Below are positions 1-64,000 of a stretch of 64,000 nucleotides of DNA, in pieces. Source of the stretch: Aspidiotus rigidus (Eukaryota > Arthropoda > Insecta > Hemiptera > Diaspididae); the NCBI GenBank assembly GCA_035079385.1, contig JAVHKY010000054.1, forward strand, positions 5,061,501 to 5,125,500. The letters are read 5' to 3'. Below the pieces are notes generated by a model. It saw nothing but the letters and a program-made list of their open reading frames with translations. It was not told the DNA's origin and did not search any database. How positions within the stretch are numbered: position 1 is the first letter of the stretch; the number at the start of each line of letters is the position of its first letter. A program made the position numbers and the translations under genes.

Positions 1-2
1 AA

Positions 3-920
3 AAACTGGAAGATACACTTAAGAAGCTTGAATTCGAGAGATTCATAGAATACTTAGACGAAGCCATGGATGATTTCATAGGTGACGAGCACTTTAAATA
101 TGAAACTCAATTTGAAAAAGTTGCTTGTTTTTTAATGGAAAATAAAGACAGGACACGATTAGACTTGAAACGTGCCTTCCTGATGAGCTTAAAGTTGTCG
201 CAGTTCTCAATTGGAAGAAAAAAGGTGGATTATATGAAGATGTTAGGAAAAGTGACCGTTATTTTTTCTTATAAGAGACACGCTCCTATTAAAGATAAAA
301 GAATCGTGAACGTGACGTCAGATTTGATGAAGTGTCACAGTGCATATGTAAAACCTTATGCTGATGAGCATATAAAAAGAAAAGTGATCTGCATTTTGAT
401 AGTCTTTAATGCAGAAGTCAATAAAGAAGAGGATTTGAAGAAGGATGATAAACTAGAAAAAACAGGCTGCAAAGTAATTAAGAATTGGGCGGCTTTAGAA
501 TGGTTTCAAAATGACAAAACAGTCAAGTTGTACAACCTTCATTTGAGTGACCAGCAGGTGAAAGAAATAGCGGCATATAGTGAAATGGATCAGAGAATAG
601 ACCCAAAAATCTCGGTTTCACAATTGCTTGCACCGACCGCTAAGATCTTTCAGAATGGAACACTAATGTCATTTGAAACATTTACCAAGGTGATTGAATA
701 TTATTGGAAGGACCCAACCAAAGACCCGCCCGAGGCAGTCAAGGACACGGATGGTTTCATTCAATTAATCGATAAGTGTTACATTCTTGTAAAGAATGTA
801 CCATTAAGGGCAAAGTTCACAAAAATTAAAGATGCCTTATTGAAGAAGAAGGTTGAAATGTCTCCCGATAATGAAAAAAAGAAGAAGGTTGAAAACTCTC
901 CCGATAATGGAAACAACTGA
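3..920 (+). CDS. 3' part of an unrecognised protein-coding gene
   Basis: The reading frame is open from the left edge to a stop at 918-920, so the methionine at 66 is probably internal and the true start lies outside the window. At least 305 codons are visible. The protein is hydrophilic and rich in Lys and Glu, without membrane segments or a signal peptide that I can see, and I recognise no domain. The tail carries an imperfect tandem repeat: KKKVEMSPDN is followed at once by KKKVENSPDN, so a short basic segment was duplicated just before the stop. No splice signal is needed in the visible part; it is a single long exon or an intronless gene. Base composition is less AT-rich than the flanks, consistent with real coding. 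It could also be an accessory ORF of a mobile element. Confidence 0.6.
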   Translation, partial: KLEDTLKKLEFERFIEYLDEAMDDFIGDEHFKYETQFEKVACFLMENKDRTRLDLKRAFLMSLKLSQFSIGRKKVDYMKMLGKVTVIFSYKRHAPIKDKRIVNVTSDLMKCHSAYVKPYADEHIKRKVICILIVFNAEVNKEEDLKKDDKLEKTGCKVIKNWAALEWFQNDKTVKLYNLHLSDQQVKEIAAYSEMDQRIDPKISVSQLLAPTAKIFQNGTLMSFETFTKVIEYYWKDPTKDPPEAVKDTDGFIQLIDKCYILVKNVPLRAKFTKIKDALLKKKVEMSPDNEKKKKVENSPDNGNN

Positions 921-1319
921 AAAATTAAAAAATCGTCTTTTTGTCAGTTTTTTCATTTTTCTTATTTGTCCATATATAATATACTGTACCTATCGTAGAG
1001 GGGTAAAATAGCAGAAAGGAATTCTAACGCAAAATTCAAAGTTATGTCCTAAAACAAGTCTTCCATGTGGTCAATTCACGTCAAATCGAATATTCTAATT
1101 TTTCATTATTCTTTTATTACCTAAATTAGTTTATTGGTTATTAATTATTGTTATATTTATTAAAAATGATCATTTATTATATTTTTTGGGATTATTATAT
1201 TGTATATCTATGTAAGTACATTGAGAGAAAGGAACACTAATTTCTACCTCTAAAATAGTAAAATTTGACAGTATTTAATAATGTTTCTTACAGAAAAAGT
1301 AAAATTTCCTAAGAATCAC

Positions 1320-1670
1320 TTGAGAAATTACAGTTCTATAAATGAATAGCGCGTATGGTAAAATTTACGCTTGGATCTTAGGAATCTCTATTCAGAATGC
1401 TAGTATTTTCCTCCTAAAAGGAAAGTACAAATTCCTGTACCGGATTGGGAAAATGCCTAATACCTTTTCCTAACAGTATGATTTCTTGAGTCACTTTAAA
1501 AAATACAGTTCTAAAGGCAAAACTGATACATGGTAAAATTTAAACATACAACATGGAAATTTTTCCAAAGCTGATGGTATTCCTTCCCGAAAGAGAAGTA
1601 AAAATTCCTCTTATGGATTGAAAAGAATGTGATTTTTCCAGCTCTACTCGGTATTTTTACCATACTATTA
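1320..1670. repeat. Diverged tandem duplication, period about 175 bp
   Basis: Two adjacent copies share the ordered words TACAGTTCTA, ATGGTAAAATTTA and AAATTCCT at offsets of about 173-176 bp (for example 1331 and 1506; 1356 and 1532). The copies have diverged by substitutions and small indels. A minus-strand ORF here is a by-product. Nothing suggests a gene between 921 and 1840. Confidence 0.55.
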
Positions 1671-1839
1671 CAGCAAAAAAAACTGTAACGGCTTTCAGTA
1701 CCAAGTACAAATATGGAATCGAAGCCTTGTGCAGTCGTGTGTCGTAATCTACAGTGAAATAGCAACCTAAAAGGAGAGATTACCATATTACGTTAAAAGT
1801 ATTGAATTTTCATTGATATTTGGTGCTGTGAATGATTTT

Positions 1840-2509
1840 TATTGTATACAGGTTAGGTAAATGCCACATACCAGTTCTCTTCGCGTGAATGTAAGTGACA
1901 TTTTAATGTCTCGCGGGAACTGCGCTCAGTAATTATTGGTCTCTGATTGGCTGATCACTTTTACAACCTCTCCGATCTTCCCTCAACATTTCTATTAATA
2001 TACAACAAACTCTCAATAACAACTCCGAAACAATTGACTCAACTCTAACTTACTTACGATCTACTGACTTTTACAACCACGTTTAACTCCAAACGATGAC
2101 GCCAAAAGAAAAAAAAGAATATTTTTGTTTTCCTTTATATTTTTATTTCATCTCAATTCTTTTAGGCCTACATGTATTTTCTTTTCAACTTTCCTTCCTT
2201 TCTACTTTATTAAATACTAAGTTTATGTAAAAGCAGAACTATCTGCCGAGCAAATAGCCCTTAGCGCAGCTGCATTGCTCGTAAAAAAAAAATCTCTTTA
2301 ATTTTCTAGGGCATTAATGAGTTTTACCGTATTTAAACCCGCGTCACTTTAGTTAGGTGTCCATCGCTCTACCAACTGGGCTACCAAAGCTCGATGGATA
2401 TTCGAGGTGTTTTGTACTTCTCATTCTTGCACTTCGCACGGATGAACGCAAAACAGCAAAATGTGCGAAGAGAACTCATATTCGGCACTTACCTAACCTC
2501 TATACAATA
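1840..2509. mobile_element. Inverted-repeat (MITE-like) element, 670 bp
   Basis: The left end (1840-1884) and the reverse complement of the right end match over about 45 bp with roughly seven mismatches; both begin TATTGTATA and share GGTTAGGTAA, TGCC and GTTCTCTTCGC. There is no transposase ORF. The interior holds a tRNA-like sequence on the minus strand. It lies between an unknown gene and the THAP exons. The superfamily is unassigned because no clear target duplication was found. Confidence 0.6.
2262..2400 (-). repeat. tRNA-derived SINE-like sequence
   Basis: Read on the minus strand, the head contains TAGCCCAGTTGGTAGAGCG, a good match to the pol III A box and D arm of a tRNA. About 35 bp on is GCGGGTTTAAATAC, a weakened B box. 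An AT-rich tail with a poly-T run follows. It has no acceptor-stem pairing that I can see, so it is a tRNA-derived repeat, not a functional tRNA gene. It lies inside the 1840-2509 element. Confidence 0.5.
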
Positions 2510-2523
2510 AAATAGCGTACTGC

Positions 2524-2643
2524 ACAGTGTTGGCAAGTTAAGGATAAACGACCAGCGACTCGTGCAGTTGCTTCACTCGCTCCGCTCGTTCCGCAAACCT
2601 GTACTCCTAGCTGGTCGTTTATCGTCAACTTACCGCCCTGTGA
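2524..2643. repeat. Fold-back element (about 30-bp arms)
   Basis: Arms around GGATAAACGACCAGC (left) and GCTGGTCGTTTATC (right) are inverted copies extending outward through AAGTT/AACTT, with a loop of about 55 bp containing CTCGCTCCGCTCG. It is short and non-coding. Confidence 0.5.
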
Positions 2644-3003
2644 CTATATATATTCGAAGCGGACAGCGCTAGTGTCGCTTATTGTTGATAGAAGTGATGA
2701 AAATGCTGTGAGGTATCAATCCTAAACGTTACACATTGATTGTAGGTGTATCGGGTGTAAGAAACCTGAAAAGTCGCTCTGGTCCCAAAAGACGCGCAAA
2801 TTTTCACTAAATTTTATTATATCTTTTCTCATCGAGTTTCTTTCGTGAATATATGGCCTTTTCGGCCAAAAGTAATGTAGTCACGAGTGTCATTTGTGTT
2901 CGGATTCGTATGCTCGTGGTATAGGAGTGTAAGAATCAATCATGATCTCCCATCCTGCGCTGGTCGTAGGAAGAACCCTTTTAAGGGTTTGAAAAGTAAT
3001 TGT

Positions 3004-3268
3004 ATGTGTTGTGTTCCTCAGTGTAGTAATAGCCTAGGTAAGTACTCGTAAATCCAGAAGATTATACGTTCATGATATCGAAGTATGGGTGTAATGAAAC
3101 TGGAATTCAACGTTCTTTCTAGAGCTGATCCTGAAAATTTTGTGTCGTTGCACTCATTTCCCAAGGACCCACATCTCTCAAAAGTATGGGGGATAAAGCT
3201 GAAGATGCACAGGACGCCGAAGTGTGCCCGTGTGTGCTCAAACCACTTCCTCATAACAGATTTTGTTG
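3004..3268 (+). CDS. Two exons encoding a THAP zinc-finger domain (partial gene)
   Basis: Exon 3004-3037 starts MCCVPQCSNSL and ends at a GTAAGT donor in phase 1. Exon 3125-3268 continues in frame (acceptor AG at 3123-3124) and encodes HSFPKDP, a central Trp, and VCSNHF. The joined protein has the C2CH spacing of a THAP DNA-binding domain: Cys-x4-Cys near the start and Cys-x2-His about 45 residues later. The second exon ends at another donor, GTAAGT, at 3269. The P-type transposon starts only seven bases beyond this donor, so later exons are missing or far to the right. Upstream, 2644-3003 is presumably leader or promoter. It may be a host THAP gene or the 5' remnant of another P-type element. 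Confidence 0.6.
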
Positions 3269-3275
3269 GTAAGTA

Positions 3276-3307
3276 CAGTCTACTAAAGGGATATAGTTAG
3301 ATCACTC
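3276..3307 (+). repeat. P-type element left terminal inverted repeat
   Basis: Starts CAGTCTACTAAAGGGATA; 31 of 32 bases match the reverse complement of 14342-14373. The subterminal match continues to about 3530. Confidence 0.75.
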
Positions 3308-3895
3308 TACCGAAAAACGCGACACTCTTCTAATAGTTCACCGTTCTCCGCCAGGTGCGATTGTGATATGCTTGGTGTAGAACTTTTACATGCGCTCTCA
3401 TGGAAGATTACAGAAAATAATGGATTCGTAGCATTTTACCGTAGAAATATACGTTTTTGAGAAAAATTTATAGGAACCAAATTTGAAGTACGTAAAATTT
3501 CCTTCAGGTACAGTTCATTTGTTCTGGAAATAATTGCGTTTTCGAACCACTTTTGTCATTTTTGTTTATTAATATTTCTATGGAATCGAAGATGGCCACG
3601 ATGATTTGTTATTTTCTCGTGATTGATATCGTGTTTCTTCGTTTTTCATTCCATTATGTGTTTGCCACCTATTTGTTCAACTAATTTGATTAAAGATCTG
3701 TGGTGGAAGATTGAGATACAATCTGGAATTGAAAGCATCGGCAGCAATTTGTTGAGTTGAAAATCAAAGATGGTTGTAAAAAGGTGACGATTATTTGTTA
3801 TTTTTGACGATGTTTAATACGTTATTCCATTCATTATATTGTTTGGCGTTGTCTTGTCCAACAGTTATATATTTGTGTAGTTTACTTTGTCGGAA

Positions 3896-6800
3896 ATGAG
3901 TAAAAATAAACATTGTTTTGTGCCAAACTGCCGAAGTGGCTACCCAGAATTTCGTATACAGCAAAATGCGGAAAGAAGAATAGCTGTATTCAGCGTTCCA
4001 AAGGTTAGTTGAATTATCTTGAGCACATGCACGGGCTTTGCTGACTCTTGAGGAATGACAATACAATGAATTATCTTGTGGCTCATTTAATTGTGTAGGC
4101 TGCGGAGCCATTCGCTCTCTGGCAAAAGCGTTTGCCAAGGCTCGATAGAGTACTCACGGTCAACGATGCGGTTTGCGAATTGCATTTCGATGAGACATTC
4201 ATCGAACGGAATATTGTTCGTCGAAATTCTTCAGGTGAAGAAGAAGTGATACCTAGAAAACGACTGCGACTGAAAGAAGGTGCAATTCCTTCAATTTTTC
4301 CCAACTGCCCTAAGTATCTTTCTGACAAGATCCGCTCGAGGAAGCCGCCTCAGGAGAGGAAATTGTGCAACAAATATTCGCTGCTAAAGAAGAAGAAAGA
4401 AATTGAGATTGGTAAATTTATTCAATTGAACAACTCATATTCTTGTTGAAACGTTTGATTGCTATTTGTTTAAAATCTCTCTTCTTTTTGTATAGAATCT
4501 GAAACTACGAGTTTTAACGTTACACGGAATCAACAGGAACAGCTGGTGCATGCTGATTCTCCTATAAACATTACACTAAATCAACAGGAGCAGGTTCATG
4601 CTGATTCTTCTATTCGTATGTCAACTTGATACCATATGAGTGAGGGTTACATTCTGTACAAAATTTAAATTCTTGTAATTTACTATAGCGTTAGCAGATA
4701 TTGAATGCCAAGTTTGTCTCGAAACCGAAGTTTCTTCCAGTAATGTGGACTCGCCAGAATTGCAGCAGCCTGAGTTTGATCCTGCCATGTTCTTTGAAAA
4801 TTTGAAAAATTCGCAAGTCACTCTGCCAGATTTATGGATTTCTGCTTACATTTCAAAATTTGAGTGCGTGAGAGTGTTTCATACGCCTTCAGAGTCTGCA
4901 GCAACTTTCAGAAGTGTCCAAATCAATCGTGATTTAACTGTGAAGGTGAGACTTACATAATTTTAGTATTTTTTATGTATATTGTGTATTGCACTTGGTA
5001 CAAAGTTATGACCTAAAATTACGTCCAATTTTAGGTTTTCTTAGGCTTGAAAACCGTGTCATTGACTCAATTTCAACAATTGAAAAAATTGGAAGACTTG
5101 ACTTCTTTCTTGACTACAGTTGAAGAACTTAAAACTTGTCCAGGTTCTTTCAGTTTGAGGTTAGTTAATTGTTATTTGTGTTTTCCTCAATGATTACGAA
5201 GTAGAGAAGGTTGAGATGAAAAAATTTAAATGTTAACCTACCAAAATTATCATCCCATTCTCATAAGTTTCAGCAGTTTCAATCGTTAAACCGTGAATAC
5301 ATTTAAGGATATATTTTGAAAACCGCTGTCTGTCGTTTTTGCTGATACTGAGATTTTTTAATGCATCATACTTGAGGAATTTTTTCAATTTGAGAGAATT
5401 GGACTGAATAATGCTGTGACTCAATTCTCCTATTTTCTTCAATCTCTTCTTCAGTTGTAATTATAAATTATTTACCAATTTTGTTGCATCTACAGAATGT
5501 GAATTGCTCTTAATTTTTACATCGATACTTTTTTCTCGTTGAATTAATATTCATCAAGGTAGATGTACCAGCTTGTAAACTTGAAATTGTTTTCATCTGA
5601 ATGAAATTTCTCACTATCCCGTGTTCTCCAGTTACTTCCTCATTCGAGCATTCATTATCATTTTCTTGATTTTTGATCATTTTCTTCTTTCTGTTACTAG
5701 AGAGAAAATTCGAAAGAAATGTGTGGGTTTTGCGAATTTTGACCAACTAACTTGTCACGTTTGCAACTGCGTAGAGCGAAAAAGAAAGTTAATTCGTAAA
5801 AGATACGGACAGTTGAAAGGCGCTCATCGACGGTTGAAAAAGAAGGTTAGAAGTGCATAATACACACACTTGCATGCGTCTATTACTTATTTTCAATGCT
5901 CTCATTGTTGCTATCTTCTGTGTTCTGTCGCAATTTCATTTCTAGTACTGAGAAGTATTCCTCTTTTTTAGGTGCTCTTGATAATTTTCCATTTGAATGA
6001 CATGTTTTGTTCAGTATGGACTGGGTGTATGACATGGTTGCATCGAGCAAAAATTTTAGTTTCTGCTCCCATTGACACAAAATAAAATGAAATGAGAGAC
6101 CAGCGCTTTGATATCATGGATGTATCATCATCGGGATTACCGAATACGATATCCGTGATATGAAACGTTGGAACATGAAGTTTCAATTTCATTTCTTTCT
6201 GTATCACAAGAAATGATGACCAAATTTTTCGGATGCTACTTTCACATTTCTCTACCAAGGATAAAATACCAAAAAAGTATCCACTAAAAGAGGATAACTT
6301 TGTTCTAAATTCAAGATTTTTTTTTCTGCGATCTTGTTTCACCTGCAAAAGTTGAACGGTTTTGAAAGTTTGCATACACCCCTCCCCCCTTCTTGTCCGG
6401 ATCTTTCCGCAATTATTTTTTCAATAGTAACTGAAACGTGTATTTCATCCAAAATTTATTGGTGATGACAATGTTTCTCACCTCTTGTTGGCGTTCATAA
6501 CAATCATACGTCGTATTTTTTATAGAAATATGGCAAATATACAGTGGAATGGATGGGAATATCTGACAATAGAATTATCCCGTTTGTATCATTACGTTAT
6601 ATCATATCTCATGTCTTTTTTAATCACTTATGATACTTCATTAATTTCTCGCTCCTGAGACTGTCTAAAGCATTGCAATAAAACTCCAATGGAATAACTG
6701 TACAACATATCGACCTATTTTTACTGTTCTCATTGGATTTAGCCCAATTTTTGAAATATTATTGACCTTTTTATGACTAATAAATTGCTCCTCACATTTT

Positions 6801-9800
6801 TCATGCGTTTCCTCGCTTTATTTATTAATTTTACTGTGAATAGATGTAATTTTATTTCATGTTCTACAATTTATTAATGATTAGTGCTATTGCTCTCTTT
6901 TTAGATGAGATATAAGAACCGGCTAGTGGTCACCACCAGGCTGGCTTTTGAGAAGCCACACAGTACCAGAACGGAGGTTGGTTTCCTCAATGGAAGTTAA
7001 TTTTCAGACCACCATAATTACAGACTTCGCTTTGCCAAAAAAAAAAAAAAAAAAAAAAAACCTATGATGCTTCAACAATATTATTGTATAGATGATTAGC
7101 TAACTTACCTTTGTCTTCTCAATCCAACTGTTTTGACCATTGTTGATGAAGGAAGACAACGGTTTGGTAGAAGCAATGTCAATTTTTGAAATCTGGTCTA
7201 CCTTTGAGCCCACAATTCTCCTCAATTTCTATATTGATTCTTACCCAAAGATTTTTCTACATTTCATTAATATCTACACTTTGTCCCTGTCATGTTGATT
7301 GCAATATTTGAGGAGTTATCTATCAGAAGGGCACACGTTCCATAAGAATTACATTCATTGGGTGCCCTTTTGACTGATAACTCCTCAATTACTTCTATTT
7401 TTTTTTCCTGTCCTTGTATTTTTTTTCAAATTGATCCTTGTATTATTTTTTTTTCAGATTGAGTATTATTTTTTTTTCAGATTGATCTGGTGAACAACTA
7501 TTTTGCTTTCAATGTGTAGCTCTCAACGTGGCTTTGCTTAGTAGCTTAGGTAGATTGTAATAAGAGTTTGCCTTGTGCTAACTCATATTGTAAAAATCAA
7601 TGAAGATTGTTGAAATTTTCTCCAATTTTTAAGTCATTTTTAAGTCAGATACAAAAAATGCAAATCCTCATCATCATATTCTGTGAATGATAGACACTAT
7701 TAAAAAAACTATATTTTTCGGTGGAGGTGAGATACTATGAAAAATGAAGAGACTTTTTTCTCCACCACAAGAACAATTTATTTCACTCGACGTTTCGACC
7801 GTCCCCGTGGCCTTCTTCAGGAGTACTGAAAAAGCACGAAACAAGATACACAAGAAGAACAGTGTAAAAAACGAGATGAAAAAAAGGAGGCAGGAAAAAA
7901 CAAGTAGCCATGAATCACAATAAACGCTAGATAATTTTATCAATGACGTCCTGAAGAAGGCCGCGGGTACGGTCGAAACGTCGAGTGAAATAAATTGTTT
8001 TGTGGTGGAGAAAAAAGTCTCTTTATTTTTCATAGACACTATTTTTTACGTGCGGTGGAAATATTACAGGAAGAGGGTTGTTGGTGAATGAAAAACTCGA
8101 GCGAAAAATGTAAGGGCAGTCGCCTGGAAAGCAAAAGGCCGCGAGTTCGGATCCCGCCGAGGTGATCTACATTTTTCGCTCGAGTTTTTCATTTACCAAC
8201 AACCCTCTTCCTCTAATATTCTATGAAGTTGGATTATGGTTATCCAATATTTTGGGACAAACAGTTTGCTTTGGGTTAGTTGTATGTTGAACTATTTTTC
8301 AAATTTTTTCAAGTTCCAGAAAGGAGGTGCTTACCCATATCCTTGTACAACATTTACAAAGATAAAAATTGCATTTTGTATTTGTTTTAAAAAGTTGAAT
8401 GTAGTAGTATAGTAGTGGTAGTTGTAGTAGTGGTATTAATGTTGGCATCATAGTGATGGTAGTAGTTGTAGTAGTGGTATTAATTTTGGCATTGTAGTGA
8501 TAGTACTAGTTGTAGTAGTGTTGGTGTTGTTATGGACAAGTAAATTTTCTAAACCATGATTATTTCATTTGTGATTGTAAAATATGTATTGATACTTTTT
8601 GGACACAATGAAAGGTAATATTGTGTGCTCACTTGGAAGGGCTCAGACTGAAATCATTGAATTTTGTAATAATTACTCTTCTCCAATGATATAGGTTCAA
8701 ACTTTGGAGGAAAAGCTTCAAATTAGTTTGGACGCATGCGCCAACTCCCAGCTTAATGTTGACGATCTAAAGTTACCGAGCACTATGAAAGAAGCCATAC
8801 GTACTTGTTTGGACGCAGCTAAATTTCAACGAAGAGGCATTCGATATTCTCAAAAATGGTTGTACGAGTGCATCCTTTTGAAAATAAAAAGTGCGAAGGC
8901 GTATCAATATTTGATCGACCACGATTTACTGCCCCTTCCATCAGTGTCCTCCATCCGTCGGTATCTGAAAAACTTAAAGCCATTTATGGCTTCCAGACAG
9001 GCGTCTTCGATGTCATGAAGGAAAAGCAACAGCATGTACATGCCAAAGACATGGTTAGATGATAGATCATTTTCTTTTCTTAATAATTTGGTAGATTGAA
9101 TTTTAGGACAAGTAGCTAAAATCGTGAAAAGATACTTTGCACTTTTTTTTGGAAAAATATTATTGTTTTATTGTAAATTATAGGCCTTATTGCGATTGAC
9201 GAAATGAAGTTGACCGAAAATGTCCAATTCGATCGAAATGAGCTGAAAGTTTTGGGTTATGTTGACCTTGGATCCCACACTCCACCTAACAAAGAAGGTC
9301 AGCTCGGTGACCACGCATTGGTTTTGTTGTTTCAACCATTAGCGGGGCAACGGCTGCAACCGATAGGCAGTTTCTTAAGTAGAGGTGCAGCAACAAACAC
9401 CATCCTGTACCAAATTTTGATGGAAGCCGTAATTCTTTTGGAGAACAGTGGTTTTCATGTGGACGGTGTTGTTTCTGATGCGGCCTCATGGAATAGGAGC
9501 ATGTGGGGTAGATTTGGTATTGACGAACAGCAATGTTCTTGTCAACATTTGTGCGACGAAAACCGAAGACTATGGTTCTTTAGCGATTTCCCACACTTGA
9601 TAAAAAACTTGAGGAACTGGATGTGGAGAATGCACATTTTTCATGTGAGTAACAAAGTTTTCTATTTTATCAATTTTCATAATGATTTTTAAAAAATTTT
9701 TGAGAAAATAAATACGACGTCCCCTGCATAGACTCCTGATGGAACCGTTAAGAAGAGTCATTGGTCAGCCCTGTTGAAGGCAGACAATCCTGAACATGGC

Positions 9801-12253
9801 TTCCATTTACGGCAGTGCCCGAAACTCACTTCTACACATTTGAACCCGCAGCACTACCAGAAAATGAATGTGGCGCTAGCATATCAGGTACTTTCTTCGC
9901 TGAATTGTAAATATTCTACCACCAAAAATTAATAACAGCTTGATTAATCCTTCAAAATTCTGATTTCTAGATTTTTGATGATACAGTTTCCTCCGCAATG
10001 CAATATTATCATGAAAAAGAAAACAATGTAGGCCTACCTGACTGCGAGAAGAATCTGTTGGGCTGCGAAAACACTGTAGCTTTCATGAAGCGGATTCGAC
10101 GCTTAATTGAATGCATGAGTGGAAGGTATCCCAAAAATTCTCTTCGGACTTCAGGTGTTGAGGTAAGACTTTTTGTGCTGTGCTGTCAACTTTGACAAAA
10201 TAAGCGATTAAACTTAGAGTTCCAAATGTTGGTAGCACTGCCGAATTTAGAGGTGATCATGAACAATTCATCATTAGGCCACGGCAAATTTCAGATGCGT
10301 TTTAATCAATTAGAATTTAGTGGTAAAAGAAATTTTGCTCTAAATTTAATTGCTATGTCACCAAATAATTAACTTATAATCAATTCTGACCAGATAAACT
10401 ATTACCTATTCTTTTTCCCCATACTAAAGACGACAGTATTTCCGTTCAGAAGTACCTATGATCACCTCTACATTTTCACCCGCGCAGGTAATTTTGCGAC
10501 GCCTTCTAGCGAAGGTTTAATCGCTTATTTCCCGTTCTAGTCCGAAATAGGAATATTGTAATAAGTTTGTTGGTGCGTCCATTGTTCCATGGATGTAGGT
10601 AGATAGTAATTTGAAGGAAAGTACAATACAGATGCTTTTATTTGTCTCTCATTTTGTCTTTTTTACAAATGGAGACAATCATTGTGTAATTATCATTCTC
10701 ATTGTAGGAAATAAAAAGTTTTTTAGAGTTCCTGGATCAATGGGAAGTGATTTGCGAGCTGGAAAGGGTACAGTTTCTCACTGAAAGCACTTCGTTGGGA
10801 CTGAAAGTGACTTTAAAATCAACCATTGAACTGTACGATTATCTGACCACAAAACATGACTTTAAATACCTCATGACCGCTCGATTAAATCAAGATAATC
10901 TTGAGGTTAGTATATGCAATGGTTTTTGATGCATTTATTACTTCTATAATATCTATTTGTATTATTAAACGTATTACCTATTAATATTATTATTGTTATC
11001 ATTATTCTGTCTAGAAATTCTTTGGTATCGTTAGAGCAGCAGGTGGTAACAATGACCACCCTGACTCCGTCATGTTTGCCTACATTTATAAATTGTTAGG
11101 AGCGTATTTGTTGCTGAAGACAGTAAAAGGAAGCAATGTTGAAAACAATGGTGAGCCTTGATACATGATCTTGTAACAGACAAATCCAAATTATTTTCAT
11201 TTGTAATTCTTTGTATTATATCAGGTGAAGCGCTCACATCTTTTCAAGATTTGATGCAGAATAATGTTCTTGTGAACAAACAGAACCAAGACGCATCAGC
11301 GCGACAAAAGTGGGACATGCAACTCGACCGCATTGTTAATGCGGGAAAGTTGTTTGATTTTCCCGATGATTCTGAATTTTTCACAAACTTGACTGAAGAG
11401 GAATCTGCCGCTCTTATTTATTTGTGTGGATACATTATAAGAAATACTAAGAAATTCACAAATTGTGAAGCCTGTCCTGCTTCACGTCAGTTGAAGGTAA
11501 ACGCAGTTTTGCACGTAAATTAATTGATAAAATAATGCATCAGTGCTTGAGTTTTCCTTGTGAAGCAAACACCTGAGCTTCTTCTCAGCAGTGAAATTCC
11601 TCAATTACGAGAACTTATTGAAACTTTTTGCTCTTGTCGCCTTAAATAGCCACAGGAAAGCCGACGGGGAAATTTTACAGACTCATACAGCTTCGTGATT
11701 ATTACGATGTATTGAAATATCCAAGCGATGCTCTATGTAGTTTATGCATGTTGATTGAAGAAGTCATCCTCACTGAATTGAAAACAGAAAAAGACTTGGG
11801 CCCGGATTCTTTCTTTTCAATCGCTGGGAAATTGGAAGAGAGTTTGGTACCTCTAATTGGTTGTGTAGAACACCAAGAGCAATTCACCAAAAAAGTAAAG
11901 TAGTGAATACATTGAAATATTTTTTTTTCATGAAGCTTTTGTGTACAATTTTCTGTAAAAGTAATACTGCGCTGTTGAGGAAACCAAAAGAATGAAATGA
12001 AAAAAGAGAGACAGTTTTTAATATTTTTGGCAGATTCTTGTATCCTGTAATCTGCGTCATTTCTATCAATTGTTTCTGAGAATTACAAACATTGTTGGCA
12101 CGGTTGTGTAATGATATTGTCTTATTGTTTCAGGTGCTAAACTTCTTTTTAATCATGCGAATGAATTTTATCTGCCGCCAATTCAATAGAAATCTGGCGG
12201 ATCTGGAGAAAAAGAAGAAAGAAAAAATGCACAAAAAAAGTGCTAAGTTGTAA
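3896..12253 (+). CDS. THAP9/P-element-like transposase, multi-exon, with frame conflicts
   Basis: Proposed exons: 3896-4003, 4099-4411, 4496-4615, 4689-4945, 5035-5159, 5701-5845, 8695-9053, 9184-9644, 9732-9887, 9971-10162, 10708-10905, 11015-11150, 11225-11496, about 11650-11894 and 12134-12253 (stop TAA); about 1,070 residues. The N terminus is a THAP finger (CFVPNC, then VCELHF, then AIPSIFP). Next come a duplicated NQQEQ..VHADS stretch, a Cys/Lys-rich segment (CHVCNC) and a coiled region. The RNase-H-like catalytic part shows AIDEMKL (first Asp), VVSDAASWN (second Asp) and DFPHLIKNLRN; the hallmark MNQDxLExFFG appears as LNQDNLE|KFFGIVRAAGGNNDHP. Exons 1-6 and 8-13 join in phase. Conflicts: the frame changes at about 8980 between RRYLKNLK and AIYGFQTGVFDV, the 9053/9184 junction is off by one, and the 11496/11650 junction does not join in phase. 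Either this copy has indels or small exons were missed. Confidence 0.72.
7309..7388. repeat. Short fold-back, family also at 40.7 kb
   Basis: GAGGAGTTATC and GGGCAC on the left pair with GTGCCC and GATAACTCCTC on the right; loop about 25 bp. A related copy with the same end words lies at 40698-40774. Confidence 0.55.
7702..8031. mobile_element. Palindromic insertion with hammerhead-like cores and 12-bp target duplication
   Basis: The outer arms, about 60-70 bp each, are inverted copies (CTCCACCACA...CACTCGACGTTTCGACC and its reverse complement) around about 150 bp of interior. ATAGACACTATT occurs directly on both sides (7690-7701 and 8032-8043), a 12-bp target duplication. Each arm, read outward, contains CTGAAGA, then a short stem (AGGCC...GGTC), then GAAACGTCG. 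This is the order of the conserved core of a hammerhead ribozyme (CUGANGA - stem II - GAAA). There is no ORF. A long target duplication fits target-primed reverse transcription better than a cut-and-paste transposase. A Penelope-like retroelement relic is my best guess. Confidence 0.6.
8060..8220. repeat. Hairpin element enclosing a tRNA-like half
   Basis: About 54-bp arms (8060-8113 and 8167-8220) are inverted copies with only a few mismatches, containing CTCGAGCGAAAAATGTA and its complement. The loop of about 50 bp carries AAAGGCCGCGAGTTCGGATC, which resembles a tRNA anticodon arm followed by T arm/B box (GTTCGNATCCC). A matching A box is not clear. It is non-coding. Confidence 0.6.
8400..8530 (+). 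repeat. GTAGTAGTG-type minisatellite
   Basis: Degenerate trinucleotide-like array (GTAGTAGTGGTATTAAT repeated about twice within GTAGTTGTAGTAG runs). It is low complexity and lies just upstream of transposase exon 7. Confidence 0.6.
10198..10530. mobile_element. MITE in a transposase intron (333 bp)
   Basis: Perfect 16-bp terminal inverted repeats AAATAAGCGATTAAAC (10198-10213) and its complement (10515-10530); a second inner pair, GAGGTGATCATG / ATGATCACCTC, also pairs. It is non-coding and sits in the intron between exons ending at 10162 and starting at 10708. Confidence 0.65.
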
Positions 12254-12492
12254 TTTTTCGGTGCTTGTGACGTTTATTTCTCGAAGTTGAAATTATTCTA
12301 GAAAATAAGTATTTACTGAAGAGGGAAAAGGTGAATGTTGATGCGTTTCCGTTTATTTTCCTGAAAAACCTAATTATTGTTATATTATTGTGATTCCATG
12401 AGAAAGTCGGTCTTTGAAAATACCACTTACTCAGTATCTTATTCTACTTCGTTATTTATTTTGTTTTGTGCTATTTTGTTCAATCGATGTAT

Positions 12493-12750
12493 TACCGTAT
12501 TCTCTGGAATATAAGACGCACTTTTTTACCGAATTTCCGAGCTCTAAAATTGGGGTGCGTCTTGCATTCAAGCGCATCTTGCATTCGAGTGATGAAATGA
12601 ACTGTGGAAAAATAATTTTGGAAGGGCTGTGTTACTGACGCTCTAGATGGGTCCAAAGACGACCTGCTCTCGGAAGAAGCCTACAGCGGTAATGATTCCT
12701 CCTCTTCAAGCGATGATGACCCTAACGACCCTTCAAGTGGAGAGTCATAA
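12493..12750 (+). pseudogene. Internally deleted pogo/Tigger-like transposon remnant
   Basis: The left end reads TACCGTATTCTCTGGAATAT followed by AAGACGCAC, a terminal sequence typical of pogo-like mariner relatives, and the motif GCGTCTTGCATTC recurs inside. At 12637-12750 a short frame encodes DALDGSKDDLLSEE followed by a Ser/Asp-rich tail and a stop, like the acidic C terminus of pogo-type transposases. Everything between the terminal repeat and the last about 38 codons is deleted. It lies inside the right arm of the P-type element. Confidence 0.5.
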
Positions 12751-13870
12751 TCATAAAACTCTGAGCGGGCCAATGCAATTTTAGTTGTTTTACTATGAAA
12801 ATTATTATTTCTTGTCGAGTGATACAGATTTTGGAGTTTCGGGTCTATTTGATGAATGAAAGGGTGTAGTGTTACAAAAATTATCAGTTGTGAGACGTGA
12901 ATATGGAGATTTTTGACTTCTACATCTATTTTCATGAATGATGAGTATCAATTTTTGAACGCAAAGGGAATCATATTTCATGTAAGTCGTTTTACGTATC
13001 TTGAGGCCAATGTGTTCCTCATTGAGTATTTACTCCATAATCTGAAGCGGTTTAAGAAAAGACTGGTTACAACATTGATACCATACTATATTCTCAGGAA
13101 TTGAGCAAAACTTAGTAAATTTCTTGTAAAATACTCGTTGACAAGTCCGTGAGTAGCCTTTTTTTTGCTTAAAACTTCGACATAGCATAAATAAAACATT
13201 ATTTTTTGGCTACATCATACGTTGAAAACATCTGGAAAGATGCATTTCATATTTTCCGTGAAATGGAGCTGAAGTCTGGGTACACGTCTATGAGACATCA
13301 GGCCAGATGTAGGTATTTTATTTTTCTCGTGGTGTTTTAGTTATGGTGCCATCATTGTACAAATATCGTAGACAATACAGGAACTTCATTTGATGACCAT
13401 AATTATTCTCAAACAAAATAAAGTAATATGAATTTTATTTCTAGTCTTAAGGAATTTATCGGAAATATCTTTAAATACATGAAATGAACGTACCTATCTT
13501 ATCGAAGAGAGTAAGGGAAAATGATAGTTTCTTGAACTGACTTAGTGCCGCTCACTTTAAGGAATTGTCATGCACTCAAAATTGTTGGGCTCTACCAAAT
13601 TATCACTTCATGATGATGAATATCTGTGGAGAACATCTACAGGCCGCTTGAAAATGATGTGGGAAACAAAGATGGAAATAACGAAAGCTTATTCTCTTAA
13701 TCCTCTTTGCCTATTGATAAGACAAAGACGCCACGGTAAGACATGTAAATGAGTTATTATCTGTGATCAGGAGTCAAAACTAATATTTGAGGCTGGCTTG
13801 AAAGTACTATTGCTTTCCAGACAAAGGATAATTTGCAAAGCAAATTCAACCTGCTTCTAATTACTGTAGA
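12751..13870 (+). other. Right arm of the P-type element, no clear gene
   Basis: AT-rich sequence with exon-like pieces but no recognisable protein. A frame around 13205-13310 (ATSYVENIWKDAF) and one at 13570-13735 end near GT dinucleotides but match nothing I know. I leave them unannotated. Confidence 0.4.
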
Positions 13871-14200
13871 AAATGAAACATCAATACAAATGTTATCTAA
13901 AAGAAATGAACTGGCTCGAAAATGCAACTGTATTCCACATAGAAGGGCTCATTACAACGGAAATTTCACAAAATTCAAATTTGATTCCAACAATTTTTTC
14001 TTTAACGTGCGTATTTTTGAAGCTACGTGCTTCTAATCACCCGAAGAAAATGAAACATCAATAGGAACGTTAATTATAAGAAATGTAATGGCTCGAAAAT
14101 GCAACTTTCTTCCCCACAGAAGGGCTCATTCCAACGGAAATTTCACAAACTTCAAATTCGATTCTTACAATTTTTTCTCTAAAATGCGTATTTTTTGAGA
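13871..14200. repeat. Tandem duplication in the right subterminal region, period 176 bp
   Basis: AAAATGAAACATCAATA at 13871 recurs at 14047; both units continue with GGCTCGAAAATGCAACT, AGAAGGGCTCATT and CAACGGAAATTTCACAAA. The second unit is also the part that pairs, inverted, with the left subterminal region (about 3440-3530). Confidence 0.7.
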
Positions 14201-14341
14201 AAATAGAAGTAATTGAAATATTTTCCATAAGACCCTATGTAAAAGTCCTACACCTATTTTATCAACATCTATCACAGTCGCGCCTAGCGGACAACCGCGA
14301 ACTAACGGAAATGTGTTTCGCGTTCACCTGTAAAACTTCGC

Positions 14342-14373
14342 GAGTGATCTAACTATATCCCTTCAGTAGACTG
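14342..14373 (-). repeat. P-type element right terminal inverted repeat
   Basis: Reverse complement starts CAGTCTACTGAAGGGATA, matching the left end. Subterminal homology extends inward to about 14120. Its last two bases (TG) coincide with the first two of the copia LTR. Confidence 0.75.
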
Positions 14374-14753
14374 TATAATCGACTAATCAGAGGATATTCC
14401 GTAGATCAACTGTTCCAAATTTAAACACGACAGTACACACACACCAATAAAACAACCCCGATTTATTTACATTATTTTTACATTTTACCGGTTCACGCAT
14501 TACATCGATGCAATGAATAAATATGATGATGTACGATATATATATAACTGAATTATAGGTTTTAATTATAAATATTAATCATTACGATAATCACGAAGCA
14601 ATTAATTAATTCACGGAGAATACTTGATACGACCCTTTCTACTATATAACGACGAACTGAAAAACTAACACGATAAAGATAGTACCGCTAAAAAGTACCG
14701 TTACATTTTTGTTTATTTACCGAATTGGCTTTACGACATAAACAATTTTCTCA
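14372..14753 (-). repeat. copia 3' LTR
   Basis: Begins TG on the plus strand and ends CTCA. The purine-rich GAGGGGGA (minus strand, 14754-14761) directly inside is the polypurine tract. The outer edge is TGTATAATCG versus TGAAGAAATAATCG in the other LTR. Confidence 0.88.
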
Positions 14754-14855
14754 TCCCCCTCTAAATAAACAACCAAGTTCTAAAAATGAACAATTAAGTT
14801 CAAAATAAATATTATGCAATTACAAAACAAACGATCAAAAATTCATTAACATTCA

Positions 14856-17430
14856 CTAACATTCATTAAAAACCATACGAGACAACGATTCTAACGTAGC
14901 CCTTGTGACTGCTTTAGTTAAGATGTTGGCTTGCTGGTGCGCCGAACTGACTTTAATGAGTTTGAATTCTTTAGATTCAAAATACTGTTTGGTAAATAGA
15001 TAGGACGTGCGGATGTGGCGAATTGAGTGCGAATCCAAGGTGCTAGCCATTGCAATCGCTGAGCTCGAATCGCAATAGACTGTAATATTTGTAATATTGA
15101 TCGACAATAATTCTTGGATAAAGTTTCGGATACCTAAGCAAATCTTAATTGACATGTGAATCGCTATATACTCAGCTACAGCTGACGAGTCGGTGTTCTC
15201 CGGCTGAGCGCGAGTCTTCCAGCAGACCGCATCTCCGAATAGTTTAATTATGCTGCCTGAAGTTGACTTTCTTCCTGTTTCATTAACAAATGACGCGTCG
15301 GTGAATACGCTCAATATTTCATCATTGTTGCTGTTAAATCTCAGTTTCTTCGTTTTCGTTCCCTGTAGATATCTCAGGATCCGTTTTCCTATCGCAAAGT
15401 GTTCTTCGGATGGGTTACTCTGAACTCTGCTGAGTTCATTTGTTATGAAGCTGATATCTGGCCTTGTTCCGGCTGCAATATAAGCTAAACTGCCGACTAA
15501 TGATCTGAATGGTTTCTTTGTCGCTTCACCATTGCTTCTTATAATTTTAACTCCTGGTTCCGCAGGCGTAGATACCGGATTGCAATTCTGTAGCCCAAAT
15601 CGCTTCACGACGTTACTGATGTATTCTTCTTGATCTAACAGATAATCATCTTCGTCTCTTGTTATTCTGATGCCCAAGAATTTTTTCGGCTCACCTAGGT
15701 CTTTGATATCGACACGACTACCAATAAAATTCGTTATTTTCTCCATATCATCATTCGAATCTGCTAGAACTAGAAAATCGTCTACATAGACCAAAACTAT
15801 CATTTTTCCATCATCTGATTTATACACACACGGATCTGTAATCAATCTTTTCAAACCATATTCCTTCAGCAGTTTGTCGACGATTTCATACCACGCCTTC
15901 GCCGACGTTACTAAGCCGTATATTGATTTTTCTAGTTTCCAGTAAAAGTTATTTCTATCACCCTCAATTCCGTCAGGGATTTCGATGTAGGCGGGATAAT
16001 CTATATTAGCGTGTAAGAACGCTGTTTCCACGTCAATCTGCTTAATCTTCTTATTAAATTTACGGGCTAAAGCTATCATTATTTTTACCGTTTCAATTTT
16101 AGGAACTGGCAAATAGATTTCTGATAGTTCGTGAGAAACCTCGTCCATATAACCACGAATGACTAATCTCGCCTTGTAAATTGTTTCATAATCTTTGCCT
16201 GTCTTCTTGGTATACACCCACTTGGCATCCATTACTTTGACTTCACTAGTATTTCTGCGGACATTCTTAAACACTTTATGCTTATTAAAGGATTTTACCT
16301 CTTTTTGCATGGCTTTTATCCATTGCTCCGCCTCTGGACCTCTTATTGCTTCATTATATGTCTCAGGGACTGTGAGGTCACGATTTACTTCGTATACTTC
16401 AATTCGGGTTTCATTTATTTCAACTGTATCGGAATCTGATTCGTTATTCTCATTCACCATTGGCCTTGATTCATTGGCTGCGCGAACCTCATCGTAACTA
16501 CCTGAACTACCTGCCATATCTCGATACAAAATATTTTCATTTATATCAGCGTTACGTATCTCATCTAATTTACCAGTTATTAAATCATAAACTTTATATC
16601 CAGTTTCAGTATTACCCACGTAGATCATCGTATATGAGCGCGGATCAAGCTTATTCTTATTCCTTGTTTCATCATAAACACTGATCGCACATCCAAATAT
16701 TGCTAATTTTGATACATCTGGTTTATGACCTCGCCATAACCTAAATCTAGTTTTAAAATTTGTTGAAGAGCTCACCGTACGATTTATCAAGTGATTCGCG
16801 TGTTCAAGCGCTATTGGCCACATCGACCTCTTGATTCCGCTATGAAACATCAATGCTCTTGTTATTTCCATCAAAATGCCATTATATTTTTCTGCAGTAC
16901 CATATATTATGTTGGCTTATCTGCGTTTCGGCATACTGGATTTGAATTCCTTTCTTACGACAAAATTCTGTCAACAAACCTGACTTAAATTCTCCGCCAC
17001 GGTCGCATCTCAGCTTCTTTACTCGTTTTCCGTGCATTGTGTAGGCTGCTCTAACATAATCTTTGAACGCTTCAGCAACGTCCGATTTTCTATCTAACAA
17101 GAAACAAACAGCGTACCGCGAGTAATCGTCTATGACCGTATATACGTACTGTTTTGGAAAAGTATCTGTTGGTTTCGGCGATATTTCTAATAAATCACAG
17201 TGTAGTATTTCTAATACATCTTTTGCTCGTTCTCGGACTGCGCTATATTTCTTTCTGTGCATCTTTGCTTCTTTGCATACAACACAAAATTCATTAACTG
17301 ATTTAAAGTTCAATTTATCCATACCTATGGTTTCTTCCTTCAGTTTCTCCAGATACTGGTAGTTCAGATGGCCAAATCTAGCATGCCATTTCTTCATTTC
17401 CTCAATATTGGTGGTCATTTCGTATGCCAT
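14856..17430 (-). pseudogene. pol: copia pol: integrase, reverse transcriptase, RNase H (frameshifted)
   Basis: Two minus-strand frames make up one pol. 17430-16882 holds the integrase zinc finger (WHARFGHL, CVVCKEAK) and catalytic region (LHCDL, VIDDYSRY, LRCDRGGEF). Near 16905 the frame slips: the continuation AEKYNGILMEITRALMFHSG is in another frame that runs to 14856. That frame carries the C-terminal integrase region, then reverse transcriptase (KWVYTKKTG, QIDVETAFLHA, catalytic VYVDD) and RNase H (SVFTDASF, SSAVAEYIA, YCDSSSAIAM). A stop-containing segment (17431-17592) separates it from the protease. Domain order gag-PR-IN-RT-RH is that of Ty1/copia. The RT looks intact; the lesions lie in the protease-integrase linker and integrase. 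Confidence 0.88.
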
Positions 17431-17592
17431 CTTTTATTCACCGCAGACTTTTCTAAAATTCATAAGAATCAAACCATTTTTAACATAACCTGTTTGTATT
17501 GTCGTCCTTGTCTTTGGATCCATCACAATCGCAGTTTCTCCTTCCGCTTCTATTCAACCAGCTTTCATTATTCGCGTCATTGAGATTATATT

Positions 17593-19092
17593 TCAACCTA
17601 TTTCTGGGGCATATAAAACATCCTCAAGCGTTACATCTATATTATTATTGCTAATTAAATCTATTTTGCCACTCATATTAGCTTTCACCGATTGTCCTTC
17701 TTTCGCGATTTTAATATCAATATTTTTGCACTTAGTGTCTCTTAGATTTTCAGCTTGGATAGAAATGTGATCCGTAGCACCTGAATCTAACATAGCTTCA
17801 ATATTATCATTGTTTACGTTATTCACCACTTTTTCACTAGAAAAACATGTATGACGGCTCACAAATGAGCTCACATGATCACCATTATTTACGTTACGAT
17901 TTTCTGATTGATTTTTATTCACGGTGTCACCATCATATTTAGGACAAAATCTACCAATGTGACCTGTGTCACCGCACCGGTAGCAACGTCTTGGTGCATT
18001 CACATTATTACCGAATCGATTACCATTACTATTGTCACGATTATAATTTCCGCGTCCATAATTGCCATAATTATTATAACCATTACCACTACTACTATTA
18101 CGATTATTATACGAGTTACCATAGCGATTATTAACTGAATTATTACTAGTGTAACGACCACGATTACTATATGAATTGAATCTGCTTCCTCGACCTCTCA
18201 AATTTCCTGGCTTTCTGAATGCTGGGTAACTTGATTTCTGTTCCATACTGGATGTAGATTGCATTCCCATTGCTGTGCGAGTTACTGTTGGTGGTGCTGA
18301 TTTTCCGCCGTTTTTCTTCCTGATTGCATATTCTGTTAATAGTGCCGATTTCACTTCTGGTACTGAATATTCTCTGTGGGTGCCCATCACATTGAAGCTT
18401 CCTACGATGTTTCTCCAACTTTCTGGTAGAGTGGATAGTAGAGTTCTGGCTGAGAGCTGCGTTGACATTCCTTCTCCAAGCGATATTAGTTGCGATGTAA
18501 GACCTTCGAATTTGGCTATGTGTTCAACCATATTTCCATTATCTTCATAGCACAAGTTTTGGAGTTCGTTGAATATTACACTCACAGATGCTGACCCTGA
18601 TTTCTCGTAGATTGAATCTAATATTTTGAATATCTCGATGGGTGTTGAACTGTTCCCAATTTCAATTATTCGTTGATCGTCCATTCTTTCACAGATTATC
18701 TCCATCGCGTTTCCAACTCTCGTTTTGTATTGGTCTTTTCTTTCTTGCGACCATGTTGCATCTGGCTCCTCCAATACTTCAGCTAACTTCCTTGATCTCA
18801 GTAGGATTTGAATTCTCTTCTTCCAAGGCGGGTAATTTATTCCACGGAAGATATGTTTCTCTTCAGTTTTATTTTCCATTATGAACGGCTGTATATTAAC
18901 TTCCAAATTTTCCAAAAATATTTCCTTTGTAGTAGTGCCGGTTTCTGCTTGATTGGCTACGTGCTGTTGCTCAACAGCTGAGTCTTCGCTCTCGAGTGCT
19001 TCCGTTGCTAGACTTGTCTTAGCTTGCCGCTTCTTTTGTTTCTTACGTTTTCGCTTTGGTATATCCCGGTCCAGACTTTTTCCGGATCTCAA
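17593..19092 (-). CDS. gag: copia gag with zinc knuckle and start of protease
   Basis: 499 codons read from 19092 to a stop at 17593. The N terminus is Lys/Arg-rich and Gln/Glu-rich; the copia gag domain follows (GINYPPWKKRI, LSTLPESW). Next is a long Asn/Gly/Arg/Tyr-rich low-complexity tract (about residues 300-370) and a CCHC knuckle CYRCGDTGHIGRFC. After it the aspartic protease motif MLDSGATDHIS begins. The frame stops after LEDVLYAPEIG, within the protease, where an intact element would read on. The long NGNYN-type repeat produces the ACC/ATT low-complexity DNA seen on the plus strand at about 17.95-18.16 kb. Confidence 0.85.
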   Translation of the reverse strand: MRSGKSLDRDIPKRKRKKQKKRQAKTSLATEALESEDSAVEQQHVANQAETGTTTKEIFLENLEVNIQPFIMENKTEEKHIFRGINYPPWKKRIQILLRSRKLAEVLEEPDATWSQERKDQYKTRVGNAMEIICERMDDQRIIEIGNSSTPIEIFKILDSIYEKSGSASVSVIFNELQNLCYEDNGNMVEHIAKFEGLTSQLISLGEGMSTQLSARTLLSTLPESWRNIVGSFNVMGTHREYSVPEVKSALLTEYAIRKKNGGKSAPPTVTRTAMGMQSTSSMEQKSSYPAFRKPGNLRGRGSRFNSYSNRGRYTSNNSVNNRYGNSYNNRNSSSGNGYNNYGNYGRGNYNRDNSNGNRFGNNVNAPRRCYRCGDTGHIGRFCPKYDGDTVNKNQSENRNVNNGDHVSSFVSRHTCFSSEKVVNNVNNDNIEAMLDSGATDHISIQAENLRDTKCKNIDIKIAKEGQSVKANMSGKIDLISNNNIDVTLEDVLYAPEIG

Positions 19093-19121
19093 TGTGGGTG
19101 GAATTTTGATTGCTTCTTAGA

Positions 19122-19139
19122 ACCAGCGCGACGCTACCA
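19122..19139 (-). other. copia primer-binding site
   Basis: On the minus strand TGGTAGCGTCGCGCTGGT starts immediately after the 5' LTR (19140-19525). TGG complements the CCA end of a tRNA, and the following bases would complement an acceptor stem. I cannot name the tRNA with confidence. Confidence 0.6.
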
Positions 19140-19525
19140 TGAAGAAATAATCGACTAATCAGAGGATATTCCGTAGATCAACTGTTCCAAATTTAAACAC
19201 GACAGTACACACACACCAATAAAACAACCCCGATTTATTTACATTATTTTTACATTTTACCGGTTCACGCATTACATCGATGCAATGAATAAATATGATG
19301 ATGTACGATATATATATAACTGAATTATAGGTTTTAATTATAAATATTAATCATTACGATAATCACGAAGCAATTAATTAATTCACGGAGAATACTTGAT
19401 ACGACCCTTTCTACTATATGACGACGTACTGAAAAACTAACACGATAAAGATAGTACCGCTAAAAAGTACCGTTACATTTTTGTTTATTTACCGAATTGG
19501 CTTTACGACATAAACAATTTTCTCA
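19140..19525 (-). repeat. copia 5' LTR
   Basis: Bounded by TGAAGAAATAATCG and TTTTCTCA on the plus strand; internally identical to 14375-14753 except for two substitutions. It contains CAATAAAACAACC and several AT-rich stretches; I did not assign a promoter. Confidence 0.88.
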
Positions 19526-20390
19526 GTAACTCATCAGTTCTCCTGATTATGCTTTTGTACTTATAATATACGTTATTTCATTTTTATCCGTTATTTCATT
19601 TTTATCCGAAAGAAATATTGAAATTAACGTTGAATTTTGTTGAAAAAATTGTCTACATCACATTTCCTCTCTAATAATGTATAATACATGAATAGGTACA
19701 CTGTTCATACTTACGTAGCATAATATTGAAAAAGTGTTGGTGAGATACTATAGTACTCTCCTTTTCATTTATTAGTCGTATATTTGCACTCATAGTAAAT
19801 ACCGGTACGTGAAAAAGAAAAACAAAGGGTGAAGTATTCTTATTCGTTGTGTATCAAAAACGGAAAGAAAATAAAATAATATAAGATTCTACGCAGTGAG
19901 TTCTCTGATATGTGCTGTAATTTCTAAGAAATGTTGAGATACTAGTACACTTTCAGCTCTCCTCATATTGTATGTACTTATTATTTTTATTAGCGTCCAC
20001 TCATTCTATTCAGGTAGAGTAAGGTTGAGTACCTACAGAAGCCCGCAGCGTACGTGTGTATCGAGTTTTAATTGTATGAATCGGGATTAATCTCAATCTT
20101 ATGATAATAAGTTTCCTGAGAAGTCCACTCAATTCTGAACTAATAGAAGGTTCTATACCGTCCTCTTCATCTACCTACTGAAACAGTAAAAACGTAACGA
20201 ATTTCTAAATTATTCTTTTACAAATTAATGAAGAGGAGCGTTAGTATTTACTTACACTTTAACAGTTTATTTACAGACTTCATAAGTTACTTAACCTAAA
20301 TGACTGATTTGTAGAATAGTTCGAGCCTACGCTAGGTGAATGAAATTACAAGGGTAAGCTCGAACTCTACAAAGCCCGTAAATATTATTA
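19526..20390. other. Gene-free stretch
   Basis: AT-rich sequence with no recognisable coding region; short direct repeat CGTTATTTCATTTTTATCCG near 19.57 kb. Confidence 0.4.
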
Positions 20391-20394
20391 AATT

Positions 20395-20450
20395 TTTTAG
20401 CTTGACCGGTTTTCAACAGACGACCGCATCATCAGTAAGCTACTTTTACA
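20395..20450 (-). repeat. Hammerhead-like motif of a retroelement tail
   Basis: Minus strand reads CTGATGATGCGG, TCGT, CTGTTGAAAACCGGTC: CUGAUGA, a possible wobble-containing short stem, then GAAA. An AT-rich tail follows (AAAAAATTTAATAATATT). It resembles the ribozyme-like ends of Penelope-type elements but is diverged, and no reverse transcriptase is next to it. Confidence 0.3.
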
Positions 20451-21639
20451 TAAATAACGAGGGAAAATTAGATCGACGTTCATATATGAGCGACTGAAAG
20501 AAATTCTCTGGTATTCTACCAGAGAATATCTTTAATGAAATCATTATTAACCAATTTTGAGCTGTTTCTTATGTGTTCGTGGATTTCGATTTTTTCAAAT
20601 ACCTACTTTGCAGAGTTCAAGTTTTATTCAGTGCTGGGCTAAAAACTTGGTTTATTTCCACTCTTCAAATAAAATGATATTGAAACCAATACCAATAATA
20701 CAATTCTAACATCTGTTTGTTGTTGAACTCAATAAATAAAATAATAATTTTAGGTCCCATCTAGTGTGATAGAATTAAGTTTCGAACCTTCTTCACAAGT
20801 ACCAATGGCTTTGTGAATTTGAGCTCATCTTAAACCTCGCAAAAAAAAAGGGAACAAATTTTACGTATCGGTAATCAACGTACTAAAATTTAGTATGCAT
20901 TTGATTACGCCTCGTTCTTGGAAGGAACATAATCTAATGTTGCGCCAGGTTCGTCCCCGTTCCCCCCTTCTAATTTGATCGGAGTAACAGTAGGTACTCG
21001 AGCTTCTCTTGACGCCAAACTGTTGCCTGTGGCACGGTGAGCAGGGGTTGTGTCCTTCCTCTTCCAGACGTTTTTACTCAATCCGGGATGAAAATTAGTA
21101 TTTTGTCTGCCAATCGTTGCACATTCTGAACTTTAATCAGGCTGAGGGTTTGAAGCCGTTGACCCGTAACTAGTGCCAGCAAGGTGACCATACTTAAAGA
21201 CGTTGTTGATGTTGTTGGTTGGTTTTGAAAGTAACACAGCACACTGGGGGGTCCCACGTAAGATTATATTTGGGCTGTGCCGGCCTTAAATTCGCAAGTC
21301 CTTTAAAAGACGTATTTATTATTAGGTTACCCCGACAGGCTGAACCCGTCATGTGGGATGTGGCTGACCTGGTGCAGTTAAGAGAACTGTAGGAGACGCC
21401 TGCGCAGAATTCTAGGGGTAAGAAGGCTAAAATTTGATCAATGGATGGAGCATATTTATCGATAGAGTTCTTCTCGCAGTAAATAGTTCCACCATTTTCT
21501 CAGTGCCGATGGGCATATGTTGACATTGTTGACTTTTGGATTGACGCGAGAAGAATTTCGATGACTGGAAGCGAAAGACTCTGATGTTTGACTAGGGCTT
21601 CCCTGATAAAATCCCTGCCGTCAGGGAAAGCCGGTTCGC

Positions 21640-21980
21640 GAGAGGATATGGGGAACGATATTCCCCACTCCCTCATAGTTAAACTCAGCCGTCTTCGTTT
21701 TGGACACATTCGACTCCCGCTCACCAAAACATTTAAATCTTTCAAAATCTGATCTATGTGCCCTTCATCCAGACAATCCTTCTATAAAGGCGACATCAAT
21801 CATTATCTTTTCGAATGTTCAGAAATATCCAACATTAGACAAATATTATACTCAGAAGCCATCAACCTACAATTCTCTACCCCGCTAATAGCCGCCGACC
21901 TCCTATCATCCGAAAACCCTTTGATTTTCTCACACATTTTCAAATTTATTTCAGACCTACCTCGTATCATCAACATTTAA
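21640..21980 (+). pseudogene. 3' end of a non-LTR retrotransposon ORF2
   Basis: The frame gives SRLRFGHIRLPLTKTFKSFK, then one stop, then DINHYLFECSEISN and a hydrophobic tail ending at a stop at 21978-21980. RLRxGHxRL followed by HxLxECxxxxxxR is the usual C-terminal tail after the RNase H domain in Jockey/I-like LINEs. Everything upstream is missing or unrecognisable. Confidence 0.6.
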
Positions 21981-23359
21981 ATTCAAATCAATTTTCCCAT
22001 TTTTCCTTCGAAGTAAGGCCCAGTAGCCATTTTCTTTCCAACTTGTTTTTCCTTATATTTTATTATTTTACTCTTTACAAAACTTCAAAGAACGTTAGAA
22101 TCACTCTCCCATATCACATGAAATCAAACTTGGCTCCAATCCTCACAACGGATTGGTATGTCGGAGTATAATTGTTTTCGCCTATTTTCTACATTTGAGG
22201 CACTACATTCCAAAAAGGCTTTAGTCCATTTCAAACATTTTGAGGAACTTCATTATTTAAAAAAAAAACAATAGTATTACAGCATTTCTTATGAGTAGAT
22301 ATCATTTTTTTTTTTTTTTTTTTTGAAATAGTAATCATGGGATGAGCCAAAAATAATACCATGATACTTGAATGGAAAAACTTGGCATGCTCTTGCTGGC
22401 AAGGGGGAAAGGAGCGCAAAAAATGGGACTACAGTCTTCTTGGAATGTGCTGCCTCATTTATATAATGATATATAATATTATATATTTTTTCCTATTCCT
22501 TTTTTTTTGTATTTTTTTTTTTTTTTTTTTTTAATATTCATTATTTTTATTAGTAATTATTTTTCGGTTGGATGTAATTTTAAAAAATTGAATAATAATT
22601 AAAACGAAAACAAAAATTACAAAAGCTGCAAATTTTTAAAATGTGACACTTAAAGAACGTCAGGGACAGATTGAGATTATATAACTGAAGGTTGGAATCC
22701 CCGATTTCAGTGGAATCACTTTCTGAAGAGCACGTTCCGGTGGTCCACAGTCCGGTCTACAATACGTGTACAGTTTTGTGAGATCTTTCAATCTTCAAGA
22801 AATCGGAAGCTCAAAGTATATAAATTACTTGAATTTCAAGAAAGTTAGAGTCTCAGCGATGGAAAGTAATTCGGCTCTGCAATCTTCTACTCGCTAAATA
22901 AATAAACAAGACTTCGTAAATTTCCGCAGAATTTCATTTTATGCTTTCCTTACAAAATGTTCATCGTATTTACGTATTATCATTATTATACGTGAAACGA
23001 GATTTGATAATAAAAACGGAGAAAAAAGAGAAAAAGAGAGAAAAAAAAATCAACATTTGAAATAAGTGATTAGATGATAAAGAATTTTAATATTGAAAAA
23101 AATAATTTTATATTTATTATCACAATTCAGTTTCCTTAAAAATATGAAATATGTAAACATGGCTACTTGGAAACGGTCGATGTCGATTTTGCAGCCAATA
23201 ACGAATATATACATTTTAAAAGGAACACAAACCCCAATACAAAGAAATAGCCACTGAGTACCATAAACTGAAACAAGAAATACAATTAGGTGAATATTGT
23301 AAAATTTTACTATATTAATTCTAGAAATTTAATCACCAACCCAGCATTTGGAACCGAAT
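21981..23359. other. Intergenic / 3' flank of the SLC19-like gene
   Basis: Contains poly-T and poly-A tracts (22260-22325, 22500-22535, 23040) and no recognisable gene. The minus-strand SLC19-like gene ends at 23360, so its 3' untranslated region lies here; TTTATT (AATAAA on the minus strand) occurs near 23.11 kb. Confidence 0.4.
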
Positions 23360-26300
23360 TTATCCTACACTACACTTTCTGATTGTTCTTCTTCTTTTTT
23401 TTTTTTTTCCTTTTCTTTCTAACACACTCATTTGCTCTAATTCTACTGGTCTATCGAGAGACAAAGAACTTACTTGTGGTCTACTTTCGAATTCAAATCC
23501 TCCTTTACCGTTGAATGTCGCCGTAAGGAATGACTGTATTATTAACGAGATAAATGTGTTGATACCGAATACCAACGCGTAGCAATCACTTGGAATGTTT
23601 TTAGCAATCTCAGAGCTGTAACATAACAAAAATAAAAATATAAATTATCGAACCTATAGGAACTCTTTTTTTTTTGTACCTATTCTAATAGGGTTGCATT
23701 TATTAGTTGATAACATTGCTACCTGAGAAGGGGTAAAATATAAAATTATCCTCTTGTGCAGTGTCATGATACCTAACTTGAACGAAACAAAATATTTGAC
23801 CCAATGATTTCATAATGTCGTCATAAGACAGCAATAATTAAACAAATATCATAACCATTCGAGTAAATTTTCAGCGGATGACGTTATATCGATTCAGAAA
23901 TCATGTCTGAATAATTTAGTTCACTCAATCATATACAGCCATCTAAATTGAATATTCGCGTTCTCGTAATAGTGTAATACAAAATAGGGACGGAGACTCA
24001 TACGAGATGCTCTACCATATTGTCCGCGTCTCGTGTCGATATTTCTGAGAGAATACCTATGAGTAAGTATTTATTTGGAATTTGAGTTAGTATGAATTGG
24101 CAATAATGGAACCAAACCAAAAGTTAGACAAACATGATGAATACGCTGATCCAATATAATGGCGGTAATTGAACGGATGAAAGCTACTCGAGAAATATAT
24201 GACAATAGCACGAGCTAGAATTGTTAAAGACATCATTAATCGCAGTTATACTCGCGCGTGTTTCGTGAATGTTTGTGCGGATACTACGAACATCACAGGC
24301 GTCTGTAAATAATTGAATCCGTTTAAATTTAAAACGACAAAAAATTACAAGCAAATTGAATAATTTGATAGAGAGGATTACGATGTAGTGACTGATATTG
24401 ATGATGAACCAAAACATAAAGATGTACTTTAATGCACGGTTTTCAATCGTATCATGACTGATCGTTTTGCTTTTTTTTCTTTTTTTTTTTTCTCAATCAA
24501 AATTTATAAAAAGATTTTTGGGCGATTGAGATCGCCAGCAGAATATTTTACTTGACTTATAAGAAAAAACGTTTGGATATGATACCCAAAGTAGGAGCGT
24601 TAGGGATACTGCTAACTGATATTGACCTTTTGCAATTCATAGGTAACATTACGATTGTAAAAATAAATTTTTCTTTATGAGCATTTAAGCAACACAACCG
24701 GGCTATTAGCTCGACGATCTTAAAATGATGAGTTAGAGATGAATATATAGTGATAGTAATAGTGTGCGGATTATTACTTTTATATACATGTATATATACT
24801 TTTTTTTATATGGAGGAGTAGAATTGAGTGAGGCGTATGTATTGGAGGGAGGAGGTTATTGTATCTGAATTATTTCTTGATGCTTGAGAGTGGGAGGAGG
24901 GTACATTTGGGGAAGAGCGGAGGGGTGCGAGTAGTGGACAGGAAAAGAAGTGCTTGACTGTTGAAGTCTCTTCTTCGCAGTAAGGACAGTATGGGGGGGG
25001 GGGTAAAAGATCGGGGTTGGTGAGGTAGGAATGTTTGATTCGAGTATGACCAATTCTTAGACGAGTGAGAACAACTTCTTCACGTCTAGTATTTCTTATA
25101 GAGGAGGACCAGGGTACAGGAGTTTGTTTAATACTGTGAAGTTTGTTAGTCGTTTGGTTTTCCCAGAATGATTTCCATTTTTGAAGGATGAGAAGACGGT
25201 AGTGATTTTTGTAATCGGAGACAGGTAAACGGGTGTAATCAGTTATTTTAGCTAAGGGAATAGCGTTTTTGGCGACTCTGTCAACTGCATCATGTTCTGG
25301 TAGATTGATATGACCAGGGATCCATATGAATGTGATTTAGGAGTTGATGGACTTAATGAATGTACTCGTTCGATAATTTTATGTTATTAACTTATTATTT
25401 ACAATATTTTTTATATTATTATTGATCTCCGTGAAAAACGGGTTTTACTGTGAATGTTCACTCTTCGGATTCTGTTTTCCTACTGATCGCCGTGAAGAAC
25501 GGGGTTTTACAGGTTTCCCTGAGCAAAAGAGGGGAAATTAGAGAAAGCGAAGAGGATTAGGCCCAGCGCAAGGGATGGACGTTTGTACATGCATGTATGC
25601 ATCCTTTCTCCTTTGTTTGATACTTTTTTATCTAATAGATTGAACATCCCACTCCCCTTGAGGTAGGACTCAAAGAAAGGAAAATCTGAATTTATAATTG
25701 GCAAAATTATTTCAACGGCCAAAATTTCGTTCTTTCAAATTGAATTGATTTCTCTCTTGTTGAGGCAATTATCAAAGCACTCTGGTTTTGCTTCCGGTAC
25801 TGTTTTGATTATTTCTCTTATATTGTAATTTTGTTGTTAGTTATTTTTACTATCGGCATTGTAGGCCAATTCCTTTAGCAACAACAGCAAGGGGTCTGAG
25901 CCCAAAATTATTCTTATGAAGTGACAAACTTTCGATTCATCATTTGGTGACTGGGCCAGATTGCGGATCGCGAGTGTTATCGCGAAAATTGGAATTTTGT
26001 GTCCTGATAAACCAAATTGACCATCACTATATGGTCGACATTGATTGGTTTTTGGTCGTGCGACTGAAAAAAGACCAAATATTATGGTACCATCAGAAAA
26101 TGGTTGATTTTTAATAAATTTTTAAGATAAATCGACCAAATTTTGTCTATTCATTTCAATTGATTGTTGGTCTGATATTATTGCTACTGAATTTTGATCA
26201 TATTTTTATATGATTTTTGATCACTATGCGGAATACATTTCGACCCATTTTTTGGTCGTTATAGTCAATACAAAATGGAATTTTTCCTCGTTTCCTAGTC

Positions 26301-29300
26301 GAAAATTGATACTGTATTTATTACCCAATTTTGACTAAGATTTCTAGTCGATTTCTGGGCAGATATTTTGGGAGATACCTTGATCCATTTGAGTAGATTT
26401 TTCCTCAACATCTACCAATATTTTTACTCTTTTTTTTTTTTGTCTATTTTCGTGCAAACCGCGGTCACTCGTTTTTGCCCAAAATTTCTAGGCCATTTCT
26501 TAGAAATGAATCAATTATCATACTGCTCGCAAACTCGCAGATAAATAAGAATATTTAAAATAGAATTTAAAATTTAAAAACTAATATTCTTAATGATAGA
26601 ATTATTCAATAAATGAACATATACTACTAATCATAAAACTATTAGATTTATTATATTCAATTTAAGGAGTTCCAACGAGAATAATTATTCAATAATTTTT
26701 TTTTTTAATTTTATTCTATATCAATTTTATTTTTTGAAATTAAATTTAAATTTTATTTAAGAAGTTTATAATATAATATTATTTTGAAAAAATGAAGATC
26801 TTATTTAAATTTTCTTGATATAGTTGATTTAATCAAAAATTATTAATTTTTTTTCAGAATAATAAAATATTTATATTAATTTTCAATAAAAATTATTGTA
26901 AAACAACTAAAAAAATTGAAATTAAATAACTTTTTATATCATTCAATTTATTTAACATATTTGATCCTTTTAATGAGAATCAATTATTTAATCATTTCAA
27001 TGATTTTAAATAATCATATTGAACTAGAATGACATTTTTCATTTTTTAGAAAATTATTAGGTTCATTTATGACAAATAAAAAAATTATTCAACAACAATT
27101 TTTAAAGAGTTGATTTAAATAATAAATTAACATAAATTAAATTGATAAAAATGAATTTATAAATAATAAATTGATGAAGAATAATGATAATTATTGTGTT
27201 ACATCAATTAATTAATTATAATAATTAAATTTAAAATTAAAATTACGTAATAATGTACGAATTTTATAAATTAAATTTAAATAAATAGATACATATAATT
27301 TGTAGATTCATTAAAAAAAATTATTTAAATCAAATGATTCAATTTTAATTGGTATAAATCCATGATAAATTCCAAAAATTTCTGAACATTGTCCATAAGT
27401 AATTGAAGGTATACTACCTAATTCATATTGTAAATTTAGACCAAAATCGCACTCCTCTCAATATAATCCTGCTAACGCGGGATTGCTATCTTCATTTCTT
27501 TCTTCTCTCTTATGAGAAAGCTTTAGATATGGGCTGGTTTTTCCTGTCTAAAATGGTGGTCTAGTAATATCATCTGACTACAGACCGTTTTATGGCGTCT
27601 CTATTGCCCAAAACTTGATTGTTCTGCTTTGTCAAAAGGGGTCTATTTGTAGTGGTCCGTTAATATCGCTTGAATATAGGCTACAACAGACTATTTTATA
27701 ATCGTCTACATTGCCCAGAAATCTACCAATCTTTTTCGTCAGGAGAATTCTAATTATGATCGTTTGTTGACAATGATTAAATATTGACTATGAGAAAATA
27801 TTTTATATCGTCAAGGTTCCCTAGAAATCGACTCTTTTTTTGGTCAAAAATGGTCAAAATATAGTCAATTGAAGAGGAAGTATGGCCAATGACTGAGGAT
27901 AGACCATTTCATGGTACCTACATCACCTACAGATCGACTAATTTTTTCATTCAAAATTTTGTCAAGTTGCTTTAAATGTGGTCTACATATGATAGGGAAG
28001 AGCGGAAGTAAATCGACTGAAAAAGTTGGTCTGTTATTAGTCACTCATCAGAGCGCCCCCTCAGTCTATTTGTGGTCAACATTTACTCAAAATTAATTGA
28101 GATATCTGGTGGATCTGGTTTGTCGGGAACCAAAACTTTTCAATTGTTTCGCACAATTTTTCATCTTGATCATTTAGTACCAGAAAGAAAATTTTGTTTT
28201 TTGAGTAATTGTTTGGTCTTATCTCTCCACCTATACCATCTATCCTAGTTTGGTGTTGTACAGGACTGAAAGATTTGCTTCCAGATTTACAAGTTTCGTA
28301 TCTAAGATTCCCAGAATATTGCGGAATCTCAAGAGATTCTTCTTCTTCTTCTAAATGCTGTACTCAGTTTCTGCGTGTAGCGATCCGTTGGCTCATATCT
28401 CGCGGTTTTCGGCAGCCCGAACCAGTTGTTCCACAGTCGCCATACCAGTCCATTCGCGGATATTCTTCATCCATGACTGCCTCTTCCGGCCGATACCTCT
28501 CTTTCCCTCGATTTTTCCTTGCCTCAGCAAAGTTAAAGTCAAGATCGGAAAGATGGAGGCTTTTGGAATTTTCCATAAGCTAATATTGAAGTAATTAAAT
28601 GACGTGGTAAATTTGAGTTGTGAATATTATTACCTACCAACAAACGAGGTATCTTACCCAAGTATGAGGGGGTGGAATAAATTATTTTTAGGTGTGGCTT
28701 CATCTAAATAAGAAAGAATATCTTCTTTCACTCTTCGTATGTTTGAATCAAATTGAGTGTTTGTAGGATCAGTATTCTCCACCTAATGGGGGTAAGTTAT
28801 TTTATTATTTGTTTGGTGACAACTCAAGCATGCTCAGCAACAGGATGTAATTCCATTATTCTCCCCATTTTTGAATGAGGGATGTATTGTTTTTAAAATG
28901 ATAACATGTCGTTAATTTTTACATCATATTTTCAAATCACAACTTTGTTTTTTACTAAAGTAAGTTCAGATCGACGCCAAAGGTTTTGGGCAACTTGATG
29001 GACCCGCTGACAACGTTTCAAATGATTATCTTGTATTCTTGTTACATTTTTACTAAAAATACGGTTGTTAAAAGAGGAAGTTATTTCATTATAGCAGGGA
29101 TTTTTCACTCACGTAACTTTAAAAACCGTTATTGAGTCATGAGATAAATATAATTCAAAGACACGAAGAATATTAAATACGAAAATCGGAAGTTAGAACA
29201 CCGAGGACAAGACTTTTTCTGATGCTTGAAACAAAAAAAAAAAAGGAATTTTGAACAATTTGACAAAAATGATCTAGCTTTTTTGCACAGGTTGACGTAT

Positions 29301-32300
29301 TCAAATGTTATTTTAGAGCGAATCCGCATGATTTCAAAAATCTAGCTCGTATTTTTGACTCCAATGCAGTATTTAAAAGTCCGCACAATTAATGAGTTTT
29401 CAAATTAACTGATAACGATAGGTACCTCCTATTTTTTTCATAGCCGACTCTTGTATATCTAGGTAGGTAGGTAAGTATGTAAAATAAAAATTAATGTTGA
29501 AGATACCAATACTTATAAAATAATTAAAATATTTAACGAAAAAAAAAACTCAGAACGTTACGGAAAGTTCTGATTATGAAATATCGCATAAGAGACAAGT
29601 GCTGCATATTATTTTTAGAAATAATTAATATTCTTAATATGGATATTGGTATTACACTTAAATTCATTTTAATTTCGAAATATCTGCATATATATGATCG
29701 CTGGAAGTCATTACAATTTGCAATAATTTACGTATTTCATCTTCGCTTTAAACTTTATAAAAACCTAATGTAAATAAGTTCATAAATAATACAAAATCGA
29801 ATTCATTTATACATATCGGATACTCATACAAAATTCAAGATGAGTGTTCTTCACAATAATGAGTATGTAATCAATTTATGTAAGAATATCTGTCACTATT
29901 AGCATGTCATTGGAATGTTTTATATTAGATTGATTAAGTAGTTTTTTATTTGATAACTCAAAAGCGATACGAAAAAAAGTAGTTTATTCACAAATTAGCA
30001 CACGATATCTTCCTTCAAGAATTACTATACAATTATTATTAAATCAGAAAGCCATAGCGTCACATTCATGTGCCTGCAAAAAACTAAAAATATCTCGTCT
30101 TGAAATATGCAAAAATATACGAATAATTGAAATTAGGAAAAAGTTTATGTGCGTGCTTCGCATAGAAGCATTTGAGGACAATTCGAATAGTGGTGAATAT
30201 AATTTATACCTACTACAACAATATTTCATTGGTATAGCAGAAAAATTTTCCGCGTATTGTGAAAAAAAAAGTACGGAGATTGATAAAACATTTTTATATA
30301 GGTACCTATATTATTTTCTTTTATAGATGACTTAATGTACATGTTGCCGCGCTAATAGGCTACTCTACTTAACCCAAACAAATTCTCATTCGAAAGAAAA
30401 ACTATAAGAAAAAAGTGAATTGTAAACAACGGTAACGTCATTCGCTTCATTTAAAAAAGAAAAGTTCTTTTTAATCAGGTTAAATTGACTTATCCTGTAC
30501 AATGAAAATGTAGAATAGAATTTAAATTGTTTTTTTACAATAGATCATCAACCTTCGAGATGAAATTCTGTTATTTTTTTCGAAGATCATAAGCACTTTT
30601 TTTTTCTTGTTTTGATATTTTCTAATTAACAATTGCGGTTGCCTGGGCTTTTTTCCTTGTCATTATTAGAACGGAGGAATGATAAAAAAAAAAAATTGTC
30701 GAAAACATGTAGTACGAAATTCAATTAAATAATAAACGATCTCATACATTGTCATATATTTGTCGAACTTCATCAATATTAATTAAACGAAGCTTTCGTA
30801 CGTGAATTTTACCACAAATGACGCGAGTTGGTCAAATGATGTAGTTAAGAATAAATTAAAATTGGCAGAGTGATTACGTTTTGCTGACGCGAAAAGACCT
30901 ATCAAACCTAAATTGACGACTTTCTTTTACATCCTATATAAATAGTACGACAAAAAACTACTGAAATTTGAGAGGAAAAAAAAAAACGTCTCGCCTTCCG
31001 GTATATTCGTTAATTTTATTACCTTCTTTGAAACACGTTTTATGACTTCTTGGAATATTTCTCTCTCAGTCTGACGATTCGTACTTTCCAAGTCCTCGAT
31101 CTCGAGGATGATCGTTGTATAAAAATGCTCCCTATTCTTTACAATTACTTTCGATCATTCTCATCATCATGACATCGAAGATTCTGTCAAAAAGTACCAT
31201 GCTGCGCTAAATTTGATTCGTAGGTAATTAAAAGGTTGTGCCATTTCCACGGATTCCATTTTTATGGGATTTATTCCCGTGATATACCCACTGAAAGCTT
31301 TTAACATTATTAAAAAAAAAAAAATCGCAACATCGATTGGTGCATCACGATTTTCTAAGAAATTGCGGAAGGTTGACATTTGTTTTTGATAGATCAATAT
31401 ATAATATCCTCGAGCCAAATTTGAATTTTATAAAGTTTTTTTCGTAAGTAAAACCGGAAATTCTAGAACCAATTTCGAGAAGTTACAGTTAAATAAACTC
31501 GAAAAGGGCATTAGAAAATAATCCAGAATTTTTAATACTGTTTCTTAGATACGTTATACTCGTGACAATATTTCGTCCTCTTATATATTATAATCTGTTC
31601 ACATGAAGGAAGGATAGAAGTTCATACCTCGAGAATGGATCGCTGAAGGTAATTTCAATCTACCGTTCCGTTCTCGAGGTATGAACTTCTATCCTTTCTT
31701 AACGTGAACAGTGTATAGGATAACATCGATTATAGATATGCATTTATCTAAAATTCGCGAATTTTATTGGCTTAGCACCGATTTTTGGTTACGAGAAAGA
31801 TGTTTTCACATGGAACGTGATTTCTTTAGGTCACGAGTCGTCAATAATGAAAAATACAGTCCTTGCGGAAAAGTTGCGCTTATAGATGCTAGAACTTTTG
31901 TAAATCGAAAACAGACGCCAGCCCTCTAAGCAATTTAATACCTTTGGAATGTGGGGAACGAACGATTTGGAATGTATAGACAATTTCCTCACTCGTGATT
32001 TCAATTTGTATCTATACAAGGTTGGAATACAATCGAAGGGTACAGGAGAAAAAAGATGAATGCCATAAAGAAACTATTTCTTAGTGATGCAAAAAGTCCG
32101 ATTGTCCAAATTGTTTCTTTCGGACAATTTACCACCGATGGAATCGATATAATTACATCAAAATGTAGGAGTAAAAGCATAATATGAAATACTACACTAT
32201 GTATCTCTGGAGGAGACATGCGTTAGCTTCCATGCTGTGTCACGATTCTTATTCATGTAAACCGAAAAAAAATCATCCGAGCATTGTGAGTTACTGACGA

Positions 32301-35300
32301 AACTTACTAAAAAACAAACAAGCAAGATAAACAAAGACAGGAGCTAACATGTCTCCGCCACAGATACGTAATGTAGCATATTTTTATACTTGCTTCCTTT
32401 ATTTGATATCGATATATGTATTGATTTCAGCGATCATAATAAATCGATTCTACCAATCACATCGACTACATCTAATCACGTGTAGCGTCTCAAAATTCGT
32501 GTTCGAATTTCTAAACCTAAAATTCTGTATGTTGAGCTAGCTGACGAAGTTACGTTGAGTGGCTCACGAGCTCACTCATTTTCTTGGCTCAATATAACTC
32601 TAGTACACTGTATTCTAGACTAACTAGCTTCCCAGGACTCAATCACTCCGCTCTTTTGCTCTTTATCTTAGCCTCGCATAGATCTTGAATATTTTGTAAG
32701 GCTGAAGGGCTCCCGGACACGGCTGAAGTATAAAGGTAGTCTGGTCTAGTTCAGTACATATTAGGAGTAAGTTGGGCTAAGTAGCTGAGCTTAGTTTAAT
32801 CTCGAACATCATAGGCTAACTTATGATGGGGCAAAGGTTAAAATTTTTTTTAGATCTCTCAAGTGAGGCCTATTTATACTAAGTTAGGTCTAGTGAAATG
32901 AAAGTAGAAGACACTAAAATAGGTCAACGTCATAAGGCATGACAAAAACCATAGAAAAAATAGAATTTTTTATACAGTTATACTTGGAACTACTTTTTGG
33001 AAATAGGTACCCAATTTTTTGACGGTTTTATGCTTGAGACAAATCCTAGGAAAATTGTCAGTAGTAATAGGACCCCTTAGAAACAGTTCCAAAAGTTGAC
33101 TAATATTGACCAAAAATGACAAAAGTCAACGAAAAATACTATAATCGGACATACATCAGACGCATTGGGAGTACGGTTTGCAAAATAACAGTTATTATAA
33201 TTGTTATAACTAATAACCAAAACAAAAAAAAAGTTTGTTGACCGTTTTACCAATAACTATTTCATTTTAAAAAGTGGATAACCGTTTTCCATAACGTTTC
33301 CCATAATGGTCAAACGGGCATAACAGTTATAACTGACCGTTTTCTTTTCAATGTTTTTTTGTTGGAAAACATATTTTTTCCCGAAAAAATATATTTTACT
33401 CCCAAAAAACATTTCTTTTCTTCTTCCAAAAAAATGTTTTTTTTTTTTTTCATTTTGATCAATGGCCGTTCACCGCCATAAAATTATTTCAGTTGCAAAC
33501 CCTAATTGGGAGCCAATTAAACGCATTTGACGTATGTCCAACTATGGTCAAATTTGGTCAATTTTCGTTGTTGCTATTCATTTTTGGTCATTTTTTACAT
33601 TGGGGCGTCAATTAAACGCGTTCAATGTATGTCCAATTATGGTCAATTTTAGTTATTTTTGGTCATTTTTGGTCAATTCCAGTCCATTTTTGGAACAGTT
33701 CCCAAGGGGCCCTATTACTACTATTGTCACAAAAAAACTGTCACGTTATTTTATTACGCTCGATGAAGTCACCAATAGTTAGGGACTTGAAGAAATTTTG
33801 GCCTTCGCTACTTCGAGACCTGAATCTTTTGCTTTCATTATTCTATATAGGCCTAACATACGGTATACTAGGCTATACAAAAGGCTTCATGTACAGTATG
33901 TTAGGCAAACTAGCACATCCAGTTCCCTTGCTGACCTAACACAGTATTCAAGGCTCTCTCCAATCTACAGACAGGCTAAAAAATCCTCCCGGAAATCACT
34001 GGACGCAATACAATCTGCTGACCTACGTTTAGCCCTTTGTACCTTGCGCCAGGGGGGGGCGAAAGGGAGCATTGCCCCCAGCGTTGTGTTTCACCCCCCC
34101 AACAAATTCCCCATGACTAAAAAATTTGAGATACGCCGCCCTTGAAATTTCATATGCCCCGCCCCCCGAAAGAACGTTCTGGCTACGCCCCTGCCTTGCG
34201 CACCGACCCTTCACTCATCCATACGCTGAGGCTGGTATTCCTTCTCCACAATTTCACTAATAAATCGCGTACCGCCTACTTTCTTGCGTCTGCGGTTCAA
34301 TTTTTTCAACTCCCTCCACTCCCGAAACTCAATACTTCTTTCTCAGACTACCGCTTCAAAATTCAAGTTTTTTCTCTTTGTCTACTCGTCCACTCCTCCT
34401 TTTGGGCACTCAACGCCTCCCATCCACCTCGACTGGCTAACTCAGCGGAATCGTCCAAAATACAGTGGAAACTCTATATAACGAATCTGAAGGGACCACA
34501 AAAATAATTCGTTATATAGAAAATTCGTTAAAAAGAAATTCATTTTTTTGTCTTATTTTTGCGAAGTTCCACATTTTGAATGATAAAAATTTTCAAATTT
34601 CACCTGAAAGTTGACATTGTTAGAAGGAAATATTGAAACATTCGTCAAAATTCAAATTTTCTGGAGAAAATATTCAAATGTTTACCAAAGAATTAGAATT
34701 TTCAAAAAAAAGTTTGAATTCAGGCCAGAAATCGACATTTTTTTGGGAAAAAATGACAAGATTTCTGTAGAAAATTCGTTATATTATAGAGTGAATTGTT
34801 CGTTATAAAGAGATTTTTTAACATGTAAAATTCATTGAAGGGGGAGGGACCGAGGAAAAATTCGTAATATAGAGGAATTCGTTATACAGGGGTTCGTTAT
34901 ATAGAGTTTCCACTGTAAGGATTTTCCCTCCCAGAACCTACGCTGCTCAAAATTGGCTACGTCTTCTCTATCGACGGGAAAGTCTCGCTCTTACGTACGG
35001 AAAACTCGGCTTCCATATAATCTTCCGAACATATTTCTCCTCCTTTCTTACTCCCTTTCCTCTCTCCAGGCCATAATATACCCCAACTCTTCCAACTAGG
35101 TTTTTCAGAGTATTCTTATTTTAACATCTTTTCGAACTGAAATTGTCTTCCTCTGGACTCCTGGTCATGTGGGTCTCCGTGAACCTAGCAACCAAGAAGC
35201 CCTAATGCTTACTTCCTCAATCACTGATCTCCCCTTCTTTAGACTATGACTTAAGATCTAACTATTGTTCATCTCATCATGGTGCAACCTTCGGTCCTCC

Positions 35301-36332
35301 CAACCCCACAACAGACTTCGTTTAGCAAAGAATCCCCGATCCCTGATTCTCTTCATTTCGTTCCTGAAGCCATGAGGAAATACATCCACCTAACCTTCTT
35401 CTTCCTTCTCCTTAGGCTTTCCACCCCATCCTCGTGCCAGTAGTTTCCTGCTCAGGAATTATTCGTCTCCCATACCTCCTAATCCTCTCAGAAAATCATT
35501 CTCTGTCCCCTATTACAAACAATGGTCCACATACTATTCCCAATATTTCTTCCCACGCTAATAACCTCCTGTGTAGTTTATACCTACCATTTTCTTTTTC
35601 TTTTGAAGTTTATGCGAATAATATTCACCTGATACGAACCTTTGAACACACTTTATCGTCATGTACTAAAACATTTGTTTAGTCTATAAGAACGTGAAAT
35701 AATGCGCGTCTTTGATCTGATCTGTGATCATAATCATAACTCTACACAACTTGTGCTCGTGAAACCTCAACAAAGATTTGGATACATTCCAGAAGAAAAT
35801 TTCCATCAAACTCATTTCTCGAGTGTGTCCGAATAGAGTGTACCGTATTTCACTAATTATGCACACCCATTTAACGTCAAAAATTCCTCAGAGTTACGTC
35901 ATCAACGTTGACCAAACTTGATCTATCAATGGAGGATTTATACAAATCGAACGACTATTTTAAAAGAAGAATCTTGTCACCCAATTCCAGGATCTGAGCT
36001 ATCAACAACTTGTAACTAACCTACAACACTGAACTCGGATATAATTTTTTGATCGAGAGCAAGATACTTTTGTATTATGTTTTTTTTTTTTTTTTTTTTT
36101 TAATATATGGTCAGTTGCCAAAATTCCGTTTGTGTATACGAGATTTTAGATTTTCTCACGACACAAATTTTTCGCAAGTCAATTAACTCTTCGCGGTTAT
36201 TTACAATATTGTTATCTCAAGTGTAAACCATTTTTTCTCTCTCTTCTCTTTTTGACAACATCGCGCTTAAATTCCTGGGAACCGTTATGACATTAATATG
36301 TGACGCAAGTAGGCGCTTACAAAGTGGTTAAA

Positions 36333-36419
<87 letters not shown>

Positions 36420-39400
36420 TAAACAATAATTACACCAGCATCGAAAGCTTCTAAAATTTCTGGTTTCATTTCCGAAAAACCAGGTCGTTATACGTATTAC
36501 ATAATATCTAAAGAATTGGCGTGATTTTAATTATATCGCCTATATTTACCACGAAAAAACAGAATTTTTCAAAAGGTCACCAATATTATCCCATTCCAGA
36601 TGGATACTACATTCTAAAGTCGAGTCCGAAAGAAAGAAATATATATAAATATTATATCAACTTACTATCCGACAGAAAAGGCGAAAAAATGAACACCGTT
36701 GAAGAGTACATGACTCAAAAACGTTTCCCACAAACTACGCGTTTGCGAAGCCCAATAAACCAGAACGGCGCCTACGACACTGCTGCTTCCCATCAGAAAA
36801 TCGCTTCCTATACTTCCTTTCAATACGACATAGCTAGAAGCGAAGGCAGCGAGAGCTCCTGTTGATGAAGAATACACAAAAGATCAACGTCTACCAGAAA
36901 GAGCACCTTTTCTACTTTTGTACAATATAATCTTACCAAATATCGTCGAAACGCTCTCTGTAAAGCCAGTATATTGTAGAATAGGGCTGACGGTTTTCTG
37001 TTCCTCGGCGATGTGTTGCCACAAGGTTTGCGAATAGGTTCCTTCTTGATTGAAACCGCACAAGAATAACGCGTACCACATGGACCACTTCAACGTGTAC
37101 GGATTTGTGTAAACGTACTTGAACTCGCCCCACAGTCTTCTCATCACGATCGAACACGGTACTCGGTTCACCTTTTTAAGAGCTGGTGAATATCCTGTAA
37201 AGTGCAACATAAAGTACTCAGCAATTAGTACGCGATTGTGTACACTCGTTCGTTTTTCTCCTCTCTCTGTCTCTCTCAGCACCTCTCGAGAGGGCGAAAG
37301 GAACCGTCGAGTCAACTTTTCCTGATCTTAGTTAGGTACCTATACAGAATATAGCATTGAAAAAATAATAATAAAATGTCGTGACAATACGATAAGCTCT
37401 ACAAGGCAGCACTTCATCAGACGAGTGTACCGCGGTACGTTGAAAATTTTTGCACGTGAAGTATACAAAATTTTTGTCTCGAGTGCTCCTAAATTTTAAT
37501 GTCGCGCCACGATTTCGAAAATATTACCTCGTCTAAGATGTCGAGTGCGCCTTTAAACATTAGGAAATGATTGTTTAAAGGGTGCGGATTTAATATCTTT
37601 TTTTTTCTGATGTGGCCTCTGAAGACGGGCATGCTTCCCAATACTAGCTCTACACTGATATTTTATACGTTTAACCTTGATTACGATTCAACATTTCTAA
37701 CGTGGATTCTGCTTCTACTTGTTTGTTTGTTCGCCTTTTTTCCTATCGTTTTACATAATGCTATTCATGCGTTAATAATCGTCAAAACTATCAACAGCTA
37801 CCTAGTTGGTATTTGATATGAATTATTCAAATACGACGAAGACCCGTTCCGTTAATATATATAGTTATTATTATCGTCATCTAAGTGTTGCAAAACCTGT
37901 GTTGACAGGACTCGTGGGGGGGGGGGGGCGATTTTCTATCGTCGATTTCAAAGGCTCTTCATAGAGAGATTTTTTTACAAATGCTTATCAGAGTATATAC
38001 TCACCATTCTCCACAATATCGCTGTTGCTTACGACGACCGGTTTTTGTTCGGTTTTATCTAAAATGGTATTATCGTATCTATAAAAATAAAGACTAGTTT
38101 TGACAGGCGGTAAAAACAGAGCCCAAGAAAAAGTTATGAGTCCTCCTGCAAAGAAAAGAAAACGATAATATTTACAATATTAGAGTAGTGTAAGACAGCT
38201 TAAAATTCAAAATTTAAAATAGGTACAACATAATGATAGAATGGTTGAAGGGGACATGAAGAAATAGATAATATAATAGAGTTCGATGGCTGAGCGCCCA
38301 AATGTTGCTAATTCGATAGTGCTATCGGTAATATCAATGATTTTCACAATCAAAACTACCGATGGCCGCTACAACAGTCCTACTGGTGTCGATAGTTTCA
38401 TTCAATGATGGTAGGTTCTGGCCGTCCGCTACTCCATATCTCCGCTAGAGGGCGCCAAATGATAATCTCCCATAAAGAAAAAAACTACAGGGTTTGCAAA
38501 ATCCATGAAAGTATTTCTAACATTGCTTTTATGGCAAACTACTCCACAATGAAAATGAGTATGCAATCCAGCAACACCCATAAGAGCAATGTTAGAAATA
38601 CTACCATTTTGATAACACGTAGGAGAATACGTATGCAATGCGCGACATGGAAAACCCTATATAATTAATCTTATAGGGCTTTTCCATGTCGGCGCATTGC
38701 ATACCTATTCTCCTACGTGTTATCGAAGTGGAACATTGCTCTTATGGGTGTTGCTGGATTGCATACTCATGTTCATTGTGGAGTAGTTTGCCATAAGAGC
38801 AATGTTAGAAATACTACCATTTCGATAACACGTAGGAGAATACGTATGCAATGCGCCGACATGGAAAAGCCCTATAAAATAAAGCGCGTAATGTAAAGAA
38901 CTGTCGGTCGGTCTAATCAGTAAACTTCAACCTAGGAACATCGAGGGTGCTATCAGTCAGCCATCGCCGTAGTTGATACTTTTTTCTTATTGGTCTAGAA
39001 AATATTTTTATCATCATCATCGGCTGTCTAGCGCCTCATTATAGACTAAATCGCCGTGACGTCATTCACGGACATTCACTGATAACAAGGCGATGTTTGC
39101 TCCGCAATGACTTACCCCAACTTACGCGTAAGTTCAAAACAAAAAAAATGCTCCATAAGAAATACACGGGAACGTTTCGATCTTACATTCAGATTTGAAA
39201 ACAAGAAATAAGTTAAGAACCGCAGGTACATTTTCAAAGACATGAGAACTTCCTGATTCTAAATATAAACACGTAATTGCTTACTTATTTCCAATTTTTT
39301 AATTTGAGCGTATGATCCAAATGATCCCTGTGTATTCTTATGGGAATCGATATCCTACTTTGAACTGATACAGTATACTATCGCATTCTCCCGATTCCTG

Positions 39401-42400
39401 TTATCAGTAAATGTTCATGAATGACGTCACGGCGATTTAGTCTATTATCACTCCGTTGTTTCAGGTTGAAAGTTTGAAACACACTGTTCCAATTAAAAAT
39501 TAATGGAAGAAGAACTGATCCGAGATTGATTTTGCCGAAAATAACGAAATAAAATTTAAAATTGTCTGATAATATCGAAAGACGTAAATATTTTAGTGGG
39601 TATTATTGATTCCTGATCGCATCTAGCTTTGGCTTTTTGTGAATATGAAATTTGGAACGAAATAAACGCCCTCGCATTTGTGTTTCCTTTTGTGAATGAA
39701 GTCAGCCAATCGGATGAAAAGACTAACAAGCGCAAGTGAATCATTACTCATTAACAGGAAAAAGAGAATTAGGTATTAAGTAAGTTGATGACGTGTTCTT
39801 GATCGATTGCATCAATAGAATCGTGATTCGAATTATGATTACATAACGTGATCTCCGATGGCTTTTCGTGAATTATGAAATTGCGAACTGTTTTGTAGGT
39901 TCTTACGTTTTCATCCTGAGGAACTCGCATGCTCTAAATCAAAAGAGAAACAATGAGATTTAACCTACTTACAAATCTCGGAACGAAATTTAAAAAAATA
40001 TTATCCAAATAGTAGGAGTAGTTTGATGTGTTCTTGATCAATTGCGTAAATACAATAATATTATGTAGAATTGTGGTTCAAATTATGAATACAGAACCTC
40101 ACTTTGATTGTATAAAATGATAGGTATCTACGCTAATTAATTTACTCATCAATCAAATTATCCAGTTCCAGTAGAATTTTAATATTTGAGAAAGTGGTTA
40201 GATACGGCTGTGGTGATATTCAGTGAAGTGTTGAAGAAATTAATGGTAGTGGGCTGTTTGTTGATTGAGTTTGGAATTGTGTACCTATGCGTTAGTGTGT
40301 ACTGGTGGGAACAGTGAACTGGGTGGCAAGTGGGAAAACGTTATGAGCTCTCTTGAAATATAAAAATTCGCTCTGTTGTGTAGGTAGTAGGCTTCTTACA
40401 GCCAGGGCAAGTGATAATCCATCGGCGGCGTGCCCTATACTGCAAGCGCAAAGCAAAGCCTATAAGTACAAAACAACGAGCGCAAAGCGCGAGTCTGTCT
40501 GGCGCCACAGGCCTAGCCGCCAGGCGCGCCGCAAGCGGCTAATAACACTTATATAACTGTTACAACCGATGACCGAAAGGAAACAAGGCCTCCGTTGCAC
40601 AACGTCTTAGGAGGGTCGGCTAATTGTTTCTTTTTGAATCTTGATTACAACTTACAAGCTATTTTATGAAAAAAAAATAAACACCCAACAACAAACAAGG
40701 AGTTATCTGTCAATAGAGCACCCAATCAATATAATTCTTATGGAACAAGTGCTCTTTTGACAGATGACTCCTCAAATGTATTACAGTATTGGTAGTACAT
40801 GTCGTAATTCAACAACAACACTTCCACAGGGTCCATGTTGTAATGTTGATGAAAACTGTATCAAGCAATTGTGAAGAGTTTCCCAGTTGGAAATGGACAG
40901 GATGAAGTTGGGTTACAATATTCCTCAAAACTGAGGTCCGGGATGGGTTAGCGAATGGCTAATGGCTCAGATGTGAGTCAGAGGCTTTCACTGGGGAGGA
41001 AAAAAAGATCAGCTTAATCATTTCAGTAGAATTTAAACCGGTACACCATAATCAAACCTATTCAGCAGTTCACAAGACTACGCAATTTACAACTCACTTG
41101 GTTGTAACGTGAGCATTTTAACTGACCCAAAGAAAAAAGAAGAAAAAAGAGATTGCAATACGGTTGGCCGACCCTAAAAACAACCAATGTCGCAGGCAAC
41201 ATAGTAGCAGGGTCGGCTTAAATCTATTTTACTTATTCACAATTCGCATATAAAACGATCTGTAGTGGCGCTGTTGTCGATGTCGAGAAGGTGATCATGG
41301 CGTTTTTCACCATAAGACAGCACGTTAATAAAATCGACTATACCTTCTCAAAATATCATTTTTTCTGAAAAATGTATGGAACAAAAATTGCAGTCCTTTT
41401 AATTTCCTGTCGAGTGAATATAATTTCAAATATCTCGGATGAATTTATCGAGATCATCATCTTTTCGCAAGCTTCCGCAAATGACCGTCACAGAAAATGT
41501 AGAGAGCGCCTCCTTCTATTTCATTTGCGAATCTTGAAAATACAACTAGTTAGTCAACTGGGGGCTCTAAGCGTCTTTACTGACCCAAAGAAAGGAAAAA
41601 AAAAAAGAAAAAATTGATTGCAATACAGTCGGCTAGCGTGTGCGCCAACTCTGAAAATTTTCATTGACCAATTGACTAATAACAGCAAAACTGATAATTA
41701 AGGAGCTCATTAACAACATTGCTATACGTTGCATAGGTTACTAGGGTCGGAGATTCTGTTCCTTGTATGTAAGCTAATGCTCAGAAAGTTTGACAACTAG
41801 AGCTTTCGGCTCACATCAAAAAATTTCCCCCTCAGCTTTCTGCTTCTGAATTTTAGAGTTTGGAAGTTTTCAACTTCCAGCTTCAATCTTTCAGTTAGCT
41901 ATCCAACTTTTCCAGAACTAGAGCTTTTTGTGTAATTCTTTTCCTCAACTTTTGCTTCCGACTTCTATAGAGCTAAGTTTTCAACTTTTGGATTCAATCT
42001 TTCAGCAAACTTTCTAACTTGAGTTTGAGTTTGTTTGTTCATTCAAAGCGTAGCGTCTATTTGCAAACAACAAACAAAGAAATTTTCTATAAAATTTTTT
42101 AACATGAACAAACTATACTCCGTTCATGTTAAGAGAGGATATAGAAGTACACACCTCAAGAATGGAACGGCAGATAAAAATTACCTTTGGCATTCCATTT
42201 TTGAGGTACAAACTTCTATCCTTTCTTAACATTAAGAGACATAGACCTAGTGATAAAAATTGCAAACTCTCTTTTCTTGTGTACCTACTGTGAATCCACA
42301 AAAAATAAAATTATAATTGAACTAACAAGAAACAACACCAAACACTTGTTTCTTGCAGCAATGCAGAATGATTCCTTGTTGATGTCAATGAATCAAATAC

Positions 42401-45400
42401 GCACAAATGAGTTGCAAACTAAACAGGTTAGATGCTGCTGCAGTTGTCTCCCTTCAAAAATGTAAACACCTTTTGCGTGTTAATTCTCATAAGAATTTCA
42501 CCAAGCGTTTGCAAAAACGTTATAATTTTGAAAATAAACAATATGTTGATGATGGATGATCTTACGAGTAATATTATACAAAGTGAAAGGTTGGTATTTC
42601 TTGAAACAAGACCACTTGTTTTGAACAAATAGTCATTTTTGAAATATTTGCGTTTTAATGAACGTTACATGATCCGTATGGGAAATAACACGCAAAAAGT
42701 TTGTTTACTTTTTGAAGGGAATTCAGCTGCAGCAGGCAGGACTGTTTTTAGTACACATTGAACAAAACCACTGTAGTTTGTTTGCAAGTATATCGTCACG
42801 GGGAATCAGTCTTTTGTAAATCGTTACAATTTTGATACATTTACTCTTCTAGTGTCTTCTTATTATTACAATGCCAGCGCAAATGTGTTTGAATGGAAAA
42901 TTTGAAATTTTGTTTTTGATATAGCGCTCTGCAGTCTTTGACTATATATTATGTGGACTGCGCTAGCGTGTATAAAACGACTGAAAAAGGCGTCCGCAGG
43001 TGTGATACGGAATTCTGTATGCGGCACTGACCACGCGTATTTAAAATACACGACACGCTTCACACCTTTCCCCACTGCGCGAACGTGTTCAATGCCGCTT
43101 AGGATCGCCGTAAGCGTAACACTCTGATGTTGAGCCATATTTTTTACCGCTTAGCGCAGTCCATATACAATATAAAGTCAAAGTCTGCAGTTAAAAACAT
43201 CCAATTGTGACCTGTCACAAAAAACTCCCCTTAGCGTCCCAAAAATTGTTTTTGTGGTTTTCAGAAATCCTTTATAATTGAAAGCCGCTCTTTTAAAGTC
43301 GGGGTATTGAAAAAAATTCCAAAAAATTTATTTGTAGGCCTGAAGTTAGATTCTTGGGGGGAAATTTGAAACTTCTGGAAAAAATTTTGGAATTTGATGA
43401 AATTCAGTTTTAGGGGTAACTTTGGGTCAATCTGACCCACAAATTTCATTCCAACGCATATTTTTGGGTCCACGGGTCAAAAGTGGAGCTAAGATGCAAT
43501 TTTTTTAGGTGATTCTTCCAACATAACGATAATTAATTCAAAATTTAAAAACTATTAACGCGCAAATAATATAAAAAGCGATATTGAATTGTATTCTTGA
43601 ATCATTAATCTACAACTGACAAAATTTTCAGCCAAGTTGATCCCATAATGCTGCTTGCTGAAGTTCCTTCATCAGTCTTTGTTTACCATTGTTTTCAATG
43701 TAATTTCTTTTGACTATAAGTATACCTCTTATGGACTGAGCTTTGTCCATATATACTGCAATGTTAAACAAGCGCGGGTGAGTGCGCGGAAGAGTAACAG
43801 CTTCTCCTCCCTCTGCAATCAACCGCGTCACCTATGTTGAGTCCTCCGCATTTTATTTTCTCATCATATGTATCTTTCCACGGGTAAATGTCGTCATAGC
43901 TCAGTCCATAAGAGGTATATAGTCGACGGTAATTTCCCATAAGCGAAACTAACGTTCTGAAAACATCAATATGTATTTTGAAAGCAGAACACAATAATAA
44001 GGTAGCAGAGGTCAATTTCTTAGAAGTATAAAGCTTCTAGATTATGAAAGGAACACTCTCATTCCTTATTTATCTTCTATTTTCAAAATATTCATCAATT
44101 TTTAGAACAATACTTTCGCTTATGGGAAATTCTATTGATAAAAAAGTAAACAAAGACTTGAAGGAACTTCAGCAAGCAGCATTTTGCGATATTTTGCGAT
44201 TTATCGACACTGTGACGTAACGGGAAATCGGTCCATTTGCGTTGTGTACAGCTGTATGTAGAGCTTGACGCGCACTCAAGGCGAACCTAAACTACAAATT
44301 TGGATGATGCCCGTATTTGTTAACGTTATAGGTGTAGCAAAGACGACCTCTGTTTACTCTGTGGCTGTGATATAGAAGCTCAGAAATTGGAAGGCAAAAG
44401 AGGAACAGAAAATAATTTTTCCGGACAGAAGTTAAGAGCTGAAAATGGAAGTTGGAAAGAATTTCTCCTAAGAATTTTCATGCGGGAATTTGTTTTCAGT
44501 CAACTTTTCCAGACAGAAGTTGGAAGTTTAAAGTCAACTCATTATTCTTAGGAAGTTGAAAGCTAGAAGTCGAAAGCAGAAAGTGGGAGTACGAAAATTT
44601 CAAGTTCTATGGAGGATTTTGGAAAATGTTGGTGTTCCGCCGTCCAACAAGAACTGACCTAATCTAATAAAGGATGGCATGAAAAATGTTGACTACGACA
44701 GGTGAGGAACTTGAAAGAAGTTTGACTTGCATGCTATACGTGTATGATAGGAGGGAACTCTTTCAAGACTTCAATTTTGAATTCAATGCTCAATACCAAA
44801 ACCAATTCTACCCATTGAAGCGAGTCCTTGCGTCCCTTGTTCAACTTTGTTAAGGAAGCTATAGAATGTTTTTATCTACTTTTCCAGACAGAAGTTGGAG
44901 GTTCAAAATTGGTTACACATTAAATTCTCATTATTCCAGACTAAGAATGTTATGCTGGAAGTTGAAAGGCAAAAAACGTGTTCATCAAAGAAAAGGTTTC
45001 TTTACCAACTTAGCCAATAGAAGTCAAAAGTTGATAGCTAGAAGCTGGAAGCTGGGAAAATAGATGTTGAAATGAATTTTTTGCTAGAAATGTTATCGAT
45101 AATTGTTTGGCCCAGCGTTTCCAGAGAAAAGTCTGGCGTTACACTTATTAAATTTTCACACAGACATCAGATCAGATTTGTACAGTTTTTAGAGTTTTAG
45201 ATGAGGAGAGATGGAATTGTCCCAATCAGTAGAGAACATGATATGTTATTAAAAACTCACCGACTAATTGCATATAACACGAATAAATGACCATATTATT
45301 CATGAACAATAATTGTCCGAGAAAACATCCAACACAACGCCCCAACAACGATGAGGTACGCATGTAGCTGGTAACTGCTTGGTAATGTTCTTTTCCAACT

Positions 45401-48400
45401 TTGGTATATATGTACGTGTAGTAGGCTACCTCGGTAGACATTATGGTACCGAAAAAAATCTCCATTACCTGGAAAAATTAGAAATCAGACTGTTTATCCA
45501 CATATAGGCTAATACTAACGAGTTCAAGTGTTGGAAAGATTTTCAGTAGAGCACATAGAGTTGTTCTCGGCAGAACCGTATCGAGAGGGAAGCATCAAAT
45601 TCAAAAAAAAAAAAAAAGAAAAAGGAAAGCAACATTCTTTTTTTCTTAACAGAAAGTTTTGCAGAACATTCTCTGACAGGAGACGTGAAATGTGATATAT
45701 AATATTCAAGTTGATGAATATATATTTAGATGAATAGCCACCAAACCGCATTGGTTGATTTTCATAAAACTTCTCTATCGGGAGCTTTAATCGATACAGC
45801 TTTTGGTGTATTAATGTCGCGTTCGATGTGTACGCGAGTTAAAAATGCGTTAAATAATATTGCATATTATTCACTCATGACATTCCTTGAACCTGAGTAG
45901 GCTTTAGGCTATTGTGCACAATATATATACGATCTAAAAATACATCACACACATAACTAAAGTAATCAAATAATCATTATTCTCTAGAATACGGCGCGCC
46001 TTGTTGGTGTGAAGCGGAAGAGATGTCTATTCGTCGACAGAAAATTTTATCATCCTGCTTGTACGATGATTGATGGAATTCTGCATCAGTCAACCTTCAA
46101 ATGGGTTGTTAGCTCGCTGACCTTCAAAATAGCCTACGAAGGCTGAAAACTTCACGGATAATTGACCTCTTTGACGCTACAGCAGTAGAGGATACGCGAA
46201 TTAAAGCTGATGATGTCTACTTTGTGTAGTGTCCTAAATAGAAGAAAATATACACGTTGTAGGTATTTTGGAACTGGAGGAAGACTCTTTGTGCGAATGG
46301 TTAGATTCTGAAACCAAAGGATGGCGCAAGATGCGGATCTTGAGGCAAGTAAATGAAATCAACTCGACCAAGAAATGGCGGAAAACCTTGATATATTATG
46401 TGTACTGCCTAACCTCGATTTTATTTTTCCCTCTTCTCAGGTGTGAAGCACATACGTTCATAATATTCATAAATATGAGAAAAAAAGAGGCACGTTATTT
46501 GAACATTTATAGGTAGTGTTCGATATTGGCACATTTTATCTGGCCGTACTCAAGAAACAAAGTGACCGACGTGTATTTACTGATCGGTCAATTTATTTGC
46601 TCGTGGTTTTTTACTATATGATTTACCATCATAATTCTACGAATCGGAAATTGAATATACACTCCTACTCTTCACGCAACTTATTGTTGTGTTCACGAGC
46701 TGCGAGAGATATCTACTCAATCGCGGAAATAATAATAATTTCAATATTTACTTTTGACCTACGCCACAGACCACAATGAAGAACTCTTCAATAGTAAGAA
46801 ATTGGAAGTCAATTGTAGCGCGTATGTAAGTTGATTAAATATTGTACTAAAAAGTCCACGTTCAACGATTTGAACTTCAAGGTTTTATTTCTTTTTGAGA
46901 AGGACGGAGTTAGACGTATTAATGTGCAGGGAAAGAACGCTCGGAAGAAACTGACGAAAAGACAAGCATGTCGCAAACTTGAAATACCGATTTGAAAAAG
47001 GTGACGAGCAGAAGGAGAAAAAAAAAATGAGTAAGAGAGAGAATGAAGAGGTCAATCCAGGGCTTGCATAACAACAATTATTTTTCACTTAATCGTTATA
47101 ACCGAAATGAAAAATCAATGTCGACCGATTGACTGCTAACCGTTATTTTTTGGTTATATCTGTTATTTGGCCAAAATAAATTTCAAGCTGCAAAAAAAAA
47201 AAATAAAAAAAAACAAAATAGGTACCATTGCAGTCTTTTGTTATATAAATCTTAGAGCCTGAAGTTTTTCCAAGTCCCCAAAATGATGACGTGACAACTT
47301 GAACGCGCTGCAATTTCAAGGAAGCCGTCGTTTTTCCAAATCCGTAGGGGATATGAAATTGTGTGCCTTCTTTTCCATATTTTACTGCTGATCTGATAAT
47401 TACCTATTAAAAATTCATGAATATTTTACTTTTTTTTGTGGCCCGTTAAACTCATTCTATGTGGCTCCATGTCCAAAAAAGTTGAGCACCGCTGCTCTAA
47501 GCTATACGATAGGAGTCAATTTTCAAGTTTTTCGCCGGATAGCACAAGGTGGATATATGATAGGAAAGGGACTTGAAAAACGACGGCTTCCTTAACGTCT
47601 AGGGAAAATCAGTAAAATTGTCTCACTGAACTCGATAACCTGTCCTATATTATTACACAACAACAAAAAAAAAAAAAAAAGACGGCTTCCTTAACGAAGT
47701 TGAACGAGGAACGCAGGAACCTGTTTTATGAGTCAAATGGGATTTGGTATTGAAAATTCACGGAAGCCTAGACCTAGATAAAGATAGTATAAAGAAGGTC
47801 TAGACCTACTATAAGCCTAGTATAATATAGTTTGAGAGTTTAAATTTTTCTCGAATCTCCAGCTATATATGATGGCTCGAGAGTTGAAATTTTTCCAAGT
47901 CCCCCTCCTACCATATATATATAGCTCGAGAGTTGAAATTTTTTCCAAGTCCCCCTCCTATAGAATCAATGAGTTTTTTAATTTTACGGTCATCCATCAT
48001 AGAGAAATATACTCACGAAGAGTAAGAAACACAAATACTAATTTTATTGCGGTTCTAGTATTTGTGTTTCTTACTCTTCGTGAGTATATTTCTCTATCTC
48101 CCTCCTATCATATATAGCTCGAGAGTCGAAATTTTTCCAAGTTTTTTGCTGGACGGCGCACGGCAAATTTCTCAAAAAGGCCCCCATAAAACAGGTTCCC
48201 TGTTAAAAATTCAAACCTCCGAGCTATATATAGACTTGGAAAAATTTCGACTCCAAGCTACATATGATAGGAAGGGCCTATCATATAGTCATTTGCGGTC
48301 TCGTGCTTGCATTCATTTGAGTAACTAATTAGGTCAAGGTTACTGATGACGTCGTACGGCAAATTGTTCAGCATAATGAAGGCTAAAAATTTGAGTTCAG

Positions 48401-51400
48401 TATAGACAATTGTTTCAAGCCCGGTAAAAAGCTAGGAAGGCAAATTTTGCAGCCAGGGGTCAGGAAATTACTCCAAGCGAAAACTGACCGACGAAAAAAA
48501 AAAAAAACGAAAAAAACTCACTTGAGAAATTAAGCATTGACGAAAGTTGTCAACATGAAAAACTCGTATGAGAAATTAGACGATGACGAAATTTTACAGT
48601 ACGTAGAATAAAAAACTAACTGTCTACCATTCTCCAATAATTACGTTTCGAGCAGATAAGTCGATATTTTTCATAGGGAGAATTGCCATGGTGGCAAAGA
48701 AAATATCTCTTAACCGGGACATTCTTACTGACAATGTCGTATGAGATCATCATCATCTCAGGCTCAGGCAAGTCACATCATTCGCTGGATTTCCAGTGTC
48801 TTCTCTTGTCTTTCGTCCTCTCATCATTTTGTTCAAGTCTTTGAGTTGTTTCACTCGGTAATGGCATCGAAGGCTGAAATTGTAATAATTCAGTTCCAGA
48901 ACGAGCACCAAAGACTACAAAAGCAATCTAAGTGTGGCTTCATAGCTTTAAAACCATCCTTGATAGGTACCGTTTCCGTATTGTTGGCATTCAATATTGA
49001 TGAAGAGGAGCATAACCTTGACTATGACGACAACTGCCTTTTCACGCATCTTTGGTGTATCGTCCACAATCTGACGTACTCAGTTTTGATTTGAATATTT
49101 CCGATATGTTTCAACATTTGTAATCTGATTCCAGTAAAAGAATTTTGACGTTCAAATATCAATCTGGAGTTACACGGTCTTTCGCAAGACGTAAGAAGAC
49201 TCACATCTCCTGTAAATTTTTGAGATAAATCGACCAAATTATGTCTACTCCATTCAGTTGATTGTTGGTCTGGATATTATTCCTACTAAATTTTGATTTT
49301 TGGTTGATTTTTGATCACTATGCGGAATACATTTCGACCCATTTTATTTGGTCGTTATAAATTGTCAATACAAAATGGAATTTTTCCTCGTTTCTTAGTT
49401 TAAAATTGATATTGTATTTATTACTCAATTTTGATTAAGATTTCTAGTCGATTTCTGGGCAGATATTTTGGGAGATACCTTGATCCATTTTCAGTAGATT
49501 TTTCCTCAACATCTACCAATATTTTTACTCTTCTTTTTTTTTTTTTGGTCTATTCTCATGCAAACCGCAGTCACTCATTTTTGCCCAAAATTTCCAGCCG
49601 ATTTCTTAGGAATGAATCAACTGTCATAATGCTCGCAAACTCGCAGCTAAATAAAGATATTTAAAATAAAATTTAAAATTTAAAAATTAATGTTCTTAAT
49701 TATAAAATTATTCAATAAATGAACATATTCTACTAATCATAAAAATATTCGATTTATTATATTCAATTTAAGGAGTTTCAACAGGAATAATTAATAAATA
49801 TATATTATACATATTTTTTTCTTAATTTTATATCAATTTTATTTTTTGAAATTAAATTTCAACTTTATTTAAGAAGTTTATAATACCTATAATATTATTT
49901 TGAAAAAATGAAGATCTTATTTAAATTTTCTTGATAATTATAGTTGATTTAATTAAAATTAATGTTTTCTCAGAATAATTTATTTAATAAAAATATTTAT
50001 ATTAATTTTCAATAAAAATTATTATAAAACAACTAAAAAATTGGAACTAAATAACTTTTTGTATGATTCAATTTATTTAACATATTTGATCCTTCAAATG
50101 AGAATTAATTATTTCAATCATTTCAGTGATTTTAAATAATCATATTGAACCAGAATTATATTTTTCATTTTTTTGTTCAATTTTACATTCAATTGATAGA
50201 AAATTATCAGGTCTATTTATGACAAATAAAAAAATTATTAAAAAACAATTTTTAAAGAGCTAATTTAAATAATAAATTAACATGAATTAAATTTATAAAA
50301 ATTAATTTATAAATAATAAATTGATAAAGAATAATGTTAATTATTGTATTATATCAATTAAATTATAATTATTAAATTTAAAATTAAAATTACGTAATAA
50401 TGTACGAATTTTATAAATTAAATTTAAATAAATAGATACATATAATATTTAGATTCATTTTAAAAAATTATTTATAAATGATTCAATTTTATTTGGTATA
50501 AATCTATGATAAATTCCACAAATTTCTGAACATTGTCCATAAATAATTGAAGGTATACTAATTAACATTGTAATTTTAGACCAAAATTGCACTCCTCTCG
50601 ATATAATCCTGCTAACGAGATTTCTATCTTCATTTCTTTCTTCTCTCACATGAGAAAGCTTTAGATATGGCCTGGTTTTTCCTGTCGAAAATGGTGGTCT
50701 ATTAATATCGTCTAACTATAAACCGTTTTATGGCGTCTCTATTGCCCAAAACTTGATTGTTCTACTTTGTCAAAAGGGGTCCTATTTGTAGTGGTCCGTT
50801 AATATCGCTTGAATATAGGCTACAACAGACTATTCACCCAAGTTGTTGTACAACAATATCAGGGGCGTAGCGAGGGGGGGCGTGGGGGTGTCTCACCCCT
50901 CCACAAGTTATTGCAGTCGGCAAAAAGCGGAGCAGTCGGCTTTGATTTTTGCCGCCCCTGAGCCTGAGTCGGCACTTCCACACATTCACCCCCCCCACAT
51001 AAATGGTCCTCGCTACGCCACTGAATGATATTACTAGTCGTATATAAGCCTACATTTTGTCGTGATTACATTCATTTGTTGTAATACTCAAATTTCTGAG
51101 GTACGTTCATTTTTTTTTTGTTGTTAGTCAATTTACGCTGGCGTACAACCTATTATTCTTGTCGTACTGACGCTCTATTCTGCCGTAGCATTAAATGGCA
51201 CCCATTTTATAATTGTCTACATTGCCCAGAAATCTACCAATCTTTTTCGTCATCAGAAGAATTCTAATTACGGTGGTTTGTTGACAATGATTAAATATTG
51301 ACTATGAGAAAATATTTTATATCGTCAAGGTTCCCGACTCTTTTTTTGGTCAAAAATTGTCAAAATATTATAGTCAATTGCAGAGGAAGTATGGCCAATG

Positions 51401-52323
51401 ACTGAGGATAGACCATTTTATGGTACCTACATCACCTATACAGATCAACTAATTTTTTCATTCAAAATTTTGTCAAGTTGCTTTAAATGTGGTCTAAATA
51501 TGTCACGGAAGAGCGGAAGTCAATCGACCGAAAAAGTTGGTCTGTTAATAGTCACTCATCAGAGCGCCCCCTCAGTCTATTTTTGGTCAACATTTACTCA
51601 AAATCAACTGAGATATCTGGTCGATCTGGTTTATCGGGCTTAAAACTGTCACCTAACTAGGTAAACCGTAAGATAGAAAAAAACGTTTTCTAGTATCACT
51701 CTCGCACGATAGATCATTATTCGTAAAACGTTGTTGTTCTTCGATATCAAATAGAACTATCCTATGCCAACAGACTCCGTGTGTGTTGCCAATACTTGGA
51801 TGGCTAGCCAGTTAACAACCGATAGAAGTTAAAGAAGCAGTATACTCGCAACTTTATAGATGAACGAAATTACGCTAAAAACAAGTGATGCGTCCGACAA
51901 AAACAGCGCTCGGATGCCATTTTCGATTCTTATTTTTTGAATAGTTAATGTTTGTTCAGCAGACCTTCCCCTTTTGTTCCCGCTTGCTATTGAGTTACGG
52001 TCGAGACGCGACTTCGAAAAATTAATTTTCATAACGATACATTTTTCTGTTTGCTAGATTCGATTTTCCACTTGAACGATAAACTCGATGGATGTTTACT
52101 GTTAAATAGGAGAATTTTTTTATATTATATAAAAACTAAAGTGTTTACGCACCCACATCGCCGGCATACTTCCAAACCAAATTAGCGTCACCATCATGCC
52201 AACATGACTAATGGCATTCAGAAATATCACAGGTCGATATCTCAACCAGTCTGTCAATAGGAACACAAATATCAATTCCACTAGCGAGATGTACGTTGCC
52301 ACTGGGTATATCTCTTGAATGAC
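23360..52323 (-). CDS. SLC19-family (reduced folate/thiamine carrier-like) membrane transporter, 5' incomplete
   Basis: Six exons join in perfect phase: 52323-52153, 45468-45261, 38145-38005, 37194-36937, 36858-36666 and 23615-23360 (stop); 408 residues in total. All have GT-AG borders. Family signatures: QEIYPVATYISLVELIFVFL and LTDWLRYRPVI; EVAYYTYIYTKVGKEHYQ, VTSYMRTSSLLGR; GGLITFSWALFLPPVK; a Tyr/Trp-rich start of the second half (SMWYALFLCGFNQ); SEIAKNIPSDCYALVFGINT in the last exon. SLC19 proteins have 12 membrane helices and carry folates or thiamine across membranes; the substrate here cannot be told. Helix 1 and the start codon are missing: no matching exon was found on the minus strand up to 64000. 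The C terminus is basic (KGKKKKRRR). The introns, up to 13 kb, are packed with transposons. Confidence 0.9.
24825..25345 (-). pseudogene. Non-LTR retrotransposon fragment: RNase H end and C-terminal tail
   Basis: Read on the minus strand: TFIWIPGHINLPEHDAVD and RVAKNA (end of an RNase H domain), then RLRIGHTRIKHSYL, a PPYCPYC zinc-like motif and STVKHFFSCPLL. This is the C-terminal order of Jockey/I-type ORF2. The frame stays largely open, but the rest of ORF2 is absent. It lies in the 13-kb last intron of the SLC19-like gene. Confidence 0.65.
26608..26700 (+). pseudogene. cox1: Mitochondrial cox1 5'-end fragment (copy A)
   Basis: With TGA read as Trp: NKWTYTTNHKT, close to the conserved start of insect COX1 (KWxxSTNHKDIG). 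After one shift the frame resumes towards the next conserved block. Confidence 0.6.
26930..27075 (+). pseudogene. cytb: Mitochondrial cytochrome b fragment (copy A)
   Basis: From 27015: HIELEWHFSFF, with Trp from TGA, matching the HIxPEWYFLFAYxILRSI block of cytochrome b. Copy A lacks the codons between FF and RKLLG. Confidence 0.6.
27311..27425 (-). pseudogene. cox2: Mitochondrial cox2 3'-end fragment (copy A)
   Basis: Minus strand: YGQCSEIFGIYHGFIPIKIE, then SFDLNNFF and a TAA stop; the copper-site block of COX2 is GQCSEICGxNHxFMPI. The second copper-binding Cys is Phe here. Confidence 0.75.
28350..28560 (-). pseudogene. RTE-like LINE C-terminal fragment
   Basis: Minus-strand frame: LLRQGKIEGKRGIGRKRQSW, then MKNIREWTG and EQLVRAAENREI followed by a stop. 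GKIEGKRGxGR...SWxxNIREWTG...R is the recurrent C-terminal tail of many insect LINE reverse-transcriptase ORFs. Only about 70 codons remain. It starts a little beyond the right end of copy A. Confidence 0.6.
28600..31590. other. Intronic stretch without recognisable features
   Basis: Between exons 5 and 6 of the SLC19-like gene. AT-rich, with only short spurious frames on both strands. Nothing supportable seen. Confidence 0.4.
31604..31708. repeat. Fold-back element, family copy 1
   Basis: AAGGATAGAAGTTCATACCT and CGAGAA on the left pair with TTCTCGAGG and the inverted copy on the right; loop about 40 bp. The flanking CACATGAAGGA / TCTTAACGTG also pairs loosely. A second copy of the same family is at 42117-42232. 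Confidence 0.65.
32155..32400. repeat. Inverted repeat with about 65-bp arms
   Basis: Left 32155-32225 and right 32336-32400 share, inverted, AGCTAAC, ATGTCTCC, AGATAC and AATGTAG-type words; the loop is about 110 bp. The two short frames starting MSPPEI (minus) and MSPPQI (plus) are simply the two arms read outward. Confidence 0.5.
33045..33735. mobile_element. Long-TIR element (arms about 120 bp)
   Basis: Left arm 33055-33175 and right arm 33600-33730 are inverted copies (GTAATAGG.CCCCTT, CAGTTCCAAAA, TTGACCAAAAATGA, GGACATACAT). Between them lie TAACCGTT/AACGGTTA-type repeats and poly-A/poly-T runs. It is non-coding. Confidence 0.55.
34050..34193. mobile_element. hAT-type MITE with exact 8-bp target duplication
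   Basis: 144 bp from CAGGGGGGGGCGAAAGGG to GGCTACGCCCCTG, flanked by CCTTGCGC on both sides (34042-34049 and 34194-34201). An exact 8-bp duplication and CAGGGG..CCCCTG ends fit the hAT superfamily. Removing it restores the interrupted LINE frame context. Confidence 0.8.
34463..34915. mobile_element. TA-flanked MITE, pogo/mariner-like (453 bp)
   Basis: Terminal inverted repeats CAGTGGAAACTCTATATAAC (left) and its complement (right), at least 24 bp, flanked by TA on both sides (34461-34462, 34916-34917). The phrase TTCGTTATATAGA recurs inside. CAGTGGAA ends and TA duplication fit pogo/Tigger-type elements. It is inserted in the LINE fragment. Confidence 0.8.
35561..36330. other. Intronic stretch, no gene seen
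   Basis: AT-rich; poly-T run at 36081-36101. No recognisable element. Confidence 0.4.
36335..36416 (+). repeat. (GA)n microsatellite
   Basis: About 40 uninterrupted GA units, some 250 bp downstream (in gene direction) of SLC19-like exon 5. Confidence 0.95.
38405..38885. repeat. Large palindrome with a third arm copy
   Basis: Arms 38545-38660 and 38675-38795 are inverted copies, meeting at CCTATATAATTAATCTTATAGG. A further direct copy of the left arm follows at 38798-38876. All copies share TAAGAGCAATGTTAGAAATA, AACACGTAGGAGAATA and GACATGGAAAA. A perfect RNA hairpin of over 100 bp could form. It lies in the intron just upstream of SLC19-like exon 3, with no TSD identified. Confidence 0.7.
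39042..39444. mobile_element. MITE, 403 bp, about 45-bp TIRs
   Basis: TAGACTAAATCGCCGTGACG at the left and its complement at the right, with homology continuing through TCATTCA.G.ACATT.ACTGATAACA. It is non-coding and lies in an SLC19-like intron. Confidence 0.75.
40698..40774. repeat. Short fold-back, second copy of the 7.3-kb family
   Basis: GGAGTTATCTGTCAATAGAG and GCTCTTTTGACAGATGACTC pair; the loop contains CCCAATCAATATAATTCTTA, similar (inverted) to the loop at 7309-7388. Confidence 0.6.
41110..41640. repeat. Direct duplication of an A-rich block ending in GGTCGGC/AGTCGGC
   Basis: ACTGACCCAAAGAAA followed by an A/G-rich run and TTGCAATACGGTTGG occurs at 41120-41170; the second copy with ATTGCAATACAGTCGG ends at 41632. 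GGTCGGC also appears at 40614 and 41210. It is possibly one degraded element. Confidence 0.4.
42117..42232. repeat. Fold-back element, family copy 2
   Basis: Left CATGTTAAGAGAGGATATAG and right TATCCTTTCTTAACAT pair, with CACACCTCAAGAATGGAACG / CATTCCATTTTTGAGGTAC inside. Same family as 31604-31708. Confidence 0.6.
42432..42740. mobile_element. MITE, 309 bp, about 58-bp TIRs
   Basis: TGCTGCTGCAGTTGTCTCCC plus TTCAAAAATGTAAAC and GCGTGTTA at the left pair with AATAACACGCAAAAAG, TTTGTTTACTTTTTGAAGGG and CAGCTGCAGCAGG at the right. Confidence 0.65.
42929..43190. mobile_element. Hairpin MITE, 262 bp, about 40-bp arms
   Basis: CTGCAGTCTTTGACTATATA then GTGGACTGCGCTAGCG (left) pairs with CGCTTAGCGCAGTCC then TAAAGTCAAAGTCTGCAG (right). 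The GC-richer interior has an open minus-strand frame of about 60 codons with no recognisable domain. Confidence 0.65.
43647..44182. mobile_element. MITE, 536 bp, with nested inverted repeats
   Basis: Outer arms AATGCTGCTTGCTGAAGTTC...TCTTTGTTTAC and the inverted copy at the right. A second inner pair, TATACCTCTTATGGACTGAG / CTCAGTCCATAAGAGGTATA (43724 and 43900), forms its own hairpin. GCTTATGGGAAATT also recurs inverted. It is non-coding. Confidence 0.7.
45470..47480. other. Intronic stretch, no gene seen
   Basis: Between SLC19-like exons at 52.2 and 45.4 kb. Poly-A tracts near 45.6 and 47.2 kb; GTTATAACCG repeats around 47.09-47.17 kb resemble the interior of the 33.0-kb element. Small frames on both strands look spurious. 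Confidence 0.35.
47500..48300. repeat. Array of GCTCGAGAGTTGAAATTTTT repeats with an embedded hairpin
   Basis: The unit (AGCTCGAGAGT-GAAATTTTTCCAAGTCCCCCTCCTA.CATATATA) occurs at about 47870, 47925 and 48115, with an inverted piece at 48225-48260. A second word, GACGGCTTCCTTAACG, repeats at 47582 and 47681. A fold-back (47999-48097) splits the array. Confidence 0.6.
47999..48097. repeat. Perfect 43-bp-arm fold-back
   Basis: ATAGAGAAATATACTCACGA and AGAGTAAGAAACACAAATAC on the left are perfectly inverted on the right; the loop is about 13-15 bp. Perfect arms suggest recent origin or gene conversion. No target duplication is clear. Confidence 0.75.
49714..49800 (+). pseudogene. cox1: Mitochondrial cox1 5'-end fragment (copy B)
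   Basis: NKWTYSTNHKNI with TGA as Trp, the best-preserved COX1 start among the four copies. Confidence 0.68.
50141..50225 (+). pseudogene. cytb: Mitochondrial cytochrome b fragment (copy B)
   Basis: HIEPELYFSFFCSILHSIDR then KLSGLFM; aligns with HIxPEWYFLFAYxILRSIxxKLGG. The family Trp is Leu in this copy. Confidence 0.7.
50462..50600 (-). pseudogene. cox2: Mitochondrial cox2 3'-end fragment (copy B)
   Basis: YGQCSEICGIYHRFIPNKIE then SFINNF; both copper-site Cys and the His are present. The upstream part of the minus frame (FWSKITM) fits the preceding COX2 strand only loosely. Confidence 0.78.
50860..51023. mobile_element. hAT-type MITE (164 bp)
   Basis: CAGGGGCGTAGCGAGGGGG at the left and CCTCGCTACGCCACTG at the right. 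The flanks AACAATAT and AATGATAT agree at 6 of 8 positions, a plausible decayed 8-bp duplication. The terminal word matches the element at 34050-34193. Confidence 0.65.
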
Positions 52324-53217
52324 CTAGAAAAAGCGAAAAAAATTGTAATTAACATTTTTAATGATAAATGAAGTTCATCGACGCCCAGCTTACAATGGTC
52401 AATGATGATATAGGAAACAGATGATTAAATTTTGAAGAAAGATCACAAGAACCGATAGGAATAAGGTCAGTCCCGAAACATTACCAAAATTTTATATCGC
52501 AGAACTATTGATTCTTGGGCAGGAGCACACGTTACGTAGTAACTCAATAAGCCATGCAATCGAAAATGTGGTAGCTTTCAACACATTTTTTTACTGATTA
52601 TAGGTACCTAGCTGAAAATTCAAGATAGGTCCGAACCCTTTCTTTCCGCTCTTTGTAATCAGCAATGGAGAAAATGGCTAATGTTTCGGAGCATTCGAAG
52701 AAATAAGTCCCGGGTTGCTTACATTCAATTCTTTTCATTAAATGCTTTCGCACCAAACAATATTGGGATTTAAACTTAGAGTTGGGGAGTTGGTAGCCCT
52801 GACGATATTCACCCTTTCGTTCAATGCACTTTAAATGAAGAAATTTCACGCACTATAATCAATAGGATATCGTTTTTTCAAGCAAATACAAGCATAAATT
52901 TTGTAGTCTGTATCATCAACATAAAATACAAAAAAAAATTTGCAGCAATAAATGATATATTGACAAGATAACAGTTGATTGAAAATCAATGTATGAACGT
53001 ACATAAATTCTCTGATTCACCCTTTCAGTAGCGCTCTCTAGTGTAGGTTTAAACCCCAATAGAGGACAAAATCCCTAACAAGTCTTGGGTTATATAAAAA
53101 ATTCGGTTCACGGGATAGGCGGGCGTTCAACAAATTCATTTCGGGATAAGCTATTTGAAAAAAAAAATCTGAAAAACTTGGTCTAACGAATGTTGGCCAT
53201 TATTCAATCGAACAAAA

Positions 53218-53403
53218 ATGGAAGCATTTTTACGAAGTAAATTAAAAACCTTGAAGGAAGGGAGGAGAAAAGGAGAACAAATAATTAGATCGGACGATAA
53301 TATTATAAAATTCCTGAGAGGGAACAAAGCATACCATACAGTGGCTTACGACAGGCATGAATGGTACAGGTTGAGGGGGAGAGGGCTATACTGGAGGCGA
53401 TAA
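53218..53403 (+). pseudogene. LINE-like C-terminal scrap
   Basis: A 61-codon frame ending AYDRHEWYRLRGRGLYWRR-stop. A-x-DRxxWR near the end is usual for RTE-type ORFs, but no reverse transcriptase precedes it. Weak call. Confidence 0.3.
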
Positions 53404-53539
53404 GCGTCAAAAATAAGGCCAACCTTGCACTTTTTGATAAAAGTATGAAGTTCGGTATACTTCTTTATCTCACTCTCAGTTACCAAATTTGATCGGGAGA
53501 CACACTCGCAGACCCCCAGGACCCCTCAAGGGGGTACTT

Positions 53540-53990
53540 TCCACAAAATTTTTTGGGGATTCTTTCTAAATTCTACGGTAAATTTCACACAGGAGTCCGT
53601 TCAAATTTTCTCAAAAACGCATATTTTTTACTTTGAGTTGTGGGGGTTTGAGTCCTCTTGCCCCTCTTAGAGACCTCCAGAAATTTTTTTACCATTTTTC
53701 CGAATTCTACGGTAAATTCTACATGAGAATTTGTTGAACTTGGAAAAAAAAAATCAACATCAAATTTTTACGGCTTGTGCCCCTCTCAACACCTCCCCCG
53801 AGGGCCCCAGGAATTTTTGCACAATTTTTCTCGAATTTCGCGCTAAATTCTACTTCTGTACCCATTAAGTAAGATTTTTCTAGAAAACGCAAAATATTTT
53901 TTCCTCAATTTGGGGGGAGGCCCCTGAGGCCTTTGAATTTTTTTACTATTTTTCCCAAATTCTACGGAACGCGTGAAAATATGTTGAAAT
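53540..53990 (+). repeat. Degenerate tandem repeat, about 130-140 bp period
   Basis: Around AATTCTACGGTAAATTCTAC, occurring in variants near 53570, 53708, 53838 and 53960, each preceded by a T-rich run and a CCCCT-rich segment (GGGGGTACTTTCC, TTGCCCCTCTTAG, CCCCGAGGGCCCC, GGGGGAGGCCCCTG). Confidence 0.5.
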
Positions 53991-54999
53991 ATGTCACTTC
54001 AATTTTACCTCTATTTTAGGGGTTATAAGCCTCTCAGCGCCCCTAAAATGTCGGAAGAATTATTTGATATTCTTCTTCGAATTTGGCGGTCCGAATTACG
54101 TAAGAATCCACTTAAATTGGGAACCAAAAAGAATATTTCAGTCATTTATATGCAAGAACTCCTTCCAGTTAGGCAACCTGCCATAACGGGACCCATACGG
54201 GGCTTTGGACCGTGGCGCCATGGCTCAAATTTTTCATTTAAGCATACTGAATGTTCGTTCCAAATTTCGTGATTTTAACACGAAATGCAAAGTTGATCTC
54301 ACAATTTGCACTAAGTCGCCAGACTAAGACACTTGTGTACTAAGAAAGACATGAAACACGATCTTTATATTTTATTTGGCCATGTCAGAAAATTTTTCTA
54401 TCAGCTTTTTAAGTGCTGCTCATCATGATTGTAAATGTTTGAAATTACCATTGATTTATATCAGAAATACGTATAAGGTCCAAAGTATCCTACGTAGTTC
54501 AAAATTACAATCATCCGTAATGTAATTCTGCCGCTCATTCTTACATGATGATCCAGAGTTATTTTTCTTTCCTTCTTTGATGGCAGCACTATAGATTATC
54601 TGTATTTTGTATAATCAAGTTTATTTACTGTTGTCTGTTGACTGTTGAGTTTTATGAAATGTCCAACCATCGTCGCTCGTGATTAGGTGGTGCGGGAAAC
54701 GACGAGAGATTATTTTTAACTGCGTGAGCTTTCTTCTCTCTCTCTCACTATAGTATTAAGACTAGCGTACAAGCAACTTCTTTTTAGTCTGAACTTTTCC
54801 TTTCTTTTACTCATTAATTTTGAAAAATCACTGCAGAGCTGAGATGGAAGATGTGATCGGCTCGCTAAAACAAAATGGTAAGAATTTTTATGTCTCAGAT
54901 AAAAGAAATTACCTGGTATCTATAGGTATGACTTTAAGATGAGAAATTTTCTGCCTCGCCCCCTGTCAAATCGTTTATGCTTTTTTCCTTTTTTTTTGT

Positions 55000-55470
55000 C
55001 AATTTGAGATCGGTATAAAGTCGACCGGCATACATTAGCAGAGTAAGAACGTGCGTAGTCGATAAAAAATTTAGGGAAGTCGACTCGAAATTGACTCCAG
55101 ATAGGTATCGATTGTTGGTCGATTCCAGGTCAGTCGACGAATTTGAGGTTACAAATAAATTAAAATCGGCTCTGCGGCGTAGTTGATTATAGGTTGATAG
55201 AACATTTGGAGAGTTCTACTCGAATTCGACTTCAGAACGATCTCGATTATTGGTTGATAAATTTGGAGTTGCAAACCGACTTGTAATCCGCCCAACGGAA
55301 ACGTTGACTTGAAATAAACCCAATAAAGAAGTCGACTCGTAAACGACTTCAGATCGACGTCATTTTTAGGTCAATTTAAAGACGACCAGCGCATATTATC
55401 ACAGAACTAAATGAAGCTACTTGAAGTCGACTTAACAGAACAATTGATTCGAGATCAATATAAAAATTGG
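55000..55470. repeat. GTCGAC-rich degenerate repeat, left flank of copy C
   Basis: Many variants of GTCGACTCGAAATTGACTCC and AGATCGA.GT..ATTGTTGG; the same words (AAAGTCGACCGGC, GACTCGAAATCG) continue on the other side of copy C at 57630-58000. Copy C therefore inserted into an older element of this composition. Confidence 0.5.
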
Positions 55471-56179
55471 ACGAGCTCCCGATAAACCAGAAGGACCAGA
55501 TATCTCAGTTGATATTGAGTAAATGTTGACCAAAAATAGACGGAGAGGGCGCTCTGATGAGTGACTAATAACAGACCAACTTTTTCAGTCGATTTACTTC
55601 CGCTCTTCCCTGCCATATTTAGATCACATTTAAAGCAACTTGAAAAAATTTTGAATGAAAAAATTAGTCGATCTGTAGGTGATGTAGGTACCATAAAATG
55701 GTCTATCCTCAGTCATTGGCCATACTTCCCCTGCAATTGACTATATTTTGACCATTTTTTACCAAAAAAAAAGTCGATTTCTAGGGAACCTTGACGATAT
55801 AAAATATTTTCTCATAGTCAATATTTAATCATTGTCAACAACCCACCGTAATTAGAATTCTTCTGATGACGAAAAACATTGGTAGATTTCTGGGCAATGT
55901 AGACGATTATAAAATAGTCTTGTAGCCTATATTCAAGCGATATTAACGGACCACTACGAATAGACCCCTTTTGACAAAGCAGAACAATCAAGTTTTGGCA
56001 ATGGAGACGCCATAAAACGGTCTATAGTTAGATGATACTAACAGACCACCATTTTCGACAGGAAAAACCAGTCCATATCTAAGGCTTTCTCATGTGAGAG
56101 AAGAAAGAAATGAAGATAGCAATCCCGTTAGCAGGATTATATCGAGAGAGTCCAATTGTGGTCTAAAATTACAATATTA

Positions 56180-56291
56180 ATTAATATACCTAACTTCAAT
56201 TATTTATAGACAATATTCAGAAATTTGTGGAATTGATCATGGATTAAAATACCAATTAAAATTGAATCATTTAATTTAAATAATTCTTTAA
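56180..56291 (+). pseudogene. cox2: Mitochondrial cox2 3'-end fragment (copy C)
   Basis: YRQYSEICGIDHGLKYQLKL; the first copper Cys is Tyr and the following Tyr is Asp. These changes are shared with copy D. Confidence 0.68.
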
Positions 56292-56529
56292 AATGAATCT
56301 AAATATTACATGTATCTATTAATTTAAATTTAATTTATAAAATTTGTACATTATTATTTAAATTAATTTGAAATTTATTTATTATTATTTAATTGATATA
56401 ACACAATAATATTATCATTACTCTTTATCAATTTATTATTTATAAATTAATTTTTATCAATTTAATTTATGTTAATTTTGTTATTTAAATTGAATATTTA
56501 AAAATTGTTTTTTAATAATTTTTTTATTT

Positions 56530-56612
56530 GTCATAAATAAACCTAATCTTTTTCTATTAATTGAATGTAAAATTGAACAAAAAAATGAAAAATATCATTC
56601 TGATTCAATATG
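56530..56612 (-). pseudogene. cytb: Mitochondrial cytochrome b fragment (copy C)
   Basis: HIESEWYFSFFCSILHSIN; EWYF is intact with Trp from TGA, while Pro is Ser. Confidence 0.68.
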
Positions 56613-56949
56613 ATTATTTAAAATCATTGAAATGATTGAATAAATAATTCTCATTTAAAGGATCAAATATGTTAAATAAATTGAATGATTCTAAAAGTTT
56701 TTTAGTTTCAATTTTTTTAGTTGTTTTATAATAATTTTTGTTGAAAATTAATATAAATATTTTTAATAAATAAATAATTCTGAGAAAAAATTAATTTTTA
56801 TTAAATCAATTATCAAGAAAATTTAAATAAGGTCTTCATTTTTTCAAAATAATATTATAGGTATTATAAACTTCTTAAATACAGTTAAAATTTAATTATT
56901 TCAAAAAATAAAATTGATATAAAATTAAAAAAAAAAAAAAAATTATATT

Positions 56950-57036
56950 TAATAATTATTCCCGTTGAAACTCCTTAAATTGAATACCTATAATAAATCT
57001 AATATTTTTATGATTAGTAGAATATGTTCATTTATT
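56950..57036 (-). pseudogene. cox1: Mitochondrial cox1 5'-end fragment (copy C)
   Basis: NKWTYSTNHKNI on the minus strand, then a small insertion before the next block. Confidence 0.65.
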
Positions 57037-57999
57037 GAATAATTTTATTATAAAGAATATTAATTTTCAAATTTTAAATTTTATTTTAAATATCTTTATT
57101 TAGCTGCGAGTTGGCGAGCAATATGACAGTTGATTCATTCCTAAGAATTCGGCTGGAAATTTTGGTCAAAAATGAGTGACCGCGGTTTGCGCGAGAATAG
57201 ATATTGGTAGATGTTGAGGAAAAATTTACTCAAAATGGATCAAAGTATCTCCCAAAATATCTGCCCAGAAATCGACTAGAAATCTTAGTCAAAATTGAGT
57301 AATAAATACAATATCAATTTTAGACTAAGAAACGAGGAAAAATCCCATTTTGTATTGACAATTACAACGACCAAAAAAAAAAAATAGGTAGAAATGTATT
57401 CCGCATAGTGATCAAAAATCAACCATAAATATGATCAAAATTTAGTAGGAATAATATCAGACCAACAATCAACTGAAATGAATAGACAAAATTTGGTCGA
57501 TTTATCTGAAAAATTTACTAAAAATGAACCATTTTCTGATGGTACCATAATATTTGGTATTTTTTCAGTCGTACGGCCAATAACGAACCAATGTCGACCA
57601 TATAGTGATGGTCGATTTGGTTTATCGGGAGTCTACTCGAAATCGACGTCAATCTGAGATAGATACAAAGTCGACCGGCGTAGCAACATTCAAACCAAAT
57701 GCAATGGTGCTGCAATACATCTTTAAGGAAAAAACTGAAATAGACCTAGTGAGTCGGTTTCTGGTTTACATTACCTGAGAAAATCGAATTCAAGAGCGCA
57801 GCATTTGATTTCTGGTCGATAAAAAATTTGGAATTGTTGACTCGAAATCGGCTCAATATCGACACCCCCACGTAGACCTGAAATTGACGTCGATGTGATG
57901 TACATTACAACAATATATCGACGCAATTTTGACCACTTTGAAAGAAGTAGCCCAAATTCTCGGCCTACATCGACTGAAAATCGACGGTCGACATGGTTT

Positions 58000-60240
58000 A
58001 TCAGGATAGGTGAGCTTTTCTCTCCCCCATTTTATTTATACTCAGAAGTGACGTTCGGCTTGAACCCATATCATTTTTTGTTACCTCTTTTCACGTAGTA
58101 AAATAAAAATATTCGTGATAAACGTAGATAGTACTTTTATCGAAAGGCAAAACATTGTGGCATATACCAACCGCATACATTCCTGGCTGCTTATAGTACT
58201 TTGAAAGATAAGAGACTTATTTTGACAAAGTTTCTCTTTGTTCTAGACAGTCAATATGAAGATTACGGTTAACCGTCAGCAATATGGGCTTAGGAATGGT
58301 GACAAGGAAGACTGTTAAACTAGGTGACTAATTTAGAATAAGAGATTAAAATGTGCATCTAGAAAGACGAGGATAAAAATGCAAGTCGTACGATTGAAAT
58401 TTTGATTAGATATTAAAAAAATGTGAAAAATGTTTACTCCGTGGCAAATAAATTCTATAGAAAAACTGTGAGGACGTCACAAGAAAAAGATTGCCCTAAC
58501 AATAATGAAATACGAGGTGATAAGGTAGTCATATACTCGAAGAATAAATTGTGGCAATAAGTAAGTGAATCAGTTCTGAGGATAAGGTGAAAAGGTAATC
58601 TCATAAATGGTAAAGGAGCTTTGAGCAGAGGTTGGTGATCCTTTCAATAACACTCTCACCATTTTCTGAACCTCATTCTCATAATATAATACCGTGATAT
58701 CCGCTATAAAGTATGAAGAACGGACAAATTTATGTCGAGCCACATTTTTCGACCTCGATATCACAGGTTAGTAAAGAGTCCCTTAGTGAAGAAACTAAGT
58801 ACAATGAAAATACGTTTTTGGTTGCCACTTTCAAGTTGAGAGCAGAACCTGTTTTTCGTTTCTTCAAACTAGAACAAAAGTTCCCTTCCGTTCGGTCAGG
58901 TTGTAAGCTGATAACATAGGTACATCGATTTTTCAACGAATCCCTTCAATATTCTGGTATGTTTCGCGGAGTTCCCATGCGAGTACGTGCCCCGAGTGGA
59001 GTTGAAACACGAAAGCTAAATAAATCCGTGGAAAGCTCCTTTCACTCCAAAGCTCGAGTTCAACTTATTACGGCGAATGCCAGTGACCCGAAAGTGTACA
59101 CCCACACCCGACTTTTCTTGTTTTGTGTATTTTTACTTAATTTATCGAATTTTACAACGGGTAAGCAGCAAATTTGGTAACCGTTAAACGAATTTATTCT
59201 CGTCAGCCTGGGTCATTAACCTTGAACTTGAACTCGAATTGACGTACAAAGTGTACGAAGTGCGAAAACAACCAGAGAAAGTTGCCTATTGTTTAGCGAG
59301 TGAGTGCGTGTTCTGGCGTGTATTTAGAAAAGATCTCGTCGGCGTGCATTATTATACACTCGTGAAGGTATTTCCACCGGCACGACTTAATGGACATTAA
59401 TTCGCGTTTCGTACAAATATAAGGATTTGAAGTCGAATAAATTCTCTCAAAAGGAGGGGATCCGTACCTGTACGAACAGCTTGGAACGAGAATTGGACAC
59501 TCCTCATGAATAGCCTACCCCCATACGCGTGTACACCACGGTACTCCTGAAATTGCTGTAAAAATTCATTCTCGGCAGCAGCCTTTCCAATCGTTTTTAT
59601 TTACTTATTCGTGTACGCACGCAACATATCGTGCATTAAAATCTGCGATTGAGAGCAATCTAGATTTTCAAGGTCTTTTATCAATTCGTTTTCTCTGATT
59701 GCCTTAATTGAGTAGCGTTTGGCGATGTCGACAATTTGAGGAACGTTTTATCATGAAACTACAACTGTACTGCTGCACATTTAATCGAACTGATATACGC
59801 GTAGTCTCGTACTCTATATTATGTACTGCAACTTTGCCTTCGGATTCGTTTCAATATTATACTTTCGTCACCATTGGAAGAAGGTCCACGTTTTCAGCAA
59901 ATTTGAAAAAACCTTAGTAAGAAAATCTCTCCATACTTTGAACTTATATCGATTTGTGCAAAAATGAATTCTCTCTTACTTTGATTTTCTAGATCTTCAC
60001 CAAAAGATGGTGAAAAATTTAACATGTTTCAAGTCTTTCCTCTATTCCTACCCTAATCTTAAAATTAATATGCGTCCCGCCACACGGGCGTCCGTACGAC
60101 CCATGACTTTGCGGCTTAGAAAATTTTTGACGTCGACCCTCAGCTCTACCCCTGATTCCGGACTTTGCGTCCGAGCTCGAGAGTAGGTACAGTTCTCTAG
60201 TATAGGAAATAGTATTTTACTATCATAAAACGAACAAAAC
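58000..60240. other. Gene-free stretch
   Basis: No recognisable protein, RNA or element; only short frames on both strands. Confidence 0.4.
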
Positions 60241-60254
60241 GGGGAAATATTTTA

Positions 60255-60535
60255 GAATAAAGAAAGGAGTAAGACAGAGGGACTCCCTATCGTCTTCACT
60301 ATTTAATTGTGTCCTAGAGAGTGTCTCTCGAGAGGTGAATTGGGAGGGGGAAGGGGTCAATGTAAATAGCAAATGCTTGAATAATTTGAGGTATGCTGAC
60401 GATGTAATCCTAATAGCAAAATGAAAACAAGAAATAAAAATTAATGAAATGATCCAAACTCTAAATGAAGACGGAAAAAAGAGAGGTTTGAATATGAAAA
60501 CTGCACAGAATGAGTGAATAGAAACATTTTGGGGG
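60255..60535 (+). pseudogene. LINE reverse-transcriptase fragment
   Basis: RIKKGVRQRDSLSSSLFN then LNNLRYADDVILIAK followed by a stop. KGVRQGDPLSPxLFN and YADD are reverse-transcriptase blocks, YADD being catalytic. About 90 codons survive, in the style of RTE/CR1-like LINEs. Confidence 0.75.
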
Positions 60536-60879
60536 CCAAAAGCGAATTATGATACAAAATATTCAGCTGGGTGTTCGAAACAACATATTAAAAATCACCG
60601 CCCCTGGAGTCTAAGCTGACGTTTCTGTGGCACGTTTCGGCCCCCCAAAATTGTTTTTTTGCGAATATCTCGAAAATTTGAAGTCCTCTGAGAAAATGTT
60701 TCATACAAAAAGTGTTCCTCGTGAAATTTCCTTTAAAATGATGTACTTAAAGTAGGGCATAGGCCAAACCGTTGGCCCACAATCGTCCTTGAAAGTGGCC
60801 ACATTATGAAAATCTAATGAAATACATACAGAATTAGGCAAATATTATGAAATTTTGAACTAGATCCCTTGTGCAATGT

Positions 60880-61235
60880 TCCACGATGTGAAATAATTTT
60901 TTCGGTTCACATGAATAAAAACGCGTTCCTTCGGTGCTTCGTTGTAAGACGCGAAGACGCGTTTTTTTACTTTAGGGCTCGAAGAGTTGGGTTGCGCGCA
61001 TGCGCGTATTCTTTATGCGCCGAACATTTTAGCGATCGCGGACGAAAATGATCTTTTAATAATTTTAAATACAACACTTGAATTTTTCCTCGTGTTCATC
61101 AATTGTAAGAAAATTACAATTATGTTTTTCACCAAGAATGTTATATGATGCTCTAATAAAAAAGTGAAAATTTTAATTCTAGATCATCTCGTGTTTGCGT
61201 TTTTATTCACGTGAACCGAAAAATAGCGTACGCCA
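60880..61235. repeat. Inverted repeat with about 40-bp arms
   Basis: TTTTTCGGTTCACATGAATA and AAAACGC (left) pair with GCGTTTTTATTCACGTGAAC and CGAAAAA (right). The GC-richer interior includes GCGCGCATGCGCG. Confidence 0.55.
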
Positions 61236-61971
61236 CACGTGAACGGAGGAAAGCGATATACTCGCGCTGCATGGCGGCCCTCGCCGCGGCTCGGGTCGCC
61301 AAAGCGCTCGTATAGAAATCGCTCTCCTCCGTCCCTTATAGCGTAATATACTATTTCGCTCGAAGTAGGGGTGTGCCCCCTCCCTGCTCCCTCCCGATAA
61401 ACAAAATCGACCATCACTATATGGTCGACATTCGTTGGTTTTTGGTCGTACGACTGAAAAAAGATCAAATATTATGGTACCATTGGAAAATGGTTGATTT
61501 TTAGTAAAATTTCGAGGTAAATCGACCAAATTTTGTCTATTCATTCCAGTTGATTGTTGGTCTGATAAATTTTGATCATATTTTTGGTTGATTTTTTATC
61601 ACTATGCGGAATACATTTCGACCCATTTTTTTTTGGTCGTTATAATTGTCAATACAAAATGGAATTTTTCCTCGTTTCTTAGTTTAAAATTGATATTGTA
61701 TTTATTACGCAATTTTGACTAAGATTTCTAGTCGATTTCTGGGCAGATATTTTGGGAGATACCTTGATCCATTTTCAGTAGATTTTTCCTCGACATCTAC
61801 CAATATTTTTACTCCTTTTTTTTTTTTGTCTATTCTCGTGCAAACCGCGGTCACTCATTTTTGCCCAAAATTTCTAGCCCATTTCTTAGGAATGTGCTCG
61901 CAAACTCGCAGATAAATAAAGATAATTAATTTAAAATCTAAAAATTAATATTCTTAATAATAAAATTATTC

Positions 61972-62055
61972 AATAAATGAACATACTACTAATCATAAAA
62001 ATAAAAATATTAGTTATTAAATATATTAAATTTAAGGAGTTTCAACAGGAATAAT
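61972..62055 (+). pseudogene. cox1: Mitochondrial cox1 5'-end fragment (copy D)
   Basis: NKWT, then a two-base deletion, then TNHKN in another frame. Confidence 0.55.
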
Positions 62056-62384
62056 TATTAAATATAAATTTTTTTTTTTCAATTTTATATCAATTTTATT
62101 TTTTGAAATTAAATTTTAACTGTATTTAAGAAGTTTATAATACCTATAATATTATTTTGAAAAAATGAAGATCTTATTTAAATTTTCTTGATAATTATAG
62201 TTGATTTAATAAAAATTAATTTTTTCTCAGAATTATTTATTTATTAAAAATATTTATATTAATTTTCAACAAAAATTATTATAAAACAACTAAAAAAATT
62301 GAAACTAAAAAACTTTTTAGAATCATTCAATTTATTTAACATATTTGATCCTTTAAATGAGAATTATTTATTTAATCATTTCAA

Positions 62385-62571
62385 ACGAAGAAAAACAAGG
62401 CTTTACCCGCACAAATTTTATTTTTAAGACGACGTTTCGACCAACTGGTCGTCTTTCTTGAAAAAGACCACCAGTTGGTCGAAACGTCGTCTTAAAAATA
62501 AAATTTGTGCAGGTAAAGCCTTGTTTTTCTTCGTTTGAATTATTCCTTGCACGTATAAAAATTCCTTTTAG
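62385..62571. mobile_element. Palindromic insertion with 14-bp target duplication and hammerhead-like arms
   Basis: TTTAATCATTTCAA occurs directly on both sides (62371-62384 and 62572-62585). Inside, about 70-bp arms (ACGAAGAAAAACAAGG... and its complement) are nearly perfect and meet at CTTTCTTGAAAAAGACC. The arms hold GACC-loop-GGTCGAAACGTCG, the same module as at 7702-8031. A 30-bp non-palindromic AT-rich tail ends the insertion. It is inserted into the cytb-derived part of copy D. Confidence 0.7.
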
Positions 62572-62599
62572 TTTAATCATTTCAATGATTTTAAATAAT

Positions 62600-62685
62600 C
62601 ATATTGAATCAGAATGATATTTTTCATTTTTTTGTTCAATTTTACATTCAATTAATAGAAAAAGATTAGGTTTATTTATGACAAA
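62600..62685 (+). pseudogene. cytb: Mitochondrial cytochrome b fragment (copy D)
   Basis: HIESEWYFSFFCSILHSINR, like copy C. Confidence 0.68.
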
Positions 62686-62929
62686 TAAAAAAATTATTAA
62701 AAAACAATTTTTAAATATTCAATTTAAATAACAAAATTAACATAAATTAAATTGATAAAAATTAATTTATAAATAATAAATTGATAAAGAGTAATGATAA
62801 TATTATTGTGTTATATCAATTAAATAATAATAAATAAATTTCAAATTAATTTAAATAATAATGTACAAATTTTATAAATTAAATTTAAATTAATAGATAC
62901 ATGTAATATTTAGATTCATTTTAAAGAAT

Positions 62930-63035
62930 TATTTAAATTAAATGATTCAATTTTAATTGGTATTTTAATCCATGATCAATTCCACAAATTTCTGAATATT
63001 GTCTATAAATAATTGAAGTTAGGTATATTAATTAA
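62930..63035 (-). pseudogene. cox2: Mitochondrial cox2 3'-end fragment (copy D)
   Basis: YRQYSEICGIDHGLKYQ, identical in its changes to copy C. Confidence 0.68.
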
Positions 63036-63639
63036 TATTGTAATTTTAGACCACAATTGGACTCTCTCGATATAATCCTGCTAACGGGATTGCTATCTTC
63101 ATTTCTTTCTTCTCTCACATGAGAAAGCCTTAGATATGGACTGGTTTTTCCTGTCGAAAATGGTGGTCTGTTAGTATCATCTAACTATAGACCGTTTTAT
63201 GGCGTCTCCATTGCCAAAACTTGATTGTTCTGCTTTGTCAAAAGGGGTCTATTCTTAGTGGTCCGTTAATATCGCTTGAATATAGGCTACAAGACTATTT
63301 TATAATCGTCTACATTGCCCAGAAATCTACCAATGTTTTTCGTCATCAGAAGAATTCTAATTACGGTGGGTTGTTGACAATGATTAAATATTGACTATGA
63401 GAAAATATTTTATATCGTCAAGGTCCCCTAGAAATCGACTCTTTTTTTGGTCAAAACTGGTCAAAATATAGTCAATTGCAGAGGAAGTATGGCATGTGTA
63501 TCCTCAGGATTATATATTGAAAAACGTGCAATTTCGACCTCGATTCTGGAGCCCTATCAGATTATGCACTCGAAAACTAGGCAATGTGCCTACACAATAA
63601 AAAGGACCAGGCTCGCACTGATAAAAAGAAGGACAAATC

Positions 63640-64000
63640 ACCCGGCGTGCCGTCTTTCTACTGCCCGCTCTGACTGCTCGACAAGGTCGGCAAGTTATTC
63701 AAGCGGGCAGTGGTAACGCGGTTGGAGAACCACCTATAGTGTTCAAGTAGATAATTTCTGGGAGGCAGTACGGTCTCGAAGCTAGACGCTGTACTTTAGA
63801 TGCCAGATAGTTTCTGCAATGATGAAGAAGCGTCAGTTTTGCACTGCTGCCAGGCTTGACATAGAAAATGCGTTCAATTCCACATTTCGTGGTTGAAGTG
63901 AAGATTTTGAAGATTCTAAAAAACTAAGGAGTGTTCGGTCACCTGTTAAAAATCATCGGTAAGCTATTTAAACTGCAGTCAGGTCGAAGTATCAGAGATG
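63640..64000 (+). pseudogene. Decayed LINE reverse transcriptase, running off the window
   Basis: Recognisable pieces in shifting frames: LFKRAVVTRLENHL, then GRQYGLEARRCTLDA, then LDIENAFNS, then LLKIIGKLF. They follow the order of Jockey/R1-type RT blocks (LFERxIxxRL, QYGFRxGRSTxDA, LDVxNAFNSxxW, LxxIxxxY). Stops and indels are frequent. It truncates copy D on its left. Confidence 0.6.

Follow-up and report, generated by a model that had tools for sequence, protein, structure and literature searches.

Four copies of an inverted-repeat element lie within 38 kb

The window, a 64,000-nucleotide stretch of an Aspidiotus rigidus contig, carries four copies (c1 to c4) of one element, all within 38 kb. 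A Uzinura-like symbiont contig points to an armored scale insect as the host; a copia gag search returned a single match, which yielded no taxon. The original prediction had placed four copies at 26.0, 49.2, 55.5 and 61.4 kb, with common terminal inverted repeats (TIRs), arms and AT-rich core; all are present, with c2 and c4 each lacking one end. The features are as follows.

26003..28127, + strand: copy c1, with both TIRs and no matching 2-bp duplication; 91% to the consensus of copies fetched from elsewhere
26003..26023, + strand: left TIR of c1
26541..27437, + strand: mitochondrial DNA (mtDNA) mosaic core of c1
28107..28127, - strand: right TIR of c1
49213..51638, + strand: copy c2, 5′ TIR end absent (left ~110 bp gone), with a ~370-bp insertion in the right arm
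49648..50577, + strand: mtDNA mosaic core of c2
49684..49791, + strand: c2 frame with cox1 N-terminal fragment, weak at the protein level
50081..50260, + strand: c2 frame with cytochrome b fragment (Pfam E 8.5e-5)
50452..50598, - strand: cox2 C-terminal fragment in c2 (Pfam COX2 E 9.6e-9 for frame 50452-50715)
51618..51638, - strand: right TIR of c2
55478..57629, - strand: copy c3, complete with both TIRs and no matching 2-bp duplication; its host is another GTCGA-rich repeat element
55478..55498, + strand: right TIR of c3
56165..57103, - strand: mtDNA mosaic core of c3
57609..57629, - strand: left TIR of c3
61393..63493, + strand: copy c4, 3′ end absent (right ~240 bp gone)
61393..61413, + strand: left TIR of c4
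61912..63047, + strand: mtDNA mosaic core of c4, including a later 201-bp insertion

Similarity among the window copies ends at the TIRs wherever TIRs exist, the arm/core junctions are identical in all four, and the cores are 14-17% GC. The flanks of c1 (GT/AA) and c3 (CT/AG) give neither copy a matching 2-bp duplication. We considered an exchange of flanks by inversion (c1/c3 or c2/c3) and dropped it, as the c3 flanks, once joined, match paralogous units of the host repeat right across the point of insertion.

The COX1 start, cytochrome b and COX2 blocks that had been read in the cores are all present, but a three-block picture proved too simple, the core being a scrambled mosaic of about nine pieces. 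TGA encodes Trp and cox2 runs antiparallel to cox1 and cytb, as had been proposed. Beyond the c2 frames listed above, Pfam recognized the COX2 C-terminus in c1 (E 2.3e-6) and in the c4 fragment (E 0.11), and cytochrome b in c3 (E 2.9e-6); the cytochrome b frame of c1 matched no Pfam family, and a protein search with the COX2 fragment returned no matches. For the COX1 start, the best E in a phmmer search of PDB was only 0.56, yet six of six matches were COX1, and on the family consensus its DNA matches mitochondrial positions 9063-9200. Further source pieces come from atp6, the nad5 region, cox3 and a putative nad2. A frame reading FNMFDPxNEN was rejected as cytochrome b, since mitochondrial contig C97 shows it to be the atp6 start.

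The family is a non-autonomous DNA transposon

The element belongs to a family of 2.1-kb non-autonomous DNA transposons with imperfect 21-bp inverted repeats, approximately CCCGATAAACCAA[A/G]TCGACCA. Outside c1 to c4 we fetched 19 copies, the best-scoring ones. Eighteen measure 2119-2171 bp and one, with a nested insertion, 2520 bp. Their flanks differ, and every one of the 19 is bordered by an identical 2-bp target-site duplication, drawn from 11 different dinucleotides and in no case extending to 3 bp. As to a transposase gene, all stop-to-stop frames inside the window copies fall below 150 aa, and a Pfam search of the c2 core found mitochondrial families only, in two of six frames. Rfam gave four matches on c2, each under its gathering score, and the TIR had no matches in viral contigs.

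Duplications of 2 bp are known from CACTA/EnSpm and ISL2EU elements; the TIR here begins CCCGAT, not CACT as in the CACTA/EnSpm signature. The same duplications, present in all 19 fetched copies, set the family apart from Helitrons, which insert without target duplication, and from Pack-MULEs, whose target duplications are 8-11 bp. The fetched copies, and likewise a complete core-less relative of 965 bp, exceed the length of a strict MITE (under ~800 bp).

The core was captured once and then amplified

A scan of the 441-Mb genome for the junction between left arm and mtDNA, allowing up to 3 mismatches, found 314 occurrences, against none for the reversed control; this supplies the count of copies carrying both element and core that the original prediction had called for. 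The places listed are spread over 30 contigs, many of them on contig C54. Elements with the same arms and no core, also sought by that prediction, exist as well: in all five examined the insertion site is uninterrupted, and one of them (L085, the 965-bp relative) is complete, with target-site duplication TT. Core-bearing copies have AGA at both ends of the core, and ~10 bp of left arm seen in the five core-less copies is missing from the core-bearing consensus. In a midpoint-rooted tree built from the arms only of 24 core-bearing and five core-less copies, the 24 sampled core-bearing copies all group in a single clade (support 0.999) that lies among the core-less ones, which are the most diverged. 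This nesting indicates one capture followed by amplification.

The opposite order, with the mosaic present from the family's start and the core-less elements derived by its precise loss between two AGA triplets, draws on the AGA flanking the core, where a deletion at a 3-bp repeat could restore an uninterrupted site, and on the modest basis of the comparison (five core-less copies, midpoint rooting). The position of the core-bearing clade within the more diverged core-less copies and the ~10 bp of arm found solely in the latter speak against such a loss, and we consider it very unlikely. Still less probable is that these are ordinary nuclear mitochondrial inserts (numts) whose number grew through segmental duplication or tandem amplification, without transposition. 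The clustering of four copies within 38 kb, the many listed places on C54 and the missing target duplications of c1 and c3 would fit this explanation, but similarity stops at the TIRs, the 19 fetched copies all combine different flanks with target duplications, and the listed places span 30 contigs. Rather than independent breakpoints in unrelated flanks, the four window copies share their arm/core junctions; together with the flanks and duplications of the fetched copies, this upholds the proposal that the mitochondrial insert lies inside the transposon and is copied with it.

The core is of mitochondrial origin

The assembly also holds mtDNA, as a 13,379-bp repeat unit of 9.6% GC. By Pfam, eight of ten ORFs on the mitochondrial contigs were matched, giving cox1, cox2, cox3, atp6, cytb, nad3 and two more proton-pumping nad genes; these contigs, C97 included, are probably the insect's own rather than a contaminant. 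The consensus core is ~935 bp long and 12.5% GC. Comparison with the mtDNA, another check that had been proposed, placed nine main pieces of the older-subfamily consensus core on the mitochondrial unit (48-138 bp each, 82-95% identity), scrambled in order and orientation; piece boundaries move with parameters, and two doubtful pieces (23 bp; 14-17 bp) were left uncounted. The younger consensus core yielded eight main pieces, the atp6 piece being unplaced, and the single older copy L087 only six, with the cox1 start unplaced. No mitochondrial match was assigned to some 13% of the older consensus core and some 20% of the younger one.

Blastn of the core against mtDNA gave five alignments at 110-167 bits, versus a maximum of 105 bits in 200 dinucleotide shuffles; because shuffled cores score that high, we did not accept plain BLAST as sole evidence. 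A composition-corrected alignment of the older consensus core with the mitochondrial unit scored 205 nats, versus 0 in all six triplet-block shuffles. That the core is AT-rich low-complexity DNA merely resembling mtDNA, as its low GC content, the many spurious AT-rich BLAST matches and the shuffled scores might suggest, has a negligible chance of being right given this corrected score, the Pfam COX2 match and the 87-95% DNA identity of the cytb and 13062-13008 pieces. The core derives from mtDNA, a conclusion settled by its match to the mitochondrial sequence within the assembly.

The mitochondrial cargo appears to decay as nuclear DNA

Among 11 young copies the core has diverged by 3.3%, versus 2.1 and 2.5% for the arms; among the eight older fetched copies the values are 5.5% versus 5.1 and 5.6%. 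Since the core is changing at the pace of the arms or a little above it, it looks like passenger cargo decaying as nuclear DNA. It has the attributes of a numt: stops interrupt all six frames of the window and consensus cores, which along with a divergence at or slightly above that of the arms indicates no coding constraint; the window lies within a 19-Mb contig of the 441-Mb assembly; and the homology is to C97, presumptively the insect's own mtDNA.

Proposed origin of the composite element

We are confident that a non-autonomous cut-and-paste transposon took up a scrambled mtDNA mosaic once and then multiplied it by transposition. The starting element would have been short and non-autonomous, duplicating 2 bp of any target sequence. 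A break at the one internal site (AACTCGC/AGA/CCAAAATCG) may have been repaired by joining about nine short mtDNA pieces in shuffled order and orientation; no element bases were visibly lost there, and AGA now stands on both sides. Because the composite retained both TIRs, a transposase supplied in trans could have gone on moving it, each jump copying the mitochondrial mosaic too; we infer this mobilization, and likewise the nature of the transposase. The descendants of this single event make up at least three lineages (L087-like, older and younger), with at least 314 recognizable junctions. A rather unlikely extension is that the mosaic was filler from repair of a transposase-related break, such as abortive gap repair that followed excision, with transposition thereby helping numt formation, and that the AT-rich core then aided spread.

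Comparison with known systems

Pack-MULEs and other gene-capturing transposons carry foreign sequence between the TIRs of a non-autonomous element. The present family does likewise, but its cargo is a scrambled organellar mosaic at one site and its duplications are 2 bp, not 8-11 bp. With MITEs, which are non-autonomous and have TIRs, a short target duplication and high copy number, it shares all of these features, yet at 2.1 kb it is long for a MITE because of its core.

Among the best-ranked matches listed in a literature search on the topic, and within the limits of the query wording, titles and abstract openings included no transposon-borne numts; a search on 2-bp duplications retrieved no papers, and the portions of PMC5059674 and PMC12910113 consulted hold nothing on numts inside transposons. 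As a clean system, the family lets numt decay be followed in replicate, with the same insert at many sites and ages, and lets one ask how scrambled mtDNA pieces get joined into chromosomes and whether organellar cargo affects transposon success. It also carries a practical warning, as transposon-borne mtDNA can mislead repeat libraries, mitogenome assembly and barcoding in such insects.

Complex or concatenated numts are among those known, and the mosaic resembles numts in its mtDNA source, its several pieces at one nuclear site and its decay without visible function; unlike them, it sits between transposon TIRs and has been multiplied by transposition. In fig wasps, going by the part of the report consulted, transposable elements, mainly Gypsy or Jockey, are flank neighbours of duplicate-type NUMTs, a correlative link (PMC7600805). 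Both cases connect bursts of numts with transposable elements; here, in contrast to what that part describes, the numt is part of a single DNA transposon that has defined TIRs, target duplications and uninterrupted sites. A passage of one review describes numts as lacking any transposition mechanism and expects their copies to arise through tandem or segmental duplication (PMC2820518); in contrast to that statement, the numt described here has borrowed such a mechanism.

The core is a mosaic of mitochondrial DNA, probably the insect's own

Self-comparison of the window delimited four copies of the element, with the terminal inverted repeats (TIRs), wherever present, marking the limit of alignment between copies.

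Copies of the element in the window
c1, 26003-28127, plus strand, both TIRs
c2, 49213-51638, plus strand, left ~110 bp missing
c3, 55478-57629, minus strand, both TIRs
c4, 61393-63493, plus strand, right ~240 bp missing

A left arm of ~540 bp (when complete) and a right arm of ~650 bp (when complete and uninterrupted) enclose an AT-rich core of ~930 bp with 14-17% GC. The arm/core junctions are identical in c1-c4, rather than the independent breakpoints that would have spoken against the original prediction of a mitochondrial core riding in a transposon family. Core frames were translated with the invertebrate mitochondrial code and ten were scanned with Pfam, which recovered the predicted COX2 (c2, E 9.6e-9; c1, E 2.3e-6) and cytochrome b (c2, E 8.5e-5; c3, E 2.9e-6). 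Four of the ten frames, including the c1 cytochrome b frame, matched no Pfam family, one matched two weak unrelated families, and one gave a weak COX2 match (E 0.11).

The assembly holds mitochondrial DNA (mtDNA) as a ~13,379-bp unit repeated in three contigs (C87, C89 and C97), a pattern of concatemers as would arise from a circle read more than once. Shared parts are 99.9-100% identical, with a GC content of 9.4-9.6%. Pfam matched eight of ten scanned ORFs, namely cox1, cox2, cox3, atp6, cytb and nad3 plus two more nad genes. It matched neither the putative nad2 nor the 3′ nad5 frame; these two names, like nad4/nad5 for the two Proton_antipo_M matches, are our reading. The frame read as nad5 is broken close to an extended run of T, perhaps through a homopolymer error. 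We infer that these contigs are the insect's own mtDNA. They are consistent with the mitogenome of an armored scale, Aulacaspis yasumatsui, described in PMC12973041 as 92% AT with rearranged gene order.

Cores were aligned to this mtDNA with composition correction, permitting jumps between positions and strands. The consensus core of the older subfamily resolved into nine main pieces at 82-95% identity, totalling 205 nats versus 0 in six triplet-block shuffles, and the comparison proposed with the original prediction thus came out in its favor. Where pieces begin and end depends on the identity assumed, and a further two, of 23 and 14-17 bp, are doubtful.

Pieces of the older consensus core on the mtDNA unit, in order
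9063-9200, plus strand, cox1 start
12602-12494, minus strand
13062-13008, minus strand, nad5 region
11433-11508, plus strand, atp6 start
1964-2069, plus strand, cytb
12879-12945, plus strand
5464-5399, minus strand, cox3
4471-4424, minus strand, putative nad2
11311-11176, minus strand, cox2 end

The predicted COX1 start was thereby placed at the nucleotide level, with weak protein-level support (PDB search, E 0.56, all six matches COX1). The younger consensus scored 178 with eight of the nine pieces placed, all except atp6; roughly 13% of the older and 20% of the younger core were assigned to no mitochondrial piece. In L087, a single copy outside the window, six pieces were placed and the cox1 start was not. 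Its cytb piece begins at 1948 rather than 1964, and a motif search found this 16-bp stretch in none of the other 23 copies. Because L087 keeps these bases, the insert was trimmed by later deletions.

Transposition and a single capture

The 441.1-Mb assembly (102 contigs) was searched for copies, yielding 1467 first-look candidates, of which 40 were scored, with 59 matches. We fetched matches 2-19 and 21 (19 separate stretches) and a longer stretch around match 22 (L029); match 20, whose alignment starts further into the query, and all remaining matches fall outside this set. Taken from the top ranks, the 19 therefore sample the best-scoring copies. All 19 carry both TIRs, beginning CCCGAT, and an identical 2-bp target-site duplication of any sequence (11 different dinucleotides, none extending to 3 bp), and the core-bearing element in L029 has TA on both sides. 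A matching duplication was not seen at c1 or c3. CACTA/EnSpm and ISL2EU elements make 2-bp target duplications. With ≤3 mismatches allowed, the assembly contains 314 left arm/mtDNA junctions (reversed control, 0), and with these hallmarks the predicted transposon family is borne out.

Core-less relatives, also proposed for checking, were found. L029 holds one whose arms match c3 at 75-79%, and a search with it gave 1083 candidates, 40 scored, with 74 matches. Among the matches listed, five more extend past the arm-arm junction (four fetched), and most others end near query 519-530 or span around 322-530; one fetched place of the latter types, L087, is core-bearing with a duplicated left-arm piece. 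The mosaic insertion site is uninterrupted in all five core-less copies: L083 and L085 read exactly AACTCGC-AGA-CCAAAATCG, L086 is one base off, and L084 and L029 a few. L085 is a complete 965-bp element with duplication TT. In core-bearing copies two AGA triplets flank the mosaic, and the site itself retains every element base. A midpoint-rooted FastTree of the arms alone (24 core-bearing copies, namely the 19 fetched, c1-c4 and L087, plus the five core-less) placed all 24 in one clade (support 0.999) nested among the core-less copies, arguing for one capture followed by amplification.

Mean pairwise divergence is 3.3% in the core and 2.1 and 2.5% in the arms of young copies (11 of the 19 fetched, a subfamily diverged by 2-3%), 5.5% versus 5.1 and 5.6% in the eight older fetched copies, and 7.4% versus 6.4 and 4.6% in c1-c4. 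These similar rates point to the core being a passenger, not a gene. Young cores show 110 A/T to G/C changes versus 33 reverse, but the per-site rate is higher for G/C to A/T (33/1286 versus 110/8989); by our arithmetic the balance lies near 32% GC, and the arms have 35%. Such a shift toward arm GC is as expected if mtDNA is relaxing in the nucleus.

Other features of the window and assembly

c3 sits in another, GTCGA-rich element with internal repeats (54990-58005; related end at 57985-58005), and its flanks, once joined, align across the insertion point to paralogous units of that host. The inverted c3 and c4, separated by ~5 kb or more, show only 3 differences in 1106 aligned sites across most of the core and right arm (about 55800-56900 versus 62105-63410), compared with 49 in 668 on the left side and 5 in 87 on the right. 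This pattern reflects either gene conversion over that tract or an effect of assembly. The c4 core carries a 201-bp, largely foldback insertion (62371-62571) between 14-bp direct repeats, TTTAATCATTTCAA, which appears to be a mobile element inserted later, with a long target duplication; the ~370-bp insertion in the c2 right arm (about 50830-51204), with CAGGGGCGTAGCGAGG and CCTCGCTACGCCACTG ends, is presumably hAT-like.

Other features of the window
14856-19116, minus strand, retrotransposon (RVT_2, E 8.1e-55), presumably Copia type
9177-9689, transposase fragment (PF21787 TNP-like RNase H, E 1.2e-23), presumably P-element type
38505-38856, local cluster of 66-89-bp repeats, both inverted (96%) and direct (98%)

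A 33-kb symbiont contig (C94, L059) is kept within the insect assembly. Its bacterial Der GTPase shares 86% identity with the protein from Candidatus Uzinura diaspidicola, the armored-scale symbiont (next best, 50%). This Uzinura-like contig suggests that the host is an armored scale insect.

Mechanism and comparison with known inserts

The shared junctions, TIRs, duplications, uninterrupted site and single clade are shown by the data. Several pieces of mtDNA would have been joined where one element had broken, and the composite may have been moved by transposase supplied in trans. Among the best matches listed from a limited literature collection, none placed a nuclear mitochondrial insert (numt) inside a DNA transposon family. 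Drosophila numts lie near repeats (PMC3296715), and numts are said to lack a transposition mechanism (PMC2820518), whereas the core here lies inside a TIR element with 2-bp duplications; PMC7600805 ties numt duplication to transposable elements in the flanks, whereas here the mitochondrial sequence lies within the transposon.
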